A DNA stretch of 64,000 nucleotides from Cladocopium goreaui (taxonomy: Eukaryota; Sar; Dinophyceae; Suessiales; Symbiodiniaceae). A program made the position numbers and the translations under genes. Location of the stretch: NCBI GenBank assembly GCA_947184155.2, contig CAMXCT020001868.1, positions 372,001 to 436,000 of the forward strand. Reading direction: 5' to 3'. How positions within the stretch are numbered: the stretch's first letter is position 1; each line of letters opens with the position of its first letter. Shown here in pieces: positions 1 to 64,000 of this stretch. The notes under the pieces were generated by a model, which made no database searches, was not told the origin of the DNA, and saw only the letters and a program-made list of their open reading frames with translations.

Positions 1-237
1 ATCATTTGAGAAGATGATCCCTCACTGAGTAAAGGATGCGACATCGGGCATGGTGGATGGCATCGGGTCACATTGCAACTCACACGTCATGAATTGACCA
101 TCTGAGATTGCCATTATTAGATCACCATTAGATCACTGTTAGATCACCATTTTCAATCACCATTTTCAATCACCATTTTTCACCATTTGGCTCCCTGGTA
201 CACCTGGCACACCAGGTGACCATTGCAACCACTGCAG

Positions 238-343
238 CACCTATGGTGAGGGCCCGATGGGCAGGAGTGAAAGTTCTGCAGCAGCAGTGACTCGTCGCAA
301 CGGAGAGCGACGCTTGAAGCGCCGCAGATGGGTGAACATTTGA
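238..343 (+). CDS. Candidate terminal exon, basic C-terminus
   Basis: A GC-richer island follows a CTGCAG acceptor-like site (231-237). One frame is open and protein-like (STYGEGPMGRSESSAAAV, then an Arg/Lys-rich tail RRLKRRRWVNI) and ends in TGA at 341-343. The flanks are AT-rich and non-coding, as in dinoflagellate genes with short exons. No homologue recognised, and upstream exons would lie outside the window. The exon call is inference from composition, acceptor and open frame. Confidence 0.33.
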
Positions 344-659
344 TATGGATTGATGTTACATATGACCATTAGAACACACATATATATATACACATATTAT
401 TAATATTTACGGTATATTATATATATAGTTGCATATAACTATACATGTGCACGCGTTCAAACATACATACATGCATGCACACAGACAGAGACAGAGAGGG
501 AGACCAGACCAGACCAGACCAATCCATGTTGTTTGCGTTTCCTTTTCCAAGGTTGTGCGGTACCTTGGATGCAAAGACTGATTTGGAGGCTGTTTTTTTG
601 GATATACTCGGGGAAAAACTAAGAATTACTTTAGTTCGAGTTATCCCCACCATGACATT

Positions 660-1698
660 TATACGTTTTGTTACTGGCAAATCTTCTGGCATTCTATCCG
701 ACATATCTTCTGGCATTTTATTTGGCATATCTTCTGGCATTCTGTTTGGCATATCTTCTGGCATTCTACCTGGCATATCTTCTGGCATTCTACCTGGCAT
801 ATCTTCTGGCATTCTATTTGGCATATCTTCTGGCACTCTATCTGGCATATCTTTTGACATTCTATCTGGCATTCTATCTGGCAAATCTTCTGGCGTTCTA
901 TCTGGCAAACATTCTGGCACTTTATCTGGCATACCTTCTGGCATTCTATCTGGCATACCTTCTGGCATTCTATCTGGCATATCTTCTGGCATTTTATCTG
1001 GCATATCTTCTGGCAGTCTATCTGTCATATCTTCTGGCATTTTATCTGGCATACCTTCTGGCATTCTATCTGGCATATCTTCTGGCATTCTACCTGGCAT
1101 ATCTTCTGCAATATGTTCTGGCATATCTTCTGGCACTCTATCTGGCATATCTTCTGGCATTTTATTTGGCATATCTTCTGGCATTCTGTTTGGCATATCT
1201 TCTGGCATTCTACCTGGCATATCTTCTGGCATTCTACCTGGCATATCTTCTGGCATTCTATTTGGCGTATCTTCTGGCATTCTATCTGGCATATCTTCTG
1301 GCATTTTATCTGGCATATCTTCTGGCATTCTATCTGTCATATCTTCTGGCATTTTATCTGGCATACCTTCTGGCATTCTATCTGGCATATCTTCTGGCAT
1401 TCTACCTGGCATATCTTCTGCAATATGTTCTGGCATATCTTCTGGCACTCTATCTGGCATATGTTCTGACATTCTATCTGGCATTCTACCTGGCATATCT
1501 TCTGCAATATGTTCTGGCATATCTTCTGGCACTTTATCTGTCATACCTTCTGGCATTCTATCTGGCATACCTTCTGGCATTCTATGTGGCATATCTTCTG
1601 GCATATCTTCTGGCATTCTATCTGGCATACCTTCTGGCATTTTATCTGGCATATCTTCTGGCATTCTATCTGGCATATCTTCTGGCATTCTATCTGGC
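660..1698. repeat. 24-bp minisatellite, about 43 units
   Basis: Tandem array of a 24-bp unit, roughly TCTGGCATATCTTCTGGCAT plus TCTA. Most variation is at a few positions (TCT/CCT/TTT, ATATCT/ATACCT). Because 24 is divisible by three and the unit lacks stops in several frames, long open frames run on both strands: SGILSGIS repeats on the plus strand, MPEDMPDR repeats on the minus strand. A higher-order pattern with an ATCTTCTGCAATATGTTCTG variant recurs near 1106, 1416 and 1500. I see no evidence that any frame is translated. Confidence 0.85.
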
Positions 1699-1705
1699 CG
1701 TTGGG

Positions 1706-2010
1706 GTCCAGCGGTGCGCACTGAGCTGGGAAGGTCCCAGGTTGAGGTCCAGCGCTCCGCACTGAACTCGGAAGGTCCCAGGTTGAGGTCCAGCGGTGCG
1801 CACTGGAGCTGGGAAGGTCCCAGGTTGAGGTCCAGCGGCGCGCACTGAGCTGGGAAGGTCCCAGGTTGAGGTCCAGCGGCGCGCACTGAGCTGGGAAGGT
1901 CAGGAGCGGTGCGCACTGAGCTGGGAAGGTCCCAGGTTGAGGTCCAGCGGTGCGCACTGAGCTGGGAAGGTCCCAGGTTGAGGTCCAGCAGTACGCACTG
2001 AGCTCGGAAG
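1706..2010. repeat. 41-bp tandem repeat, about 7 units
   Basis: Direct repeats of a GC-rich 41-bp unit containing GAAGGTCCCAGGTTGAGGTC and CAGCGGTGCGCACTGAGCTG. One unit near 1896 is truncated. As 41 is not a multiple of three, the frame rotates from unit to unit, so the long open frame spanning it on the minus strand is unlikely to be a conserved protein. It abuts the 24-bp array. Confidence 0.8.
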
Positions 2011-2014
2011 TTAG

Positions 2015-2158
2015 CGAAAAGTTTGGCGAAGAGTTGGCAAGGCGGAAGTGGAGGTGGAAGTTGATGCAGACATGGTCGAGGAGAAACTGGAGGAGGAGGC
2101 GGAGGAGGAGGAGAAGGAGGAGGAGGAGGCGGAGGACAACAGCTCTGGTAAAATCTAA
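2015..2158 (+). CDS. Candidate acidic exon (Glu-rich)
   Basis: Plus-strand frame reading VGKAEVEVEVDADMVEEKLE followed by a Glu run and EDNSSGKI, ending in TAA at 2156-2158. An AG acceptor (GGCAAG) at 2040-2041 would start an exon at 2042. The GAG/GGA repeat at 2090-2137 gives the acidic tract; read on the minus strand it gives poly-proline. It may be a low-complexity exon or just a trinucleotide repeat. It lies about 190 bp before the transporter-like exons but I cannot link it to them. Confidence 0.3.
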   Translation, partial: RKVWRRVGKAEVEVEVDADMVEEKLEEEAEEEEKEEEEAEDNSSGKI

Positions 2159-2344
2159 CAACCCTCACCTGGCAGGTGGGGAATGAACCATTCTCAAGTG
2201 GGGTTTATGAAGCTGGGTATGACCCTAGTATATATAATTTGGATGATGTAACGTGACCCCCAAATGGTTGGTTACTGGGATGGTTTATGGCATTGGGTTT
2301 GCCCCATTATTTGTCTAATTTTATTGTTTACCTATTGAATTTAG

Positions 2345-3850
2345 GAGCGCATCAATGAAGGGATGCGCGCATGGAGGGATAGCGGTGGACTTGTGGGCAT
2401 GGGAAGATCTATGCTGCAGATGTTCTGTGCCTTAGCTTCATTGACGTGACGCAAAAATATATATAATGGTGATGAACCCGAATCCTTTTTGTTTGTCATG
2501 TGCACACTCAGGAATGATTAGTACATTCACTATGTTGGTGGCCGTCTGGTTTTTCAAGGCGCGCTTGCTGCCGTTTTGAGGTCTGCAGCTAGGTGAACTC
2601 GCTGCCCTGCAGGTCTACTTCCTCCAAACTTCTTGGAGGAGAATCTTCTACACTGCTTGCGTTACGGCGGTTGTGCTTGATGCAGTTCCTGGATCCTTCG
2701 GGGTTTAACTTTCCAGTAGGTTCAAGCTCTTCCTGATGAAATGATCTGCAAATGTCGGATCTTCATTTTCGGATTTTCCCATATTTTCCATATCATACTT
2801 TTCGTTGCTTTGATGGAGGGTGTCATACTTCCCCCATGATGTCAATATATGTCAATGATGTCCGATCTCTGAGCAAATCCAAAGGACTCGATGGCTGGCA
2901 ATGAAAGCAAACGTCCCACTTTATCAACATGTTTCGCCATGTTTGCCATACCATACTGCAAAACAAAATTGTCGCCCAGACTGAGAAAGGAGGACAAGTC
3001 TCTTCTCAGGTGCCAGCCTACCTGACCATTTTCAATGTCGTTCGAAATCAATACTTCTTCCTCGGAGAGGAGATATTGTCAGCCATGCCAATGGCGGCCA
3101 TCAAACTTGTCTCTGCCTTGCTGTTGATTGAGATGGTGGAACCTGGTTCAGAAGGCCACCGAAGCATAGGGACTGCTCATGGGGTACCATAACGACACCA
3201 TCGTGACAACATTTCCAGTCCAACTACGTAGGAGAGCGATGCAGCATTGAGGGAGTTGTTCAAACTGTCACAGGCCTTTCTGCCGGTCTGTTGGGGACCA
3301 TCTACAATGCGAGCACTCCTTTTGGCACCGCTATCAGCAACCAGTCACTCAACAGAATTTGAGCCTCTCAGTAGCTACTGTAGCAGAGTTAGTCATCAGC
3401 CCTGAGCTAAGAGCTGCTGTCGAGGATCTTTGGTTTGTTCACACCCAGCTTGTATGATGCGGTGGGGCCCCCAGAGGGTCACGAGTTGGCAGGGGATGGG
3501 TCAAGTGGAACCCCCAATAGGCATCAGGATGCTGTCCCTCAAGGCTGTTGGAAGAATACTGGGATATCAAAAGGACCTCTTATATCCATTTACATCCTGA
3601 TTGTTATACCAATATTTATTTTACCATATGTTTATATAGTTTTATCATGTTTTATCACATGCCATATTTAATATTTTGGGATGAACCCAAATTTACCACC
3701 AATTGTTTGGGGTTCACCATTGTTCACCAGGCCAACTACGTTGAAGACACGCCAGCCTTCCGCCGCACCGTGGCCTGGTCCTACGCTGTGACCTATGGAA
3801 CCACCTTGGCCGGCTTCATCCTGATACGCCTGTGCCTTGGCTGCTGGTAA
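2345..3850 (+). CDS. Folate-biopterin transporter (FBT/BT1)-like membrane protein, split or degraded
   Basis: Several plus-strand coding islands in order: 2345-~2440 (ERINEGMRAWRDSGGL...); 2512-2577 (hydrophobic MISTFTMLVAVWFFKARLL); 2613-~2700 (VYFLQTSWRRIFYTACVTAV); ~2989-3154 (VVRNQYFFLGEEILSAMPMA, then EMVEPGSEG); ~3252-3346 (GLSAGLLGTIYNASTPFGTA); and a last exon 3731-3850 after a CACCAG acceptor (NYVEDTPAFRRTVAWSYAVT, a transmembrane segment, TAA). The order FFLGEE, then PGSEG, then DTPAFRR, then a final hydrophobic helix resembles the C-terminal half of FBT/BT1-family transporters (major facilitator superfamily). Family assignment is from memory of motifs. The frame changes between islands, so this is either a multi-exon gene with non-canonical introns or a decaying copy. 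The start is not visible. Confidence 0.42.
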
Positions 3851-3884
3851 TGGAACATCCGGCATAAAGAAGTCCATAGATTTG

Positions 3885-3988
3885 ACCCTCTGGTAAACTA
3901 AAATAACTATGGAAAATCACCATGTTTAAATTGTAATTCATCTATAAATGGGCTATTTTCAATAGCTGTGTTGAGTTACCGGGGAGTA
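3885..3988. repeat. Palindromic introner-like repeat, copy 1 (family A)
   Basis: About 105-bp imperfect palindrome starting ACCCTCTGGTAAACTAA and ending TTACCGGGGAGTA. The two arms are inverted copies of each other (CTATGGAAAATCACCAT against GGGCTATTTTCAATAGC). A GT follows the first CTCTG, as in the other copies. It lies just past the stop codon of the transporter-like last exon. The right end is degenerate (ACCGG in place of ACCAG), so this is an older copy. Confidence 0.7.
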
Positions 3989-4190
3989 CACGTAGATGTT
4001 GTTCCTCTCAAAACTTAGGGAGTTCCGACCTTGCAGGTTTGAAGGTCAGAGGGCACAGATCAGCCTGCCTTGACTCATGGTGTCCTGGACGCCAGGATCC
4101 CATCTCAGAAAGAAGAAGCATTGAAGAGGAAAAAGGTGCCATGGGGCCATGGGGTCAGTCTGAAGTCTAGTCCCTTCAGTCCCTTCCCCC

Positions 4191-4314
4191 TACTTGGTGG
4201 CTCATCCCACTTGGTAAGTGGGTTATAACCCCAGTTATAAATGGATTAACCCTACTTATCCCATTTATAACTGGGGTTATAACCCACTTACTAAGTGGGA
4301 TGAACCACCAAGTA
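4191..4314. repeat. Long hairpin repeat (family B)
   Basis: Nearly perfect inverted repeat with arms of about 57 bp. The left arm starts TACTTGGTGGCTCATCCCAC and contains GTAAGTGGGTTATAACCCCA. The right arm is its reverse complement and ends GAACCACCAAGTA. A small central loop separates them. A fragment of the same sequence recurs near 44620-44650 (CCACTTACTAAGTGGGATGA). This is a MITE- or introner-like foldback. Confidence 0.75.
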
Positions 4315-4390
4315 GTAATCCTAGGTTATACATTTAAGTTATACATTTGTTTACATTCCCTCCAAGACCACGGTCCGCGGTTTGTATTGG

Positions 4391-4559
4391 ATCATGGATC
4401 TATTGGCGTCCTGGGCTGCGACAGGAGTGGGGCAGTCGGCGCTCCTATGGGGTGCTGGTATTAGCCGCTTGCCTCCATGCCTACAGTCACCATTGCCTAG
4501 CTGCCTAGCTGTGCGTGGTGCAGATTGCATTCTCAATTTGGGGCCTTTCACTCTGAGGT
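4391..4559 (+). CDS. Candidate exon or coding remnant
   Basis: A GC-rich island in AT-rich DNA. One plus frame is open from 4391 (MDLLASWAATGVGQSALLWG...) to TGA at 4557-4559. The protein is not recognised. There is no clear acceptor. Support is compositional only. Confidence 0.2.
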
Positions 4560-4659
4560 GATTCCATCCATTTGCTTTATGTATGCAATTACAGTCCCTT
4601 TCTCAGTTGTGATTCATGATGATTCGTGAGATGAAGTTGGGCGGAGGCCTCATACTGCC

Positions 4660-4899
4660 TTGCGAAGTTGCACTTGTGACATTGTGTTTCTTGATGATGG
4701 CACTGAAATCTCGCAAATGGTTTCAGGGAGATGTTGCAGAGCCTGTTCATTGGATGGTGAGGGAGAAAAAGCAGATTTCTCCAGTTTCCATCAGTTTCCC
4801 CAGTTTGCTCGGAAATCCACTGATATCAAGGTCTTGGTGATGGCAAACATTCCGGAGATGGCTTGTTCGAAGATCATCGGAGGTCGAGGCTGCAACTAG
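4660..4899 (+). pseudogene. Coding remnant with a KH-like GxxG motif
   Basis: One plus frame reads CDIVFLDDGTEISQMVSG and ends with VLVMANIPEMACSKIIGGRG before TAG at 4897-4899. The pattern VLV...KIIGGRG resembles the start of a KH RNA-binding domain (I-I-G-x-x-G), cut off by the stop. A second frame is also open over 4616-4840, so the reading is ambiguous. If real, this is a truncated or dead fragment. The KH call is a weak motif inference. Confidence 0.25.
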
Positions 4900-5434
4900 T
4901 TTCCCAGGTGTTTTGGCTGAGTTTCTGGTGTCAGATGGCGACAGTTGACGGGAGGATGGGATTTGCCATAAATTGATATAAATTGGGGAGTTGATGGAAT
5001 TGAGTGGAAACCATAGTGGGGAATCTACAACAGTGGGACAGGACACGATTAAGTGACAACAAACCATTCTCACCACCAAAAATGGAAATTTTCGGCATCC
5101 TGTTTCATAAATCACTGGTGATGGTGACTATCAGCGACTCCACTTTGGTGTTGATTGGTTTCGAACTTAGGTCTGTATGTTGTGAGTCCGCCCTCCCGGC
5201 TGCTAGACGTTCATTTGCTCACAAGCATTTCCCGGTGGTTGAAATATAAGTACGTGATGGGTGTGTTTACCAGAAAGCCAATGTTTTCTCCTGTATGTCA
5301 GTTCTATGTTTTTTGGATGTTCACACAGCCTTCATAGCTTCACTAGTTTGGGAAGTGCTTCTACCAGATTATACCAGATTCTACTACGCATGCACTTGCA
5401 AAAACTAGCGTTGCTCAAGATGCCAAGATGCCAG
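4900..5434. other. No gene recognised
   Basis: AT-rich non-coding sequence with no repeat family or protein-like frame that I can support. Confidence 0.5.
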
Positions 5435-5638
5435 GGTCGGGGATGCAAAGTCCGAATTCCATGGTCTAGACCCCAACTGGCCCTGGGCCAAGATTGTGTT
5501 TGAAACTGCACACCAGTTGCATGATATGGCAGTTGCTACCCCCAGAAAACCCGCCCTACCCCACTGGGGTGGAAACTCTTGAAGCATTTGAAGCAACATG
5601 GCCGAGACATTGTAGTGCAAGCCATTCAATTTGTATAG
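5435..5638 (+). pseudogene. Frame-broken coding remnant, unknown protein
   Basis: After a GCCAG acceptor-like site the frame reads VGDAKSEFHGLDPNWPWAKI, then VFETAHQLHDMAVATPRKPA, and stops with TGA at 5580-5582. Four bases before that stop, a second frame opens with LLKHLKQHGRDIVVQAIQFV and stops at 5636-5638. Both segments look strongly protein-like, which suggests one protein interrupted by a frame change or a very short intron. No family recognised. Confidence 0.33.
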
Positions 5639-6183
5639 CCGAACTGGTTCACGCCAGCGGTATGTTGCTCAGCAAGCTAGGAGGCGAACAGATACTGAGA
5701 CACCTTCGAGCGGCCTCTGCGTATCTGGTGGCTTCACACGGCCTTTCACGTTCACGTTGCAATGTGTTGCAACCATATAGGGATGCTGATGGATGGCGAT
5801 CCTTAGCTGGCTATATACTTTTTTGGGGATATTTTGGAAGGGATTGAAGCCACCAAACAGTGCATTCGCAAATGCGAGCTTTTGATTTAAGAATTCGTTC
5901 GCCTGTGAATTCATTCCGGCTGCGCAGCCAAGTTGCGCACGGCTAAATTCCAGGGGCGTTCTGGAAATTTATCCTTAGAAGGCCTGGCTCGTGCAGAGCC
6001 TCCTGCTTTTGATAACTTTTGGATCCATTTTTAGGCCCCATTTTTGTAAAATTTAATGTGGGCAGAATGGAACGGCATTGGGACCAACTGCTTAGCAGAC
6101 ATGGCTTCTTAGCAGAACAGCCGAAAAAGCAGGACCATATGATACTTGGAGGGTGCATTTCCAGTTATAAATGTATAAGTATA
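5639..6183. other. No gene recognised
   Basis: Mixed-composition DNA. An open frame continues to about 5847 (ASGMLLSKLGGEQILRHLRA) that could belong to the preceding coding remnant in a third frame. Nothing else is supported. Confidence 0.4.
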
Positions 6184-6370
6184 ATTTTATATATACATAC
6201 ATACATACATAGTATATATATATATTATATATTATATATATATATTTTTTTTATATATTATATATATATATATTATATATATATGTTATATATTATATAT
6301 AATGTATATATATTATATTATATATATATATTATATTATATATATATATTATATACATATAATTTATAAT
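6184..6370. repeat. TA-rich microsatellite
   Basis: About 190 bp of almost pure A/T (TATATTATATTATATATA types). Open frames here (poly Ile/Tyr) are artefacts of composition. Confidence 0.85.
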
Positions 6371-6895
6371 ATGGATATAGAACCACAGCCATAGGATGTA
6401 TATCCATGTATAATCCATGTATATCCTAAACTTCAGGGTTATTACCATGGCTATACCCATTATATTATACGTATAGCATCCCAGTGGTGGCTCAGGAAAA
6501 CAGCATGGTCATGGTGATTCTCACAGCGAGGACGGCCGGATGACTTTTTTTGGAGAACAAAACGAGTTCATGCGAGTTCCATCCATGCTTGTTGTTCTAA
6601 AGATTATAGATGATTCATGATGATTATAGTATTTAATGATCACAGATTGGATCAAATTGAATTTGATAGACTTTGTATCAGTTTGTGATCTGATTACGAT
6701 CTTATTGGGATGCATCATGCATGAACATTCCCAATTGTCGTGACAACATGCCGGTGTAATGTGGGTAAAACAATAATAAACCACCCATTTGGGAATGGTA
6801 ACCATACCACCTATTTATGGTGAAATTGGGGATGGTTTAATATTGTTTTACCAACATTACCTTATTTTTGTTGGTTGCCTATTGAGATCCTTCAG

Positions 6896-7033
6896 GATGG
6901 ATGCCCCGATGACAATCAGATCCTTTTCGATGCAGAGGCTGGGACGGCTGGGAATCGAAGTTCGAAAACCCACACCTGGCTTGATGCGATACAGAGAATG
7001 CTTACCTTACATGTTCTTGTTGATTTCATATGA
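6896..7033 (+). CDS. Candidate exon
   Basis: After a TTCAG acceptor at 6891-6895, a phase-0 frame reads DGCPDDNQILFDAEAGTAGN, then RSSKTHTWLDAIQRMLTLHV, and reaches TGA at 7031-7033. A donor inside would shorten it. The acidic, mixed composition is protein-like and higher in GC than its flanks. No family recognised. Confidence 0.35.
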   Translation, partial: DGCPDDNQILFDAEAGTAGNRSSKTHTWLDAIQRMLTLHVLVDFI

Positions 7034-7491
7034 TTTCATACAATTGTTCATAACAGTAGTAAACAGGAAAATACATATCTAAAATATCTAAAATCTACAA
7101 ACGTATGCCTTCTAATAATCAAACATGGCGTACTGGAAGCTAGCCATGTTTGACTACCAGAGGGCAGACTACTTTGCAATCCCTTCCCCCTGATATTGAA
7201 CATCCCAATCCTGCGGCCAAATATGTATGTGATTTCATCCACTACTCAACCATGATTTCTTGGGGATCTTTATTGTGAATGGGGGAAGTGATTAATAACT
7301 ATTAATAACTACTAAAAATACCATTAAGAACTGTCACTATGTTCTATATAAGTACAGTATCAATCATGAAAACGATCATGGTCATAGGATGTCATAGGAT
7401 ACAAACAGGGGTATCATAACAACCCATTCTTTACCCCAAAAAGTCACAACTTGGATGAGTGTCCTGAACTGCCGACTGCCTTTAAGCCGAG

Positions 7492-7613
7492 GCCAGCTCT
7501 GGCACCTCTCCAAGCGACGAGACCGAGGAGTTCGTCGAGGTCCCACGGCAGCCGTCGAAGGGATGGGGAACTACTGATTGGCACCACAATGTGGCAATCT
7601 TTTAAGATGGAGT
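7492..7613 (+). CDS. Candidate exon
   Basis: GC-rich island after an AG (7490-7491). The frame reads ASSGTSPSDETEEFVEVPRQ, then PSKGWGTTDWHH, and runs to a stop near 7605. Other frames are also partly open, so the frame choice rests on residue composition. It lies just upstream of the retrotransposon insertion. Confidence 0.3.
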
Positions 7614-7719
7614 GCTAACATATCTGGAGAAAACCAAAAAAATGTTTGAAATGGTGGTATGATGTTTTTAATATCTGTTCTATTTGTCTACTGTCTACCC
7701 ATGTACATATGTATATATA

Positions 7720-7920
7720 TGTTAAAGGGAACGAAGGAATACTGTAGCTGCATATGTTGTACATATGCACAGATTTGCGTGGGACGCCGTCATGGCTCAA
7801 GACCCACTGCGAGGACAAAAATAGCGCGCTCTGCCGTTGCATGGACTGACAGCTCCGACTATCAGCACATAGGGAACCACAACAGAAAAGGTATCCAGAA
7901 CAAGGATCAGTTTGTTCACA
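7720..7920 (+). repeat. 5' long terminal repeat
   Basis: Starts TGTTAAAGGGAACGAAGGAA and ends TTTGTTCACA. It is homologous to 26631-26825: start block, a hairpin at the same place (GCATATGT-TGT-ACATATGC, 7750-7768), a GGCTCAAG block (7794-7801) and the end block AACAAGGATCAGTTTGTTCA. Similarity is only partial, roughly two thirds of positions by eye. No TGG-type primer binding site follows directly; the next bases are GGTTATCAGCC. A promoter would be expected inside but I cannot identify one. Confidence 0.7.
7794..7801 (+). promoter_or_regulatory. Spliced-leader-like GGCTCAAG in the 5' LTR
   Basis: GGCTCAAG equals the last eight bases of the conserved dinoflagellate spliced leader. The same octamer sits at the equivalent place in the 3' LTR. 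An 8-mer is expected about twice by chance in this window, so only the shared position gives weight. Confidence 0.25.
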
Positions 7921-7944
7921 GGTTATCAGCCGTAGGGCTCATTT

Positions 7945-7957
7945 CTCCCGCCGGGAG
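7945..7957 (+). promoter_or_regulatory. CTCCCG-C-CGGGAG hairpin in the retrotransposon 5' leader
   Basis: Perfect 6-bp stem with a one-base centre, 25 bases downstream of the 5' LTR. The context ATTTCTCCCG...GAGTGGTA recurs near the 3' end of the element at 26360-26382. Position in the untranslated leader suits an RNA packaging or dimerisation signal; that role is inference. Confidence 0.4.
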
Positions 7958-8039
7958 AGTGGTACCTGCGTGCTGGTAGCCGGGCCGTCCGAGCAATTGA
8001 TTGAGGACGCAAAGGACCAATCAGCTCATCGTCGCAAAG

Positions 8040-11000
8040 ATGCAAGGCGGCAGCGGAGATTCGCGCACCACGCAGTTTACCTTCAATGAGAACGCTGCTA
8101 TGCCGGTCGAGGAGGTCAATCAATCTTCCCCTGGTGACACGGCAGACAGTGGCGGGATACGCTCTACCCGAACTACACAGTCCGGATGGCAAGTCACATC
8201 AAACAGACGAAGAATATTTACCCAAAGTACACCTAGATCTTCTCGAAACAGTGCTCGAAGTGATGTTGTCCGCCAAGGGCACCGACCATCTCGAGGGCGT
8301 ACTACTCCAAGGGACAGATCCACCAGGGCCGTGACCGACCGAATTGGTGAGAGGACCGGGGATAGTCGTGTTAAGAGGAGATCAACGGATACTTCTGTGG
8401 CTAGTGAACCTATTGCCATGATAGAGGAACTACGGGCACAATGTCAATCCCTACGTAATCAGCTGAACAACATGGAAGCATACGCTGCGTCTAGAGATCA
8501 ACTGATTCATGACATCGAGATCAGATTCACTGAGTATCTTCGGGAACACAACCAGAATGTAGTTGATGAGGTCAACGCACTCAATAATAGATTGTCATGT
8601 TCCGCAAATGAGGTTGCAGAATATCAAGCAGAACTAATGGTAGCATCTCAGGAAGACGAAGGTGCAACAATACGCATCCAAGACCTTGAACGCCGAGGTG
8701 CCCTAATGGAACATGGTGCACGACGGATCCATCAACGTGGTATGGAGATCCAGGAAGAGTACAAGGATGAAGTACATCACCTTCAAGGACTATTGGGTAA
8801 TACGGAGGCAAGACTGCAACAACTTCATCAAACCAATGTCTTAACCACCGATATTGCCAATCGACTATACAATGAAGGTCAAGAAATGCAAACAGATTTC
8901 CAGAACTCGATCATGGAATATCGTAATCGATCCGAAATGGCATCCTTCTCTAGTAATCAACTTGAAGTGATTAGCCAACAACAATCAATCGCAGTTCATG
9001 AATTATCTGAGCGAAATCAGCTATTGAGTGAAGCTTTGGTTCAGTCTCGTAAACAGGCCGAGCTGTATGAGAGCAGTATCGATGAGATCACTAGAGAATC
9101 TAGGAAGAAGGTGTTCGAGGCAAATCAGGCCAAATTGGAAAGTGATCTGAAGCATCGAAACACTGAACATGATACCGTCAGAAGGATTGCATCATACAGG
9201 AACCAAGAGGCCGAAGCAATATCACACCTGAGGCTTGAATCACAGGCTAGCGCAAACTCAATCGCAAGGGCAGAGCACTATGAGGAGCTCTATGCCAACG
9301 AGCAGGAGATGAACTGCGAATTGAAGGATGAGATCAAGTTGCAGAACACGAAGTTACGAAGATCGTTGACTCAGGGTTCTACGACCGACGGTCGTGGCCC
9401 CGATGAGATGCTTGTTGAAGATCTACGTAATCAAGCTAAGATCGCTCAAATCAGGGTTCAGGACCTAGATCATGAAGTTCACGAATGTTTACAAGAAAAC
9501 TTGTTGTTAAAAGAAAGGTTGGCTGAAGTTGCGGATGTAGGGGCGTCGTCCCTCACCAATGCTGAAGTCCGAACTCTAAAATCTGAACTTGAGAGTGAGC
9601 GCAAAATGAAGTTGGCTAGTGGTGTTCAACAATATGAGAGATCATGCATGTTCATGGGGGAAATCCAGGATAGGGATGAAAAGATCGGTATCAAGAATTC
9701 TGAGATTATGGACATGAAAGGTCAAGTAGATGAAATGAAAAGAAGTCTCAAGGATTCTGAAACGTCCGTATCTAGGGTCAGCCCTGACACACTTCCCTAT
9801 TCGGCAGGCATTCCCAACTACGATCTCGCATCAAGACTAGTCATCGACAAACTGGAGAATGACGTGAGTGAGGCTAACTGTGAAAACGCTATCCTGAAGT
9901 CTTGGGTTTCGCAGATCGACAAGGAGTTGAACTATGAGACAAATGTGGCTCATTCCTATCGTGAACATGCTGTACCTCCTCAACGACAACCTTCTCAATC
10001 AAGCAAAAGAATCACTGATCTGCTGAAAGAGGTGGACAACAAGATTGCTGACGGAACTGAGAGGGAATACTACAAGCCACCGAGTGGATGGGGCGGTCCG
10101 CCTGACCCTGATGGACCTCCTGACCCTTTCGGGCCTAATGGTCCAGGACCACCTCCGGAACCTCCAGGTTTACCTTCAGTTCGAGGATCACAACGCGATT
10201 CAGCAGATGATGTCTCCACAGCAGCTTACACTGCAGAAGAAGTGCCAAGAATGTCAAGACGGGAGGCCGACAAGGTCTACGTAAGCCCATGGCCTAAACA
10301 ACAGAATCTTGGAGTTTGGCAGTCAGATCTCATTAAGAGTGTTGTTCTTTCTGCAAATGATGGGGACAAAGCCGCATGGGAAGCATGGTTACAACCGGCT
10401 ATTCGACCAAATCCTGACATCGAGCTATTAAATGGCAGTGGAGGGCAGCGATATCAGTCAATCGACGCCAAGTTGTCAATTGCGTTGTCAAATGTGATAG
10501 CCCAAGCCGGTGATGTTGCTCGTCATGTAGCGATCAAATTGAGATTGAGGACACAAAGTCATAGTCGAAGAGGAACCTATGTCATGGGACGGGAAATCTT
10601 GGCCATGATCCTGGAGCACTTCAGAACCCCAGGTCAACGAGAGACAGCCTTCACTATGGAGCACATCGTGTCAATGAAGTATCTCGGTGACTCAAACCTG
10701 GAAGTGTTCTATGAGAAGTGGATGGAGATGGTATCAAACATGATGCCGGATGATGTACCTCCTGATGATTGGCTTCGTGATGCTCTATACAAGAAGATTC
10801 GAAATTCGAGCCTTATGCTGTTTGACATCAAGCAGTACGAGTCATGGATTGAGGGAGACCATAGACGAAACTATCGTTATCTATTGGACGTCATCGAAAG
10901 GCACATCTCCAGAATCAGAGAGGACAAGCATGTGGCCGCTAGAGAGAAGTATGCAAGAGATTTTGCAGGTGGCGGCAAACCTTCAGCTCCTGCCCCAAAT

Positions 11001-14000
11001 CCGACTGCTGCTGCACCGGATGCAAACCTAAAAGCGAAGCCTAAGGCTACTCCCAAGGAGAAGGCAGCACCCAAGGCGAAGGCCAAGGCCGATGCAGCTC
11101 CAGTTCTACCATCTCCTCAGCCGAAACAGCATGCGAAAGGGAAAGGAAAAGGTCAAGGGAAAGGAAAGGATCGAGCAAACAGCCGAAGTACCAGCCCTAG
11201 ATCCAAGAAGAAAATCCCATGCCATTTCCACTTCATCAAGAAAGCATGCAGAAAAGGCAAAGATTGCGAATACAGTCACGACCAAAAGGTGTTTGATGCG
11301 AACAAGAACGCAAAAGGCAATGGTCGGAAGCCAGGAACTCCAAGAAGTCAATCTCCGGCAAACAAGACCAAGAAGATTGATGAGCCATGCTGGCATTGGG
11401 CTAAAGGCAAGTGTCGGTATGGAGACAAATGCAACAAACGCCACGATCCTCATCTATTCAACACTGCTCCAAACACTGAAGCACCAAGCTCAAAGGCTAC
11501 ACCTGCACTTATCCATGATTGGAGTGATGATGAAGGGACGTTCCATAAGGTTGCATCGAACGTGATCAAGAAGAAGGTCAGATTTGATGAGTCGAAGAAT
11601 CACGTTCAAACTTACGTGAAGAAGGACTTCGTGAAGTGCAGCCGGAAATCCCAAACTACTCCCAAAGGTCATGGTAAAGTTGGTAAGCCCACTGATCAGG
11701 TAAGGAAAGATGAGCAATGGTCTTATTCATGTAGGTTAGCCTCGAGCCGAGGGAAAGCAATGGCTATTCTGATCGATGAGAAGGGTGAGTACAGTGACAT
11801 TGATGAAGTCCTGGTCATCGTCGGCCCTAGCATGGACATTCTGATCAGACTCGACGTCGAGGACGATGAGGTGTCCAGGGAAGTTTTCGTGGAGAACTAT
11901 GTTCAGCACATTGAAGGTCGATATGGCAAAAGGGGCAACACAATGTGTATCACTGTTCCTGTTGAGGAGAGAGATAAGAGATTCATATTGGATTCTGGGA
12001 GTGGTCATGATCTCATTTCATCCACACGAATAAGTAGAATGGATCTCCCAACTTATGATGACAAGGTCGTCAACTTCCACACTGCAAATGGGGTAACGTG
12101 TTCGACCAAACGGTCAAGTATCAAGTTCGAGGCATTCAGCGAACCAGCAGAAGCACACATCCTGGAAGATACACCTTCAGTGCTCTCAATGGGAAAGCGG
12201 TGCGTCGACCTTGGTTATTCATTTGTATGGCCGACAGGACGAACTCCATTCATGTTAGATCCCAACGGCAACATCATCGAAATGACCGTCAAAGACTACA
12301 TTCCCTATGTGAGCGTCGATCAAGAGAAGAGAAAGTTGAGATCATCCTGTGTGGAAAAGATTATGGCAGTTCTTGATGACGGATGCTCAACGTCAGAAGG
12401 CGAAGGTCTTTTGGTCATTGATGGAGAAAGTGGGGATGAGCTTGAGGATCTTTCCGACTCCGTTGGACGATCCGATGTTAAGTCTCCCAAAAGATCAGTG
12501 AAGAAACGTAAGAAAGCAAAATTAAGAAGTGATCAACACGAAATTGCTGTTGGAAGTGATGCAGGTGATGATGATGAAGTATCGGGCTTTGCCGATGAGT
12601 ATGCCGAGTTTGAGGACGACGGATACGATCCCAGCATCGCACCCGATGACATCCACGGAGATCATCAAATCGAAGTTGAAGAAATTCCTGAAGATGGAGG
12701 AGGTGAAGATGACGATGATGTCATTGACGTTGATGAGGAAGATGGAGGAGTCCGATTGAGTAAGAGGGGAACTTTGAAGAATGAGGCAAGATCGAAGATT
12801 CATCTTCTAACTCATCGCTATAAGAACCCATATTGTGAGTCGTGCGTGCGTGCCAAGATGAAGCACAGGAAAACGTTCAGAGGAGCATTTCAGCGCAAGC
12901 TCACAAAGTTTGGGGACCTGATCACATTCGACTATGTTGACAACCGTCGTATTGCTGAACAGGACTATGGCGACGACAAAACCATCTTTGTCATCAGGGA
13001 TAGATACACGGGGATGCTTCAATCTTACCCTTCTGCCAGAAAGGACACTGATGCAGTTATACGTGCGGTCAAACAGTTTATGGGCCGTCGTAAGATTCGA
13101 GAAGCATATTCCGATGATGCCCCGCAGTTCGACAAGGCAATGAAGATCCTGAAGATCCCAATGGACACTTCCTTGGCCGGAAAGACCAAGCACAACTCAC
13201 TTGCAGAAAGAACTAACCAATTCGTGCTCGTGGCGGCAACAACATGTCTACTTGAGGCAGGAATTCCACCATGCTTTTGGATGTACGCCATTAGATGTGT
13301 CAGCCATTTGCTAAACATCGAGCCCAACGATGATGAGGTCAGTTCTTGGTGCAAACTTCATGGAGAAGAATTCAAAGGAAAGATGATACCCTTTGGTGCC
13401 CTCGTGTGCTTCAAGCCCAGTGGTTCACGTGAACGAGAACAACAACACAAGTTTGACCCTATGGGAATTCCTGGAGTGTTCGCCGGATACTCCATTGGTC
13501 CCGGGCTCCATTGGTCAAGAAAGTACAGGGTATGGGCGCTATGTGATTGGAGTAAGCAGAACTTAGCCTATGATGCCGAGAAGCCCATCGCCAAGCTGAG
13601 GACTCCACACTACACTGAAAGGGTTGAACTAAAGGAACCCCTTGAATTCCCATGTAAGTTAGAGTATGAAAGGATCAATGTTTCCATTGAAGGATTGAAA
13701 GTGAAAGATCGTCTTGAAGGAAACCCAGAAATTCTACCGCCACCTCCACCGGATGATGATGATGAAGGTGGAGACGATGATGATGGTCATGGTGGTGGTG
13801 GTGAACCTTCGTCGAAGGTCCCACGTGAACCAACTGAGGGAGAGTTGGAGGCTGAAAGGCACTTTGACGCAATATCTGAAAGATTGGGACCACCGGGTAT
13901 CGACAAGCCAGCACATCCAGATCTTCATGTACCAGAAGGAGGACCAGATCATTACTCCGTCGGGAAGGCTGGGGATGGGGTCGTATACCTGAATGACGAT

Positions 14001-16673
14001 GGTGAATGGGTGAAGCTCAATTCTCGCGGTCATCCATATCGTATTGATGAACGTGGTTTTCGCAGAATATCAACTACTCCAAGGCCTTCGAAGTATACCC
14101 CTGACGAGTGGAGGAAGATGTCACCAACTGTCAGAAAAGGGATCGCTAAGGCCGAAGAGAAGAAGATTGAAGCTGAAAAGGAAAAGAAGAAAAGTGACGC
14201 GAAAATCAAGGAAAGCGAGGAGCGAGCAAAGAGGAAAGAAGAAAAGAAGAAAGAGAAAGAAGCAAAGAAAGGCAAATCCTCCAAGAAAGACGATCACGTT
14301 TCAGGACTGGCCATGTCCCAAGACTACGTCCGAAGAGGCAAGGTTTTTCAGTATGGGAAAAGGACCGTTTCTCCCGTCGGGAGAGGGGTCTCTGCCTCTG
14401 CTCCATGTTATTCAGATCTATCAGACACTGACGTACCTGATGATGATGACTTCTTGATGGAGTGGGACGAATGGTCTGAGATTGAGAAGGGCAAGGGGCC
14501 GAAAGCCACATGGAACAACGACAAGGTATATGACTTCAACCAGGGGAAGGTGGTGGCTGCTGCAACATTGCACGACACCAACGATGTGCCCCAAGACGCT
14601 CGTGGCCTCAGTGATGTTTTCCTTCCATTTCCATGTATGCCATGCATTAATCATTGTGATGATCATCGAGAAAAGCTAACTTCAAATGGCAATGGAATCA
14701 ATATCAATAAGATGTTCAACACTGCAGTGGCAAGGCCTGTAGGTCGAAAGGAAATGATGGAAAACGATGATGCACGTAAAGCTATGAGGAAGGAATGGTT
14801 GGGTCAACATGCTGCTGGAGTCTATGATTTCAGTGTCGTTAGAGAATATGATGACGTTGTTCGTGAAGCAAAGGCAAACAAGACTGAGGTTCACATGGCC
14901 AGAGTACATGGTATCTGTGTTGAGAAAAATTATCAATTGCTTGCAGGGAGTCCTAGTAGAAAATTCAAAGGCCGAGGTGTCTTGCTTGGTAACCAGGTGA
15001 AGAACCAATTCTGGGAGGCAGCTTTCTTCCAGGACTTGGGCAATTCTCCAGCTACTTTTGAGGCATCGAGATGGGCTGATTTCTATGGGTGTCTTCCAGG
15101 CCACAATGTAAAACTTGCCGATGCCATTCAGGCATACATTCAAGCAAAACTAACCGGACCACCATGTTGGGTTGAGCTACCTGAAGATGCATGGCCAGAC
15201 GATGTCGATATTCGAAAGTTCCGAAGACCAGTTGTAAGATTGGTTAAAGCTTTATATGGTCACCCCGATTCGGGAACAATGTGGGAACAACACTGTGATC
15301 AGAAAGTTCGTGAACTCGACTTCGTTCCTGTTGGAGAAGAATGGCCCTCAATGTATTTTCATAAGAAACTGAAGTTACTTCTCGTCATCTATGTAGACGA
15401 CTTAAAGCTGGCAGGACCGGAAGAGAACCTGACTAAGGGTTGGGAGATGCTTCGATCAAAACTCAACATCGAGCCCGAGACTGACTTAGGACTCTATCTT
15501 GGTTGTATTTTGAGAAAGGGATCTACCAAACTTCATGATGGAACCCCGGTGTCAACCATGACCTATGACATGGAAGGTTTGTTGAAACTGTCGGTTGAGA
15601 AGTATTTGGACATTGTTGGAAAAGATACGAAGTTGAAACATGTATCCACTCCAAGTCTACCTGAAGAAACAAAGAAGCACAAGTCTAGAGCACCATGTCC
15701 CGGGAACCCCAAGAACAAGAAAGTTTGTCCATGGTGCACTCATGAGTTTGATCCGGACGCTCCATTGTTTTATGAACAAGGAACCCAAGGGGAAGACGTC
15801 TCGCCTGGGGAGTCTGAGAGAGGTGCATTAGCGCCACACGCTGCTAGCGTGTTGATGAAGCTGCTGTACGCGGCGAGGATTGCTCGTTTTGATCTGCTTC
15901 GTTCCATCAATTCCCTGGCCAGGAATGTAACAAAGTGGACCATTGATGACGATGCAAAGTTGTATCACTTAATGTGCTACGTGAATTCCAGCCTATCTAA
16001 AAGAATGACCGGATGGGTTGGGGACCACTTCAATGAATTGACGTTGTCTTTATTTGCTGATGCTGATTTTGCAGGGTGTGCCCAGTCTTTGAGATCAACT
16101 TCAGGGTCTCATATGCATATCCAGGGTAACCACACTCGGTTTCCTTTGTCCGGGGGCAGCAAGCGGCAAGGATGCGTAAGCCATTCGACGCCTGAGGCCG
16201 AAATCGTTGCAGCCGATGTCACCCTCCGTACTATGGGCTTGCCCGCAATGAGCATCTGGGAAACGCTGACGGGAAAGTCGCCCAAATTATTGTTTCATGA
16301 TGACAATCAGGGCATGATCGGTGTAGTCAGGTCGGGTCGTAACCCCACTATGCGGCATCTTGAGAGGACCCATGGCATAGCCATTACTTCCCTCCATGAA
16401 CATTTCACTCGGGAGAACTACGTACTCATGTATGAGGTGACCTCGAAAATGGCCGCTGACATTCACACCAAAGGTTTCAAGAACCCGTTGGCATGGAAAA
16501 GAGCATGTATGCTCATCAACCTGTTGGACCCTGGTGACATCGGTACGAAAGATCTGCTCGATATGGTCTCACCTACCACGGATGTTGATACCACTGTCCG
16601 ACAAGTGTTTCAAACCAAAACTCAAGATGTTCCAAATTTTTCCGTACACCGAAATACCTATTCTACCACCTGA
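8040..16673 (+). CDS. Ty1/copia Gag-Pol polyprotein (2877 aa)
   Basis: One uninterrupted frame. The ATG at 8040 is the first in-frame ATG; the open frame extends upstream only to a TTG. Domains in order: basic N-terminus; long coiled-coil-like region (about 130-650); Pro-rich linker; Gag-like region (about 740-980); basic Ala/Lys/Pro linker; two CCCH zinc fingers, C-x8-C-x5-C-x3-H from C1061 and C-x7-C-x5-C-x3-H from C1117; aspartic protease with D1318-S-G; acidic spacer; HHCC-like H1588/H1592/C1599/C1602; integrase core D1631, D1692, E1723; a charged Lys/Glu region; reverse transcriptase with Y-V-D-D at 2451-2454; RNase H with D2674, D2676 and E2719/E2721. The order is diagnostic of copia. 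Length is about twice a usual copia polyprotein, mainly from the coiled coil and linkers. A Cys-rich insert (CPGNPKNKKVCPWC) lies between RT and RNase H. All catalytic motifs look intact. The frame ends just after a T5 run; see the next entry. Confidence 0.93.
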   Translation: MQGGSGDSRTTQFTFNENAAMPVEEVNQSSPGDTADSGGIRSTRTTQSGWQVTSNRRRIFTQSTPRSSRNSARSDVVRQGHRPSRGRTTPRDRSTRAVTDRIGERTGDSRVKRRSTDTSVASEPIAMIEELRAQCQSLRNQLNNMEAYAASRDQLIHDIEIRFTEYLREHNQNVVDEVNALNNRLSCSANEVAEYQAELMVASQEDEGATIRIQDLERRGALMEHGARRIHQRGMEIQEEYKDEVHHLQGLLGNTEARLQQLHQTNVLTTDIANRLYNEGQEMQTDFQNSIMEYRNRSEMASFSSNQLEVISQQQSIAVHELSERNQLLSEALVQSRKQAELYESSIDEITRESRKKVFEANQAKLESDLKHRNTEHDTVRRIASYRNQEAEAISHLRLESQASANSIARAEHYEELYANEQEMNCELKDEIKLQNTKLRRSLTQGSTTDGRGPDEMLVEDLRNQAKIAQIRVQDLDHEVHECLQENLLLKERLAEVADVGASSLTNAEVRTLKSELESERKMKLASGVQQYERSCMFMGEIQDRDEKIGIKNSEIMDMKGQVDEMKRSLKDSETSVSRVSPDTLPYSAGIPNYDLASRLVIDKLENDVSEANCENAILKSWVSQIDKELNYETNVAHSYREHAVPPQRQPSQSSKRITDLLKEVDNKIADGTEREYYKPPSGWGGPPDPDGPPDPFGPNGPGPPPEPPGLPSVRGSQRDSADDVSTAAYTAEEVPRMSRREADKVYVSPWPKQQNLGVWQSDLIKSVVLSANDGDKAAWEAWLQPAIRPNPDIELLNGSGGQRYQSIDAKLSIALSNVIAQAGDVARHVAIKLRLRTQSHSRRGTYVMGREILAMILEHFRTPGQRETAFTMEHIVSMKYLGDSNLEVFYEKWMEMVSNMMPDDVPPDDWLRDALYKKIRNSSLMLFDIKQYESWIEGDHRRNYRYLLDVIERHISRIREDKHVAAREKYARDFAGGGKPSAPAPNPTAAAPDANLKAKPKATPKEKAAPKAKAKADAAPVLPSPQPKQHAKGKGKGQGKGKDRANSRSTSPRSKKKIPCHFHFIKKACRKGKDCEYSHDQKVFDANKNAKGNGRKPGTPRSQSPANKTKKIDEPCWHWAKGKCRYGDKCNKRHDPHLFNTAPNTEAPSSKATPALIHDWSDDEGTFHKVASNVIKKKVRFDESKNHVQTYVKKDFVKCSRKSQTTPKGHGKVGKPTDQVRKDEQWSYSCRLASSRGKAMAILIDEKGEYSDIDEVLVIVGPSMDILIRLDVEDDEVSREVFVENYVQHIEGRYGKRGNTMCITVPVEERDKRFILDSGSGHDLISSTRISRMDLPTYDDKVVNFHTANGVTCSTKRSSIKFEAFSEPAEAHILEDTPSVLSMGKRCVDLGYSFVWPTGRTPFMLDPNGNIIEMTVKDYIPYVSVDQEKRKLRSSCVEKIMAVLDDGCSTSEGEGLLVIDGESGDELEDLSDSVGRSDVKSPKRSVKKRKKAKLRSDQHEIAVGSDAGDDDEVSGFADEYAEFEDDGYDPSIAPDDIHGDHQIEVEEIPEDGGGEDDDDVIDVDEEDGGVRLSKRGTLKNEARSKIHLLTHRYKNPYCESCVRAKMKHRKTFRGAFQRKLTKFGDLITFDYVDNRRIAEQDYGDDKTIFVIRDRYTGMLQSYPSARKDTDAVIRAVKQFMGRRKIREAYSDDAPQFDKAMKILKIPMDTSLAGKTKHNSLAERTNQFVLVAATTCLLEAGIPPCFWMYAIRCVSHLLNIEPNDDEVSSWCKLHGEEFKGKMIPFGALVCFKPSGSREREQQHKFDPMGIPGVFAGYSIGPGLHWSRKYRVWALCDWSKQNLAYDAEKPIAKLRTPHYTERVELKEPLEFPCKLEYERINVSIEGLKVKDRLEGNPEILPPPPPDDDDEGGDDDDGHGGGGEPSSKVPREPTEGELEAERHFDAISERLGPPGIDKPAHPDLHVPEGGPDHYSVGKAGDGVVYLNDDGEWVKLNSRGHPYRIDERGFRRISTTPRPSKYTPDEWRKMSPTVRKGIAKAEEKKIEAEKEKKKSDAKIKESEERAKRKEEKKKEKEAKKGKSSKKDDHVSGLAMSQDYVRRGKVFQYGKRTVSPVGRGVSASAPCYSDLSDTDVPDDDDFLMEWDEWSEIEKGKGPKATWNNDKVYDFNQGKVVAAATLHDTNDVPQDARGLSDVFLPFPCMPCINHCDDHREKLTSNGNGININKMFNTAVARPVGRKEMMENDDARKAMRKEWLGQHAAGVYDFSVVREYDDVVREAKANKTEVHMARVHGICVEKNYQLLAGSPSRKFKGRGVLLGNQVKNQFWEAAFFQDLGNSPATFEASRWADFYGCLPGHNVKLADAIQAYIQAKLTGPPCWVELPEDAWPDDVDIRKFRRPVVRLVKALYGHPDSGTMWEQHCDQKVRELDFVPVGEEWPSMYFHKKLKLLLVIYVDDLKLAGPEENLTKGWEMLRSKLNIEPETDLGLYLGCILRKGSTKLHDGTPVSTMTYDMEGLLKLSVEKYLDIVGKDTKLKHVSTPSLPEETKKHKSRAPCPGNPKNKKVCPWCTHEFDPDAPLFYEQGTQGEDVSPGESERGALAPHAASVLMKLLYAARIARFDLLRSINSLARNVTKWTIDDDAKLYHLMCYVNSSLSKRMTGWVGDHFNELTLSLFADADFAGCAQSLRSTSGSHMHIQGNHTRFPLSGGSKRQGCVSHSTPEAEIVAADVTLRTMGLPAMSIWETLTGKSPKLLFHDDNQGMIGVVRSGRNPTMRHLERTHGIAITSLHEHFTRENYVLMYEVTSKMAADIHTKGFKNPLAWKRACMLINLLDPGDIGTKDLLDMVSPTTDVDTTVRQVFQTKTQDVPNFSVHRNTYSTT
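14371..14383 (+). other. CTCCCG-T-CGGGAG hairpin inside gag-pol
   Basis: Perfect 6-bp stem within the coding sequence at SPVGRG, in the context TTTCTCCCGTCGGGAGAG, nearly the same as the 5' leader copy at 7942-7959. A CCCGTCGGG core also occurs at 24396-24404 in ORF 3. Coding constraint alone does not explain the shared flanks. Confidence 0.35.
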
Positions 16674-17604
16674 GGTGTATCAGAAGGGTCTTTCTGGTAA
16701 AGAACAAGTACAACAACTACCCGGTATGGATCCCATATTGGTTGTTAAGACGCCAACTTTCTTCAGAAAGCGACCACCCGGTGTATCATTGCCTCATGAT
16801 TGTTTGAGAAGTACCTGGATACTATCTCATGGCAAATGGATCAAGGTTGAGGATCGAGTTCCACCCGTTCAACAACAAGACCGTTTTGATCAATGGGTAG
16901 AACGAGCTTGTTTCCAATACCATCCGTGTCAATTTAGTATATCACCGTCGGTGATTACTAGGCAATCAGCTGGTGTTGTCTCACCGGGACACCTGGCGTC
17001 AACAGCACGACAAGGGCTCCATGCTGCTGCGGTGCCGACTCGTCAGACTACAGTCCTGAAGTATCCTCAGTTAACTGTGGGGGTAGGTCAACTATTTTGT
17101 CATCAATCCCATGGAAACGAACCCACAACCATTCATGCAGCTCCATGTGGTACTGCTCGGGTGATCAACACGCTCCTTCGAGTTGTTCATGGGGGGAGTT
17201 CTGGATGGGGTAGTCTTCCAATGGGATTTCCTCCGACGGGGGACCCCGATGATGATCCATATCCCACAGAAAACAAAGATCCCAATCGACGACGAATTGT
17301 ATTCGCCGGTGGTGACGTGATTGCTGGTAGGGTGTCAAAAGACAAAGCCTATAACCCATCAATGTCATCAAGAAAGGGAAAGAAAATATCCAAAAATGAA
17401 AGTGATCAAGATGAGTGGATATGGAAGGATGAAACAACATTGATGAGAGTGCACAAAGTACCAAGAAGAAAGATGTTTACCCCCAAAGAGGCTGACTTTC
17501 TGCCATGTAAGCTGAGACGGTTTAGAGATGAACGGGAAACCAACCAAGTGTTTCAGTCAAGTGGGAGATTGATCCACGACTCATGGAGATTGGTGGGGAA
17601 ATAA
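16627..17604 (+). CDS. Accessory ORF segment 2a of the retrotransposon, unknown function
   Basis: This frame is +1 to gag-pol and overlaps its last 47 bases. The first usable ATG is at 16627. Deleting one T from the TTTTT run at 16637-16641 would fuse the end of pol (VPNF) directly to PYTEIPILPPEVY, so the segment probably began as a continuation of the polyprotein. The 325 residues include DPILVVKTP, STWILSHGKWIKVEDRV and RFDQWVERACFQYHP, then a charged stretch with many Lys/Asp. No domain recognised. It ends with TAA at 17602-17604, right after a GGGG run where the reading continues in the next frame. It could be expressed by +1 frameshifting, or the shift could be a mutation or assembly error. 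Confidence 0.6.
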   Translation: MFQIFPYTEIPILPPEVYQKGLSGKEQVQQLPGMDPILVVKTPTFFRKRPPGVSLPHDCLRSTWILSHGKWIKVEDRVPPVQQQDRFDQWVERACFQYHPCQFSISPSVITRQSAGVVSPGHLASTARQGLHAAAVPTRQTTVLKYPQLTVGVGQLFCHQSHGNEPTTIHAAPCGTARVINTLLRVVHGGSSGWGSLPMGFPPTGDPDDDPYPTENKDPNRRRIVFAGGDVIAGRVSKDKAYNPSMSSRKGKKISKNESDQDEWIWKDETTLMRVHKVPRRKMFTPKEADFLPCKLRRFRDERETNQVFQSSGRLIHDSWRLVGK

Positions 17605-18634
17605 CATCGAGAAGACCAATAAAAGAAATGAATTTTGGACAGGGACCACTACCTTCAAGATCATATCCAATGCAGACATCAAAGATGTGATGGACAGCGG
17701 GTCTGACGTGGAGGACAGGGCATCGTGCCAGGACACTGTGGTCACCTGTATCCTTGATGGGAACATGAAAATCATTCCGTTGGATGACATGTTTATAGCC
17801 CATCATTACAAGTTGAAGCATGAGACCAGAAAACAAAATGATTGGGATATTCAGATGAATTTGCATCGAAAGAATGGGAAGATCCTGACATATCATTTCA
17901 AGCAATCCTATGCTGATTTTCTCGGGAAGATACTCAATGACGTTACCATATCACTCAACGTCTATGAGATGAAGGATGATGTCCCATGCTTGCTCCTTAT
18001 GTGTGCCGAAACGCAAAGTATCATCACCAAGATTCACAAACAGAGTCGGTTTAGGATGATGCATGTGGTCACAATCACCGAAGATGACAACCTCATGTCC
18101 AACTACGGAAGGGCAAAATGGAGACGTTGCATCAGGGGTCCTAGTGACTGCGTGTTCTTTGCGGGACCTTGCACCGGTGGTTCACCGTGGAATCGGTTAA
18201 ACAAAAACGTGAGTGAGGTCACAGCACACAACATCAGAATGAAAGCACTTCTTTATTGGGAGCTATGGGAAGAGTTCACATTGTGTCTGCAGCGTGTACA
18301 TGTTTTGCATGCAATGGCATTGTTGGAACTACCTCGAGGATGCGATTATTGGAATGATGAGAGAATGAAGTTTCTGATCAATGGGACCCAATCAACTGTG
18401 CATGACTTTGATGGATGCATGTATGGTTTGAAGTCACAATTCAAAGATGTTGGGACCGCAATCAAGAAACCGTGGAGGATCGTATCATGGGGGGTTAAGT
18501 TCTTTGACTTGCATGCGAAATGTGATGGCTCACACACTCACGGTCATGTGCGGGCAGAGAAACACGTGCAACACAATTATATACCGAGAAGATTGTCAGA
18601 TCTATCCTTCGAGGTGTCACCAATCAAATGTTGA
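17573..18634 (+). CDS. Accessory ORF segment 2b, cytosine-methyltransferase-like motifs
   Basis: This frame is open from 17573 without an early ATG (first ATG 17690). It takes over from segment 2a at the GGGG run (17595-17598), reading NNIEKTNKRNEFWTGTTTFK. The central part has VFFAGPCTGGSPWNRLN (Cys codon at 18170) and, about 50 residues later, LLELPRGCDYW (Glu codon at 18326), then DGCMYGL, KKPWRI and KCDGSHTH. A Pro-Cys motif followed by an E-x-P motif at this spacing recalls motifs IV and VI of C5 DNA methyltransferases, but the usual SAM-binding FxGxG motif is not clear. Methyltransferase capture by dinoflagellate LTR elements is documented, which makes the idea reasonable. The frame runs out at TGA 18632-18634, while the protein-like reading moves to the next ORF's frame near 18584. 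Confidence 0.5.
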   Translation, partial: STTHGDWWGNNIEKTNKRNEFWTGTTTFKIISNADIKDVMDSGSDVEDRASCQDTVVTCILDGNMKIIPLDDMFIAHHYKLKHETRKQNDWDIQMNLHRKNGKILTYHFKQSYADFLGKILNDVTISLNVYEMKDDVPCLLLMCAETQSIITKIHKQSRFRMMHVVTITEDDNLMSNYGRAKWRRCIRGPSDCVFFAGPCTGGSPWNRLNKNVSEVTAHNIRMKALLYWELWEEFTLCLQRVHVLHAMALLELPRGCDYWNDERMKFLINGTQSTVHDFDGCMYGLKSQFKDVGTAIKKPWRIVSWGVKFFDLHAKCDGSHTHGHVRAEKHVQHNYIPRRLSDLSFEVSPIKC

Positions 18635-21600
18635 TCAACAACGCTTACGGAAGGAGATATCGACCAAAAGTTCCAGATGATATGAACGACCATAAATCGA
18701 AGTCATGTGCATGCATCATTGTGAGTGACCTTGAACTTGAGGTTAATGAGAAGACCATCAATGAACAATTATTCATTAACTTCATCACCCAACGAGGCGG
18801 TGTGAAGGTGAAGCTGAGGTTGTATCCACGACGTGGATCAATATTGGCGGATCCGGATCCCGTTAGAGGTGGATTGAAGGTGAAGTCGGGCTGCTACCTG
18901 CGTCGTTGGTGCGCCTTGACGGATCCGGATTCCGCGTACCTCACTTCGGTCTTCGCAATGGCTGGAACTGACCTTGTGATCCCTTCAGCGGCCAAAGGCA
19001 TTAGTTTGCTGAAATCAACTCTGTCCCTCATCCAAGAGAAGAAACAAGAGCACAACCTTCCTGCTCCATTCTCAACCTATGAGGAGGCAAACTTCAGGGG
19101 CTACAAGGACAAGGACCTCGACGAATGGTTGGATCGAGTGAAGATTTCTCCTCCTGTCGTTGTGGCCTTAGCTTTTGTCATGGATAGAAGTGGCAGGGCA
19201 TTCGTAACGCATGCAATCAGGTTGCTCATGAAAATGCTGTCAAAAGTGACCAACGAAAATGAGTTGACGATGTCTGCCATTAGTTTCATCGACAAAGGGG
19301 CCCGATTATCAAAGTTGGTGGAAGGGGCTGCTAGAAATCCAGATGAGAAGAGCATCATGCAGATGTTGTGCACCTTCGAGTGCGCAATCAGAATAGATGA
19401 ACTATGGGATACCCTCAAAGACCACTATACTGGGCAAAACAGTATGATCAACAAGGAGATCACAGTCAAAGACTTGCGCGACAAGATCGCAAATACTAGC
19501 CCAGCAAACCTCGGATCATTGAACCAGACGTATCCTCCGTATGGAAGTCCTTGCTACCAAATCCGAAAGAGGACGAACTTCGAGGAGATTGCACGTCGGA
19601 AATGGGAGAAGTGGTCGTTTGAAGTGATGCGGAGAGAAGAACCTGAACCATATGAAGTTGAGAACCGCATCCAGTATCTGGTCAACATCATGTACGAGGA
19701 GAGCTACAGCCTTGGCTACGCACTCCGACGTCACAATGCAAGAGCGACCAGCAGCCAGGGTAAAACCATCATCGTCCAGAATGTCCTGGAAGACTGGATG
19801 TCAATGAGTTATGATCTCAGCTTGGAGCGGACGGCAGCTGTTGTCCATTTGCAAACCATTCTCATGATCTCCAAGATGCTACATGAGTGGATGACAAAAT
19901 TGGAAAACTTTAAATCAATGTCATACCTGAGCGGGATCATCAAGACTGATCTGGTCAGAATGAAACAGGCCATTGACCTCCGTGACGACCTATGGGAGTT
20001 GGGGGGTTACAACATTGAGAGGGCCGACCAGGGCATGTTTGAGGAGGTGGAGAAACGGAACAGGACATTTTCCTGTATCCGCGACTATGTGACGACCACT
20101 GCCACTACACAGATGGGCCAAGGGGCCACAGAGGTCTCCCACATTGATGGCTGGGACATTCCGCTGATGCCGAGAGACGGCAGAAACCCTCCAAGTCAAC
20201 CGGATCATCCAGGTTGGGATCCTTCACCTATCAGAATGATGAATGACAAGCAACAGAGGGAAGCCGATGCACAGCGGGCACAACAGCAACAACAACAGAC
20301 TGGGCCTAGTAGTTCCACCGCCGGTGGACACGATGGTTACAGCTCTGCAGCTGGGAGTGCACCACCACCAAAAGCTCCACCATCGAAGGCAAGGCCATCT
20401 ACACCTCCTGCAAGAAAGGACTGGGTGATTCCTCGGGTACCGAATGGATATCTTTTCAGAACTTCATCAATGCCCGATCAAAGGAACTCCGAGTTCATCA
20501 CTTCAGCATGGATGGACGAGCGGGATCACTTTCTTCTATCAATCGTCCAAGGACCCGCAGCTCAAGCAGCCAGCACATTGGGATCAGCACCTTGGGCACA
20601 ATATTTGAGGAGAGTGACCGCATATGCCTGCATGATCTTCGGAGTTTGCAATCCGGGGGTCGTAACCGAGGACACTGCATCCACTATATCCGAGAAGGAT
20701 TGGCTCAGGTGCTACAGCCACATCGTCCGCAAGTACATGCTGACGCGGACCGGATGCTATTTGTCGACAGCAGGTATGCTCATGATGCTAGGGCATCACG
20801 ACGTGAACGTCGCCAACCAGTCCGACCTGGGCCGCATCAAGAAGATGATCACCAACCCACTTGCTTGCAGGATCATCGAAGCACCAAGCGGTCCAAGAGA
20901 TCATGACATGTTGGCAGGTGATTTCAGGGCTGGAACAACCATCCTCATCACCGACCTGATGTTCCGCGTGGGAACCCAAAGTGGGACGCATGGCATCCAA
21001 ATGGGATTAGCTGACATGGGATGGGAAAGTGTCGAGGTGTTCAAAATCCATGATTCCGAAGCAGAACGACCCCTTGAGCAATTCCTCGACACCCTTGACA
21101 AAGTCAAGCAGCATCTCAGCACGGATACCGTCGACGATGGTTTGATAACTGTGCACCTTTGGTTGTCATTGCAGTTCCTACATGCACCAAAACCACCTCA
21201 TTGTGTTATGCTTGAGAACGACTTCAAGCATCAGTTTGTCAAAGGGGTGCTCGATCTTGATCAAGTCACGTCCCGACCCCTGATGGTCGCCATCAACAAT
21301 GACTCCATGTTCAACGGAATGGACTCTGTCACGTCCAGGATCGCAGATGAGCTGATTGAGAAGATGAGGCTCCAAGGGATCCTGGTGACATCGGACCAGA
21401 GAATGTGGCGGTCAATGTATTCACAATTTGGGAAACAATATCCAATTTTGAGTACAACCAAGAAGGGGACTTTGGGAAAGACGGCAATTTGGTCTGTCAT
21501 CGAGAAGAATCTATTTCGCCAAAGGGTCTTCCTCATGTGTGCCACGAACAGGGAATATGTATCAGTTCTCAATGAGGGAGCGTTCAAACCTGATGAATCG

Positions 21601-24600
21601 GGCATCATCGCCAAAGTTCTGGAGGATATGACCGGACCAACTGAGGCGTTCAAGATCGCAGGCGGCGAAATGACCCCTGGTGACTATGCAAATGACGACA
21701 CCACAATCTTCCAGCGAGGCCCTGGAACCGCCGTGAACAGATTCACCAAAGACAAAAGGTTCAAGACCAGTTGGGTCGAACCGGTGGTCGGCACCCATGA
21801 GCTGGAACCAGTGGTTTCCGATCGATGCATGTGGTTCACCATTGACAAGGAGAACAACGACATCCTATGCGGAAGCTGTAGAGGCGCAGTGACAATGGAT
21901 GAGATCGAGACGTGCCAGTCGAGACCAACCCATTGCATTAATTGCTCCGCCAACACCCAGGACCATTACAAGCGTTCAGCTCCCACATTGGAGGCCAGGA
22001 AGTCCGTACTACTCCTTGCAGCCAGATTGAAGGTTGCATTCGAGGATCTTGGTGTTGACATTGTTGACATCAATCAAGGATTCCAAACATGGCTCACATT
22101 TACTGCGTCTTCGTTGATTTCAAATGCATCGTTGGCGTATGGGGAGCACTTGATGAAATCTCTATCTCACATGGGAGGAGTCAGAATTTCGAAGAGGCAA
22201 GCCCTGGAAATTTTCCGGAACGGACGCGGCAAGCAATTCAGCATATATCGCGAAAGAGTTTTCGATGATGTTGCAAAGAAGTGGCTCTTGATCTACAGAG
22301 TCACAAAGGATTGCGGAAATGTCGCATACAAAGACTTCTTCGAAAAGGTTGCCGTTCCCGAGGTGAAGGAGAGGAACGAGATCTTTGGATTCTCCCGTGC
22401 ATCTGCCGAGAAAACTGGAGATATCATCGAGTTCTGGCTTGGTGTCTTGGACGTGGCCAATATGGCCAAAGGAGTCGTGGATGTTTTCAATGCCAGTGTC
22501 GATCCAGCAGAGTATCTCAATGGATTGGAAAAGGCATTGGCTCAATTCACATCGACCTCCAGAACCTCAAGCACCATCAATGACAAGAGACGGGGATCCT
22601 TCGACTGCACGCTGCAAACCGCAGAAGCTGAAAGGGTCATGAAGATCATCCATGCAATCCCCGGATATGATTCACTGGCCAACTTCTGCTGCCTCACGGA
22701 GTGGGAGAAGGATCAGGTGTTTTCTCATTATCGGAGGAAGAACAACATCACAGGGGGTGACGCTAGCATGGGCGCTGATGCCGATGCCAAGCCAGGTGAC
22801 GAGTCGTCGGCTCACCCTGGGGAGGAGGAAGCTGATGAGCCAGCAAATGATCCCACCGATGTTGTCAGGGACTCAGAGATTTCCGGGAAACAACAACTTT
22901 TGGATGCATTGGGAAAACTCTTTACCGTCTCTGAGGATGTCAATGTGTGCTTGTATTGTGGTAGCACCAAACATGGCCATCTTGAATGTGGACATGAGAA
23001 GAGGGATGAAGTCAGAAAGGTGCTAAAGGCCGTCCGAGCGTCGCTCGAGGCTGATAGTCCAACATCTGATGACGTCGACATGGAGCCTCCCGAGCACAAG
23101 AAGGACGGTTCAGGTGCTACTGATGGGTCGGGGCAAACGGATGAACCTACAAAATCGAGGTTTAGTGAACACCAATGGTACGACAGCATCAGGACTATGT
23201 CTGAAGTTGGTGACCTTGATGAGTTTGGTAGATTCTGCATAGAAGGACGTGATGTTACAAAGCTAGGACCACAGAACATTGTTGACCTCAACGAAGTGAT
23301 CCGAGACGCTATCGTCAGAGGAGGAGGTGACTCCTGGTCTGTGCCAGACTTCATGGCAAGCTACTCTGATAACAACATCAGGAAGCCCTTCTACAAGAGA
23401 GTCGAAGCGCCGCAAGATGGTTTCTTGAAAATCATCCCAACAACGGGGGCACATTTCTTCAACTGCTCCTACTTTGGCGGTGTCGAATATGCAGCCAACT
23501 ACCGCTTCGAGACTGGCAACCGACTCAATCCCTACGAGGACAAGGTGAGTACCTCACTAAACAGGATCTTGCGGCACAACGTGGGGAAGGTATCAGAACA
23601 ACAGAGTCTGTCATGTGATGACGCCGGCTGGGTGCCCATCGACGAGGTGCTCAAATGTGAATCCATCTGGAGGCACGAGTACGCACGCTGGCCACATGTA
23701 TTCCTTGCCCCAAAAGGGAGAGCAAATGATCAGAATGCCTGGAATGTCAATGAGGCAAACTACCGCATGACATTGCTCTTCAAGATCATGTTCCACTGTG
23801 CCCGGTACGGACGTCGTGTTCGTGAACAAGTCTTGGCATTTGGTATCAACAAGGACATTGAGCGCACCAGCCTGACATGCATTGACAACAAGGTCGATGC
23901 GGACACGAACATCCCCGATGAAGGTCTACTGCTCTACCCAGTGGCGGTCCGTGCTCCTACGGGGCACAAAGAAGGATCTTCAAGGGACGACGTCTCATTG
24001 CTGTCCTCATTACTTTCACATCCAATCGCGCCCAACACCATTTTGTCGTTACCGGTCTGTTTCCACATCACCAAGAAGACCAACCTTCGAAGCATTTGGA
24101 GGCAGGGATTAATTCCGGGAGGTCTTGGAGAAGGTCATCGGATGTTCACGTTCTTCAACCCGTATGTGCCATGGGATCACAGATCATGGACCATCACGAA
24201 GAGCGTTGATACGCGAAGGGGGGACTACATATGCTTGTTCGTCCCGACCGAGACCTTGATGGTGGAATATGGCGGTCGACTGACTGACTCGGGACAGATC
24301 GTTTCACCAAAGATCATCCCGTTCTCGGCAATCAAAGGAGGATGGATTCAGGACCCCAAGGACCAAAACAATAAGACATGGCTCAGGTTGTTCGTCCCGT
24401 CGGGCGACGACCAGGTAGTCCGGTCTGGAACTATCAAATCAAGAACGGTAGCCACCAAGGAGTCCATCTTGAGAGTTGCAAGTCAGTGCATCGACGCCGA
24501 AGACCAACCGTTTGACGAAACCGCCATGGATGCCATGAACATCGTCAACCAATTCAAGAGCAACCTCATTGAGCCTGGCGGACAAGAGCAATACCTGGCC

Positions 24601-26136
24601 CGCATCAAGCTGATTGACTACATAGTCGAACGCAAAAGGGTGCAAACATCAGGTTGCCGCCATTGTCCTCACTGTCTCAATGAGACGCCGACAAAGCTAG
24701 CAGTGTGTCTAGTTTGCTGGACGGAACTTGAAAGCTGTGGAATTCGTCCATATCGGCTACAAGCTCCTGAAGACGATGAAGATGAGGCCACAAAGAAAGA
24801 GATCGATGAAGAAGTTCGTCGACAAGAAGAATCGTTGTTCAAGGATACGGTCAATCAAGCACAAGAAAACGTATCCGAATCCAACGACTATGGCTTCAAT
24901 CCTGACGAGGTCGACTACAATGAAGGCGATGATGAGGAAATGGATCAGGAGGAGGAAGCTCAACAAGAGGACGACGAAATCGTTGAAGAAGACGACGATG
25001 AAATGGACGTCGAACCTGAAGATGAACCCTCTTCCAAACTTCCAGCATGGACCAAGAACCTCGAGAGCGGCAGCAAGGGTATGCCAGAAGACGGACTTAT
25101 CAACAATGATGTATCCGAGGCCGCGGCTCACTTGTATGACAACGCAGTCATGTCAAAGGTCATCACAATGTTCAGGTTTTACTATAAACAGAGAGTCACT
25201 ATGACCCCAGAGGAGTACCATGAGATGATGACGGAAACCAAGCGAGTCCGGCTGGACCTGGACGACTTCTGCCCTTACACAGGAGAAGACCAGGATGGCA
25301 ACCTCAAGCGACCGACGGAGCTGGAGCTGGACGAACTCTTTCAGGAGAAAGGGAAGAGGAATTCATGGTCAGAAGGAGAGAAGCTGTACTCAGGACGACC
25401 AAGAAACATGATGATGCCTGTCATCAAGACTTTAGAGATCTATGAGAAGATGATGGAATTTCTAGTACGCGCCGGGTACACTCCAGAGTCATTAGGCTTC
25501 CTCATGCCAATGAACCGAATGCAGGCTGATGCCCAAGGGAAACAGGAGATGCGAGTGACAATCAGCAATTTCCTTCGGCGACTGCTCAAAGGGACCTTTC
25601 CAGAGCACGAGTCGTACACCTTCTTTCGCTCCGGGAGCCACGGCTTCCCCAACTGCATCGAACTTCCAGCCTTCTCAGTATATCTGAGCCTAAGGGAGAA
25701 AGAACAGAGAGTAGAACTGCTCTTTGCCGCCCAACAATGTGGCATTCCTTTACCCCAAAATTTTGTCAGCAAGATGGCATATGCTATTCAGCTGGCTGAG
25801 GCCGAGGCGCAGAGGGGAAAGACCGAGATGAAAACGAAGATGGCTCCAACCCTTGGCGACGAAGTGGTGAGTGAAGTGTTCAAAGCGGTTGGACATACTG
25901 CAGCTTCTAAGTTTGCCAAACCACCCGCACAACCTTCACAGAAACCTGAAGGCACTGGTTCGGCATCATCCTCATCGGCCAGCGCACCAAAGGCTAAGAC
26001 TATGCCGAAATCCCATGAACCATCAAAGGCACCGCCTGCAAAGCCTTCATCGCCGAAAGCTGCTCCGAAACGTGCGGCAGGATGGGAGAGAACTCCAACA
26101 GCACCTCAATGGAAGAAAGTCCGCCGTGAGCAGTAA
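18628..26136 (+). CDS. Giant accessory ORF 3 with zinc motifs and Tpt1/KptA-like domain (2502 aa)
   Basis: ATG at 18628 overlaps the previous stop (ATGTTGA). The frame is protein-like from about 18586 (EKIVRSILRGVTNQ), so the true junction may be earlier; an alternative start is ATG 18958. Residues 1-640: mostly helical, no family recognised, then a Gln/Pro/Ser linker. 640-1075: alpha/beta-like, unassigned. Zinc ribbon C1081/C1084 with C1103/C1106. CCHC zinc knuckle C1441-x2-C1444-x4-H1449-x4-C1454. Residues about 1640-1905 resemble Tpt1/KptA RNA 2'-phosphotransferase: LNRILRH (R1649, H1650), GWVPIDEVL (1667-1675), VRAPTGH (R1775, G1779, H1780), CFHITKKTNLRSIWRQGLIP (from 1811), GHRMFTFF (1836), RRGDYICLFVP, and SPKIIPF near the end. 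Then a zinc ribbon C2013/C2016, C2027/C2030, a long acidic stretch and a Pro/Lys/Ser tail. Tpt1 enzymes use NAD+ to remove RNA 2'-phosphates. Activity here is unproven: the usual YHGT is FHIT. Confidence 0.85.
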   Translation: MLINNAYGRRYRPKVPDDMNDHKSKSCACIIVSDLELEVNEKTINEQLFINFITQRGGVKVKLRLYPRRGSILADPDPVRGGLKVKSGCYLRRWCALTDPDSAYLTSVFAMAGTDLVIPSAAKGISLLKSTLSLIQEKKQEHNLPAPFSTYEEANFRGYKDKDLDEWLDRVKISPPVVVALAFVMDRSGRAFVTHAIRLLMKMLSKVTNENELTMSAISFIDKGARLSKLVEGAARNPDEKSIMQMLCTFECAIRIDELWDTLKDHYTGQNSMINKEITVKDLRDKIANTSPANLGSLNQTYPPYGSPCYQIRKRTNFEEIARRKWEKWSFEVMRREEPEPYEVENRIQYLVNIMYEESYSLGYALRRHNARATSSQGKTIIVQNVLEDWMSMSYDLSLERTAAVVHLQTILMISKMLHEWMTKLENFKSMSYLSGIIKTDLVRMKQAIDLRDDLWELGGYNIERADQGMFEEVEKRNRTFSCIRDYVTTTATTQMGQGATEVSHIDGWDIPLMPRDGRNPPSQPDHPGWDPSPIRMMNDKQQREADAQRAQQQQQQTGPSSSTAGGHDGYSSAAGSAPPPKAPPSKARPSTPPARKDWVIPRVPNGYLFRTSSMPDQRNSEFITSAWMDERDHFLLSIVQGPAAQAASTLGSAPWAQYLRRVTAYACMIFGVCNPGVVTEDTASTISEKDWLRCYSHIVRKYMLTRTGCYLSTAGMLMMLGHHDVNVANQSDLGRIKKMITNPLACRIIEAPSGPRDHDMLAGDFRAGTTILITDLMFRVGTQSGTHGIQMGLADMGWESVEVFKIHDSEAERPLEQFLDTLDKVKQHLSTDTVDDGLITVHLWLSLQFLHAPKPPHCVMLENDFKHQFVKGVLDLDQVTSRPLMVAINNDSMFNGMDSVTSRIADELIEKMRLQGILVTSDQRMWRSMYSQFGKQYPILSTTKKGTLGKTAIWSVIEKNLFRQRVFLMCATNREYVSVLNEGAFKPDESGIIAKVLEDMTGPTEAFKIAGGEMTPGDYANDDTTIFQRGPGTAVNRFTKDKRFKTSWVEPVVGTHELEPVVSDRCMWFTIDKENNDILCGSCRGAVTMDEIETCQSRPTHCINCSANTQDHYKRSAPTLEARKSVLLLAARLKVAFEDLGVDIVDINQGFQTWLTFTASSLISNASLAYGEHLMKSLSHMGGVRISKRQALEIFRNGRGKQFSIYRERVFDDVAKKWLLIYRVTKDCGNVAYKDFFEKVAVPEVKERNEIFGFSRASAEKTGDIIEFWLGVLDVANMAKGVVDVFNASVDPAEYLNGLEKALAQFTSTSRTSSTINDKRRGSFDCTLQTAEAERVMKIIHAIPGYDSLANFCCLTEWEKDQVFSHYRRKNNITGGDASMGADADAKPGDESSAHPGEEEADEPANDPTDVVRDSEISGKQQLLDALGKLFTVSEDVNVCLYCGSTKHGHLECGHEKRDEVRKVLKAVRASLEADSPTSDDVDMEPPEHKKDGSGATDGSGQTDEPTKSRFSEHQWYDSIRTMSEVGDLDEFGRFCIEGRDVTKLGPQNIVDLNEVIRDAIVRGGGDSWSVPDFMASYSDNNIRKPFYKRVEAPQDGFLKIIPTTGAHFFNCSYFGGVEYAANYRFETGNRLNPYEDKVSTSLNRILRHNVGKVSEQQSLSCDDAGWVPIDEVLKCESIWRHEYARWPHVFLAPKGRANDQNAWNVNEANYRMTLLFKIMFHCARYGRRVREQVLAFGINKDIERTSLTCIDNKVDADTNIPDEGLLLYPVAVRAPTGHKEGSSRDDVSLLSSLLSHPIAPNTILSLPVCFHITKKTNLRSIWRQGLIPGGLGEGHRMFTFFNPYVPWDHRSWTITKSVDTRRGDYICLFVPTETLMVEYGGRLTDSGQIVSPKIIPFSAIKGGWIQDPKDQNNKTWLRLFVPSGDDQVVRSGTIKSRTVATKESILRVASQCIDAEDQPFDETAMDAMNIVNQFKSNLIEPGGQEQYLARIKLIDYIVERKRVQTSGCRHCPHCLNETPTKLAVCLVCWTELESCGIRPYRLQAPEDDEDEATKKEIDEEVRRQEESLFKDTVNQAQENVSESNDYGFNPDEVDYNEGDDEEMDQEEEAQQEDDEIVEEDDDEMDVEPEDEPSSKLPAWTKNLESGSKGMPEDGLINNDVSEAAAHLYDNAVMSKVITMFRFYYKQRVTMTPEEYHEMMTETKRVRLDLDDFCPYTGEDQDGNLKRPTELELDELFQEKGKRNSWSEGEKLYSGRPRNMMMPVIKTLEIYEKMMEFLVRAGYTPESLGFLMPMNRMQADAQGKQEMRVTISNFLRRLLKGTFPEHESYTFFRSGSHGFPNCIELPAFSVYLSLREKEQRVELLFAAQQCGIPLPQNFVSKMAYAIQLAEAEAQRGKTEMKTKMAPTLGDEVVSEVFKAVGHTAASKFAKPPAQPSQKPEGTGSASSSSASAPKAKTMPKSHEPSKAPPAKPSSPKAAPKRAAGWERTPTAPQWKKVRREQ

Positions 26137-26362
26137 ACCAATTACCTCTACCCATCAAAATGATCACTGACCTATAAGATGTGTATCGTCTTTGTGAACA
26201 GATGATCAGGAAAAGACCAACTGAGTGGACTCTGAGCGAGGCAGTAGACTAATTCGCTTAGGTTCAAGACTTTTGATATTCCCAATCTGCATGTGATTCT
26301 GCACAGTGCACGTGAATTCGTTAGTTAGCATCGTAAATCTTTGGTAGCGAAGCGATCCATTT

Positions 26363-26375
26363 CTCCCGACGGGTG
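26363..26375 (+). promoter_or_regulatory. CTCCCG-A-CGGGTG hairpin, 3' region
   Basis: Context ATTTCTCCCGACGGGTGAGTGGTA closely matches the 5' leader copy at 7941-7963, with one stem mismatch. Possible element-specific RNA structure. Confidence 0.35.
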
Positions 26376-26492
26376 AGTGGTATGCCTAGCCAACGTAGAA
26401 AAGTAGGTGCTAGCTAGCAATAATTCGCGCTGTACAGCTTGATGGAGCGCCGATGCATCGACAGCCAAGGAGTAGGCGAACCCCGAACCATT

Positions 26493-26507
26493 ATTCCCGA
26501 CGGGAAT
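26493..26507 (+). promoter_or_regulatory. ATTCCCG-A-CGGGAAT hairpin, 3' region
   Basis: Perfect 7-bp stem with a one-base centre, followed by GTGGGGAAGGG. The stem has changed its outer pairs (CT...AG to ATT...AAT) but kept pairing, which suggests the structure rather than the sequence is conserved. Confidence 0.35.
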
Positions 26508-26618
26508 GTGGGGAAGGGAGAGCCGAATGGCATGTTTATGTAGATAGGCGTAATTCAAGTAGCAGAACCATCTTAATTCAAAGTTCCCTCTCTCGTGTCC
26601 GTGGTTCGAAGATACCAC

Positions 26619-26630
26619 GGGCATGGGGGG
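26619..26630 (+). other. Polypurine tract
   Basis: GGGCATGGGGGG ends exactly at the first base of the 3' LTR (TGTTAAAGGG at 26631). This is the position where plus-strand DNA priming starts in LTR retrotransposons. Confidence 0.6.
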
Positions 26631-26825
26631 TGTTAAAGGGAATGAAGTGAAACAACATGTACAGCATGCAGTGTTAACACAACATGCTGTGACCGCCAAA
26701 CATTGGCTCAAGCGTATGGAGAAAAGGGACGCGTCGTGTTGCTCCGCATGTCAGTTGCCGGCTACCACTAGCAAGAGTACCACAGGTCTGAAATAACATC
26801 CAGGACAAGGATTCATTTGTTCGCA
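26631..26825 (+). repeat. 3' long terminal repeat
   Basis: Starts TGTTAAAGGGAATGAAGTGA and ends ATTCATTTGTTCGCA. Matches the 5' LTR in start, end, the hairpin position (ACAGCATG 26661-26668 with CATGCTGT 26683-26690, enclosing GTGTTAACAC) and TTGGCTCAAG (26703-26712). It is 195 bp against 201 bp and diverges strongly from the 5' copy. Confidence 0.7.
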
Positions 26826-26945
26826 ATATGATATAATATAATGTAATATAATATAACATCATGTAATATAATATAATATAATATGATATAATATAAAATA
26901 ATATATTATAATATAATATAATAGATGTATATATGTTTATAATAT
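26826..26945. repeat. AT-rich AATAT microsatellite
   Basis: AATAT/ATAAT pentanucleotide-like tract of about 110 bp directly after the 3' LTR. The element seems to have inserted into or beside TA-rich DNA, as its 5' flank is also TATATATA. Confidence 0.8.
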
Positions 26946-27314
26946 TAATCGCACATCCCATAAAAAAATATCAGGAAGCATCCCCTAATGTTTTTGAGCC
27001 CAATGTTTAATGGTTACACAACAATGTTCAATCCCCTAATGTTTAACTCAACAATCCCGAATGTTCAATGGTCTGGGCAAGTTATAATGACCTCACTACA
27101 ATCTCACTATAACATACTATAACGGTGGTTTTTAATTCGGATATTTTTTTTCCCACAATAGCCCTAATTCAGCTTAGTTAAATATTATAATTCATCCAAT
27201 AAATGGACATATATATATATGTATATATGCATATATGCATATATTTAACCATAATTATAGAGGTAATGTCCCAATTTATGTGGGTTAAAATCCCATGGCT
27301 ATACCCTAAGCCAG
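26946..27314. other. No gene recognised
   Basis: AT-rich sequence with a short repeated CCCTAATGTTT/CAATGTTCAAT motif (26975-27065) and a TATATGCATA stretch (27208-27245). Confidence 0.5.
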
Positions 27315-27413
27315 TCGCATCATGAACGTCACCCGACTCGCCAGCTCCTCCAAGTGCGCGACTGGATCCGCTCAGACTACTTCGCCGGAAGGTGCTGCGC
27401 CTTTTTGCTGTCG
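27315..27413 (+). CDS. Candidate terminal exon
   Basis: GC-rich island after a GCCAG acceptor. The frame reads SHHERHPTRQLLQVRDWIRS, then DYFAGRCCAFLLS, then TGA at about 27411-27413. A second frame with an ATG (MNVTRLASSSKCATG) is also open, so the frame is uncertain. Unknown protein. Confidence 0.3.
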
Positions 27414-27470
27414 TGAGATGGTGGGATTGTCGGTGAACTGGGTGATTTTCTGATGATTTTACGTGGGTTT

Positions 27471-27520
27471 ATCATGGTTAAGCATGGTTAAGCATGGTTA
27501 AGCATGGTTAAGCATGGTTT
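27471..27520. repeat. 10-bp tandem repeat (AGCATGGTTA)x5
   Basis: Five consecutive units of a 10-bp sequence (first ATCATGGTTA, last AGCATGGTTT). Local slippage product. Confidence 0.85.
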
Positions 27521-27543
27521 ATCCCACTCATAAATGGGTATGG

Positions 27544-27638
27544 GTCAATACCTATTAATACCATTTTTAGTGGGGTGAACATCCATTTACCAGCTATTTT
27601 GGTGTTCACTAGGTACCAGGGTTTTGACCCATCCCACT
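27544..27638. repeat. Dispersed repeat, copy 1 (pair with 28219-28313)
   Basis: Contains TCAATACCTATTAATACCAT, then AACATCCAT, CAGCTATTTTGG and GGTACCAGGGTTTTGACCCA. The same ordered blocks occur at 28219-28313 with small differences. The mechanism is unclear. Confidence 0.7.
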
Positions 27639-28218
27639 TATATGACTGAAAGAAGCACGGAATCATCAGCCTTAACGGGGGATGCACATCGCGCTACGCG
27701 GAGCTATTTGACTCCTCGCAATTGCTTCGAGTAGCTTCATACTTAATCCTACTGACCCAAGTTTTTTGTTTGCAGATACAGATCCACTAATTCCTTATCC
27801 ACATTTTTCGACATTGAATATCTTGCAGCCCTTGATTTGCCAGGCCCATGTTGCCATTACGTTTAATCCAGAGGCGGCTTCCATCGGGGGTCGATGGCTG
27901 GATGTGTCTTTTTGTGGTTCTGAAAATGGGGATTCCCATGAAAATGGCCGTGTTTTCATGGGGAAAATTTGGGGATTTTTCGAAGGAACATGGGGATAAA
28001 AGCAATGGAATGTTAGGTTAACATATTTTCAGACAAGCCCATTTGACGAAACCTGGGGAACAGCCCAATTTTGGCCATCCATCCCAAAAAAGTGTCATTT
28101 TTTGTGGCATTTTGCGGCTGCTTTGAGGTGCCCCAAATGCTCGTCCCCGAGATGGGACAACACATTTCGCTAATTTGTTTATAACATCAATGGTCCCATA
28201 CTTAGTGATTTGGCTATG

Positions 28219-28313
28219 GATCAATACCTATTAATACCATTTTTAGTGGGATGAACATCCATAAATCCCAGCTATTTTGGGGTTCACTAGGTACCAGGGT
28301 TTTGACCCATCCC
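28219..28313. repeat. Dispersed repeat, copy 2
   Basis: Second copy of the 95-bp repeat, in the same orientation about 675 bp downstream. It adds a few bases (AAATCC) near the middle. Confidence 0.7.
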
Positions 28314-28481
28314 CATTTAGTGAGTGGGAAAATACGGGATTTCCCTGTTACATATCTTGTTTTTTGCTCTTCCGTGTCGAAGAATGGGGATGCAAAGCCA
28401 GCAGATGGCTACCTGGTGACTCTCATAGATGCTCACTGATAGCGGCGAGCAAGTCCCGTGGGGCGACCATCAATCATTGGG

Positions 28482-28586
28482 TACCCTCTGGTTATGTCAA
28501 AATAGCTATTGAAAATGGCCATTTATAGTGGATTTACCCATTAAAAATGGTGATTTTCCATAGTTACGTTAAATTACCAGAGGGTA
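28482..28586. repeat. Palindromic introner-like repeat, copy 2 (family A)
   Basis: TACCCTCTGGTTATGTCAAA ... GTTAAATTACCAGAGGGTA. Inverted orientation relative to copy 1, since the AATGGCCATTTATAGTGG arm comes first. The ends are intact, with GT and AG just inside the CCCTCTG/AGAGGG termini. Confidence 0.8.
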
Positions 28587-29484
28587 AGGTGTAGCCTCTG
28601 GAAATTTGACAGTTTGAATTGGAAAATCACAATTTTCGAAAGCCAAATCATCATGGCGTCCACAGCAAACACATTTCGATTACCAGAGAGGTAGCTTATT
28701 ACGAACGACTTATCCCCCTTTCTTCATCCAATTTTGAACACGAGCTCAGCAGCACCAATCCCTTCCCTATCTTACTAGATGGAGCCTCAGAACGGTCGAG
28801 CGCTGGATCGATGCAGTTAAGATTGCCATTCAGGTGGGTTTAAATATTGGGAATGGGATGAACGATGATTATGCTTTCCCACGGATTCAGTTGTTGAACT
28901 ATAGATCATTATGATATATATATATATAATATAATGTGTATATTATATACATATATACACATAATGTATATATATAATATGTATATTAGATAATTCTTTG
29001 GTACCTTCCCAGAGAGCCTATATGGTCACACCATTATGGTCACACCATATATGATGTAGAAATTTTGGTCGCTCCAGGTGTCGTACCATTCGCGAACTGG
29101 CGGCCCACGTCACTGTCATGCCACTGGGACGCCCATCGAGTCGATCGGGGATGCGTTCCCAACAAATTTTGGATGAATCCTATAGATCAATCCTACAAAA
29201 TCAAAGAAAAAAAAATTAATTGCCTTCGGCAAGCCCGCCGGCCACAGGTCTTAGAGAGGTGGCCCCAAGGGAGTTTGATGTGCACTCTAGGTGGTTGATC
29301 GTTTACCAACCGAGTACAGGCCCCAGCAAAGGAGCGCCAGGTACTATATATGATTATATATGAGCCTTTGGCTTGAAAGCAGACCGCTGCATGGAAGGGG
29401 ACAGAGTGGAAGCGGAGAGAGGTTGCCCCAAGGGAGGTTGATGAGCACACTAGGTGGAAGCCTGAGAGAGAAGCAGAAGATAAC
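28587..29484. other. No gene recognised
   Basis: Mixed sequence with a TA tract (28912-28990) and a GC-richer island at about 29085-29160 that is open in two plus frames (for example VVPFANWRPTSLSCHWDAHR) but has no clear exon structure. Short tandem TATGGTCACACCAT at 29020-29048. Confidence 0.4.
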
Positions 29485-29935
29485 ACAAGAGGAAGAGGAA
29501 GAGGAAGAGGAAGAAGAAGAGGAAAAGAAGAAGAAGACGAAGAAAAAGAAGAAGAAGAAGAAGAAGAATAATATGGAAAGAAGAAGAAGAAGAAGAATAT
29601 GGAAAGAAGAAGAAGATGGAAAAAAGAAGAAGAAGAAGAAGAACAATAATAAGAAGAAGAATAAGAAGAAAAAAAATAATAATCATAAGAAGAAGAATAA
29701 GAAGAACAAGAAAAAGAAGAAAAAGAAGAAGAAGAAGAAGAAGAAGAAGATGGAAAAAAAGAAGAAGATGGAAAAAAAGAATAATAATAAGTAGTAGTAG
29801 TAGTCGTCGTCGTCGTCGTCGCAGTAGTCGTCGCAGTAGTCGTAGTAGTCGTATTAGTCGTAGTCATCGCAGTGGTCGTAGTCCTAGAAGTAGTAATAGT
29901 AGTAGTAGTAGTAGTAGTAGTAATAGTACTCGTTC
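29485..29935. repeat. Trinucleotide microsatellites (GAA, then AGT/CGT)
   Basis: Purine-only AGA/GAA tract to about 29790, then AGT/CGT units to 29935. The strand asymmetry opens frames on both strands (poly Lys/Glu; poly Ser/Phe), which are artefacts. An AAGAAGAATAAGAAG pattern suggests several rounds of slippage. Confidence 0.9.
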
Positions 29936-30316
29936 CAGGGTGCTGCAACAGCTAGCACCTAAATTTGCAGAGACGCCTGGATGCCGGATTACCAAGAGCT
30001 GCGCTGACATTTGGTACCTGAATTCGAGAATATGCAGTTGCGGCAAAGGCCAGACCTTTAGATGCAGTGAAAGTGAAAAAGTGACAAGTGATCTTAGCAT
30101 ATCATATCTCTCCCTCTCTCTCTCTATATATATATTTATGCAATACACATAAGTACATACAGAATATAATATGTGTATATATGTATATAATTAATTATAG
30201 AGGCTGCACTTTTGTTTGGTTCAATCTGGCCATCATAGTCAGGTTGTATCAGATACATCGCTAAATCCCACTTTTCGTTTTGTTAAACCAGTTGGTTCTG
30301 AGTTTTTGATCTCGAG

Positions 30317-30391
30317 GTCCGACTGCTTCGCGAAGAGGCGACAACGCGCAAGAGTGGCTGGGCAGATGTTGTTAAAACGAACCAAAATTAG
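30317..30391 (+). CDS. Candidate terminal exon
   Basis: After CTCGAG (AG 30315-30316) the frame reads VRLLREEATTRKSGWADVVK, then TNQN and TAG at 30389-30391. Compact, charged and protein-like in an AT-rich setting. Unknown protein. Confidence 0.38.
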   Translation, partial: VRLLREEATTRKSGWADVVKTNQN

Positions 30392-31031
30392 AATACAACC
30401 TGCAACAATGATGTTAAATCACAGTATATAGTAAAATATGTATGTAAATGTTGTTCTTGTTGTTCTTCTTGTTGTTGTTGTTGTTGTTTTTTTGAATGCA
30501 TATATGCACATACACTTAAAGTGTTTAAGACCTTCAACCGCAGATGGGGATGGGTCTAAACTTGGGATTTTCCCACGGTGGGTACAAAGATCCAGCCGTA
30601 CCAGCTGTTTTGGATCTGAAGATGTGAGCTGAAGGGTGCCAGGGTTTTGAAACTGTGAAGTACAGGCTACCAACACATACTGCAACCCCCATTTTGGACG
30701 GTTAATCCATGTTAATCCCCTATGTACTTGAAGGCCTATAAGGCGAAATTCACAACTTGGATACAGGATGGGTAAGCAACTCACTAGGTCCTTTCCGCCC
30801 GTGGCAAGATTGACCTTTGAAAAATATCAGGATCATGGTGGGCAGCCCATGTCATCCGTTCTGAAGGTGGAACGATCCATATACCCATGTCATCAGATGC
30901 ATTATAATTATAACTAATTAAAACTCATATTATAACTGGTTTCTGCCGAATCTGTAGCGCGATAAAGGTCAAATTTTTGAATCGCACCATTGGTCAGTTT
31001 GCAAGACTTCCATCCTGGGCCTGCACTGCCG

Positions 31032-31120
31032 AGGTTTGGTACCGCTCAACTTTCCGCAACCTTTTGGAGCCGATGCTCACTGGTCTGGCATGTTCCCCCG
31101 AGTCCCGAATGATTTCAATT
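31032..31120 (+). CDS. Candidate exon
   Basis: After GCCGAG the frame reads VWYRSTFRNLLEPMLTGLAC, then SPES. GC-richer than its surroundings. The 3' boundary is unclear. Confidence 0.25.
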
Positions 31121-31521
31121 GGATGGTCAAACTCCAGCTGCTCCCAGCTATTGATATTTTATGATATTTGTTAAAATGTTATAGGGACTTCATCCTCTGG
31201 TCGGCTTTGAATCGTTACTGCCCTATTTTATAATTGAGAAGCGAAATTTTCAGCAAAACACCCACTGACCATTGGATCGGTCGAGTTTAACAAAACCCTG
31301 GTGATCGTAAGTCCCCATTCAGTGGGTTATACCATCAATGGATTAGCGAACTATCTACGACTATCATGGATAAGTGTTCAAGATACACAAAAACGGGTGG
31401 ACAAGCCGTGCGGAGGCCCAACAAAAACATGAAAAAAGAAAAAATCAGGTAGTTGATGTGGGGGGGTCAAAGATCACACCTAAAGATGAGATTCTTGGCG
31501 CCACATTTACACCAATTGTAG

Positions 31522-31590
31522 ACCCCCGCCTCCATGCCACCCTCCCCGGCCTCCGAGTAGCAGTTTTCCTGGGGCTTAGCAGTCACTGAT
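31522..31590 (+). CDS. Candidate terminal exon
   Basis: GC-rich island after TTGTAG. The frame reads DPRLHATLPGLRVAVFLGLS, then SH and TGA at about 31588-31590. Short hydrophobic C-terminus. Unknown protein. Confidence 0.3.
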
Positions 31591-31717
31591 CCTACCAGCG
31601 ACTATGGTCATTAAGCTATTGATTACATCTATAAATGGATTGTAACTATGGTCATCCCATCTATAGAACTATGGCGTAACTATGGTTATTCCCAGAACGA
31701 GAATCGTGATCCTCCAG

Positions 31718-31897
31718 ATCTACGTTGCGCAGGAGCATGTGCCTTCGGACATCACTCGCTTCCAACCCTTTGTGGCCAAAGGCGCTGCGGTGTCGTTGCG
31801 GTTTTGCCACAAAAAAACACAGAACACCTTGAGGTTTCGTGATGCTTTCCTTACCCAAATGGGACCATTGTCTTCGTTTCGACTTTTGAGTTTGTGA
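31718..31897 (+). CDS. Candidate exon
   Basis: After CTCCAG (AG 31716-31717) the frame reads IYVAQEHVPSDITRFQPFVA, then KGAAVSLRFCHKKTQN. An AG-GT donor near 31832 (CTTGAG-GTTTCG) may end it; the open frame runs on to TGA at 31895-31897. Good protein-like composition, no family recognised. Confidence 0.35.
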   Translation: MYVAQEHVPSDITRFQPFVAKGAAVSLRFCHKKTQNTLRFRDAFLTQMGPLSSFRLLSL

Positions 31898-32390
31898 GAT
31901 GAAGTTCTTTTGACCTTCATTTTAAACAACGGCCCGAAATTTAGAGTCCCTGTATTATGGATGAGTCTGTCACAATGGGCATCAACTCGAGGGCTATTTC
32001 TACGTACTGAACAATGCAAGGCGCAGAAGCGCGTATGTTTAGGTAGAACTTTAGGGAACTAGGAGCCACATGATTTACCTGGTCCCTTGAGAATGCCTGA
32101 GACCTTCCCTCATTTTTAGGGAACTGAATTGACTCTGACTCCTCCCCTGCCACAGAAACATAGGAATCCAATGTTTTGGTATTTCTCGAGCTGTACGGGC
32201 CAAAATTACCCCTAGAATTGGATGGTTAATACTCGAAATTTTCGCAGAATCTGTGTGTTGCTGAGCCTTTAACTTTGACCCATTCCCAATATCACCTGGC
32301 AACGGTCAGGCTTAAATCCACGATGAGGGTCAAGGCTGGAGTGATGGTCCTGTGACCAGCACAAGAAGGATGTACATGTATTGTATTGTG
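31898..32390. other. No gene recognised
   Basis: Mixed-composition DNA without a repeat or coding island that I can support. Confidence 0.5.
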
Positions 32391-32394
32391 TATA

Positions 32395-33165
32395 TTTATA
32401 TATACATGATATATACATTATACATAATATATACATAATGTATACATAATATATACATAATATATACATACATAATGTATACATAATGTATACATAATAT
32501 ATACATAATATATACATAATATATACATAATATATACATAATATATACATAATGTATACATAATGTATACATAATATATAAATAATATATACATGATATA
32601 TACATAATATATACATAATATATACATAATATATACATAATATATACATAATATATACATAATATATACATTATACATAATATATACATAATATATACAT
32701 AATATATACATAATATATACATAATATATACATAATAATTACATAATGTATACATAATGTATACATAATTTATACATAATATATACATGATATATACATA
32801 ATATATACATAATATATACATAATATATACATGATATATACATGATATATACATAATATATACATAATATATACATTATATATACATTATATGTACATAA
32901 TATATACATAATATATACATAATATATACATAATATAGACATAATATATACATAATATATACATGATATATACATAATATATACATCATATATACATAAT
33001 ATATACATAATATATACATAGTATATACATAATATATACATAATATATACATAATAGATGCATAGTATATACATAATATATACATAATATATACATAATA
33101 TATACATAATAAATACATAATATATACATAATATATACATAATATATACATTATATATATATACG
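32395..33165. repeat. 12-bp minisatellite (ATAATATATACAT-type), ~770 bp
   Basis: About 64 units of a 12-bp sequence ATAATATATACA with ATGATATATACA, ATAATGTATACA and deletion variants. Because 12 is divisible by three, long Met/Tyr/Ile/Cys open frames occur on the minus strand. They are artefacts. Confidence 0.92.
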
Positions 33166-33593
33166 TATTCATACATACAACCCCCCGAGAAGGATAGAAG
33201 AGAACCATCCCACCAAAATAGTGGTAAACTACTCTTCGGTAGTTTTTTTGGTTCTCCTATGAGCAAGAAAGCATGTTCTACATATATATATATATATTAT
33301 AACATATATATATATATATATAACAAACACAGCAGGTAACTGAAAGAGATGGGGATTCATACAAGACACGGGGGTATGTATCCAACAGAAGTAAGGAGAT
33401 GTGGTAAATTGGCGGTACCAAACGATGAGTTGATTATACTGTAGTTCCTCCAGCCGGGAATGTAGATGCTTAATTTCATTGCCATATCTCAACTACTGTG
33501 GATTGTCTCCCAATGATTGCTGCTATATCGTTCCATTCGTGAAAGATTTCATATCGCTCAAACTTTTCGTCGCCCTGACCTCCTTTTCGGCCC

Positions 33594-36500
33594 ATGGCGC
33601 CTGCTGCCTCCCGACTGCTTGGAACAGGAGTCGCCCTTGGCCTCGCAACCACTTTCGTGGCCCCCGGCCACCCCAATGCCCAGAGTGCTACCTTGCGAGG
33701 TTCCAAGGTGGACACTGCAGCCACGCAGAGCAACAGCATCAACAGCCACCTTGCAACCTTGGCCGCAGCTGGAGTGAGCCTGGCAGCAATTGGTACAGCC
33801 ACTAGCCGCAACCGTGTGCAGCTGAAGTCAGCATCTCAAGTTGCAGAGACTGCAACACCTCCACCATTCCAGCCATCAGAGCAGTTTGGTGCAACCGAAC
33901 CCTTGGGATTTTTCGATCCCCTAGGCTTTACTGCCGTCGGAGATGAGAAAGGCTTCCGGAAGTTGCGTGTCTCTGAAATCAAACACGGACGAGTAGCTTG
34001 ATGACGATTGGATGTCTGTCATTTTTGTCATTTGCTCATTTATTTTGATGATCTTGTCTTGCTCTTTGAGAATGAAACCAGCGCAGCAACACAACAACAT
34101 GTTTCATTGAACATGACTCTTCATCACTTGGATATAATTGAAAAGACTTGAAACTACTTTTCATCTGAAGACTTAGTCAAGTTGTGGTTCCACACAGAGC
34201 CGCCAGGTAGCAATGATGGCATCCGTTGGACTTGTGGGTCAGCATTTCCTGAAGTTCCCTGGCTTCGAAAATTCACCGGCTGGTTTCTCCATCATGGGCA
34301 GGGGAGAAGGTGTGCTTGGCTTCTTCGCCATCTTCCTTTTGTCCGGAGTCTTGGAGCTGGCATGGAGGGAGGACCCAAGTGGTGAGAAGGAGCCTGGCAA
34401 CTATGGCGACCCCTTCGGTGTTCAGATGTACAATGACGAGATGAGAATGAAGGAGCTCAACAACGGACGTATGGCTATGATCTCTGTGCTCGGTATCTTC
34501 GCGGCAGAATGTGCAACTGGCAAAGATGCGATTCAGCAGTTTGGTCTTCCAGCACTGGGTGCCGGCAGGTTTGTTTCCGCTTCTTCACGCACCAGCTTCA
34601 CAGGAAAGACATCCTTGCGAGGAAATGCTCAGCAATCCGTGATGCGTAGGGCTGAAGCAGTTGTGGAGGATGTGCCCCCACCACCATTCCAGCCATCAGA
34701 GCAGTTTGGTGCAACCGAGCCCTTGGGATTTTTTGATCCCCTAGGCTTTACTGCCGTCGGAGATGAGAAAGGCTTCCGGAAGTTGCGTGTCTCTGAAATC
34801 AAACACGGACGAGTAGCTTGATGACGATTGGATGTCTGTCATTTTTGTCATTTGCTCATTTATTTTGATGATCTTGTCTTGCTCTTTGAGAATGAAACCA
34901 GCGCAGCAACACAACAACATGTTTCATTGAACATTACTCTTCATCACTTGAATATAATTGAAAAGACTTGAAACTACTTTTCATCTGAAGACTTAGTCAA
35001 GTTGTTGTTCCACACAAAGCCGCCAGGTAGCAATGATGGCATCCGTTGGACTTGTGGGTCAGCATTTCCTGAAGTTCCCTGGCTTCGAAAATTCACCGGC
35101 TGGTTTCTCCATCATGGGCAGGGGAGAAGGTGTGCTTGGCTTCTTCGCCATCTTCCTTTTGTCCGGAGTCTTGGAGCTGGCATGGAGGGAGGACCCAAGT
35201 GGTGAGAAGGAGCCTGGCAACTATGGCGACCCCTTCGGTGTTCAGATGTACAATGACGAGATGAGAATGAAGGAGCTCAACAACGGACGCATGGCTATGA
35301 TCTCTGTGCTCGGTATCTTCGCGGCAGAATGTGCAACTGGCAAAGATGCGATTCAGCAGTTTGGTCTTCCAGCACTGGGTGCCGGCAGGTTTGTTTCCGC
35401 TTCTTCACGCACCACCAGCTTCACAGGAAAGACATCCTTGCGAGGAAATGCTCAGCAATCCGTGATGCGCAGGGCTGAAGCAGTTGTGGAGGATGTGCCC
35501 CCACCACCATTCCAGCCATCAGAGCAGTTTGGTGCAACCGAGCCCTTGGGATTTTTTGATCCCCTAGGCTTTACTGCCGTCGGAGATGAGAAAGGCTTCC
35601 GGAAGTTGCGTGTCTCTGAAATCAAACACGGACGAGTAGCTTGATGACGATTGGATGTCTGTCATTTTTGTCATTTGCTCATTTATTTTGATGATCCTGT
35701 CTTGCTCTTTGAGAATGAAACCAGCGCAGCAACACAACAACATGTTTCATTGAACATTACTCTTCATCACTTGAATATAATTGAAAAGACTTGAAACTAC
35801 TTTTCATCTGAAGACTTAGTCAAGTTGTTGTTCCACACAAAGCCGCCAGGTAGCAATGATGGCATCCGTTGGACTTGTGGGTCAGCATTTCCTGAAGTTC
35901 CCTGGCTTCGAAAATTCACCGGCTGGTTTCTCCATCATGGGCAGGGGAGAAGGTGTGCTTGGCTTCTTCATCTTCCTTTTGTCCGGAGTCTTGGAGCTGG
36001 CATGGAGGGAGGACCCAAGTGGTGAGAAGGAGCCTGGCAACTATGGCGACCCCTTCGGTGTTCAGATGTACAATGACGAGATGAGAATGAAGGAGCTCAA
36101 CAACGGACGCATGGCTATGATCTCTGTGCTCGGTATCTTCGCGGCTATGATCTCTGTGCTCGGTATCTTCGCGGCAGAATGTGCAACTGGCAAAGATGCG
36201 ATTCAGCAGTTTGGTCTTCCAGCACTGGGTGCCGGCAGGTTTGTTTCCGCTTCTTCACGCACCACCAGCTTCACAGGAAAGACATCCTTGCGAGGAAATG
36301 CTCAGCAATCCGTGATGCGCAGGGCTGAAGCAGTTGTGGAGGATGTGCCCCCACCACCATTCCAGCCATCAGAGCAGTTTGGTGCAACCGAGCCCTTGGG
36401 ATTTTTTGATCCCCTAGGCTTTACTGCCGTCGGAGATGAGAAAGGCTTCCGGAAGTTGCGTGTCTCTGAAATCAAGCATGGACGAGTAGCTTGATGACGA

Positions 36501-37044
36501 TTGGATGTCTGTCATTTTTGTCATTTGCTCATTTATTTTGATGATCTTGTCTCGCTCTTTGAGAATGAAACCCGCGCAGCAACACAACAACATGTTTCAT
36601 TGAACATGACTCTTCATCACTTGCATATAATTGAAAAGACTCGAAACTACTTTTCATCTGAAGACTTAGTCAAGTTGTTGTTCCACACAAAGCCGCCAGG
36701 TAGCAATGATGGCATCCGTTGGACTTGTGGGTCAGCATTTCCTGAAGTTCCCTGGCTTCGAAAATTCACCGGCTGGTTTCTCCATCATGGGCAGGGGAGA
36801 AGGTGTGCTTGGCTTCTTCACCATCTTCCTTTTGTCCGGAGTCTTGGAGCTGGCATGGAGGGAGGACCCAAGTGGTGAGAAGGAGCCTGGCAACTATGGC
36901 GACCCCTTCGGTGTTCAGATGTACAATGACGAGATGAGAATGAAGGAGCTCAACAACGGACGCATGGCTATGATCTCTGTGCTCGGTATCTTCGCGGCAG
37001 AATGTGCAACTGGCAAAGATGCGATTCAGCAGTTCGGCTTTTGA
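33594..37044 (+). CDS. Light-harvesting (chlorophyll-binding) polyprotein, four LHC domains, five exons
   Basis: Exons 33594-33992, 34207-34812, 35027-35635, 35850-36485 and 36700-37044, all phase 0, give about 864 aa. The introns are 214 bp each and start GTAGCTTGATG; the exons after them start GTAGCAATG. Exon 1: signal peptide, FVAP motif (21-24), second hydrophobic segment (about 53-69) followed by SRNR. This is the three-part leader of dinoflagellate plastid proteins. Each LHC domain has helix 1 with EIKHGR, helix 2 (GVLGFFAIFLLSGVLEL) and helix 3 with ELNNGR; the E and R residues bind chlorophyll and stabilise the helix pair. Domains are joined by a linker with AVVEDVPPPPFQPSEQFG, probably cleaved in the plastid. 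Helix 1 and helices 2-3 are always on different exons. Domain 3 carries a 30-bp in-frame duplication and a lost Ala codon. The stop follows QQFGF. Related to fucoxanthin/peridinin (acpPC) proteins. Confidence 0.92.
33993..36699 (+). repeat. Tandem repeat units (820-850 bp) of the LHC gene with near-identical introns
   Basis: Each unit is one 214-bp intron plus one exon. Units differ by only a few bases, introns included (for example GGATATAATT against GAATATAATT). This points to recent unequal crossing-over or gene conversion. Introns 33993-34206, 34813-35026, 35636-35849 and 36486-36699 all have exactly the same length. A GTAGC direct repeat at both intron edges could be a relic of intron insertion. 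Confidence 0.9.
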
Positions 37045-37480
37045 GTTACTTGACGCTTTTCTCTTCCATTCATTGTACAGTGTTGCATCATCTCAGGGAC
37101 AGTTTGTGCGAATTTCGTCCATGCAGAATCGCATGTAGACCTTCTTTTACTTCAGCTGAAACCAGCTCCATATAGTTAGGGATAGTTCCAGACTTCCAGA
37201 CCTGGCAAGAAAAGAGCCCATTCATCCTCTCGTTGATATGCCCCACGCCTGTGACATCCCCCCCCATTTCCATTTGCCACGCCAATTCCACCCGGCGCAG
37301 GGTGCTGTCCCGATGTCTCACAAAGCTGTAAAAGTTGGGGGGGGGGCGCTGGTGGTGCTAGGGTGACTTGGAGGATCTGGGAATTATCGTCTTTTCAAAC
37401 AAATCCTTGACAGATATTGGCTGGAAAGATGTATGACATGTAATTTTTTAGGTAATGCAAGGTAATGCAATGCCATGTCA
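37045..37480. other. Downstream region of the LHC gene
   Basis: No gene recognised. No AATAAA-type polyadenylation signal can be assigned with confidence. A G9 run lies near 37338-37346. Confidence 0.4.
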
Positions 37481-37489
37481 CGCGATTCT

Positions 37490-37655
37490 GCATAATATAA
37501 TATAATATAATATAATATAGTATAATATAATATAATATAAAATAAGATAGTATAAGATAATATAACATAATATAATGTTATATTACATAATATAATATAA
37601 TATAATATAATATGATTTAATATAATATAATATAATATATATATATATACACATT
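37490..37655. repeat. TATAA pentanucleotide microsatellite
   Basis: TAATATAATA-type tract of about 160 bp. Minus-strand open frame (Ile/Leu/Tyr) is an artefact. Confidence 0.88.
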
Positions 37656-39000
37656 TATACACACCTCACATATGTACATATGGTGACTTTTTCTTGACGG
37701 TCAATCTGTAGCAGTGGTTGGTCATACATTCCTTTGCCATTTTGAACATTGTTACACTGGAACAAAACCCAATGTGCGAATCATGTCAACTCGCCGACAA
37801 CATCTTCTGTCAGTCCTGCAGCCGCGATCCTTTGACCGCAGACGTGGGTAGCTTCCACCAGTTCCCAACATTTCCCAGGGAGGTGTGTCAGCTGACATTC
37901 ACTATCACTGTGCTAGCCAAGCACTCATAGTGGCAGGGGATACTTGGGCAGACTGCTTTAGTATTTGTATGTCTTGCAGCCATACTCCGTGTGGAGAGCC
38001 CCAAAATGCACGCCGAACAGAGTCTTGCACGAAAAGTTGTAGCCTATCTCGTAGGACGACGGCTGCCAGAACAGTCCTGATAAGCACCTCTTGTGCGAAG
38101 GGCACTACCTTCCAATCAGTAGCTCGCGGTATTTCAGCCCAGATGTGGATTTCAGAAGGATATCGAAGTTGAAGCAGATCAAACCAACAGCTCACCAGTG
38201 CCCCTAGAGAGGTGTCCATAATGTTGTCATCTGGGCATCCAGACAAACGGGCTTGGATATACATCGTGTCAATATTAACATGAAAACTGTATTGCAGATA
38301 CACTGACAGAGGCAGTGTAAGAGGCATCAACTAGTTCTCGTTGGTCAGACTCGTAGCCTGTGACTAGATACCAAAGCTATTGCCTGTTCGACAAGGAAAA
38401 AACTGAGCCTAGTACCCATAGATTCGCCCAGTCATCTTGTGGCACTAACATATGAGTGATTTTGAACTGAAAAATCATGACTGTCCCACATGTTTTCTCG
38501 ATTTCGGCTCAGACACATCACGACACATCACAGACTTTTCCCTCGTCTCGGCTGCTCCTCCCTTGTCTTGTTCTTCTGTGTCGATCATCTTCTTTTTGCC
38601 CCTCGTGTTGATTTTCTGTGTTGCGTCTCTGTCCTTGTGTTGTTGTTTCCTTCTCTGGCTTTTCTCTGTCTTTGCGCTCTTCTCTTCTGTCCTCCTCACT
38701 CGTTTCTCTCTTCCTGTTCCTCGCGATGCCCCTCATGCTGGGCATCCCAGAGCTATAGAAAGTAGTCAAATGCAGGTTGAGGATTAGTTGATGTTGATGA
38801 ATTGATTAATGTCAAATGATGATTCATAGTTGGTTAATGAATCCAATCTGGAAACTGCATGATGAACTATGAAACCTTCAGAAGGTACTCAGGTTTTGGT
38901 CAAACGGCCCTAGGCTGGACGACCAAATAAATATACCAAATTCTGTGGCCTCCCGGATTTCCAAATTGGTATTGTGACATATCCAAGTCTTGTGCATACG
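37656..39000. other. No gene confirmed; pyrimidine-rich stretch
   Basis: At 37768-37850 one plus frame reads CESCQLADNIFCQSCSRDPL, a pair of CxxC motifs that could be a small zinc-binding exon, but no boundaries are clear. 38530-38745 is strongly C/T-rich on the plus strand (CTTCTCTTCTGTCCTCC), giving open frames on both strands. Nothing firmer can be supported. Confidence 0.35.
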
Positions 39001-39004
39001 TATA

Positions 39005-39140
39005 TAAACATAAAAATAAATAAATAAATATATATATATATAAAGATAAATAAATATATATATATAATATATATATATAATGTATATATATATATATATA
39101 CACATTATGTATATATATATATATACACACATAAATAACA
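39005..39140. repeat. TA/AAAT microsatellite
   Basis: AAATAAATAAATA followed by TATATATA tracts and ACACATTATGTATA. Low complexity. Confidence 0.85.
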
Positions 39141-40411
39141 ACACATACAGTACATGTATATTGTCGGCATCCCCTTTTTGAGTCAGACTCATTTGGGATG
39201 AGAAGAGGTGGTCAGCAGGGTTCTTTTCTGGGAATGGACGCGGCTCGTCCTTTTTCGTTAAATCGTTGGGTTCATCTTGGAACGACTCCCCAAAAAGATG
39301 CCGGAACTTTTCCACATCTCTTTGGGGTTTGCGAGACAAAAAAAAACCATTTGGAATGCTGGAATTCTGTTTCAGATTCTGGCGATGATTGGATTTCTTG
39401 TCGATTCTATGAGTCTTCGAACTCGAGTGTGATGTGTATGTGTATGCCAGTTAGTAAGTGCTTAATGGTGTACATATCTGAATACTTTACAGCGACGTCG
39501 CTAAGATTTTAGGATTAGTCAGGGGAATCATCAATCATCCCCAAAATTCGCTTACAGCACATCTGGTTTGAGACTTATGAAAGAATATTAAAGATTAGCG
39601 TATCCAGCCAAAGACACACACACACACAAGCACCATCATCTATGCTGGGCTCTAACCATGTTGTCAACCACTTACTTCGGATGCTAAGCCTTCAGAACTT
39701 CTTGAGGTCGAGCACCGTCTACTCACCTGTGCCAACGAATTGCCGCTTTGCCCCAGATGTGGATGTTTTCCATCTGGGCAATTTGTTTTTTGGGAAATTG
39801 GGCAAGCACTAAGAAAAACATGGAGGTGGATTTTTGAGTTGTGGCCACATCATGGATGTGGATCAAGATCATTAAAGTTATTGATCTCCTAAATGACCAA
39901 TTTCGCATGGCTTGATACCAGAAATGACCAATTTTCTGACGCAGGGCCGGTCAGGGCGGCCAAAGAAAATGACGATTTGACATCCGCGACCTCACTTCTA
40001 AATGACAGCTCACATACGGGGTAACTCCATGTAACCATCCCCAAACCCGGCTTTGTTAAAGGTTCTTCTTTGTTTTCCCAATGGAGCATTCCCTATTTCA
40101 GCGGGAATCTATAGGGATTTTCTGTCTTTTGGAACCTCGGAATGACTTGAGCGGTTTTCAGGTTGCCGAGTTATTGCGCCTTCCCAGTCCAGTGATAGAT
40201 CTCCACAGGAAAGTCTTGGTCCGATCTGAGCAACAGACACTATGTATATATATATGCATATATACGTAGATCTATAGAGACTATGGTTTCAAATATATCC
40301 GTAGTAGGTTTATAGTCATCGATGACCAATGGAGACATGTAGAGACTCACTAACCCTGGAAACACCCGATGCTGTGCTGTCTGATGCATCCCCATGAACT
40401 TCGGTGCTCGC
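39141..40411. other. No gene recognised
   Basis: Mixed sequence without a supported repeat or exon. Short CACACA tract near 39615-39628. Confidence 0.45.
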
Positions 40412-40534
40412 TAGCCTCTGGTAATGACTGTTACATAGCTATTGAACATGGCCCATAGAAATAGTGGATTTGCCCAGCTGGAAAATGGTGATTTTCTTGC
40501 CAGTTCGTTATTAGTAAACGTTTACCAGAGGGTA
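40412..40534. repeat. Palindromic introner-like repeat, copy 3 (family A)
   Basis: TAGCCTCTGGTAATGACTGT ... GTTTACCAGAGGGTA. Longer than average at 123 bp, with small insertions in both arms (GACTG on the left, CCAGTTCGTTATTAG on the right). Confidence 0.72.
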
Positions 40535-40643
40535 AACTCCCATTAGATCCCATTAAACCACCGTAAATCCCACTAAATCACCAACTATGGGTAAACTCCC
40601 AAGGGCAGTTTTCAACGAAACAACATCTGTGGGATTTTCCCAT

Positions 40644-40697
40644 GCAGCGCTGCGTCGTTGAGGCCCTCAAGAACGCAGCAACTCCAAGGAGATGGTG
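40644..40697 (+). CDS. Candidate short terminal exon
   Basis: After CATGCAG the frame reads RCVVEALKNAATPRRW then TGA. A second frame stays open longer (LRPSRTQQLQGDGDGGVKGR). GC-rich island in AT-rich DNA. Confidence 0.25.
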
Positions 40698-40753
40698 ATG
40701 GCGGCGTCAAGGGCCGATCTAAAAAACCAATGGATGATGATCATGGAATATAC

Positions 40754-40867
40754 TGTCAACCCTGGATTAATCAACCCCCTAATTAGATTATATAACTATT
40801 AGATTATGACTATTGGAGGAGTACCCCCCTAATTAATAAACCATGGTTTATTAATCCGGGGTTGACA
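40754..40867. repeat. Short inverted-repeat element (family D)
   Basis: 18-bp terminal inverted repeats: TGTCAACCCTGGATTAAT at the left and ATTAATCCGGGGTTGACA at the right, one mismatch. Inside are two CCCCCTAATTA blocks and AAACCATGGTTT. MITE-like, single copy seen here. Confidence 0.6.
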
Positions 40868-41294
40868 TTACCATATATCATGTAGAATATATCGAGTGTT
40901 TGCAGGGGAACTATAAGTTTTTTTTGCCCTAGTATGGGGTTCAGGAAATCACAGGGCTGGGTTTCTTCATGGCCTTTCACTCTTCGACTGACAGGTCGTT
41001 TGGCAACTTTCGAGTCGTTTGGACCATACCAGGAATTGCTTGGTAGCCATGGCAGCTGTATCATTTCCCCCCGGATTGGGGACCCCCAGACTTGGATGCT
41101 TTTCAATCGGAGGTTTTCGGGGATGGTGATTTTTTTCCATGAAATCAAGGACCTTGCTATATATCACTTATAGACTTATATCAGGGGGTTTCTTAAGATA
41201 AGGGATCCACAAGTCACCATGGTTGTTTCAATACTAAGTCATGGTCGATTTGGGTACTCTCATGACCAGCCTCCAGGATTCAGAGGGAAGCAAG

Positions 41295-41367
41295 ATGGGT
41301 GACCCCTACCCACCGCGCAGGTGGCTGCTTGGGGTGGGCTTCCGCAGTGCGATTGGGGCACAATGAG
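41295..41367 (+). CDS. Candidate terminal exon
   Basis: The frame reads MGDPYPPRRWLLGVGFRSAI then GAQ and TGA. GC-rich. An internal CGCGCAG-GTGG could be the real acceptor. Unknown protein. Confidence 0.25.
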
Positions 41368-41588
41368 TGGATGGGGATGGGGTGAAACGTAGCCCATGGG
41401 TGAGAGGGATTCAAGCTGGGTTGTACATTTTCGTTTTTAAACAACAATAACAACAGCAACTGCCAGGAACTGCTTGAAACTTGGGTCCCAGTCCCACTTC
41501 GAAATCCGCAAAGTCAGATCTCTGTGGTGAAGAACGTCACCTTTTGCATGTCCCATTTTCTCGAATTCACAAAAGGTGAACTATGAAA

Positions 41589-41695
41589 TACCCTCTGGTA
41601 AACTAACATAGCAATGGAAAATCACCATTTTTAATGGGAAAATCCACTATAAATGGCCATTTTCAATAGCAAACTGTTGACATAACCAGAGGGTA
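41589..41695. repeat. Palindromic introner-like repeat, copy 4 (family A)
   Basis: TACCCTCTGGTAAACTAACA ... ACATAACCAGAGGGTA. Close to the family consensus. GT and AG lie just inside the termini. Confidence 0.82.
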
Positions 41696-41989
41696 CTGGG
41701 AATTCCCATGGAATTCATAGAAGATCTCTGAAGCCTGGAAATATCCACGGCTCCAAATAACCGCCAGAATGATTTGAACACAATTAACGATATAGCATGA
41801 TATAGCATGACATAACATAACATAGCATATAGTTATAAAACTATATGACTGTAGACCTATATAACTATATACTATATAACATATGACATACAAACATACA
41901 AGATATAACATAACATATGATGTTTACCCCATCTTGGTGGTTGCCATCCCCTTTTTTTGCGATCATTTTATGTATGTCTATCCTCGTTG

Positions 41990-42050
41990 CAGGACCATGT
42001 TGGTGGCGAGTGATGAGAGGCAATACAGCACGTCCAGCTGGTTGTCCAAG
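41990..42050 (+). CDS. Candidate internal exon
   Basis: Between a GTTGCAG acceptor and an AAG-GTCC donor the frame reads TMLVASDERQYSTSSWLSK. Small, with both splice signals, in AT-rich DNA. Unknown protein. Confidence 0.33.
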
Positions 42051-42179
42051 GTCCATTGCTGTTTTTTTTGGGAACGGGAGAAGGGCTACCCCCAAAATCA
42101 TCCAAACTTGCACCAGTTGAGTATGGACACAAGCGTGGTGACTCGGGGATCCCCCATTTTTGAGACACCCCTACATCTA

Positions 42180-42470
42180 TCTATACATATATAATATAAT
42201 ATGTATATATATATATAGAATTTATAATATATACATATATATATATATAGTAGAATTTATAATACATATATATATATATATACATACATTATACATACAT
42301 ATTAAATATATACATATATATCACATAATATATATATATATATCATATATCATATATGTATATATCATATATAAATATACGATAGTACACGCATACATTA
42401 TGTACAGAGTATATACCTGCAGCATAAACATAGCATGTGATGGTCCACATATATATATATATGCCGATGA
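42180..42470. repeat. TA-rich microsatellite
   Basis: TATATA tracts with embedded ACATACAT and GTAGAATTTATAATA repeats. Open Ile/Tyr frames are artefacts. Confidence 0.85.
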
Positions 42471-42745
42471 AGAGTAAAGCACTTCGTTTGCCCATTGAAT
42501 TTCCACATGTGAACCACCAAGAGAGAGGGGCACGCACTCACAAAGGTGCATTTTTCTTGACAATCAAAATTGTGGAGTTATTCTGAGCCAATTCAGTGAT
42601 GCTTTTAAATTCAGAGCCAAATTTTCTTGAGCCAAATTCCGAGCCATTTTCTTGACCATTCAATTCAGTATACATCGATGATTTTCCCATTAAACTCTCC
42701 ATCTACTTCGGTGATTTTCCATTGCCACCCTGCGCCGGATCGCAG

Positions 42746-42812
42746 GTTGAAGGTTTCCCTTGTGGCGCCAGCATCAAGGTGCAGCCCGAGTCATTGAACT
42801 CGATGAGTTTTC
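42746..42812 (+). CDS. Candidate short exon
   Basis: After CGCAG the frame reads VEGFPCGASIKVQPESLNSM. An ATCAAG-GTGCAG donor at 42779 may end it after 33 bases. Weak support. Confidence 0.22.
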
Positions 42813-43190
42813 TTGTAGGAAGGCATTTCTAATTTGGCGGTTCCCAAGGAAAAGCAACATTATTCCCATTTAAACCCCTTAGTTTGACTATAAGTTCCTG
42901 AAAATTTCCCAGTCAATACCTGGAAAATCTTTGAAAATACGTGAAATTTTCCTATATATTTAAATCCTCAAATTTCCACAGCAAATCGCAAACTCAATGG
43001 CTGCTGGCTTCGACATCAACAACAAATTGCCTACACACCTATGTAAACAGTCCCAAAACCAATCCATTAAAACTACAAGATCGCAGCAAAACCCATTTAA
43101 ACAATAATCTATCATAATTGAATCAAACAAACTATTTGCTTTGAAACCATGGCAATTCCACTATTTGTTCTGTAGTTTTGGCAGTTACAC

Positions 43191-43260
43191 TTTATCTATC
43201 TATCTATCTACCTATCTACCTACCTACCTATCTATCTATCTATCGATCCATCCATCTGTC
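43191..43260. repeat. CTAT/CTAC tetranucleotide microsatellite
   Basis: TATCTATCTATCTACCTATC-type tract followed by CATCCATC, then TATATGTA. Confidence 0.88.
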
Positions 43261-43405
43261 TATATGTATAAATATGTATATATATATGTATACGTATATA
43301 TGTGTACTATATGTATACATACATGTAATATGCACAAAAGTAACTTTCTTAAACGCATATACAATTGCCTCGGCCATTTTTGGCTCTCCATCCGTGTTGT
43401 CATAG

Positions 43406-43497
43406 CTTCCACCAAGCCACCAGCAAGAGCAACCCCAACACCCCAGGAGACCTATCACGGCATTTGCATCGTGATTTCGCTGCTTGGCTTATCATGA
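43406..43497 (+). CDS. Candidate terminal exon
   Basis: After GTCATAG the frame reads STKPPARATPTPQETYHGIC, then IVISLLGLS and TGA at 43495-43497. Pro/Thr-rich then hydrophobic. Unknown protein. Confidence 0.33.
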
Positions 43498-43499
43498 TA

Positions 43500-44485
43500 G
43501 ATTGGAGACATTTACCAGCACTCATTCGGGACACGAGGATATAAAATGACATAAAATCATATAAACAATCAACAAAGATGTTGATAGCCATGGGGGATAC
43601 CCCATTTCGTGACCGTCATGTCGTGGTGAACATCACTTTCTCAATCTCGAAGATGTAGAAATTTTCAGTCACTCGGAATGGTAAAAATTGCTTTGGGTCT
43701 ACCACTGGTTGCCATTTGTTTGGCTCATTTGTGGCTTGTAGGGTGTTGCGTTTCGTTACCTTTTTTGGTAACTGGGGAAGCATCTATCGGAGATGAGGAT
43801 TCTGGGGGAAAAAGATCCCGCCCAGGATCTTCTCAGATATGCCTTCGCGCCATATGATGCACTTCTTGCTGCTGGGTTTGTCAGTGGGGAAGGCCATACT
43901 GCATATTAAATGTGCATTTTTTGGAAAAATCTGCTTTTTCATAGGGTACATAGTTGTATTGCTTAAAGGATTTCAAGTAGATGTGTAATTACGTATGTAT
44001 ATACATCATTGTAAAACATTGTAAAACTGCATTGATATCCAGATTGTGATATTCTACAGTATACACATGATCACAAATCCATACAAACATGTATATTTCC
44101 AAATATTGTTAGCCGCTTCCCCACTTGCATTCCCACGTTGCTCGCAACTGCACTTCTGAGTGGAGGTATGGCTGTTGTAGCTCTGGCTTAAAGTTAGTCT
44201 TCCAAAGAGTACTCAAATCCTCTTAGAAGTGCCAGCCTTTTCTGGTTCCATAAGTCACCATAAGTCACCTGTTCTTGTGACCCATTTGGTCACCGACACG
44301 CGACTGAAAGGTTTGTCTTTATCTCCTACATGTTGGTGGTTCTTACTGGAGCGGCCCCTTGGACTTTTGGCCCCCCGGGCCCTATGGTGACAGGAATGAC
44401 TGGAATAAATCAGGGGTTCCAATGCACCCTGTTTGGATCCGTGGTGAGTTCCTTAGTTCAATAGTTCATCCATTTATAGATGGGA
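43500..44485. other. No gene confirmed
   Basis: AT-rich sequence. One GC island at 44345-44400 reads GAAPWTFGPPGPYGDRNDWN in a plus frame and might be a short exon, without clear borders. Confidence 0.35.
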
Positions 44486-44590
44486 TACCCTCTGGTAAAC
44501 TAACATAACTATGGAAAATCACCATTTTTAATAGGGAAATCAACTATAAATGGCCATTTTCCATAGCTATTTTGACATAACCAGAGGGTA
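44486..44590. repeat. Palindromic introner-like repeat, copy 5 (family A)
   Basis: TACCCTCTGGTAAACTAACA ... ACATAACCAGAGGGTA, 105 bp. A family B fragment (CCACTTACTAAGTGGGATGA) follows about 30 bp later. Confidence 0.83.
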
Positions 44591-44769
44591 ACCGATTTCA
44601 GGAACTTACTCACCGTCATTATCCACTTACTAAGTGGGATGATCCACCGCTGCCGAATCCCTATGATACAGGATGGCTCCGAGGTCGCTGAACGCCTGGA
44701 AAAGGCGCGAATTCGATAGGATCTATGCACATAACTCTGAATATCTGGATTATCCCCACATGTATACAT

Positions 44770-45020
44770 GTAATCATAAAGCCTTATAGATATTCTTGTG
44801 TATATATAATATTACATGTATAATAATATAATATATATAATTACATATGTAATTATATATATATATGTAATTATATAAAGATATATATATACAATTATAC
44901 ATATGTAAGTATATCATATACATACTCGTATATATATATATAATTATGTATATTATATGATTCATTTAAATATATTCACATATATGTATATACACATGTA
45001 TACATATGTATATTGTATAT
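44770..45020. repeat. TA-rich microsatellite
   Basis: TATATAATTACATATGTAAT-type low-complexity DNA with small palindromes. Confidence 0.82.
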
Positions 45021-45071
45021 GGTTTATCATCTCAACCAGTTCCCACCGATAAAAACATCTTTGATTCCCAG

Positions 45072-45173
45072 GTTCAAATGCAACTGGTGGACACCTCCTT
45101 CTTCCGCGCCGCTGGGGCGACAATTTCCCCGGCTTCTGTCCCAACTGACCGGAGTGAAGAACCGTTCGAAATG
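45072..45173 (+). CDS. Internal exon, unknown protein
   Basis: Exactly bounded by a TTCCCAG acceptor and an ATG-GTAAAATG donor; 102 bases, phase 0. It reads VQMQLVDTSFFRAAGATISP, then ASVPTDRSEEPFEM. Compositional contrast with its flanks is strong. One of the best single-exon islands in the window. The parent gene cannot be assembled from what I see. Confidence 0.45.
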
Positions 45174-45905
45174 GTAAAATGAACGGGATATTCATGGGGA
45201 CATAATGGGAGATATACTATTCACCATTCAAAATGGAATATTCATTGGGATATAATGGGATATCTATGATTGACAATTAAATATATCCGATTTGGGTGTG
45301 CCTGGGATAGACTCATAGACCCCAAAATTTGAATAGGCACACTTATGATGCAGTACTGGATTTTGGGGTATCCAAATTTCAGGCCATCTCCCAACTCATT
45401 GGGGTTATCTCATTAAGTTCCAGGGACGACAACCTCAGTCCAACTGTCCAACTCAAAAATCCCCAATCATTGGTTTGTTCTTTGACCAATCCTTTCGGAA
45501 AGGGGGGGAAACAAACATCCACAATTCAACATCTATTTTGGTGCAAACTGCGAGCTATTTGGGTGTCTAGCTATCTCTTTCTAAGGCCTACTGAGCAACC
45601 AATTAGTGAATAGATAAATTACCGACCAGTGGTAGTCCGCACCACCCCAAACCTAACTTGCAATTAGCCTCCAGTAATCCGAACGCGCAATGGAAAATAC
45701 CATGACTTTTTCGTGGTTTTCCCAGCTATGAACCTTCATTGATAGGGGGTTTCGAGGATTTCCCAGCCATGTTTGATTACCAGAGACTACATCCTAAAAA
45801 AAATATTGATATCCCATGAAAAACTTCAAAACCTCCATATATCCCATTCATATCCCATTAAGTCACTATAAAATCCCATCAAATCACTATAATGACCTCA
45901 TCAAG

Positions 45906-46021
45906 GGAACATCGTTGCTGAGGCGGTCGGTTTGCTGCTGGCTGTGCTGCTATCCTTGCGCGCCAAGAATGCTGTCTCACGACGGCAGAAGCTGATGGCA
46001 GGACAGGGCATCCGTGGTTGA
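45906..46021 (+). CDS. Terminal exon with transmembrane helix
   Basis: After ATCAAG the frame reads NIVAEAVGLLLAVLLSLRAK, then NAVSRRQKLMAGQGIRG and TGA at 46019-46021. A hydrophobic helix with a basic C-terminal tail suggests a membrane protein. ATGACCTCATCAAG is repeated on both sides (45892-45905 and about 46026-46039). Confidence 0.42.
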
Positions 46022-46042
46022 TATGATGACCTCATCAAGATA

Positions 46043-46155
46043 TACCCTCTGGCAAACTAATGTAGCTATGGAAAATTCCATTTTTTTTTTAATAGTCAAA
46101 GTAAATCAATTGTAAATTGCCATTTTCAATAGCTATGTTAAATTACCAGAGGGTA
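46043..46155. repeat. Palindromic introner-like repeat, copy 6 (family A)
   Basis: TACCCTCTGGCAAACTAATG ... TTAAATTACCAGAGGGTA. The donor-like GT is GC here. A T9 run interrupts the left arm. Confidence 0.8.
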
Positions 46156-46484
46156 TGGGATGGGTAAACATTTAAGCACTGTGGGATCACAGATTTTAGT
46201 ATATGTTTAGTATTACTGTAACCATCTAATTATTGGGGTACCCAATTTTGACCTATACCCATGGTGATGGCCAGCAAAGCCCCAAAAAGTATAGAAGGCA
46301 ATCCAATACACTAAAGTATTAAGCTGTTCCAACTTTTTGGGCTATATTTATGCTGATGGTTATGTATATGATTATTCTCTGTATGTATACACGATCACAC
46401 AATACTACTTGCAAGGGATTTCGAGGTTTCCCATAGTCTCTAAACGAGTGGGATGACAGAGGCTTACACCCAAAGGATTACAAC

Positions 46485-46718
46485 GACAACGACAACGACA
46501 ACGACAACACTACCACCACCACCAACAACGACAACAACGACAACAGGGAACAACAGGGAACAACAGGGAACAACAAGGAACAACAAGGAACAACAGGGAA
46601 CAACAGGGAACAACAAGGAACAACAAGGAACAACAGGGAACAACAGGGAACAACAGGGAACAACAGGGAACAACAGGGAACAACAGGGAACAACAGGGAA
46701 CAACAGGGAACAACAGGG

Positions 46719-46749
<31 letters not shown>

Positions 46750-46752
46750 GGG
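46485..46752. repeat. 10-bp minisatellite (AACAACAGGG)
   Basis: Starts with CAACGA units, then about 18 units of GGGAACAACA/AGGAACAACA, then ACA units. Open in several frames on both strands (NNREQQGTTG; VVPCCSLLFP) because of repetition. Confidence 0.9.
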
Positions 46753-47566
46753 AACAAGAACCCTGCAGAACAGGGAAATCCTTGGAATCTTGCGCCATGG
46801 GAATCCAACGCCATGGAAAAATCAAGTCTTTAGGAAGTAGCATGGTGACATCTTGGTGGTACTGTACCATATAAGGCCATATTTTGGGGGTATATCCCCT
46901 TACATAGGCCTTACATAGGCCTTACATATGGTAGGTACCTCCAATTTAGGTTCCTGAAATGGCCATTGACAGAAACAATAATTAATACACAGTCCCTTAT
47001 CTAACTTATCTGAGATCCTTCAAAACATCTTGTTAACTGTCACTGGCCTCGTCACCAGGAGTCTTGGACATGAAACCTGGCTGCAGATCAGTTTTTTTTC
47101 GGTCGCATTTTTGAAGATGCAGCGTTTTGTGGGTTGTTTCAGTACAGCTGAAGGGAGAATATTGCTATCCATCCAAATTATATACATAAATGAACATATA
47201 TGAAAATATGGGTTCAGCAGATGGTGATCATCACCACAGCTAGAGAGTTCAATCATCAAAACACGGCCTGACTGATGGTGAGTTGCAGCTACTATACATG
47301 GATTCTTTCTAGCGGCTCGTGTTACTGCAAATCACTTGAGTCCTGGGACAGCACAGGAAAACTCAAAGACATTACTGGCTGGCGGGCTTTAGTTTGTGAA
47401 ACTTCCAACACCGTTGGGTAGTTGACAAAAAGTCACAAACCGGCTCTCAGGAAGAAATAGTTGAAATCGATCGGATTTGAGCAGTGGCGAAGACCTCTTC
47501 ATGTAAAATCTCCTCTGCAGGCATCAGATTTCAACAGTCTTCCATCACTTTCCCCACTTTGTCCAG
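46753..47566. other. No gene recognised
   Basis: Mixed sequence including a triplicated CCTTACATAGG (46900-46930). No supported exon. Confidence 0.45.
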
Positions 47567-47721
47567 GTGGGTCGTCCCCGGTGGATCTAAGGATGAACTG
47601 TGCCAAGAACCTGCTGTACTTGGTCCATTTTAATCCCAATAGTCGCGCCAAACTCCGCGGCGTGCTGGAGTTCGCATTCCTCGAGGTTGGACTGACACCC
47701 AAGGGCCACAACCGGATGTAA
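47567..47721 (+). CDS. Candidate exon, unknown protein
   Basis: After TGTCCAG the frame reads GGSSPVDLRMNCAKNLLYLV, then HFNPNSRAKLRGVLEFAFLE and VGLTPKGHNRM to TAA at 47719-47721. A CTCGAG-GTTGGA donor near 47683 may end it earlier. The next exon-like island begins 187 bp downstream, on the same strand. Confidence 0.4.
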
Positions 47722-47907
47722 AGGAATCGGCTGGGCCACCCGAGTTTAAAAAGTTCTAGCTGTCCGATTTCTGGAAGTTATGATACGCTCCATGATACTG
47801 CAGGTTCCAACTAGTTCCAACCAGTTTGATACCATGTTTTTAAGCAGTTTTTCACCACTTTGAACCACTTCCAAGCAGTTCAAACCTCAATATCCGTCTT
47901 GCAACAG

Positions 47908-48000
47908 GCTGCTGCATGGGCATTGCCAGTGATGGAACAAGGAGAAGACGTGGCAGATTTGAACGACCTGCCTGAAGAGTACCGCGAGGCCTGCTGCTGA
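47908..48000 (+). CDS. Terminal exon ending in -CC
   Basis: Between a TTGCAACAG acceptor and TGA (47998-48000) the frame reads AAAWALPVMEQGEDVADLND, then LPEEYREACC. 93 bases, in phase, clearly protein-like. A C-terminal Cys-Cys is the geranylgeranylation signal of Rab-type GTPases, but no GTPase motif is visible, so this is only a remark. It probably belongs with the exon at 47567. Confidence 0.45.
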   Translation, partial: AAAWALPVMEQGEDVADLNDLPEEYREACC

Positions 48001-48029
48001 ATCTGGAAGGTGGTCGATGTACATCACTT

Positions 48030-48360
48030 ATGTCAATATTATACTATTCTATGCTCTGCTATGCTTTACCATACCATACTAATCCATACTATACTATATT
48101 ATATAATATTATATACCATTGTATTAATTATAGCCTACTATGCAAACTATATACTATACACTACATACTATAGACTATATACTGTACAATATACGCTATG
48201 TACTAAGTACTGTGTACTATATACTCTGTACTCCACACTCTGTACTCTGTACTATATACAGTTTCATTTGATATCACAGCTATCACATCATATCATATCA
48301 TATTATATTATATCATATCATATTATATTATCTCACATATTATATTTTACCCATCCTTAC
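48030..48360. repeat. TATACTA/ACTGTA-type low-complexity tract
   Basis: Degenerate short repeats (ATACTATAC, TACTGTACAATATAC, CTCTGTACTC, ATATCATATC). Open frames here are artefacts. Confidence 0.75.
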
Positions 48361-48828
48361 CCATCCAGCTTTGATAGATAACTCATCAAATTTTCGTCAT
48401 ACACCAAATTTTCACCAATTGTCTTGTACAGAAATCTCACCTTAATCGGTTCTTCCAACCCTATTTGGCCGGGTCTATGTTGGTTAGGGGAAAAGTAGTT
48501 CCAAAATCATGGACTTTTTGTTTTGACTGTGTGCCTACTTTGTTTTGCAAAGACGGTTACTGTTTTCACCAAGTCTGAATTACGAAATACGCGACTGATT
48601 TTCCAATGGACCATTGCACGAGAATTGCAAATCCTTTTGTGAGACCGATGGTACCCCTAAACAGATTTGGAAGAGGTGAAGCTTACCAAAGTTGTGTCTT
48701 TAATTTTTGTATATATGTATATATATATATATATATAAATATATTCTAATTTAATTCAATTCTCTTCTCTTCTCTTCTATTCTATTCTATCATAAATAGT
48801 ATGCTTTCTTCTTTACAACTTTGTGCAT

Positions 48829-48940
48829 TTTTTTTGGGGGTTGCCGACCTGAGCGCGGGTTGTCAGGTGGCCTTTGTGCTTCGTGCCAAGTCACATGGCT
48901 TTGGCAATGGCGAGACGAACCAAAGCAAGGATTGGGATGG
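48829..48940 (+). CDS. Candidate exon
   Basis: GC island after a T/G run. The frame reads GVADLSAGCQVAFVLRAKSH, then GFGNGETNQSK. TTGTCAG-GTGG at 48861-48870 may be an acceptor. Unknown protein. Confidence 0.28.
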
Positions 48941-49618
48941 AATTTGCTATGTATTCCTGTATTCCATATTACCATCACATTATTGGGCTATAATATATAC
49001 ATATATATATATTTATATTATATAATATATAAGATATGTATATATATATATGATTATATATGTACTATATATATATATACATATTCCATATTACTGGGAT
49101 GTATATTTCACATTGAGATGTATATTCCATCTTATTCCATAGTTGACTGACATAATGACCTTGACCCTAGAGTTTCAGTTGAACGATATTACAACCAGTC
49201 AGATAGATGGAGCTTTCCTAAGTCATGGGGGTACCCCCAGTTACCATCCATTTTATTTTTGGATTTTCCATTATAAACAATGCAGCTATTGGGGTACCCA
49301 CATGACTTGGGAACCGCCATGTAGTTCCGACTTTCTTCAATAAGGGATAGAAATTGGATACGATTGGGATGTTTGCCAACAAAAAGTGAGGAAAGATACC
49401 GTGATGTAACTTGATGGAAGCGGCAAGAATCTAGGCAAATCTATGCAAATCCGGGAATTCAACCAACACATAGAGGGAAATCAGATGGCGAATCCCTATT
49501 TATTTCCGCTTGTTATGTGGGAGATTCTAGACATCCCTTGAAATGGTGAACAGGGCCTGCCAAAGGCCCAAAGGCTTTGCTCAGCTTCGAGACCAAGTTC
49601 AACGGCAAAGTGTTAGAT
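48941..49618. other. No gene recognised
   Basis: TA tracts (48990-49085) and a 140-bp stretch (49228-49320) with inverted GTACCC/GGGTAC ends resembling family E. Confidence 0.4.
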
Positions 49619-49732
49619 TACCCTCTGGTAATTTAACATAGCTATTGAAAACGGCCATTTATAGTGGGTTTTCCCATTAAAAATGGTGATTTTCCATAGT
49701 TACGTTAGTTTACCAGAGGGTACCAGAGGGTA
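49619..49732. repeat. Palindromic introner-like repeat, copy 7 (family A)
   Basis: TACCCTCTGGTAATTTAACA ... GTTTACCAGAGGGTA to 49722, then a duplicated CCAGAGGGTA to 49732. The doubled terminus may be a footprint of insertion or slippage. Confidence 0.83.
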
Positions 49733-50108
49733 CATGTGTTGAAAAGCAAGGCCACATATTTCATGTCCCACTTACAGAAATACCATCAAAGGGGTGGTCG
49801 GCCGCACTCCCATGGTCTATTACCCACTTCCCCCAGGAAACCGTGCTCAAAAAACGACTTGTGAAACATATATGATTTATGAACCACATCAGAAGTATTC
49901 TCATCATTCGTCAACCACCCATAATTTATTGCCAATTGACACACATTATACATATGTAGACATACACATATGTACACACACACACAAACACCTCTGTTAG
50001 CCATATATGAACCGTATGTCAAGAACATGTCCATTTAACCATTTATAAACCATATATCAACCATATATCATCAGCCTTCAACCAGATAATCCCTCCAAGC
50101 TTTCTGAG

Positions 50109-50190
50109 GTACGCTGCGCACATCTCCCCGCGGCCGCTCTTCATGTGGCTCCGTGAGCTTTGCGACGAGCCTGGGGGGCTCAGAGCATGA
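50109..50190 (+). CDS. Candidate terminal exon
   Basis: After TTTCTGAG the frame reads YAAHISPRPLFMWLRELCDE, then PGGLRA and TGA at 50188-50190. GC-rich island in AT-rich DNA. Unknown protein. Confidence 0.4.
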
Positions 50191-50559
50191 AACCAGAGCC
50201 TGGTTCAGCATGGTTCCTGGGGGCCATGGTTTTTCATGGGAACTGACGGGAGGAATATGATGGACTATTGACTATCTTCAAAATTCCCAGTTGTATAGTC
50301 AAAAACATGGGATATATATATAATTATGATGGACTATTGAAATTCAAGCAAGAATATTCCCAGTACTGGGGATGATCGTCCCCAAGGGACCACGATTTTT
50401 CAGTGGAGAAACTACACGATATAAAAATCCGGTAATTTAAGTTGCAGTTTGCTATAGAAATGGCCCCCTAGAAATACCTGATTTACTGGGGTATATCATT
50501 TTCTAGTTCACAAAGTGTTTCAGAAAGTATCAGAAACTATAGAAACCATTTCTTGTCAG

Positions 50560-50640
50560 TCCCTCGCCCCGTTCTGAGGCTGTTTGATCCCGCACTGGCC
50601 ACGAAAAGTGCTGGGTTGCTGGGCAGAGTTGGGGGGATGG
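50560..50640 (+). CDS. Candidate exon
   Basis: After CTTGTCAG the frame reads PRPVLRLFDPALATKSAGLL, then GRVGG. GC-rich. The 3' end is not defined. Confidence 0.3.
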
Positions 50641-51000
50641 CTAACCATGGATCATTTGGGATTGATATGGGTGTCTTTGAAAATAGGGGGTGCCAAAAAA
50701 TATGGCTGTTTGAATCAGAACATGATGACAATGATTGCTTGAAATGGATTTAGGGCTACAGTATTTTCCAGACAAACCTATATAGCCATTATGTTTGAAA
50801 TTAGGGATTGATATAGCAACGTATATTTGGAATTAGGGATTGATATAGCAAATTGTAGGCACACATAGGATCATTCCATACATGAGTCGACCGTGCTTAA
50901 TAAGCCCATGCCCACACATTGCTGCGGGGGTCACCTTTGGCTGGCTTATCCCATGACATCCCATTACATCCCCATAAAAGGATTAAATGGCTGGCTTTAG

Positions 51001-51101
51001 CCACCATGGTTGGCACCATTTTCATTGCTGAGACCACCAATTTGGATGCAATTTCTGACTCCGAGACTTCCAAAACTTCCCCAGTTGCTGGCCACATGTA
51101 G
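51001..51101 (+). CDS. Candidate terminal exon
   Basis: After GGCTTTAG the frame reads TMVGTIFIAETTNLDAISDS, then ETSKTSPVAGHM and TAG at 51099-51101. Mixed polar sequence. Unknown protein. Confidence 0.35.
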
Positions 51102-51934
51102 GTGGGATGACTCTCTGCATCCATATCCTAAGGCCAGAAAAGATGGACCAGAGCCATGGTCAAACGAGAGATGAGGAGGTCCACAGATTGTAAAGATATA
51201 TGTATAATATCTTATGTATTATATAGGATATAATGGGTATATGGTATTGTATAGTATATATATAGTATTTGTTTGAATTGGATGAATTACAATGACCTCA
51301 TGTTGTGACGTCACTGAAGTGATGGTTAGTAATGGGAATCATCCCCAGATGGCCGAACTATTCAGCTATTTTCAGGTTAGTGAATTACTGCAATTCAGCC
51401 AGATGGATATCTTGTGTATTCAGTATTACTATCATTAAATAGCACATATATGTACATTTGCAGATGACTCTATGAAGATAGATGTAAATACAGGAATGAA
51501 AATGAATATAGATAAATTAAACTATGAACACTAATGTACCTGTGTATAAATTCAAAACGAAGGTATAACTTATGAAGACACTTACTCATGCCTTCCAAAA
51601 TCGCGATCTTATTGAATATGTACGTGTATATATGTATAGGTATGGCCCGTAACCCAAACTTTGGGACCCCCAGACCAGGCCTTGATGCAATCTCCCTCAA
51701 CTTTGTTCGCTTTATTTTCAAGATGCTTATTCTTCCTCCAACATGACCCCAGTGGAAAACAACAATGGACCCCGAAAAAAATGGCATTTGGAAGATTCTT
51801 GATAAATGTACACATATTACAGTACCATGATAGGTCTTGTAACATAGTTTCACCATGTTTGACCATTTAATATCATTTAATCATGCTTTCCCTATTTCAA
51901 GAATCATTTCCCTGTCATTTCTGGTGGTTTTTAG
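51102..51934. other. No gene recognised
   Basis: AT-rich DNA with a short TATATAGTATAT tract (51200-51265). No supported exon. Confidence 0.45.
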
Positions 51935-52050
51935 AAGAAAACGGTGCGCCAAGGATCTCGATCATCCGCAGGTTCCACCGAAATGCGGAGGAGGAGCTTC
52001 ACACACTGCGCCCCGGAGTAGACGTCCCCCCGGTGCGCAGTGGCACCTGA
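51935..52050 (+). CDS. Terminal exon, unknown protein
   Basis: After GGTTTTTAG the frame reads ENGAPRISIIRRFHRNAEEE, then LHTLRPGVDVPPVRSGT and TGA at 52048-52050. Strong compositional contrast and a good acceptor. The other frames are less protein-like. Confidence 0.42.
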
Positions 52051-52492
52051 ATAAAACATAGGGAACAAAAACCACCCAAGGTCCGAAGAAAAATGACCAA
52101 GATCCGAAAAAAAAATAGGGGAACGCCATCCCGAAAATCTAAGATCCCATGGTTTTTCTGCTGATTTTCTCATTGAAAGGATGGAATTCATGTTGGGGGT
52201 ACTGGAAACGTGATGGCAAATTTATGGAATAATTTGCCCAGATGTGGTGGATTAAAAGAAGACGGGTATTTGATGGTATTTGGGGATGAGTCAAGATCTT
52301 TTAATAAACATATTTTGATGCTTTTTTGAATGAAAATCATATGATCATTTGGTACAAACTTGCTTTGGATCCATAGACAGTTCACTTCCCAATACATCGG
52401 GGATACCAGCTACTACATATGTCAACATAAACATGGCATAGACTGTGGGCTGGACAAGCATAGACAAAGAAAGGGCTTGATGGAAAGCAGCG

Positions 52493-52558
<66 letters not shown>

Positions 52559-53207
52559 CAACGACGACGAACTGTTCATGCTTTTGAATGATTTTGATGT
52601 CATTTCCTAGGCGGTCTCAGAGAGTTGGCAGAAGTGAGTCCCTGAATTTATAAACAAGAACCCAAGAAGCGTAAACCCCTTGCTTCATTGGGACTTTTTT
52701 TGTTTTGATGGATGACTATTTGATATTAATATCCGGCTGAATGTTTACTTTACCTTGGTTGGGATATCCAAGGTTGGCCATGGTTGGGATCTTCAAAATA
52801 CCTAACGTCCCCCTTGGTTTGCTATGCCAATGCGGCCCAGGTTTGCGAAGTTCGATTTCCTGCTGATGTATCTTGGCTGAGGGGTACACTGGTAATCTTT
52901 TGATACCATGCCCCCAACATCCCCAACTACTTTTTAGACCCTGAGAATCACGACTTTTTAGAGGAATGTAGCCATCCAAGCCCCTATTTGGCAGGGTTGA
53001 TGTTCATTTGGGGATAGGATCTTTGGACTTGTCGGCAGAGCCCAGAAGAATTGGATGGTTGAACGCTCGAACTTGGCTCAATCGTTTCAAGATGTTTCAA
53101 AGTCATTCTTAGTTTCCCTATCCGCAATGATTTGGAACCACAGGGAACTGTATCCTGTATCCCAACTGACTCATGACGAGTTCCTTGGTCATCACCAACC
53201 GGCGCAG
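52051..53207. other. No gene confirmed
   Basis: Mixed sequence containing the ATG microsatellite at 52496-52557. A plus frame at 53170-53340 (VPRELCDGPVPLDAGDRALE) competes with the exon called at 53208. Confidence 0.4.
52496..52557. repeat. (ATG)n trinucleotide microsatellite, about 20 units
   Basis: Pure ATG/GAT repeat. Poly-Met and poly-Ser/His frames here are not genes. Confidence 0.95.
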
Positions 53208-53283
53208 GTTCCGAGAGAACTTTGTGACGGACCAGTTCCGTTGGATGCTGGAGACCGTGCCTTGGAACTGTCTATTGAGATGA
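53208..53283 (+). CDS. Candidate terminal exon
   Basis: After CCGGCGCAG the frame reads FRENFVTDQFRWMLETVPWN, then CLLR and TGA at 53281-53283. The upstream sequence in the same frame (SSLVITNRR) is also protein-like, so the exon may start earlier. An alternative frame is open to 53423. Confidence 0.33.
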
Positions 53284-54599
53284 TGATCGCACGTGAATTT
53301 CTAGACGGTTTTTCAGGTGGTGCTCCCGCAGTGAAAGCACCACCAAAGTTAATATACAATCATATGCCTCCACTTATTGCTGGTTACACCATTACACCTG
53401 CATTATTGGTTGGGTCGCCATGATTGTTGGCATGTTGACTTGGGACAGTGACTCCATCGGATGAGGTGATTTTCATCTATGTGGTGCTCTATCCCTGGTG
53501 TGTGACCTGGCTGCAACATGAGACATCCCGGGAAGCTAACTTGGCCCAGCTGTGTTGCAGAAACTCTACCAATTGTATGGAAATTATGGAAAAAGAATCT
53601 CATGTACCTTAGCAATGTGTATGAAAATTCCAGATGGGAAAATCATGGAACATCAGTTATCGTAGGGATACATGATAGAATATGGATGAATACCGTAGAT
53701 GGACGAAATATTCAAACCCTTTCTATCCGATACAACCCCCTCGCCCCCAAAGTTCAATGTGAATGTAACCTGAGGTGCGTTAGCCCCAATGGACTGGACG
53801 AAAGAAATCAACCCCCCAACATCACTTTTGCGAACACGTGCGCTGAAACATTGAGATTTGGGGGTGCGGGGGTTCAACAAAGTGTGTGCTGCAGGGTTTG
53901 AATATTTTGTCCATCTACTGTCTCGCTCTCTGATGTTTTCACATCTCTTGGCGTCTCTTGGTATCCAAATTTCTACTGTGTAAACACCCTTCTGCATGCT
54001 GCTGATCTTATTCCAAACTGCGCAAAACATTACCTTTTCACAGGTCAATGCAACCTGTCTGTCTCCCGTCCAATTTTTTTCTTTTCCTTGATGTGCAACT
54101 GTTTGCAAACTGCACTAGGCATTACCTTTTGACAAGTAAATGCAACCTGTGTGTCTGCGGTCCCATTTTTTATATTCCCTACGCATGCCAAAATGCGAAA
54201 CACATTGCCTTTTGAAAGGTATAAGCTGCATGCGTCTCTCGTCCCATTTTTCCTATTCCTTCATTCGCAACTTATTCCAAAATGCAGCAGATATTGTCTT
54301 TTTAAAGGTAAATGCTGTATGTGTGATGTGTGGGCCTTTCTCGTTTTTCTCTATTCCCTACTTCACGGTGGCGTAATGGAAAGTCCTGTGTTTTTCCAGT
54401 TCCCTGTGTCCAGGGTGATGGAATGGCGTGTGTTTTTCCAGTTCCATTTGTCCGTCCCAGTTCCCTTCCGGTTCCTTTTCCAGTTCCTTTTGCGGATTTC
54501 CTGTGTTTTTCTAGGGTTTGTGTTGCAATCCTTCTATTATTTGGAAACAAAGTGACATGTTTTTCCCGAGAGCGTCTGAGCGAAGGGTTCTTCTAATAG

Positions 54600-54925
54600 T
54601 GGGGGTCTGTTTTACATCTGCACATCTTCACATCTTCATCTTCACGTCTACACAGATCATCTTCACATCTCCGCATCTTCACATCCTCAAATCTGCGCAA
54701 CTTCACACATAGTCTCTCCACATCTTCTCATCTTCTCATTTTCACATCTACACAGATCATCTTCACATCTTCACATCTTCACATCTTCACATCTTCACAT
54801 CTTCACATCTCTCTCTCTCTCTACCTCTCTCTCTCTCTCTCTCCCCCCTCTCTCTCTCTCGCGCTCTCTTTCCCTCTCCCTCTCTCTCTCTCTCTCCTCT
54901 GTCACGGTCTCTCTCCTTCTTTTTC
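54600..54925. repeat. ACATCTTC and CT microsatellites
   Basis: CACATCTTCACATCTTCACA units followed by CTCTCTCTCT tracts inside the foldback element. Confidence 0.88.
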
Positions 54926-54959
54926 TTTTCTCTCTTAAGGCCGCGGGCGGTGCCGACGA

Positions 54960-55130
54960 GGCGCCACGAAATGGCCACCCTTTCGCGCGAAATGAGGTTC
55001 GATCGTCAAAAACTGTGGTAAAATTGCGATTTTGGCGCTTCCGCGGCAACCCTTTCGCACGAAATGAGATTCGATCTTCCAAAACTGAAGTGAAATTCCG
55101 ATTTTGGCGCTTCGGCGGCAACCCGGTTCG
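54960..55130. repeat. Two GC-rich ~75-bp direct repeats
   Basis: Both copies contain TTTCGC(G/A)CGAAATGAG, TTCGATC and ATTTTGGCGCTTC(C/G)G in the same order, spaced about 75 bp. They lie in the centre of the foldback element; function unknown. Confidence 0.6.
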
Positions 55131-55144
55131 AGTAAACAAACTGA

Positions 55145-55415
55145 GGTAAAAGCATCTGTGTGTAAAAATGTCTGTGTGTAAAAGCTTCTGTGTGTAAAAG
55201 CTTCTGTGTGTAAAAACTTCTGTGTGTAAAAAGCTTGTGTGTAAAAACTTCTGTGTGTAAAAACGTCTGTGTGTAAAAGTTTCTGTGTGTAAAAACTTCT
55301 GTGTGTAAAAACTTCTGTGTGTAAAAACTTTTGTGTGTAAACGCGTCAGTGTGTAAAAACTTTTGTGTGTACAGGCTTCTGTGTATAAAAAATCTGTATG
55401 TAAAAACTTCTGTGT
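55145..55415. repeat. CTTCTGTGTGTAAAAA minisatellite
   Basis: About 15 units of a 15-18 bp sequence. On the minus strand it reads Thr/His/Phe-rich. Artefact of repetition. Confidence 0.88.
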
Positions 55416-56152
55416 GTGTGTGGGTTTGCGTATGTCTGTTTGTGTGTGTGTCTGTCTGTAAACATGTTTCTCTGCGTGTGTCTGTGTTTGAGAGCCTATC
55501 AACATATCATATCTGTATGTTTGTATTTTTCACATCTTCTATACAGCATACCTTGTCTGTCTCTTGCAACTAAAACCCTGACATTTTCACACCTTCATAT
55601 CTTGACATCTACACATCATGAACATATTCACATGATCTCAAATAACATTCTCATGAACATATTCATGTAAGTCTTTGGCATCTGCAAATCATACAAATAC
55701 ATAACACATCTGAGTACCTATACACCTACTCGCTCTCGGGCCAACCGTTGTCTAGTTTTTTTTGCGAAAAAAAGGATTGCAACACAAACCCTAGAAAAAC
55801 ACAGGAAATCCGCAAAAGGAACTGGAAAAGGAACTGGAAGGGAACTGGGACGGACAAATGGAACTGGAAAAACACACGCCATTCCATCACCCTGGACACA
55901 GGGAACTGGAAAAACACAGGACTTTAGCTGTTACGAGGGAAGGAAAAAAATTGGACGGGAGACACACAGGTTGCATAAACTGTGACAAGGTCGTGTTTTG
56001 CGCATTGGGACACAGGTTGCATTTTGTTGTCAAAAGGGAATGTTTTGCTCAGATTGGAATCTGGAATAAGATCAGCAGCATGCAAAAGGGCATTTCCAAA
56101 GTAGAAATTTGGATGCCAAGAGATATGGAAACATCATAGAACGAGACGGCAC

Positions 56153-56188
56153 CAACTGGGGTGTGCGGCTTGCCGCACACCCCAGTTG
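56153..56188. repeat. Perfect 36-bp palindrome
   Basis: CAACTGGGGTGTGCGGC pairs with GCCGCACACCCCAGTTG across a TT centre: 17 bp with no mismatch. It lies five bases beyond the foldback element's right end. It could form a cruciform in DNA or a very stable hairpin in RNA. Confidence 0.85.
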
Positions 56189-56345
56189 CCCCAGTTGGTA
56201 CCTGTAGGAGGTTTTTTTTGATTTATTTGACCAGCACTTGTGGAAATATTCACCAGCATCGACAGTGCACACCCTTCAAGGTTCAGGTTCCTCCAAGAAA
56301 AAAAACTCACATGGTATACCCCCAATTTATGGAATTCCCCATAGG

Positions 56346-56450
56346 ATACCCTCTGGTAAACTAACATAGCCATGGAAAATCACCATTCTTATATAGAGGT
56401 AAATAATCTATAAATGTGCAATTCTCTACAGCTATGTATGCTGGAGAGTA
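56346..56450. repeat. Palindromic introner-like repeat, copy 8 (family A), degenerate
   Basis: TACCCTCTGGTAAACTAACA ... ATGCTGGAGAGTA. The left end is intact; the right end has decayed. Confidence 0.7.
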
Positions 56451-56915
56451 GTCACTATGACAAACCATGATAAACCATCAAATTTGGAGGCGCTCTATTT
56501 TGAGAGAAACTCACCAATGCAGATGAAATTTACCACACAACTTCCAAAATTTTATTTTATTTTTTTGAATATGCATCAAAAAGTGAACGTTGGTGCCACA
56601 GTTTGGTTAGCCTTACCTATTTTTTTGGCAACACACTCCAGAAATGGGTGAATCCCAGGTGGATCCCAGTAACTATGGGATATAATCAAAGCACAAAGAA
56701 CTTGGTATCAGCTTACACCCGATATTTTTTTTCCGTAGACATGGACCACAAATGACCACCTATTTCCCCAAGAACTGATATCAAAGTGGTGGGGTTTTCC
56801 ATGTGTGAATTTGCTGCAGGGTATCAGCCATTATATATTGTACTATATATATATTATAATGTATATATATATCCCCATATTCTTATTCCATGAAGCCCCT
56901 ATTTTGTATGATTCT
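56451..56915. other. No gene recognised
   Basis: AT-rich sequence with a TATATA tract near 56833-56872. Confidence 0.45.
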
Positions 56916-57020
56916 TACCCTCTGGTAATTTGACATAGCTATTGAACATGGCCCATTCATAGTGGATTTTGCAATTAAACTTGGTGACGTTCCATAGCTA
57001 TGTTAGTTTACCAAAGGGTA
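56916..57020. repeat. Palindromic introner-like repeat, copy 9 (family A)
   Basis: TACCCTCTGGTAATTTGACA ... GTTTACCAAAGGGTA. One substitution in the right terminus. Confidence 0.8.
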
Positions 57021-57102
57021 ACCCCCATCAAGAGGGAATAAAACTACAAAAATACAAACCAGTAACTAACATTACTCTGGAAACATATGGGTGTTTCCCA
57101 AA

Positions 57103-57200
57103 AACGGGGTACCCCCAATCATCCAAGTTACTAGACCATGACTTAGTATTGAAACCCATGGTGATTTGGGGTACCCCCATTCTATGGAAACCCCCTTTCT
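57103..57200. repeat. Dispersed repeat family E, copy
   Basis: Blocks GGTACCCCCAATCATCCAA, TTAGTATTGAAACCCATGGT and TTTGGGGTACCCCCATT. The same blocks recur at 61462-61550 and, more diverged, at 42075-42165. Inverted GGTACCCCC-like ends. Confidence 0.5.
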
Positions 57201-57328
57201 ATGGACCCCCCCATATACTTGTTCATAGGTAAATCATCTATCAAAAAACTAACATTACTCTGGACACATATCATTTTTCATAGGTAAATCATCTATCATA
57301 GGTAAACAACTATCAATGTTCATCTATT

Positions 57329-57440
57329 CTGGTTGGTGGTTTGGAACATTTGGATTATTTTTCCGTGCGTTGGGAATGTCATCATCCCAACTGTCGAACT
57401 CCATGATTTTTCAGAGGGGTAGGTTGAAACCACCAACCAG
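57329..57440. repeat. Palindromic repeat family C, copy 1
   Basis: Terminal inverted repeats CTGGTTGGTGGTTT and AAACCACCAACCAG. The interior has GGAATGTCAT and CGAACTCCATGATTTTTCA. Second copy at 58386-58504. Its ends place GGTTGG and ACCAG where GT and AG splice signals could lie, as in family A. Confidence 0.7.
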
Positions 57441-57591
57441 ATGCCATTAAAATTCCCATTAGATCCCAAAAAAAAACACCATTTTTCATGCCGTTAAACC
57501 ACCATTTTTCATGCCGTTAAGCCACCAACCAGTCATCTATGACCGTTAGCAAACATTCCTAGGCAAATCATCGATCCAACCTAGGTTTGTA

Positions 57592-57668
57592 CCGAGTCCA
57601 ACCTGGTGCTGGGCGCCACCACGGCAGCTTGGCGCTGGTCGAAAGTTCGGTTAGGTGATGCACGTTCG
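57592..57668 (+). CDS. Candidate exon
   Basis: GC-rich island; the frame reads TESNLVLGATTAAWRWSKVR, then LGDARS. No clear splice borders. TTCGGTT repeats follow. Confidence 0.27.
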
Positions 57669-57717
57669 GTTCGTTCGGTTCGACTTGACTCGAATGGTGT
57701 TTAGCAAGTCAAGTCAC

Positions 57718-57930
57718 TAATTATAGTATATTATAGTATAGTACAATAATGAACTATAATGACTTTATATAGTATAGTATAGTAACTAATTATAGTACAA
57801 TATAACTATAATAAACTATAATGAGTTAATATAACTGCGAGCAGAACTAAGTATTCACTAGTGAGTATAACTGTAGTAAGTACAATAAGTATAATAAGAA
57901 TTAATAAGATATAGTAAGTATGACAACTAC
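57718..57930. repeat. TATAGTA/AACTATAA low-complexity tract
   Basis: Degenerate repeats of ATAGTATAGTA and ACTATAATGA. Non-coding. Confidence 0.75.
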
Positions 57931-58385
57931 GGGCAATAGACCAATCTATAGCTACGAGGCACCACCTTGTACCCAAATTGGGTGCTGCTCATACCACCAT
58001 TGACAGGGACTTATTCTGGCCGTTATAAGAACTGGTGTGATGACCATAACCCGCATACCATATTTGACTGGTACGCATGCCCCAAGTGATACGAAGTTTG
58101 GTAGGGAAAATGTGAACGCATTGGATTTTTTTTGGCAGCCAATTTTTGGAGCAACTGATATTGACCCGTGCTGTCAATGCTTCACAAAACCATACAACAC
58201 CAATATTTTGAAACGGGTGTTTTTCGGAGCCTTGTAGCACGGCCGTTTCCAGCGACCTTAGACGACCACCACTGATGATGGAGATTTATGAAGACATCAA
58301 TGATGGCCGTATTTACTAAAATCGATCATGTAATGTGGAGCCCCCAAACAGTAGCTAAGCTGGTGCCAATAACTCCAAGAACTAT

Positions 58386-58504
58386 CTGGTTGGTGGTTTC
58401 AAACATTTTTTATTTCCATTTCACATATGGAATGTCATCCTTCCCATTGACGAACTCCATCATTTTTCAAGATGGTTAAAACATGTTAGTCAACCACCAA
58501 CCAG
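58386..58504. repeat. Palindromic repeat family C, copy 2
   Basis: CTGGTTGGTGGTTTCAAACA ... AACCACCAACCAG. Interior blocks GGAATGTCATC and CGAACTCCATCATTTTTCA match copy 1. Confidence 0.7.
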
Positions 58505-59088
58505 CTATGGTTCATGATACTTATAAGCATAGTATTCATTGGCTTGAGAAAACATCAGTCACGTCACTTGGGGGATGGTCGAAATTCAAGACCCTGATGC
58601 CCGTGGTTTTCCTGGTATAAAACCCGTGGAACTAACCGTGGAACATGTTGTGGACATTCTCCTCTTGACGTTGCAGTGAAACGTCACGTCTTCATTGATG
58701 ATCATTTATGATAAAAAGTGCAAAAAGTGTCTCCACGTGTTAAGATGTGAAGATTTCCATTGTTGCCGCATCGGTCTTACGGGATGATGCGGGATGATGC
58801 TTCCCCAATGACAAATGTTTCTGGGATGGCTGAAACACCGGACACTGCGGGAAAAGCATTGGAACCTCGCGCTGACTCAAGTCACTTGGCAAGTGCTGTA
58901 TGAAGTTCCAACATTGATGGGATGTTGATTCTGAACTCCCATGGGATATCGCCAGTTGAAACAAGCCGTGTAATAACCCTCAAACAGATGATTTTTTAAT
59001 GGGATTTGCTATGATTTTCCACAAAAACCTAGTACATTTTTCCACTGACCCATGATTTCAGAGGTATTTGCCATGATTTTCCATTCAG
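58505..59088. other. No gene recognised
   Basis: Mixed sequence without a supported exon. Short GCGGGATGAT duplication near 58780-58800. Confidence 0.45.
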
Positions 59089-59201
59089 CCACCCTGCCAG
59101 CCTTAGCCAAGGTGGGCATGGCCTGTGTCTTCTACGGCCTGAATTCCCTCACAGAACAGTTGGAGGAGACCGCCGACCGCTTCGGCGAAAAAACTGGGTG
59201 A
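59089..59201 (+). CDS. Terminal exon, unknown protein
   Basis: After TTCCATTCAG the frame reads TLPALAKVGMACVFYGLNSL, then TEQLEETADRFGEKTG and TGA at 59199-59201. GC-rich, clear acceptor, amphipathic helix-like end. One of the better exon islands. No family recognised. Confidence 0.45.
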
Positions 59202-59420
59202 TTTCACCATGAATAGTTGGGATTTCACTAATTTAACCGCAGATGAATGCATGGATTCAGAACATTTTTGGTGATCTAAAAAGATGGAACAGCAAGAACG
59301 ATAGGGATTTAAGATGATTTAAGATGTTCACCATGAAGAGTTTTTGGATTTTCCGCGTGACTCAAACCACAGTTGCGATTGAAGATAAAATGGTGATATA
59401 AATAATCATGGATATTTCGG

Positions 59421-59762
59421 TGTGTCTGAAAATGGTGGAATTATGATGCAACATCGTGGTTTTTCTTGGGGACACGGTGACCAAGCGGTGGATTTAAAGC
59501 AATTTGCAGCGCTAGAGGCTTTGGCTAATTCTAGGTTTTGGAGCTTTAATACCCGACATTTGGAAGTGCAAATCATGGTGTCCTGTAGATTTTCCTTAAA
59601 CCAATCCGTTGAAAGAGACAGTGATTTAGTGATTTATATGGGTTTGTCTCAAAAGTATTGGAACATTTGGAACCCCCAGGTTCCAGTTGCTTCTCATCGT
59701 TGTTCCCTCAAGAATTGCTGAAAATGCTGGGTTACTCAGTTTCTCCACCATTTTCAGACACA
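59421..59762. mobile_element. 342-bp element with perfect 19-bp terminal inverted repeats
   Basis: TGTGTCTGAAAATGGTGGA at 59421-59439 and its exact reverse complement at 59744-59762. No transposase-like protein inside; an open frame across most of it (MQHRGFSWGHGDQAV) is not recognised. A non-autonomous DNA transposon is likely. No clear target-site duplication. Confidence 0.55.
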
Positions 59763-60451
59763 TTTTTGGCGGCGATTGTGTGACCGGGTCCCAACTCCGG
59801 GGTTTTTCATGAGCATTTTCGGCATTTTTTGGTGGCTCCGAGTCTTTTTGATCAACACGCGTTTTCAGAAGGGATTGCTATGAATCAATTTTCATGAGGC
59901 TTTTCGCAATTGATCTGTGTGGCATAAACTCGCAGTTGCTAAGACTGAAAGGTCTGTCTCTAGATACCTCCAAGGGGCCAAGTCAGTGGAGAAAAAAACA
60001 TGATCAACCAGGGCCTTCTTTTGTGGTCGCTCATTTGGGGACAACCCGACACCCCCACAGTTTTGAGTAGTACAGCTTGGACAGCATCGATACGCGCTTT
60101 GCTCATGGTTTTTTCTTGCTGAAAGGCTCAAAGCTGATCAGACTCTTCTGAGCTACAACCGTTTGCTTCAAAGACAGGAGTTTCAAGCTATACATGATAG
60201 AATATCATGGTTCAATCCTCTCTATATATACATATATATATATAGTCATATTTTATGATTCCTGTTTGAGCAAAAGTCCGGAATTCCCTAACAGGCTTTA
60301 TCTAGGAGGTCTAACTTCCCAACTCTGAGATTTGAGCCGTGACCCCAAAAATTACGGGATCTCGAAGAATCCTTTCAAAGAAAAAACACGTTTTCAAGTT
60401 TCAAGCAGTTCACCTTCCCCTACCTTCCCCCTCCCTGGTGACATCGGTACC
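59763..60451. other. No gene recognised; upstream of the two-exon gene
   Basis: Includes a TATATA tract (60222-60243). The first exon's 5' leader is CT-rich (60405-60440: CACCTTCCCCTACCTTCCCC), which may serve trans-splicing acceptor recognition. Confidence 0.35.
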
Positions 60452-61349
60452 ATGCTGAGCCGCTCCCGGCTGCTGTGTGGCTTCCTCCTGTTGGCCGCGA
60501 CGCGGCCGTGGGCCCTGGTGACGGGCCGGCTGGGCCAACGGCGCATGGCAGCGGTGCAGATGAGGGGCGTCAAAGGTGGACGTTGGTGGGAAAAAAACTT
60601 CAAGAGCGATGGAAAATAGGTGATTTATTATAGATATTTAGAGTTGATTTACTTTTCAAACATGATGATTTTCAATAGCTATGTTAGTTTACTGGAGGGT
60701 ATATGAAAATCAGCAGTACATCATTCATCAACGAGCAATTTTCATCCATTTGCCATGGCTATGTTGAAGATACCCTCTGGTAATCTAACAGTTTTCCAAT
60801 GGAAAACGGTTATGTTTACGTGACAGTCAAATTGCTGGAAGGCAATTGATATTTGTTTTTGAACATATTCCCCAACATAGGAAGGATGATTTAGAGAAGT
60901 TGTATTCAAGATGTATTTCTTCGTTCGACATGCATTCACTGATATGTTTTGCACATAGGTTCCATTTGGATGTTCCATCCTTACCAAAAGAATGATCCCA
61001 AGTGACTTACATCGATGGGTGGTCCACAGGTTACTTTGCCATCCGGGACCTCTTGGTGGTGCAACGCAACGAAGAAGATGTAGCCGCCTTTCATGAATCG
61101 GAGAAGAAACGCTGGCGTAAAGTGTATGATGAGGAATATGTGGAGACCCCTCAAGACTTCTATCCAGGTGATCGGGTGGAGGTCATTTCCGATGTGAGTG
61201 TGAACAAGGACATCAAGAATGCCGAAGGCATGAGAGGAGTGGTGACTCATTTTGACTTTGATGATGGATATGAATCCTGTCAAACATGCCAATCTTCGTA
61301 TCCTGTCACCGTACTGCTTGACGATCCAAAAGAGCTTGCCGGAGTTTGA
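60452..61349 (+). CDS. Two-exon gene: secreted or plastid-targeted small protein with SH3-like barrel motif
   Basis: Exon 1 60452-60575, exon 2 61030-61349. The GT donor (AAAG-GTGGAC) and AG acceptor (TCCACAG) join in phase, giving VKGYFAIRDLL; total 147 aa. N-terminus MLSRSRLLCGFLLLAATRPW is a signal peptide, followed by a basic stretch (RLGQRRMAAVQMRG) like a plastid transit region. Mature part: GYFAIRDLLVVQRNEEDVAA, a charged helix, then PGDRVEVISDVSV, GMRGVVTHFDFDDGYESC and PVTVLLDD. G-D-R-V-x-V followed by G-x-x-G-x-V and V-x-V-x-L is typical of small beta-barrels (KOW/SH3-like), and dinoflagellate plastid proteins of the FTR-alpha type are one possibility. CQTC may bind metal or be redox-active. 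The intron holds two half copies of the family A palindrome. Confidence 0.68.
60600..60702. repeat. Partial family A palindrome in the intron
   Basis: Only the right half is clear: TTTTCAATAGCTATGTTAGT and TTACTGGAGGGTA. A left-half TACCCTCTGGTAATCTAACA starts at 60771. Possibly one element broken by a small insertion or rearrangement. Confidence 0.55.
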
Positions 61350-61461
61350 AAGAAAGACGGGGTCCACAAAACTGCGGCTGGCGTCGTGAAAAAAGCTGCG
61401 GTTAACTAGGTTACTTTTTTTAAAGGAAGATCTGAGGGGTTTCCTGAAATGGAGGTACTGT

Positions 61462-61550
61462 ACACCCAAATCATCCAAAATTAGACAATTTTAGTATTGT
61501 TTCCCATGGTTTGGGGGGATCCCCCATTAAAGGAACCCCCCATTAGTATA
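61462..61550. repeat. Dispersed repeat family E, copy
   Basis: CACCCAAATCATCCAAAATTA ... TTTAGTATTGTTTCCCATGG ... GGATCCCCCATT, parallel to 57103-57200. Confidence 0.45.
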
Positions 61551-61960
61551 TGCCACTTATTACTATTTTAAATTGAGACGCCAGCACTCAGATCACACTT
61601 CCGGGTCCTGCTTTTAGAGTGAAGTTATCTCTTGGTCAATTGTTCCCTTTTTTGTACCGGGGTACAACATGGTACAACCGCGCTGAAACATTGGTCTGGG
61701 TGAAAAAAACTGACCCAAGACGGACGCTTTGACACCAAGAATTTTCGAAAATTCGTGGGTCCGAACAGGTACTGAGGTGAAGCCAATGAGAAATCTCCAA
61801 ATGAAACTTGTTTTCCCAATGATCATGGCCATTTCCGAGCTTGGCCGGCTTGGATGTTCCAACGGTCACCCCAAGGATGAGCGCCTCGTTGTTTTAGAGC
61901 CTTAGTTTCAACTTTTTTGAATAGCCATAATTGGCTGAGTGAAAAATAATGTTGGAGGTA
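61551..61960. other. No gene recognised
   Basis: Mixed sequence. A minus frame (61614-61862) is open but not protein-like enough to call. Confidence 0.4.
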
Positions 61961-61962
61961 TA

Positions 61963-62036
61963 GATACTATAGATACAGTATCTATAGATATCTATAGATA
62001 TCTATAGATATCTATATAGATATCTATAGATACTGA
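61963..62036. repeat. Palindromic TATCTATAGATA array
   Basis: Tandem ATCTATAG units, each self-complementary, so the whole tract can fold as alternative hairpins (ACTATAGATACAGTATCTAT...). Confidence 0.85.
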
Positions 62037-62182
62037 TAAACCATGATAAATCATGTCAACCCCAATAGTAGTGACTTAACCATCTGGGATGGCAGGAATT
62101 TCATGATGCCTTTCACCCGCATCAGGGCAACATTGCTGTCTCTACCTCTAGTCACTATCACCCTTGTCTTGTTGCAAAGCCA

Positions 62183-62289
62183 TACCCTCTGGTTTATTTA
62201 ACACAGCCATGGAAAATTGCCCATTTATAGATGGTTTACCTATTAAACAATGGGGATTTTCCATGGCTATGTTAAATAACCAGAGGCTA
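62183..62289. repeat. Palindromic introner-like repeat, copy 10 (family A)
   Basis: TACCCTCTGGTTTATTTAAC ... TTAAATAACCAGAGGCTA. Subfamily with ACACAGCCATGGAAAATTGC arms, shared with the copy at 63217. Confidence 0.8.
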
Positions 62290-62340
62290 TTTCTGATGGT
62301 AAATCAACATCTTGGCGCTTTGCCAATGGTTTATTCGGGG

Positions 62341-62605
62341 ATCCCTTGCCTGGTGGCGCCCTTGACAGACGTCGCGCATCGCATTGCGGTAGGATCCGGT
62401 GCATCATCCTCAAGGAGTTGACCTCAAGAAAACGTTCAAGCGTCTTTTCGAGGAACCGAAGGGATTTTTGGAAAGTTTTTCACCGCGGATGTTGGTTGAC
62501 ACAGCGGGCGAAGACCAAGATGTTTTGAAACGAAGAACCGAATATGTGGTCGTCCAGCGAACTTGCGGATCAGAAGTATTTTATACATTTCCACGGCAAG
62601 TTTGA
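62341..62605 (+). CDS. Candidate exon(s), unknown protein
   Basis: First part: IPCLVAPLTDVAHRIAVG in one frame (62341-62395). Second part, in another frame from about 62411: GVDLKKTFKRLFEEPKGFLE, then SFSPRMLVDTAGEDQDVLKR, to TGA at 62603-62605. Both look coding, so a frame change or tiny intron lies near 62395-62411. DTAGED resembles a GTPase DxAG motif only superficially. Terminal exon likely. Confidence 0.4.
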
Positions 62606-62727
62606 GTAATTTATATATATACAATTATATAATGATATGATGAGTATGCCTCGAAGTAATATCGCCACCCAAGAATTTGGATGGTTTCAGAAGTTTCAAA
62701 TCCGATAAACCACCAGCCATTTGCAGG

Positions 62728-62830
62728 TCCAACAGGTACACCAATTTTGACACATATGGATTCCCTCTAAATTGGACTGGCCATCGAGCGATTCTTGAGC
62801 ATGTCAGGGGTCGCGATAGAGACGTCTTGA
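62728..62830 (+). CDS. Candidate exon
   Basis: After ATTTGCAG the frame reads SNRYTNFDTYGFPLNWTGHR, then AILEHVRGRDRDVL. Good acceptor; 3' border unclear. May continue the gene of the previous island. Confidence 0.38.
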
Positions 62831-63013
62831 GACCTCAAAACCTGAGATTTTTTGGCAATTTCTGGCCATTTTACCATCCCAATTTACCATCCCATTATTC
62901 AACATTCACCATCCCATTTTGTTTCCAATCCAAGTTGGATCACAATTTTCTTCAGCCGCGCCAGCCGCTCCGGTGCAACATTAAACATATTTTATTTTCG
63001 CCAGCCGCTCCAG

Positions 63014-63064
63014 GAGCTTGATCGTGACGATAAGATGAGAGAATGCGCCTTGGCAGCGATCTGA
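63014..63064 (+). CDS. Candidate short terminal exon
   Basis: After CGCTCCAG the frame reads ELDRDDKMRECALAAI and TGA at 63062-63064. A GCCAGCCGCTCC motif is duplicated just upstream (62960 and 63001), which may be an acceptor duplication. Confidence 0.35.
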   Translation, partial: ELDRDDKMRECALAAI

Positions 63065-63216
63065 GTGACGCCCTGGAAGTATTTCTGGTCGAATTTCTGG
63101 GCCTATCGAATGGCGACAAAACAATCGGTAAGGATGACACCCAAAAAATGTCAATTAAGGATGACACCCCCAATGTCAATGGAGTTCCATAGTCAAAACA
63201 GCTAGTCATGTATAGT

Positions 63217-63530
63217 TACCCTCTGGTTATTTAACACAGCCATTAAAAAACAAGACAATCCGCGAACCCGAATGCCCCCGCCCACCCCACCCCCTCCCAC
63301 CCTTCTTCCCGCCCCCGGACCCCCTTCGGCACCGTTCCCCAGCGGCCCTGCCATAGAGTCCTCGCGCGAACGTGGGCCGAAACAGCGGGTGAACACACCC
63401 CCGGCCCTCAGACCCCCACAGTTAAACGGGAACCCTTCGCTCCGCATTCGGGAAAAATGGCCCATCTATAGATGGTTTACCTATAAAAAATGATGATTTT
63501 CTATAGCTATGTTAAATAACCAGATGGTAT
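63217..63530. repeat. Family A palindrome split by a ~200-bp GC-rich insertion (copy 11)
   Basis: Left end TACCCTCTGGTTATTTAACA at 63217, right end GTTAAATAACCAGATGGTA to 63530. Between about 63250 and 63455 is a very GC-rich segment (CCCCCGCCCACCCCACCCCC, GCGCGAACGTGGGCCGAAAC) unlike anything nearby. The right arm resumes at AAATGGCCCATCTATAGATGG. Confidence 0.65.
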
Positions 63531-63652
63531 GTTTACTTTAGGTACTCAGGAGTGAACTCAGTGAAGCCTCAGAAGGATGGACCAAGATCTCAGTTGGAGA
63601 CTACCCCAAAATGGTATCCTAAAAGGTAATCTAATCTTGCAACTCAGAATAG

Positions 63653-63764
63653 TACCCTCTGGTAAACTAACAGTTTGCTATTGAAAATGGCCATAGAAAT
63701 AGGTTTTACCCATCAAAAATGGTGGATCTTTCCAGTTCGCTATGTAAACGTTTACCAGAGGGTA
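63653..63764. repeat. Palindromic introner-like repeat, copy 12 (family A)
   Basis: TACCCTCTGGTAAACTAACA ... AAACGTTTACCAGAGGGTA. Shares the CCAGTTCGCTATGTAAACG insertion type with copy 3. Confidence 0.8.
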
Positions 63765-64000
63765 TCCTATCTCCCAAATATGAAATCCCCAACTATTGGA
63801 TCCGTTCATGTTGGAATGGATGGAATTGGATGATTTGAAAAACCAGCCAGTAGCTTTGGGAATGTCAATCCCATGGGCGTAAAAAATTCCCAATTTCATG
63901 GCCATAAAAAGGTGGCATCACCCATTCCAAAGGCAAAGATATGACAATGTCATTTTTGCCAGCAGATATATATATATATATGGTATGCCACTATGTAGAA
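63765..64000. other. No gene recognised
   Basis: AT-rich end of the window with a TATATA tract (63966-63980). Confidence 0.45.

What the first reader, a model, noticed from the sequence alone, without database searches (positions are those of the whole stretch)
7720..26825. A ~19-kb copia retrotransposon carrying ~9.5 kb of accessory coding sequence
Terminal repeats, polypurine tract and copia domain order enclose not only gag-pol but also a long additional coding region between RNase H and the 3' LTR. Known Ty1/copia elements are mostly 5-6 kb, and envelope-like extras are much smaller. Everything is on one strand and inside the LTRs, so the extra genes would travel with the element. This looks like an undescribed class of giant gene-carrying retrotransposon.
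Basis: partly seen in the sequence, partly recalled or inferred. Interest (0 to 1): 0.9.

Follow-up and report, generated by a model that had tools for sequence, protein, structure and literature searches.

The report
Giant dinoflagellate jumping gene, RNA-enzyme polyprotein
A 19-kilobase jumping gene present in hundreds of copies in a dinoflagellate genome encodes, in its intact copies, one enormous protein that joins the usual copying machinery to about 3,000 extra residues, including an RNA-end-processing enzyme domain that we found in print for no such element.

Summary
The interval is a ~19-kb Ty1/copia-type LTR retrotransposon and the accessory half belongs to it. The window's own genome is held: ten other copies, fetched because they had two LTRs ~18-19 kb apart, are collinear with the window (two lack ~1.1 kb at the 3' end); 9 of 10 have nearly identical LTR pairs and exact 5-bp duplications. 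None of 23 LTR pairs is closer than 17.8 kb. Corrections: (1) in 2 of 10 copies gag, pol and accessory form one ~6,048-codon frame; the window's separate ORFs are frame breaks. (2) The window's LTRs are only 61% identical because its copy is a mosaic of two real elements, probably an assembly join. The accessory region is under purifying selection (dN/dS 0.03-0.24) and holds a conserved unassigned PCTGGS domain, an SGNH-like fold and a Tpt1/KptA RNA 2'-phosphotransferase-like domain. Divergent copia proteins repeat the order RT-RNase H, PCTGGS, Tpt1. Best reading: an old class of copia elements carrying an RNA-processing module. What the module does is inferred, not shown.

The parts
7720..7920 (+). 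5' LTR (201 bp, TG..CA)
   Evidence: 99.5% identical to the 3' LTR of the copy in contig C3929, which shares this 5' flank
7921..7937 (+). Putative primer-binding site GGTTATCAGCCGTAGGG; resembles an anticodon-arm (half-tRNA) site by eye; tRNA not identified
   Evidence: same place in 10 of 10 copies; 208 exact genome matches; two tRNA pattern searches gave 0
8001..16673 (+). ORF1, gag-pol part (first ATG 8040; 2890 codons stop to stop)
11388..11444 (+). CCCH zinc finger in gag
   Evidence: zf-CCCH_4 E 3.6e-6; motif position
11952..12122 (+). Aspartyl protease (ILDSGSG)
   Evidence: Asp_protease_2 E 0.0036, under its cut-off; motif
12800..13500 (+). Integrase region, approximate: H..CESC, DD and ER motifs read by eye between protease and RT
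   Evidence: Translation; no Pfam integrase match at E<=1
15222..15509 (+). Copia-type reverse transcriptase core, YVDD at 15390-15401
   Evidence: RVT_2 E 4.4e-7; motif
16053..16313 (+). RNase H part (FADADFAG..DDNQG)
   Evidence: Motif positions; assignment to RNase H is recalled, no Pfam hit
16534..17604 (+). Linker segment (ORF2a), in another frame in this copy
   Evidence: P0001 runs through it as one protein
17573..18634 (+). ORF2b: conserved PCTGGS/IEWP/DGCM domain; its end (CAGRETRATQ, 18547-18576) lies in ORF3's frame
   Evidence: a profile of five fragments matched 90 of 229 held proteins
18628..26136 (+). ORF3, C-terminal accessory region (2502 aa; frame open from 18526)
20920..21540 (+). 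SGNH/GDSL-like fold (model residues 160-366); the likely block I reads TDL, not GDS (by eye)
23533..24360 (+). Tpt1/KptA RNA 2'-phosphotransferase-like domain; candidate Arg-His 23572-23577, Arg within 23815-23829, Arg within 24133-24156
   Evidence: Pfam PF01885 E 2.8e-5, 24.7 bits against a cut-off of 26
26619..26630 (+). Polypurine tract GGGCATGGGGGG
   Evidence: CATGGGGGG in front of the 3' LTR in 10 of 10 copies; ATGGGGGG plus LTR start matches 129 genome sites
26631..26825 (+). 3' LTR (195 bp), of another LTR subfamily than the 5' LTR
   Evidence: 99.5% identical to the 5' LTR in contig C871; 61% to the window's 5' LTR
16824..18283 (.). Zone in which the window changes from the C3929 copy to the C871 copy, patchy in between

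Best explanation
It is a giant Ty1/copia LTR retrotransposon (typically 18.7-kb internal region, ~0.2-kb LTRs) of a dinoflagellate. Shown by sequence: the best-preserved copies encode gag, protease, integrase region, RT, RNase H and a ~3,200-residue extension in one frame; copies are dispersed and collinear, and those that can be dated are recent insertions; the extension is under purifying selection and recurs in divergent copia families in the same domain order. The window's copy is a mosaic of two such elements and is frame-broken. Inferred: the polyprotein is cut by the element's protease; the extension's Tpt1/KptA-like domain processes RNA ends for the element with NAD+. The most likely substrate, in my view, is the 3' end of a cleaved tRNA, since the primer site looks like an anticodon-arm (half-tRNA) site as in Drosophila copia (recalled), and cleaved tRNA ends can carry phosphates that block priming (recalled). 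Countering host RNA damage, or capping nucleic-acid ends with ADP-ribose, is nearly as likely. The PCTGGS domain may be a methyltransferase-like enzyme (by eye only). The identity claim is much firmer than the functional one (about 0.35).
For: Ten copies, chosen for LTR spacing, collinear at 94.8-99.9% in the body; LTR pairs 197-200 of 199-201 columns in 9 of 10; 5-bp TSDs exact in 9 of 10, three not in plain TA/CATA repeats (GTAAA, TATTT, and TATTA in an imperfect TA tract). 23 LTR pairs, none under 17.8 kb. One frame of ~6,048 codons in 2 of 10 copies, and a third (C608) 86 codons shorter. Marker 24-mers: RT 247, PCTGGS domain 252, Tpt1 120 exact sites; PCTGGS marker 2.9-3.1 kb behind RT at 70 of 97 RT sites examined; RT marker 8.7-8.8 kb before 36 of 55 Tpt1 sites examined. 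dN/dS 0.03-0.24 in accessory segments against 0.01-0.13 in gag-pol. Family P0064 (4558 aa, 608 members) keeps the order with RT-RNase H 76%, PCTGGS 44% and ORF3 23% identical; another family lies in the same genome. Tpt1 lies C-terminal to RVT_2 in 11 of 11 scanned proteins that have both, 7 of them over the Pfam cut-off. RT and Tpt1 distances correlate (r 0.76, 0 of 5000 permutations).
Against: The window's Tpt1 score (24.7 bits) is below Pfam's cut-off of 26; its ORF3 alone finds no Tpt1 in the PDB and the profile match is weak (E 0.14). Of the tetrad, the His is kept in 12 of 15 sequences (by eye). Seven of 10 copies are broken inside the frame and an eighth stops early; P0001 leaves the frame within the Tpt1 domain. 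23 of 97 RT sites lack an exact PCTGGS marker, 14 of 55 Tpt1 sites lack the RT marker, and 74 of 100 listed PBS sites found no PPT partner, so shorter variants are not excluded. Among relatives, 9 of 62 proteins whose match reaches the end of RNase H stop within 120 residues of it, so the extension is not universal. The primer tRNA was not found. No RNA or protein data. The PCTGGS domain matches no library and its model failed (pLDDT 39).
Confidence: 0.77

Rival explanations
1. Two adjacent elements, or a pol element beside unrelated host genes, happen to lie between two diverged LTRs.
For: The window's LTRs are only 61% identical and its flanks do not match.
Against: Ten other copies repeat the arrangement between LTRs that are nearly identical in nine of them; fixed marker spacing at most sites examined; one continuous frame in two copies.
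Confidence: 0.02
2. The window's copy is a true product of ectopic recombination or gene conversion between two insertions, not an assembly join.
For: The changeover zone is patchy over ~1.4 kb, as conversion tracts can be.
Against: Both parents also appear as contigs: C3929 with matching LTRs and ATATA on both sides, and C871, whose 5' flank ends ATATG as the window's 3' flank begins (a match within TA-rich sequence), and which has only about 16 kb left behind its LTR, less than one element. Contigs C1502 and C608 share a 3' but not a 5' flank, and C429 and C6016 share a 3' flank, which suggests joins inside this repeat elsewhere too.
Confidence: 0.25
3. The accessory region is a captured host sequence carried passively and has no role for the element.
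For: It evolves faster than RT between families (RT distance 0.23 but Tpt1 0.70 between window and P0064), most fetched copies are frame-broken, and some relatives lack it.
Against: dN/dS 0.03-0.24 between subfamilies; the same domain order in proteins whose RT-RNase H is only 36-52% identical; RT-Tpt1 co-divergence.
Confidence: 0.06
4. The Tpt1 domain serves counter-defence or end-capping (ADP-ribosylation of RNA or DNA ends) rather than primer processing.
For: KptA sits in polyproteins of a few RNA viruses and is discussed there as RNA repair against host nucleases (PMC9503650, passages); the fast divergence fits a conflict.
Against: [quoted passage not shown]
Confidence: 0.35

Closest known systems
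Ty1/copia LTR retrotransposons
   Same: TG..CA LTRs, 5-bp TSD, PPT, protease before RVT_2-type RT
   Different: About 19 kb with a ~3,200-residue extension behind RNase H in the same frame. Env-like genes are known in some copia elements (SIRE-1, cited in PMC9289625), but that paper's screen of plant LTR elements saw no domain gain in Copia (passages)
Phalaenopsis Ty3/gypsy AlkB (2-ODD) elements, PMC9289625 (abstract, section 13, passages)
   Same: Giant LTR element carrying an RNA-modifying enzyme
   Different: Gypsy not copia; 25.5 kb, of which two 6.4-kb LTRs; enzyme in a separate 565-aa ORF; m6A demethylase rather than Tpt1
Bdelloid rotifer LTR elements with ORF3 (GDSL esterase, DEDDy exonuclease), PMC5408684 (abstract)
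   Same: Accessory enzymes, including a GDSL/SGNH type and an RNA 3'-end enzyme
   Different: Retrovirus-like lineages with a separate ORF3; no Tpt1 in the abstract
Symbiodinium and Klebsormidium DNMT retrotransposons, PMC5890265 (passages)
   Same: Algal retroelements with an accessory modifying enzyme
   Different: LINE, DIRS and gypsy; that paper says Symbiodinium Copia lacks any DNMT domain
Tpt1/KptA enzymes, PMC6333775 (passages)
   Same: PF01885 match, Arg-His..Arg..Arg candidates, two-lobe order
   Different: Embedded in a retroelement polyprotein, with long insertions; below the Pfam cut-off in this copy

Membership tests
Ty1/copia LTR retrotransposon | Paired LTRs with TG..CA ends | tested here: met
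   9 of 10 copies with LTR pairs 197-200 of 199-201 columns identical (one 3' LTR, C3335, begins CG); the window's own pair is 61% because of the mosaic
Ty1/copia LTR retrotransposon | 5-bp target-site duplication | tested here: met
   Exact in 9 of 10 copies; in plain simple repeats for six of them; absent in the window's mosaic copy
Ty1/copia LTR retrotransposon | PBS and PPT next to the LTRs | tested here: met
   Same positions in 10 of 10 copies; primer tRNA not identified
Ty1/copia LTR retrotransposon | Copia-type RT (RVT_2) | tested here: met
   E 4.4e-7, 30.2 bits, slightly under the 31.6 cut-off; relative P0064 34.5 bits, over it
Ty1/copia LTR retrotransposon | Integrase between protease and RT | tested here: inconclusive
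   Motifs by eye in the right place; no Pfam integrase match at E<=1
Tpt1/KptA RNA 2'-phosphotransferase | Match to PF01885 over the curated cut-off | tested here: inconclusive
   Window 24.7 bits against 26; of 11 relatives with a match, 7 are over the cut-off, up to 95 bits, and 4 are under
Tpt1/KptA RNA 2'-phosphotransferase | Arg-His-Arg-Arg tetrad | tested here: met
   Candidates at all four positions in the window; across 15 sequences R 15, H 12 (counted by eye), R 14, R 14; equivalence of the third and fourth Arg rests on sequence alignment
Tpt1/KptA RNA 2'-phosphotransferase | NAD+-dependent 2'-phosphate removal | not testable with these tools
   Needs an enzyme assay
SGNH/GDSL hydrolase | SGNH fold | tested here: met
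SGNH/GDSL hydrolase | Catalytic serine in GDS block I | tested here: inconclusive
   ITDLMF at the place I take for block I (by eye, no structural superposition printed); so not filed as a hydrolase
C5 cytosine methyltransferase (for the PCTGGS domain) | Profile match to a methyltransferase family | tested here: inconclusive
   No Pfam or PDB match from alignments A5 and A6; only the PC..E.P motif spacing recalls motifs IV and VI, by eye

The most novel reading that the evidence does not exclude
A large, old branch of copia retrotransposons in dinoflagellates replicates with its own RNA-processing module, a PCTGGS-domain enzyme plus a Tpt1/KptA ADP-ribosyl-transfer enzyme made in one ~6,000-residue polyprotein, needed to prepare cleaved-tRNA primers or to protect the element's RNA or cDNA ends. 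It would be the first retroelement-encoded RNA 2'-phosphotransferase system, and could explain why Tpt1-like domains are so abundant in this genome.
Probability: 0.35. Interest if true: 0.87.

Novelty: new variant of a known kind. Interest (0 to 1): 0.76.

Why it matters
Copia elements are usually small (recalled), and a plant survey saw no domain gain in them (PMC9289625, passages). Here markers of a 19-kb copia element occur at hundreds of sites, the copies that could be dated are young, and they share a conserved ~3,000-residue extension with a Tpt1/KptA-like domain; divergent families repeat the plan. If the enzyme acts on the element's RNA, primer or cDNA ends, it shows a new way in which LTR elements handle tRNA primers or host RNA attack. 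It also warns annotators that PF01885 matches in very long 'hypothetical' proteins of dinoflagellates may be retroelement polyproteins, and that assemblies can misjoin at such repeats.

Tried and rejected
Two adjacent elements: rejected by full-length copies. Old age as the cause of the 61% LTR identity: rejected, since each LTR has a near-identical partner in another contig. DNMT identity for the PCTGGS domain: suspected by eye, not found by Pfam, PHROGs or PDB searches (the few PDB hits, such as eIF3J at E 0.028, look like chance); the structure job was too poor to search. Primer tRNA: two pattern searches, 0 hits; the perfect-stem and initiator forms tested are only two possibilities. Foldseek on the ORF3 middle gave no match at E<=0.001; VIA-align then ranked SGNH rows first. 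Rfam at gathering cut-offs and ARAGORN found nothing in the window. A gap near 16.7 kb that the binned comparison shows for C429 and C6016 is an artefact of where I cut the halves (one search has no such gap). Literature: 10 searches in the open PMC library; those aimed at Tpt1/KptA in dinoflagellates or retroelements listed no paper whose title or abstract start describes it; of their hits I looked into PMC9503650 and PMC6333775 only. Chen et al. 2018 on Symbiodinium Ty1-copia is not held and was not read.
Full report
WHAT IS THERE. The window looks like dinoflagellate DNA: it carries a tandem array of chlorophyll-binding genes (PF00504), and the four of 120 listed pol relatives that bear an organism's name are Symbiodinium. 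The genome is held without a name: 1.166 Gb in 6,202 contigs, the window being C1868:372001-436000. Between an LTR at 7720-7920 and one at 26631-26825 lie a leader with a putative PBS, ORF1 with CCCH fingers, protease and RVT_2 RT, three further coding segments in other frames, and a PPT. The two LTRs match at 129 of 213 columns.

IS IT ONE ELEMENT? A search with the 5' LTR gave 40 scored matches of 134 candidates, and one with the 3' LTR 40 of 55. Among these 80 hits are 23 same-strand pairs on one contig, 17.8-39.1 kb apart, 17 of them at 17.8-19.2 kb and none closer. I fetched ten of the pairs in halves, so the ten are selected for LTR spacing; one further pair of that spacing (C5907) was not fetched. 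All ten align to the window in order from LTR to LTR, at 94.8-99.9% in the body; C429 and C6016, which share a 3' flank, lack about 1.1 kb before the 3' LTR. LTR pairs agree at 197-200 of 199-201 columns in nine; the start of C429's 5' LTR is replaced. Five-base duplications are exact in nine of ten, six of them in plain TA or CATA repeats. By 3' flanks the ten are eight loci. So these elements are young and move as a unit.

ONE POLYPROTEIN. In two of ten copies the frame stays open from the leader to near the 3' LTR, 3,095 + 2,953 codons in C5816 and practically the same in C1502; in C608 it stops 86 codons earlier; in the other seven it is broken inside. The homologue P0001 (2,767 aa; cluster of 822 sequences) runs from RNase H through segments 2a and 2b into ORF3, but leaves the frame within the Tpt1 domain. 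P0125 (4,868 aa) runs from gag-pol to the end of ORF3 in one protein. The window's separate ORFs are therefore breaks of this copy. Intact copies exist; I do not say what would mend this one.

WHY THE WINDOW'S LTRs DIFFER. The window is nearly identical to the C3929 copy, including 2.2 kb of 5' flank (99.95% over the 1,871 bases compared), up to about 16.8 kb, is patchy to about 18.1 kb, and equals the C871 copy at all eight informative sites from 18,283 to the end of the stretch compared, 18,569; C871 beyond that was not fetched. The window's 3' LTR is 99.5% identical to the 5' LTR in C871, whose flank ends ATATG, as the window's 3' flank begins; both lie in TA-rich sequence. C3929 has ATATA on both sides. 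The window is thus a mosaic of two real insertions, most simply an assembly join inside a long repeat.

HOW FAR POL AND ACCESSORY TRAVEL TOGETHER. Exact 24-mers: RT 247 sites, PCTGGS domain 252, Tpt1 120; each list stops at 100. Of 97 listed RT sites in contigs that both lists cover (three dropped), 70 have the PCTGGS marker 2.9-3.1 kb behind, four at other distances, and 23 have no exact marker. Of 55 listed Tpt1 sites in contigs that the RT list covers (45 dropped), 41 have the RT marker upstream on the same strand within 40 kb, 36 of them at 8.6-9.0 kb; 14 have none. Of 100 listed PBS sites (of 208) 26 pair with one of 62 listed PPT-LTR junctions (of 129): 15 internal lengths of 18.3-18.74 kb, one 17.6, one 14.07, nine of 20.4-33.4 kb; 74 had no partner. 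No gag-pol-only version appeared, but sites with mismatches were not seen.

SELECTION. Between subfamilies dN/dS is 0.03-0.24 in seven accessory segments (the Tpt1 one overlaps its neighbours) and 0.01-0.13 in four gag-pol segments, six pairs each. Pairs share copies and are not independent; codons with gaps or stops were left out.

BREADTH. P0064 (4,558 aa, 608 members) keeps RT-RNase H at 76%, the PCTGGS domain at 44% and ORF3 at 23% identity, in the same order. The P0011 family, also in this genome (17 scored hits at 88-91%), has pol upstream in the one copy checked, C20. I scanned 14 further copia-type proteins, most chosen because their listing showed PF01885 or other extra domains: 11 carry PF01885 at E<=0.1, 7 of them over the cut-off (up to 95 bits, P0228), and in all 11 it lies C-terminal to RVT_2; in 10 of the 11 the PCTGGS domain lies between, and in P0211 it was not detected. 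Nine of the 120 listed relatives had PF01885 precomputed. Of 62 relatives whose match reaches the end of RNase H, 35 go on for 300 residues or more and 9 stop within 120. RT and Tpt1 distances correlate over 15 sequences (r 0.76; 0 of 5000 permutations) and over the 11 left after removing the window's group (0.61; 0 of 5000), which suggests joint inheritance. In this genome all 150 scored PF01885 hits (of 1,496 candidates) pass the cut-off; three look like ordinary genes (174-180 bits, frames of 185-335 aa), the others lie in frames of up to 4,039 aa. The window's own copy is not among them, and whether those frames hold RT was not tested.

HOW IT LIKELY WORKS. Shown: structure, recent spread of the copies examined, selection, domain order. 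From established knowledge (recalled): LTR elements copy RNA through a tRNA-primed reverse transcriptase, copia types make 5-bp duplications, and Drosophila copia uses a half tRNA. Inferred: the polyprotein is processed; Tpt1 acts on RNA ends. KptA is known from polyproteins of a few RNA viruses, and the text of that survey has no word beginning retrotranspos (PMC9503650).

KNOWN OR NEW. As a kind it is a copia element. Accessory enzymes in giant gypsy elements (PMC9289625: abstract, section 13 and passages), rotifer LTR elements (PMC5408684 abstract) and DNMT retrotransposons (PMC5890265 passages) are known. A ~6,000-residue copia polyprotein with Tpt1 was not found in my searches, which cover only open PMC papers. 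I rate it a new variant of a known kind.

Noticed in passing
flanks of the ten copies, L011-L030: Insertions favour TA or CATA microsatellites: 8 of 10 copies have a perfect run of 10 or more bases within 40 nt of an end, against 4.6% of window positions outside the element. By 3' flank the ten copies are eight loci, six of which have such a run.
   Followed up: partly
33839-37044: Tandem array of ~820-bp units, 95-99% identical, encoding chlorophyll-binding (LHC) proteins.
   Followed up: partly
3885, 28499, 41590, 44487, 49620, 56348, 63442 and others: A ~100-nt ACCCTCTGGTAAACTAACATAGC repeat on both strands; looks like a small non-autonomous element.
   Followed up: no
G000 C429/C6016 and C1502/C608: Pairs of contigs share a 3' flank of the element; C1502 and C608 have different 5' flanks; suggests joins inside this repeat in the assembly.
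   Followed up: partly
P0126 and P0011: A gag-pol protein (2980 aa, 2190 members) that ends just inside the PCTGGS domain and an accessory protein (2837 aa) both list a contig of 286,553 bases; perhaps a conserved frame change or stop splits pol and accessory in that family.
   Followed up: no
P0205, P0193: Other copia-type polyproteins carry dUTPase, and P0205 also NADAR, in front of RVT_2: more accessory enzymes of nucleotide and ADP-ribose metabolism.
   Followed up: partly
G000 C1209:39309, C5523:6512, C1:767266: Three PF01885 hits of 174-180 bits in short frames look like ordinary host Tpt1 genes or contaminant genes.
   Followed up: no
445-2168: Minisatellite region (12-nt units from 579) with long open frames on both strands; probably not genes.
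   Followed up: no
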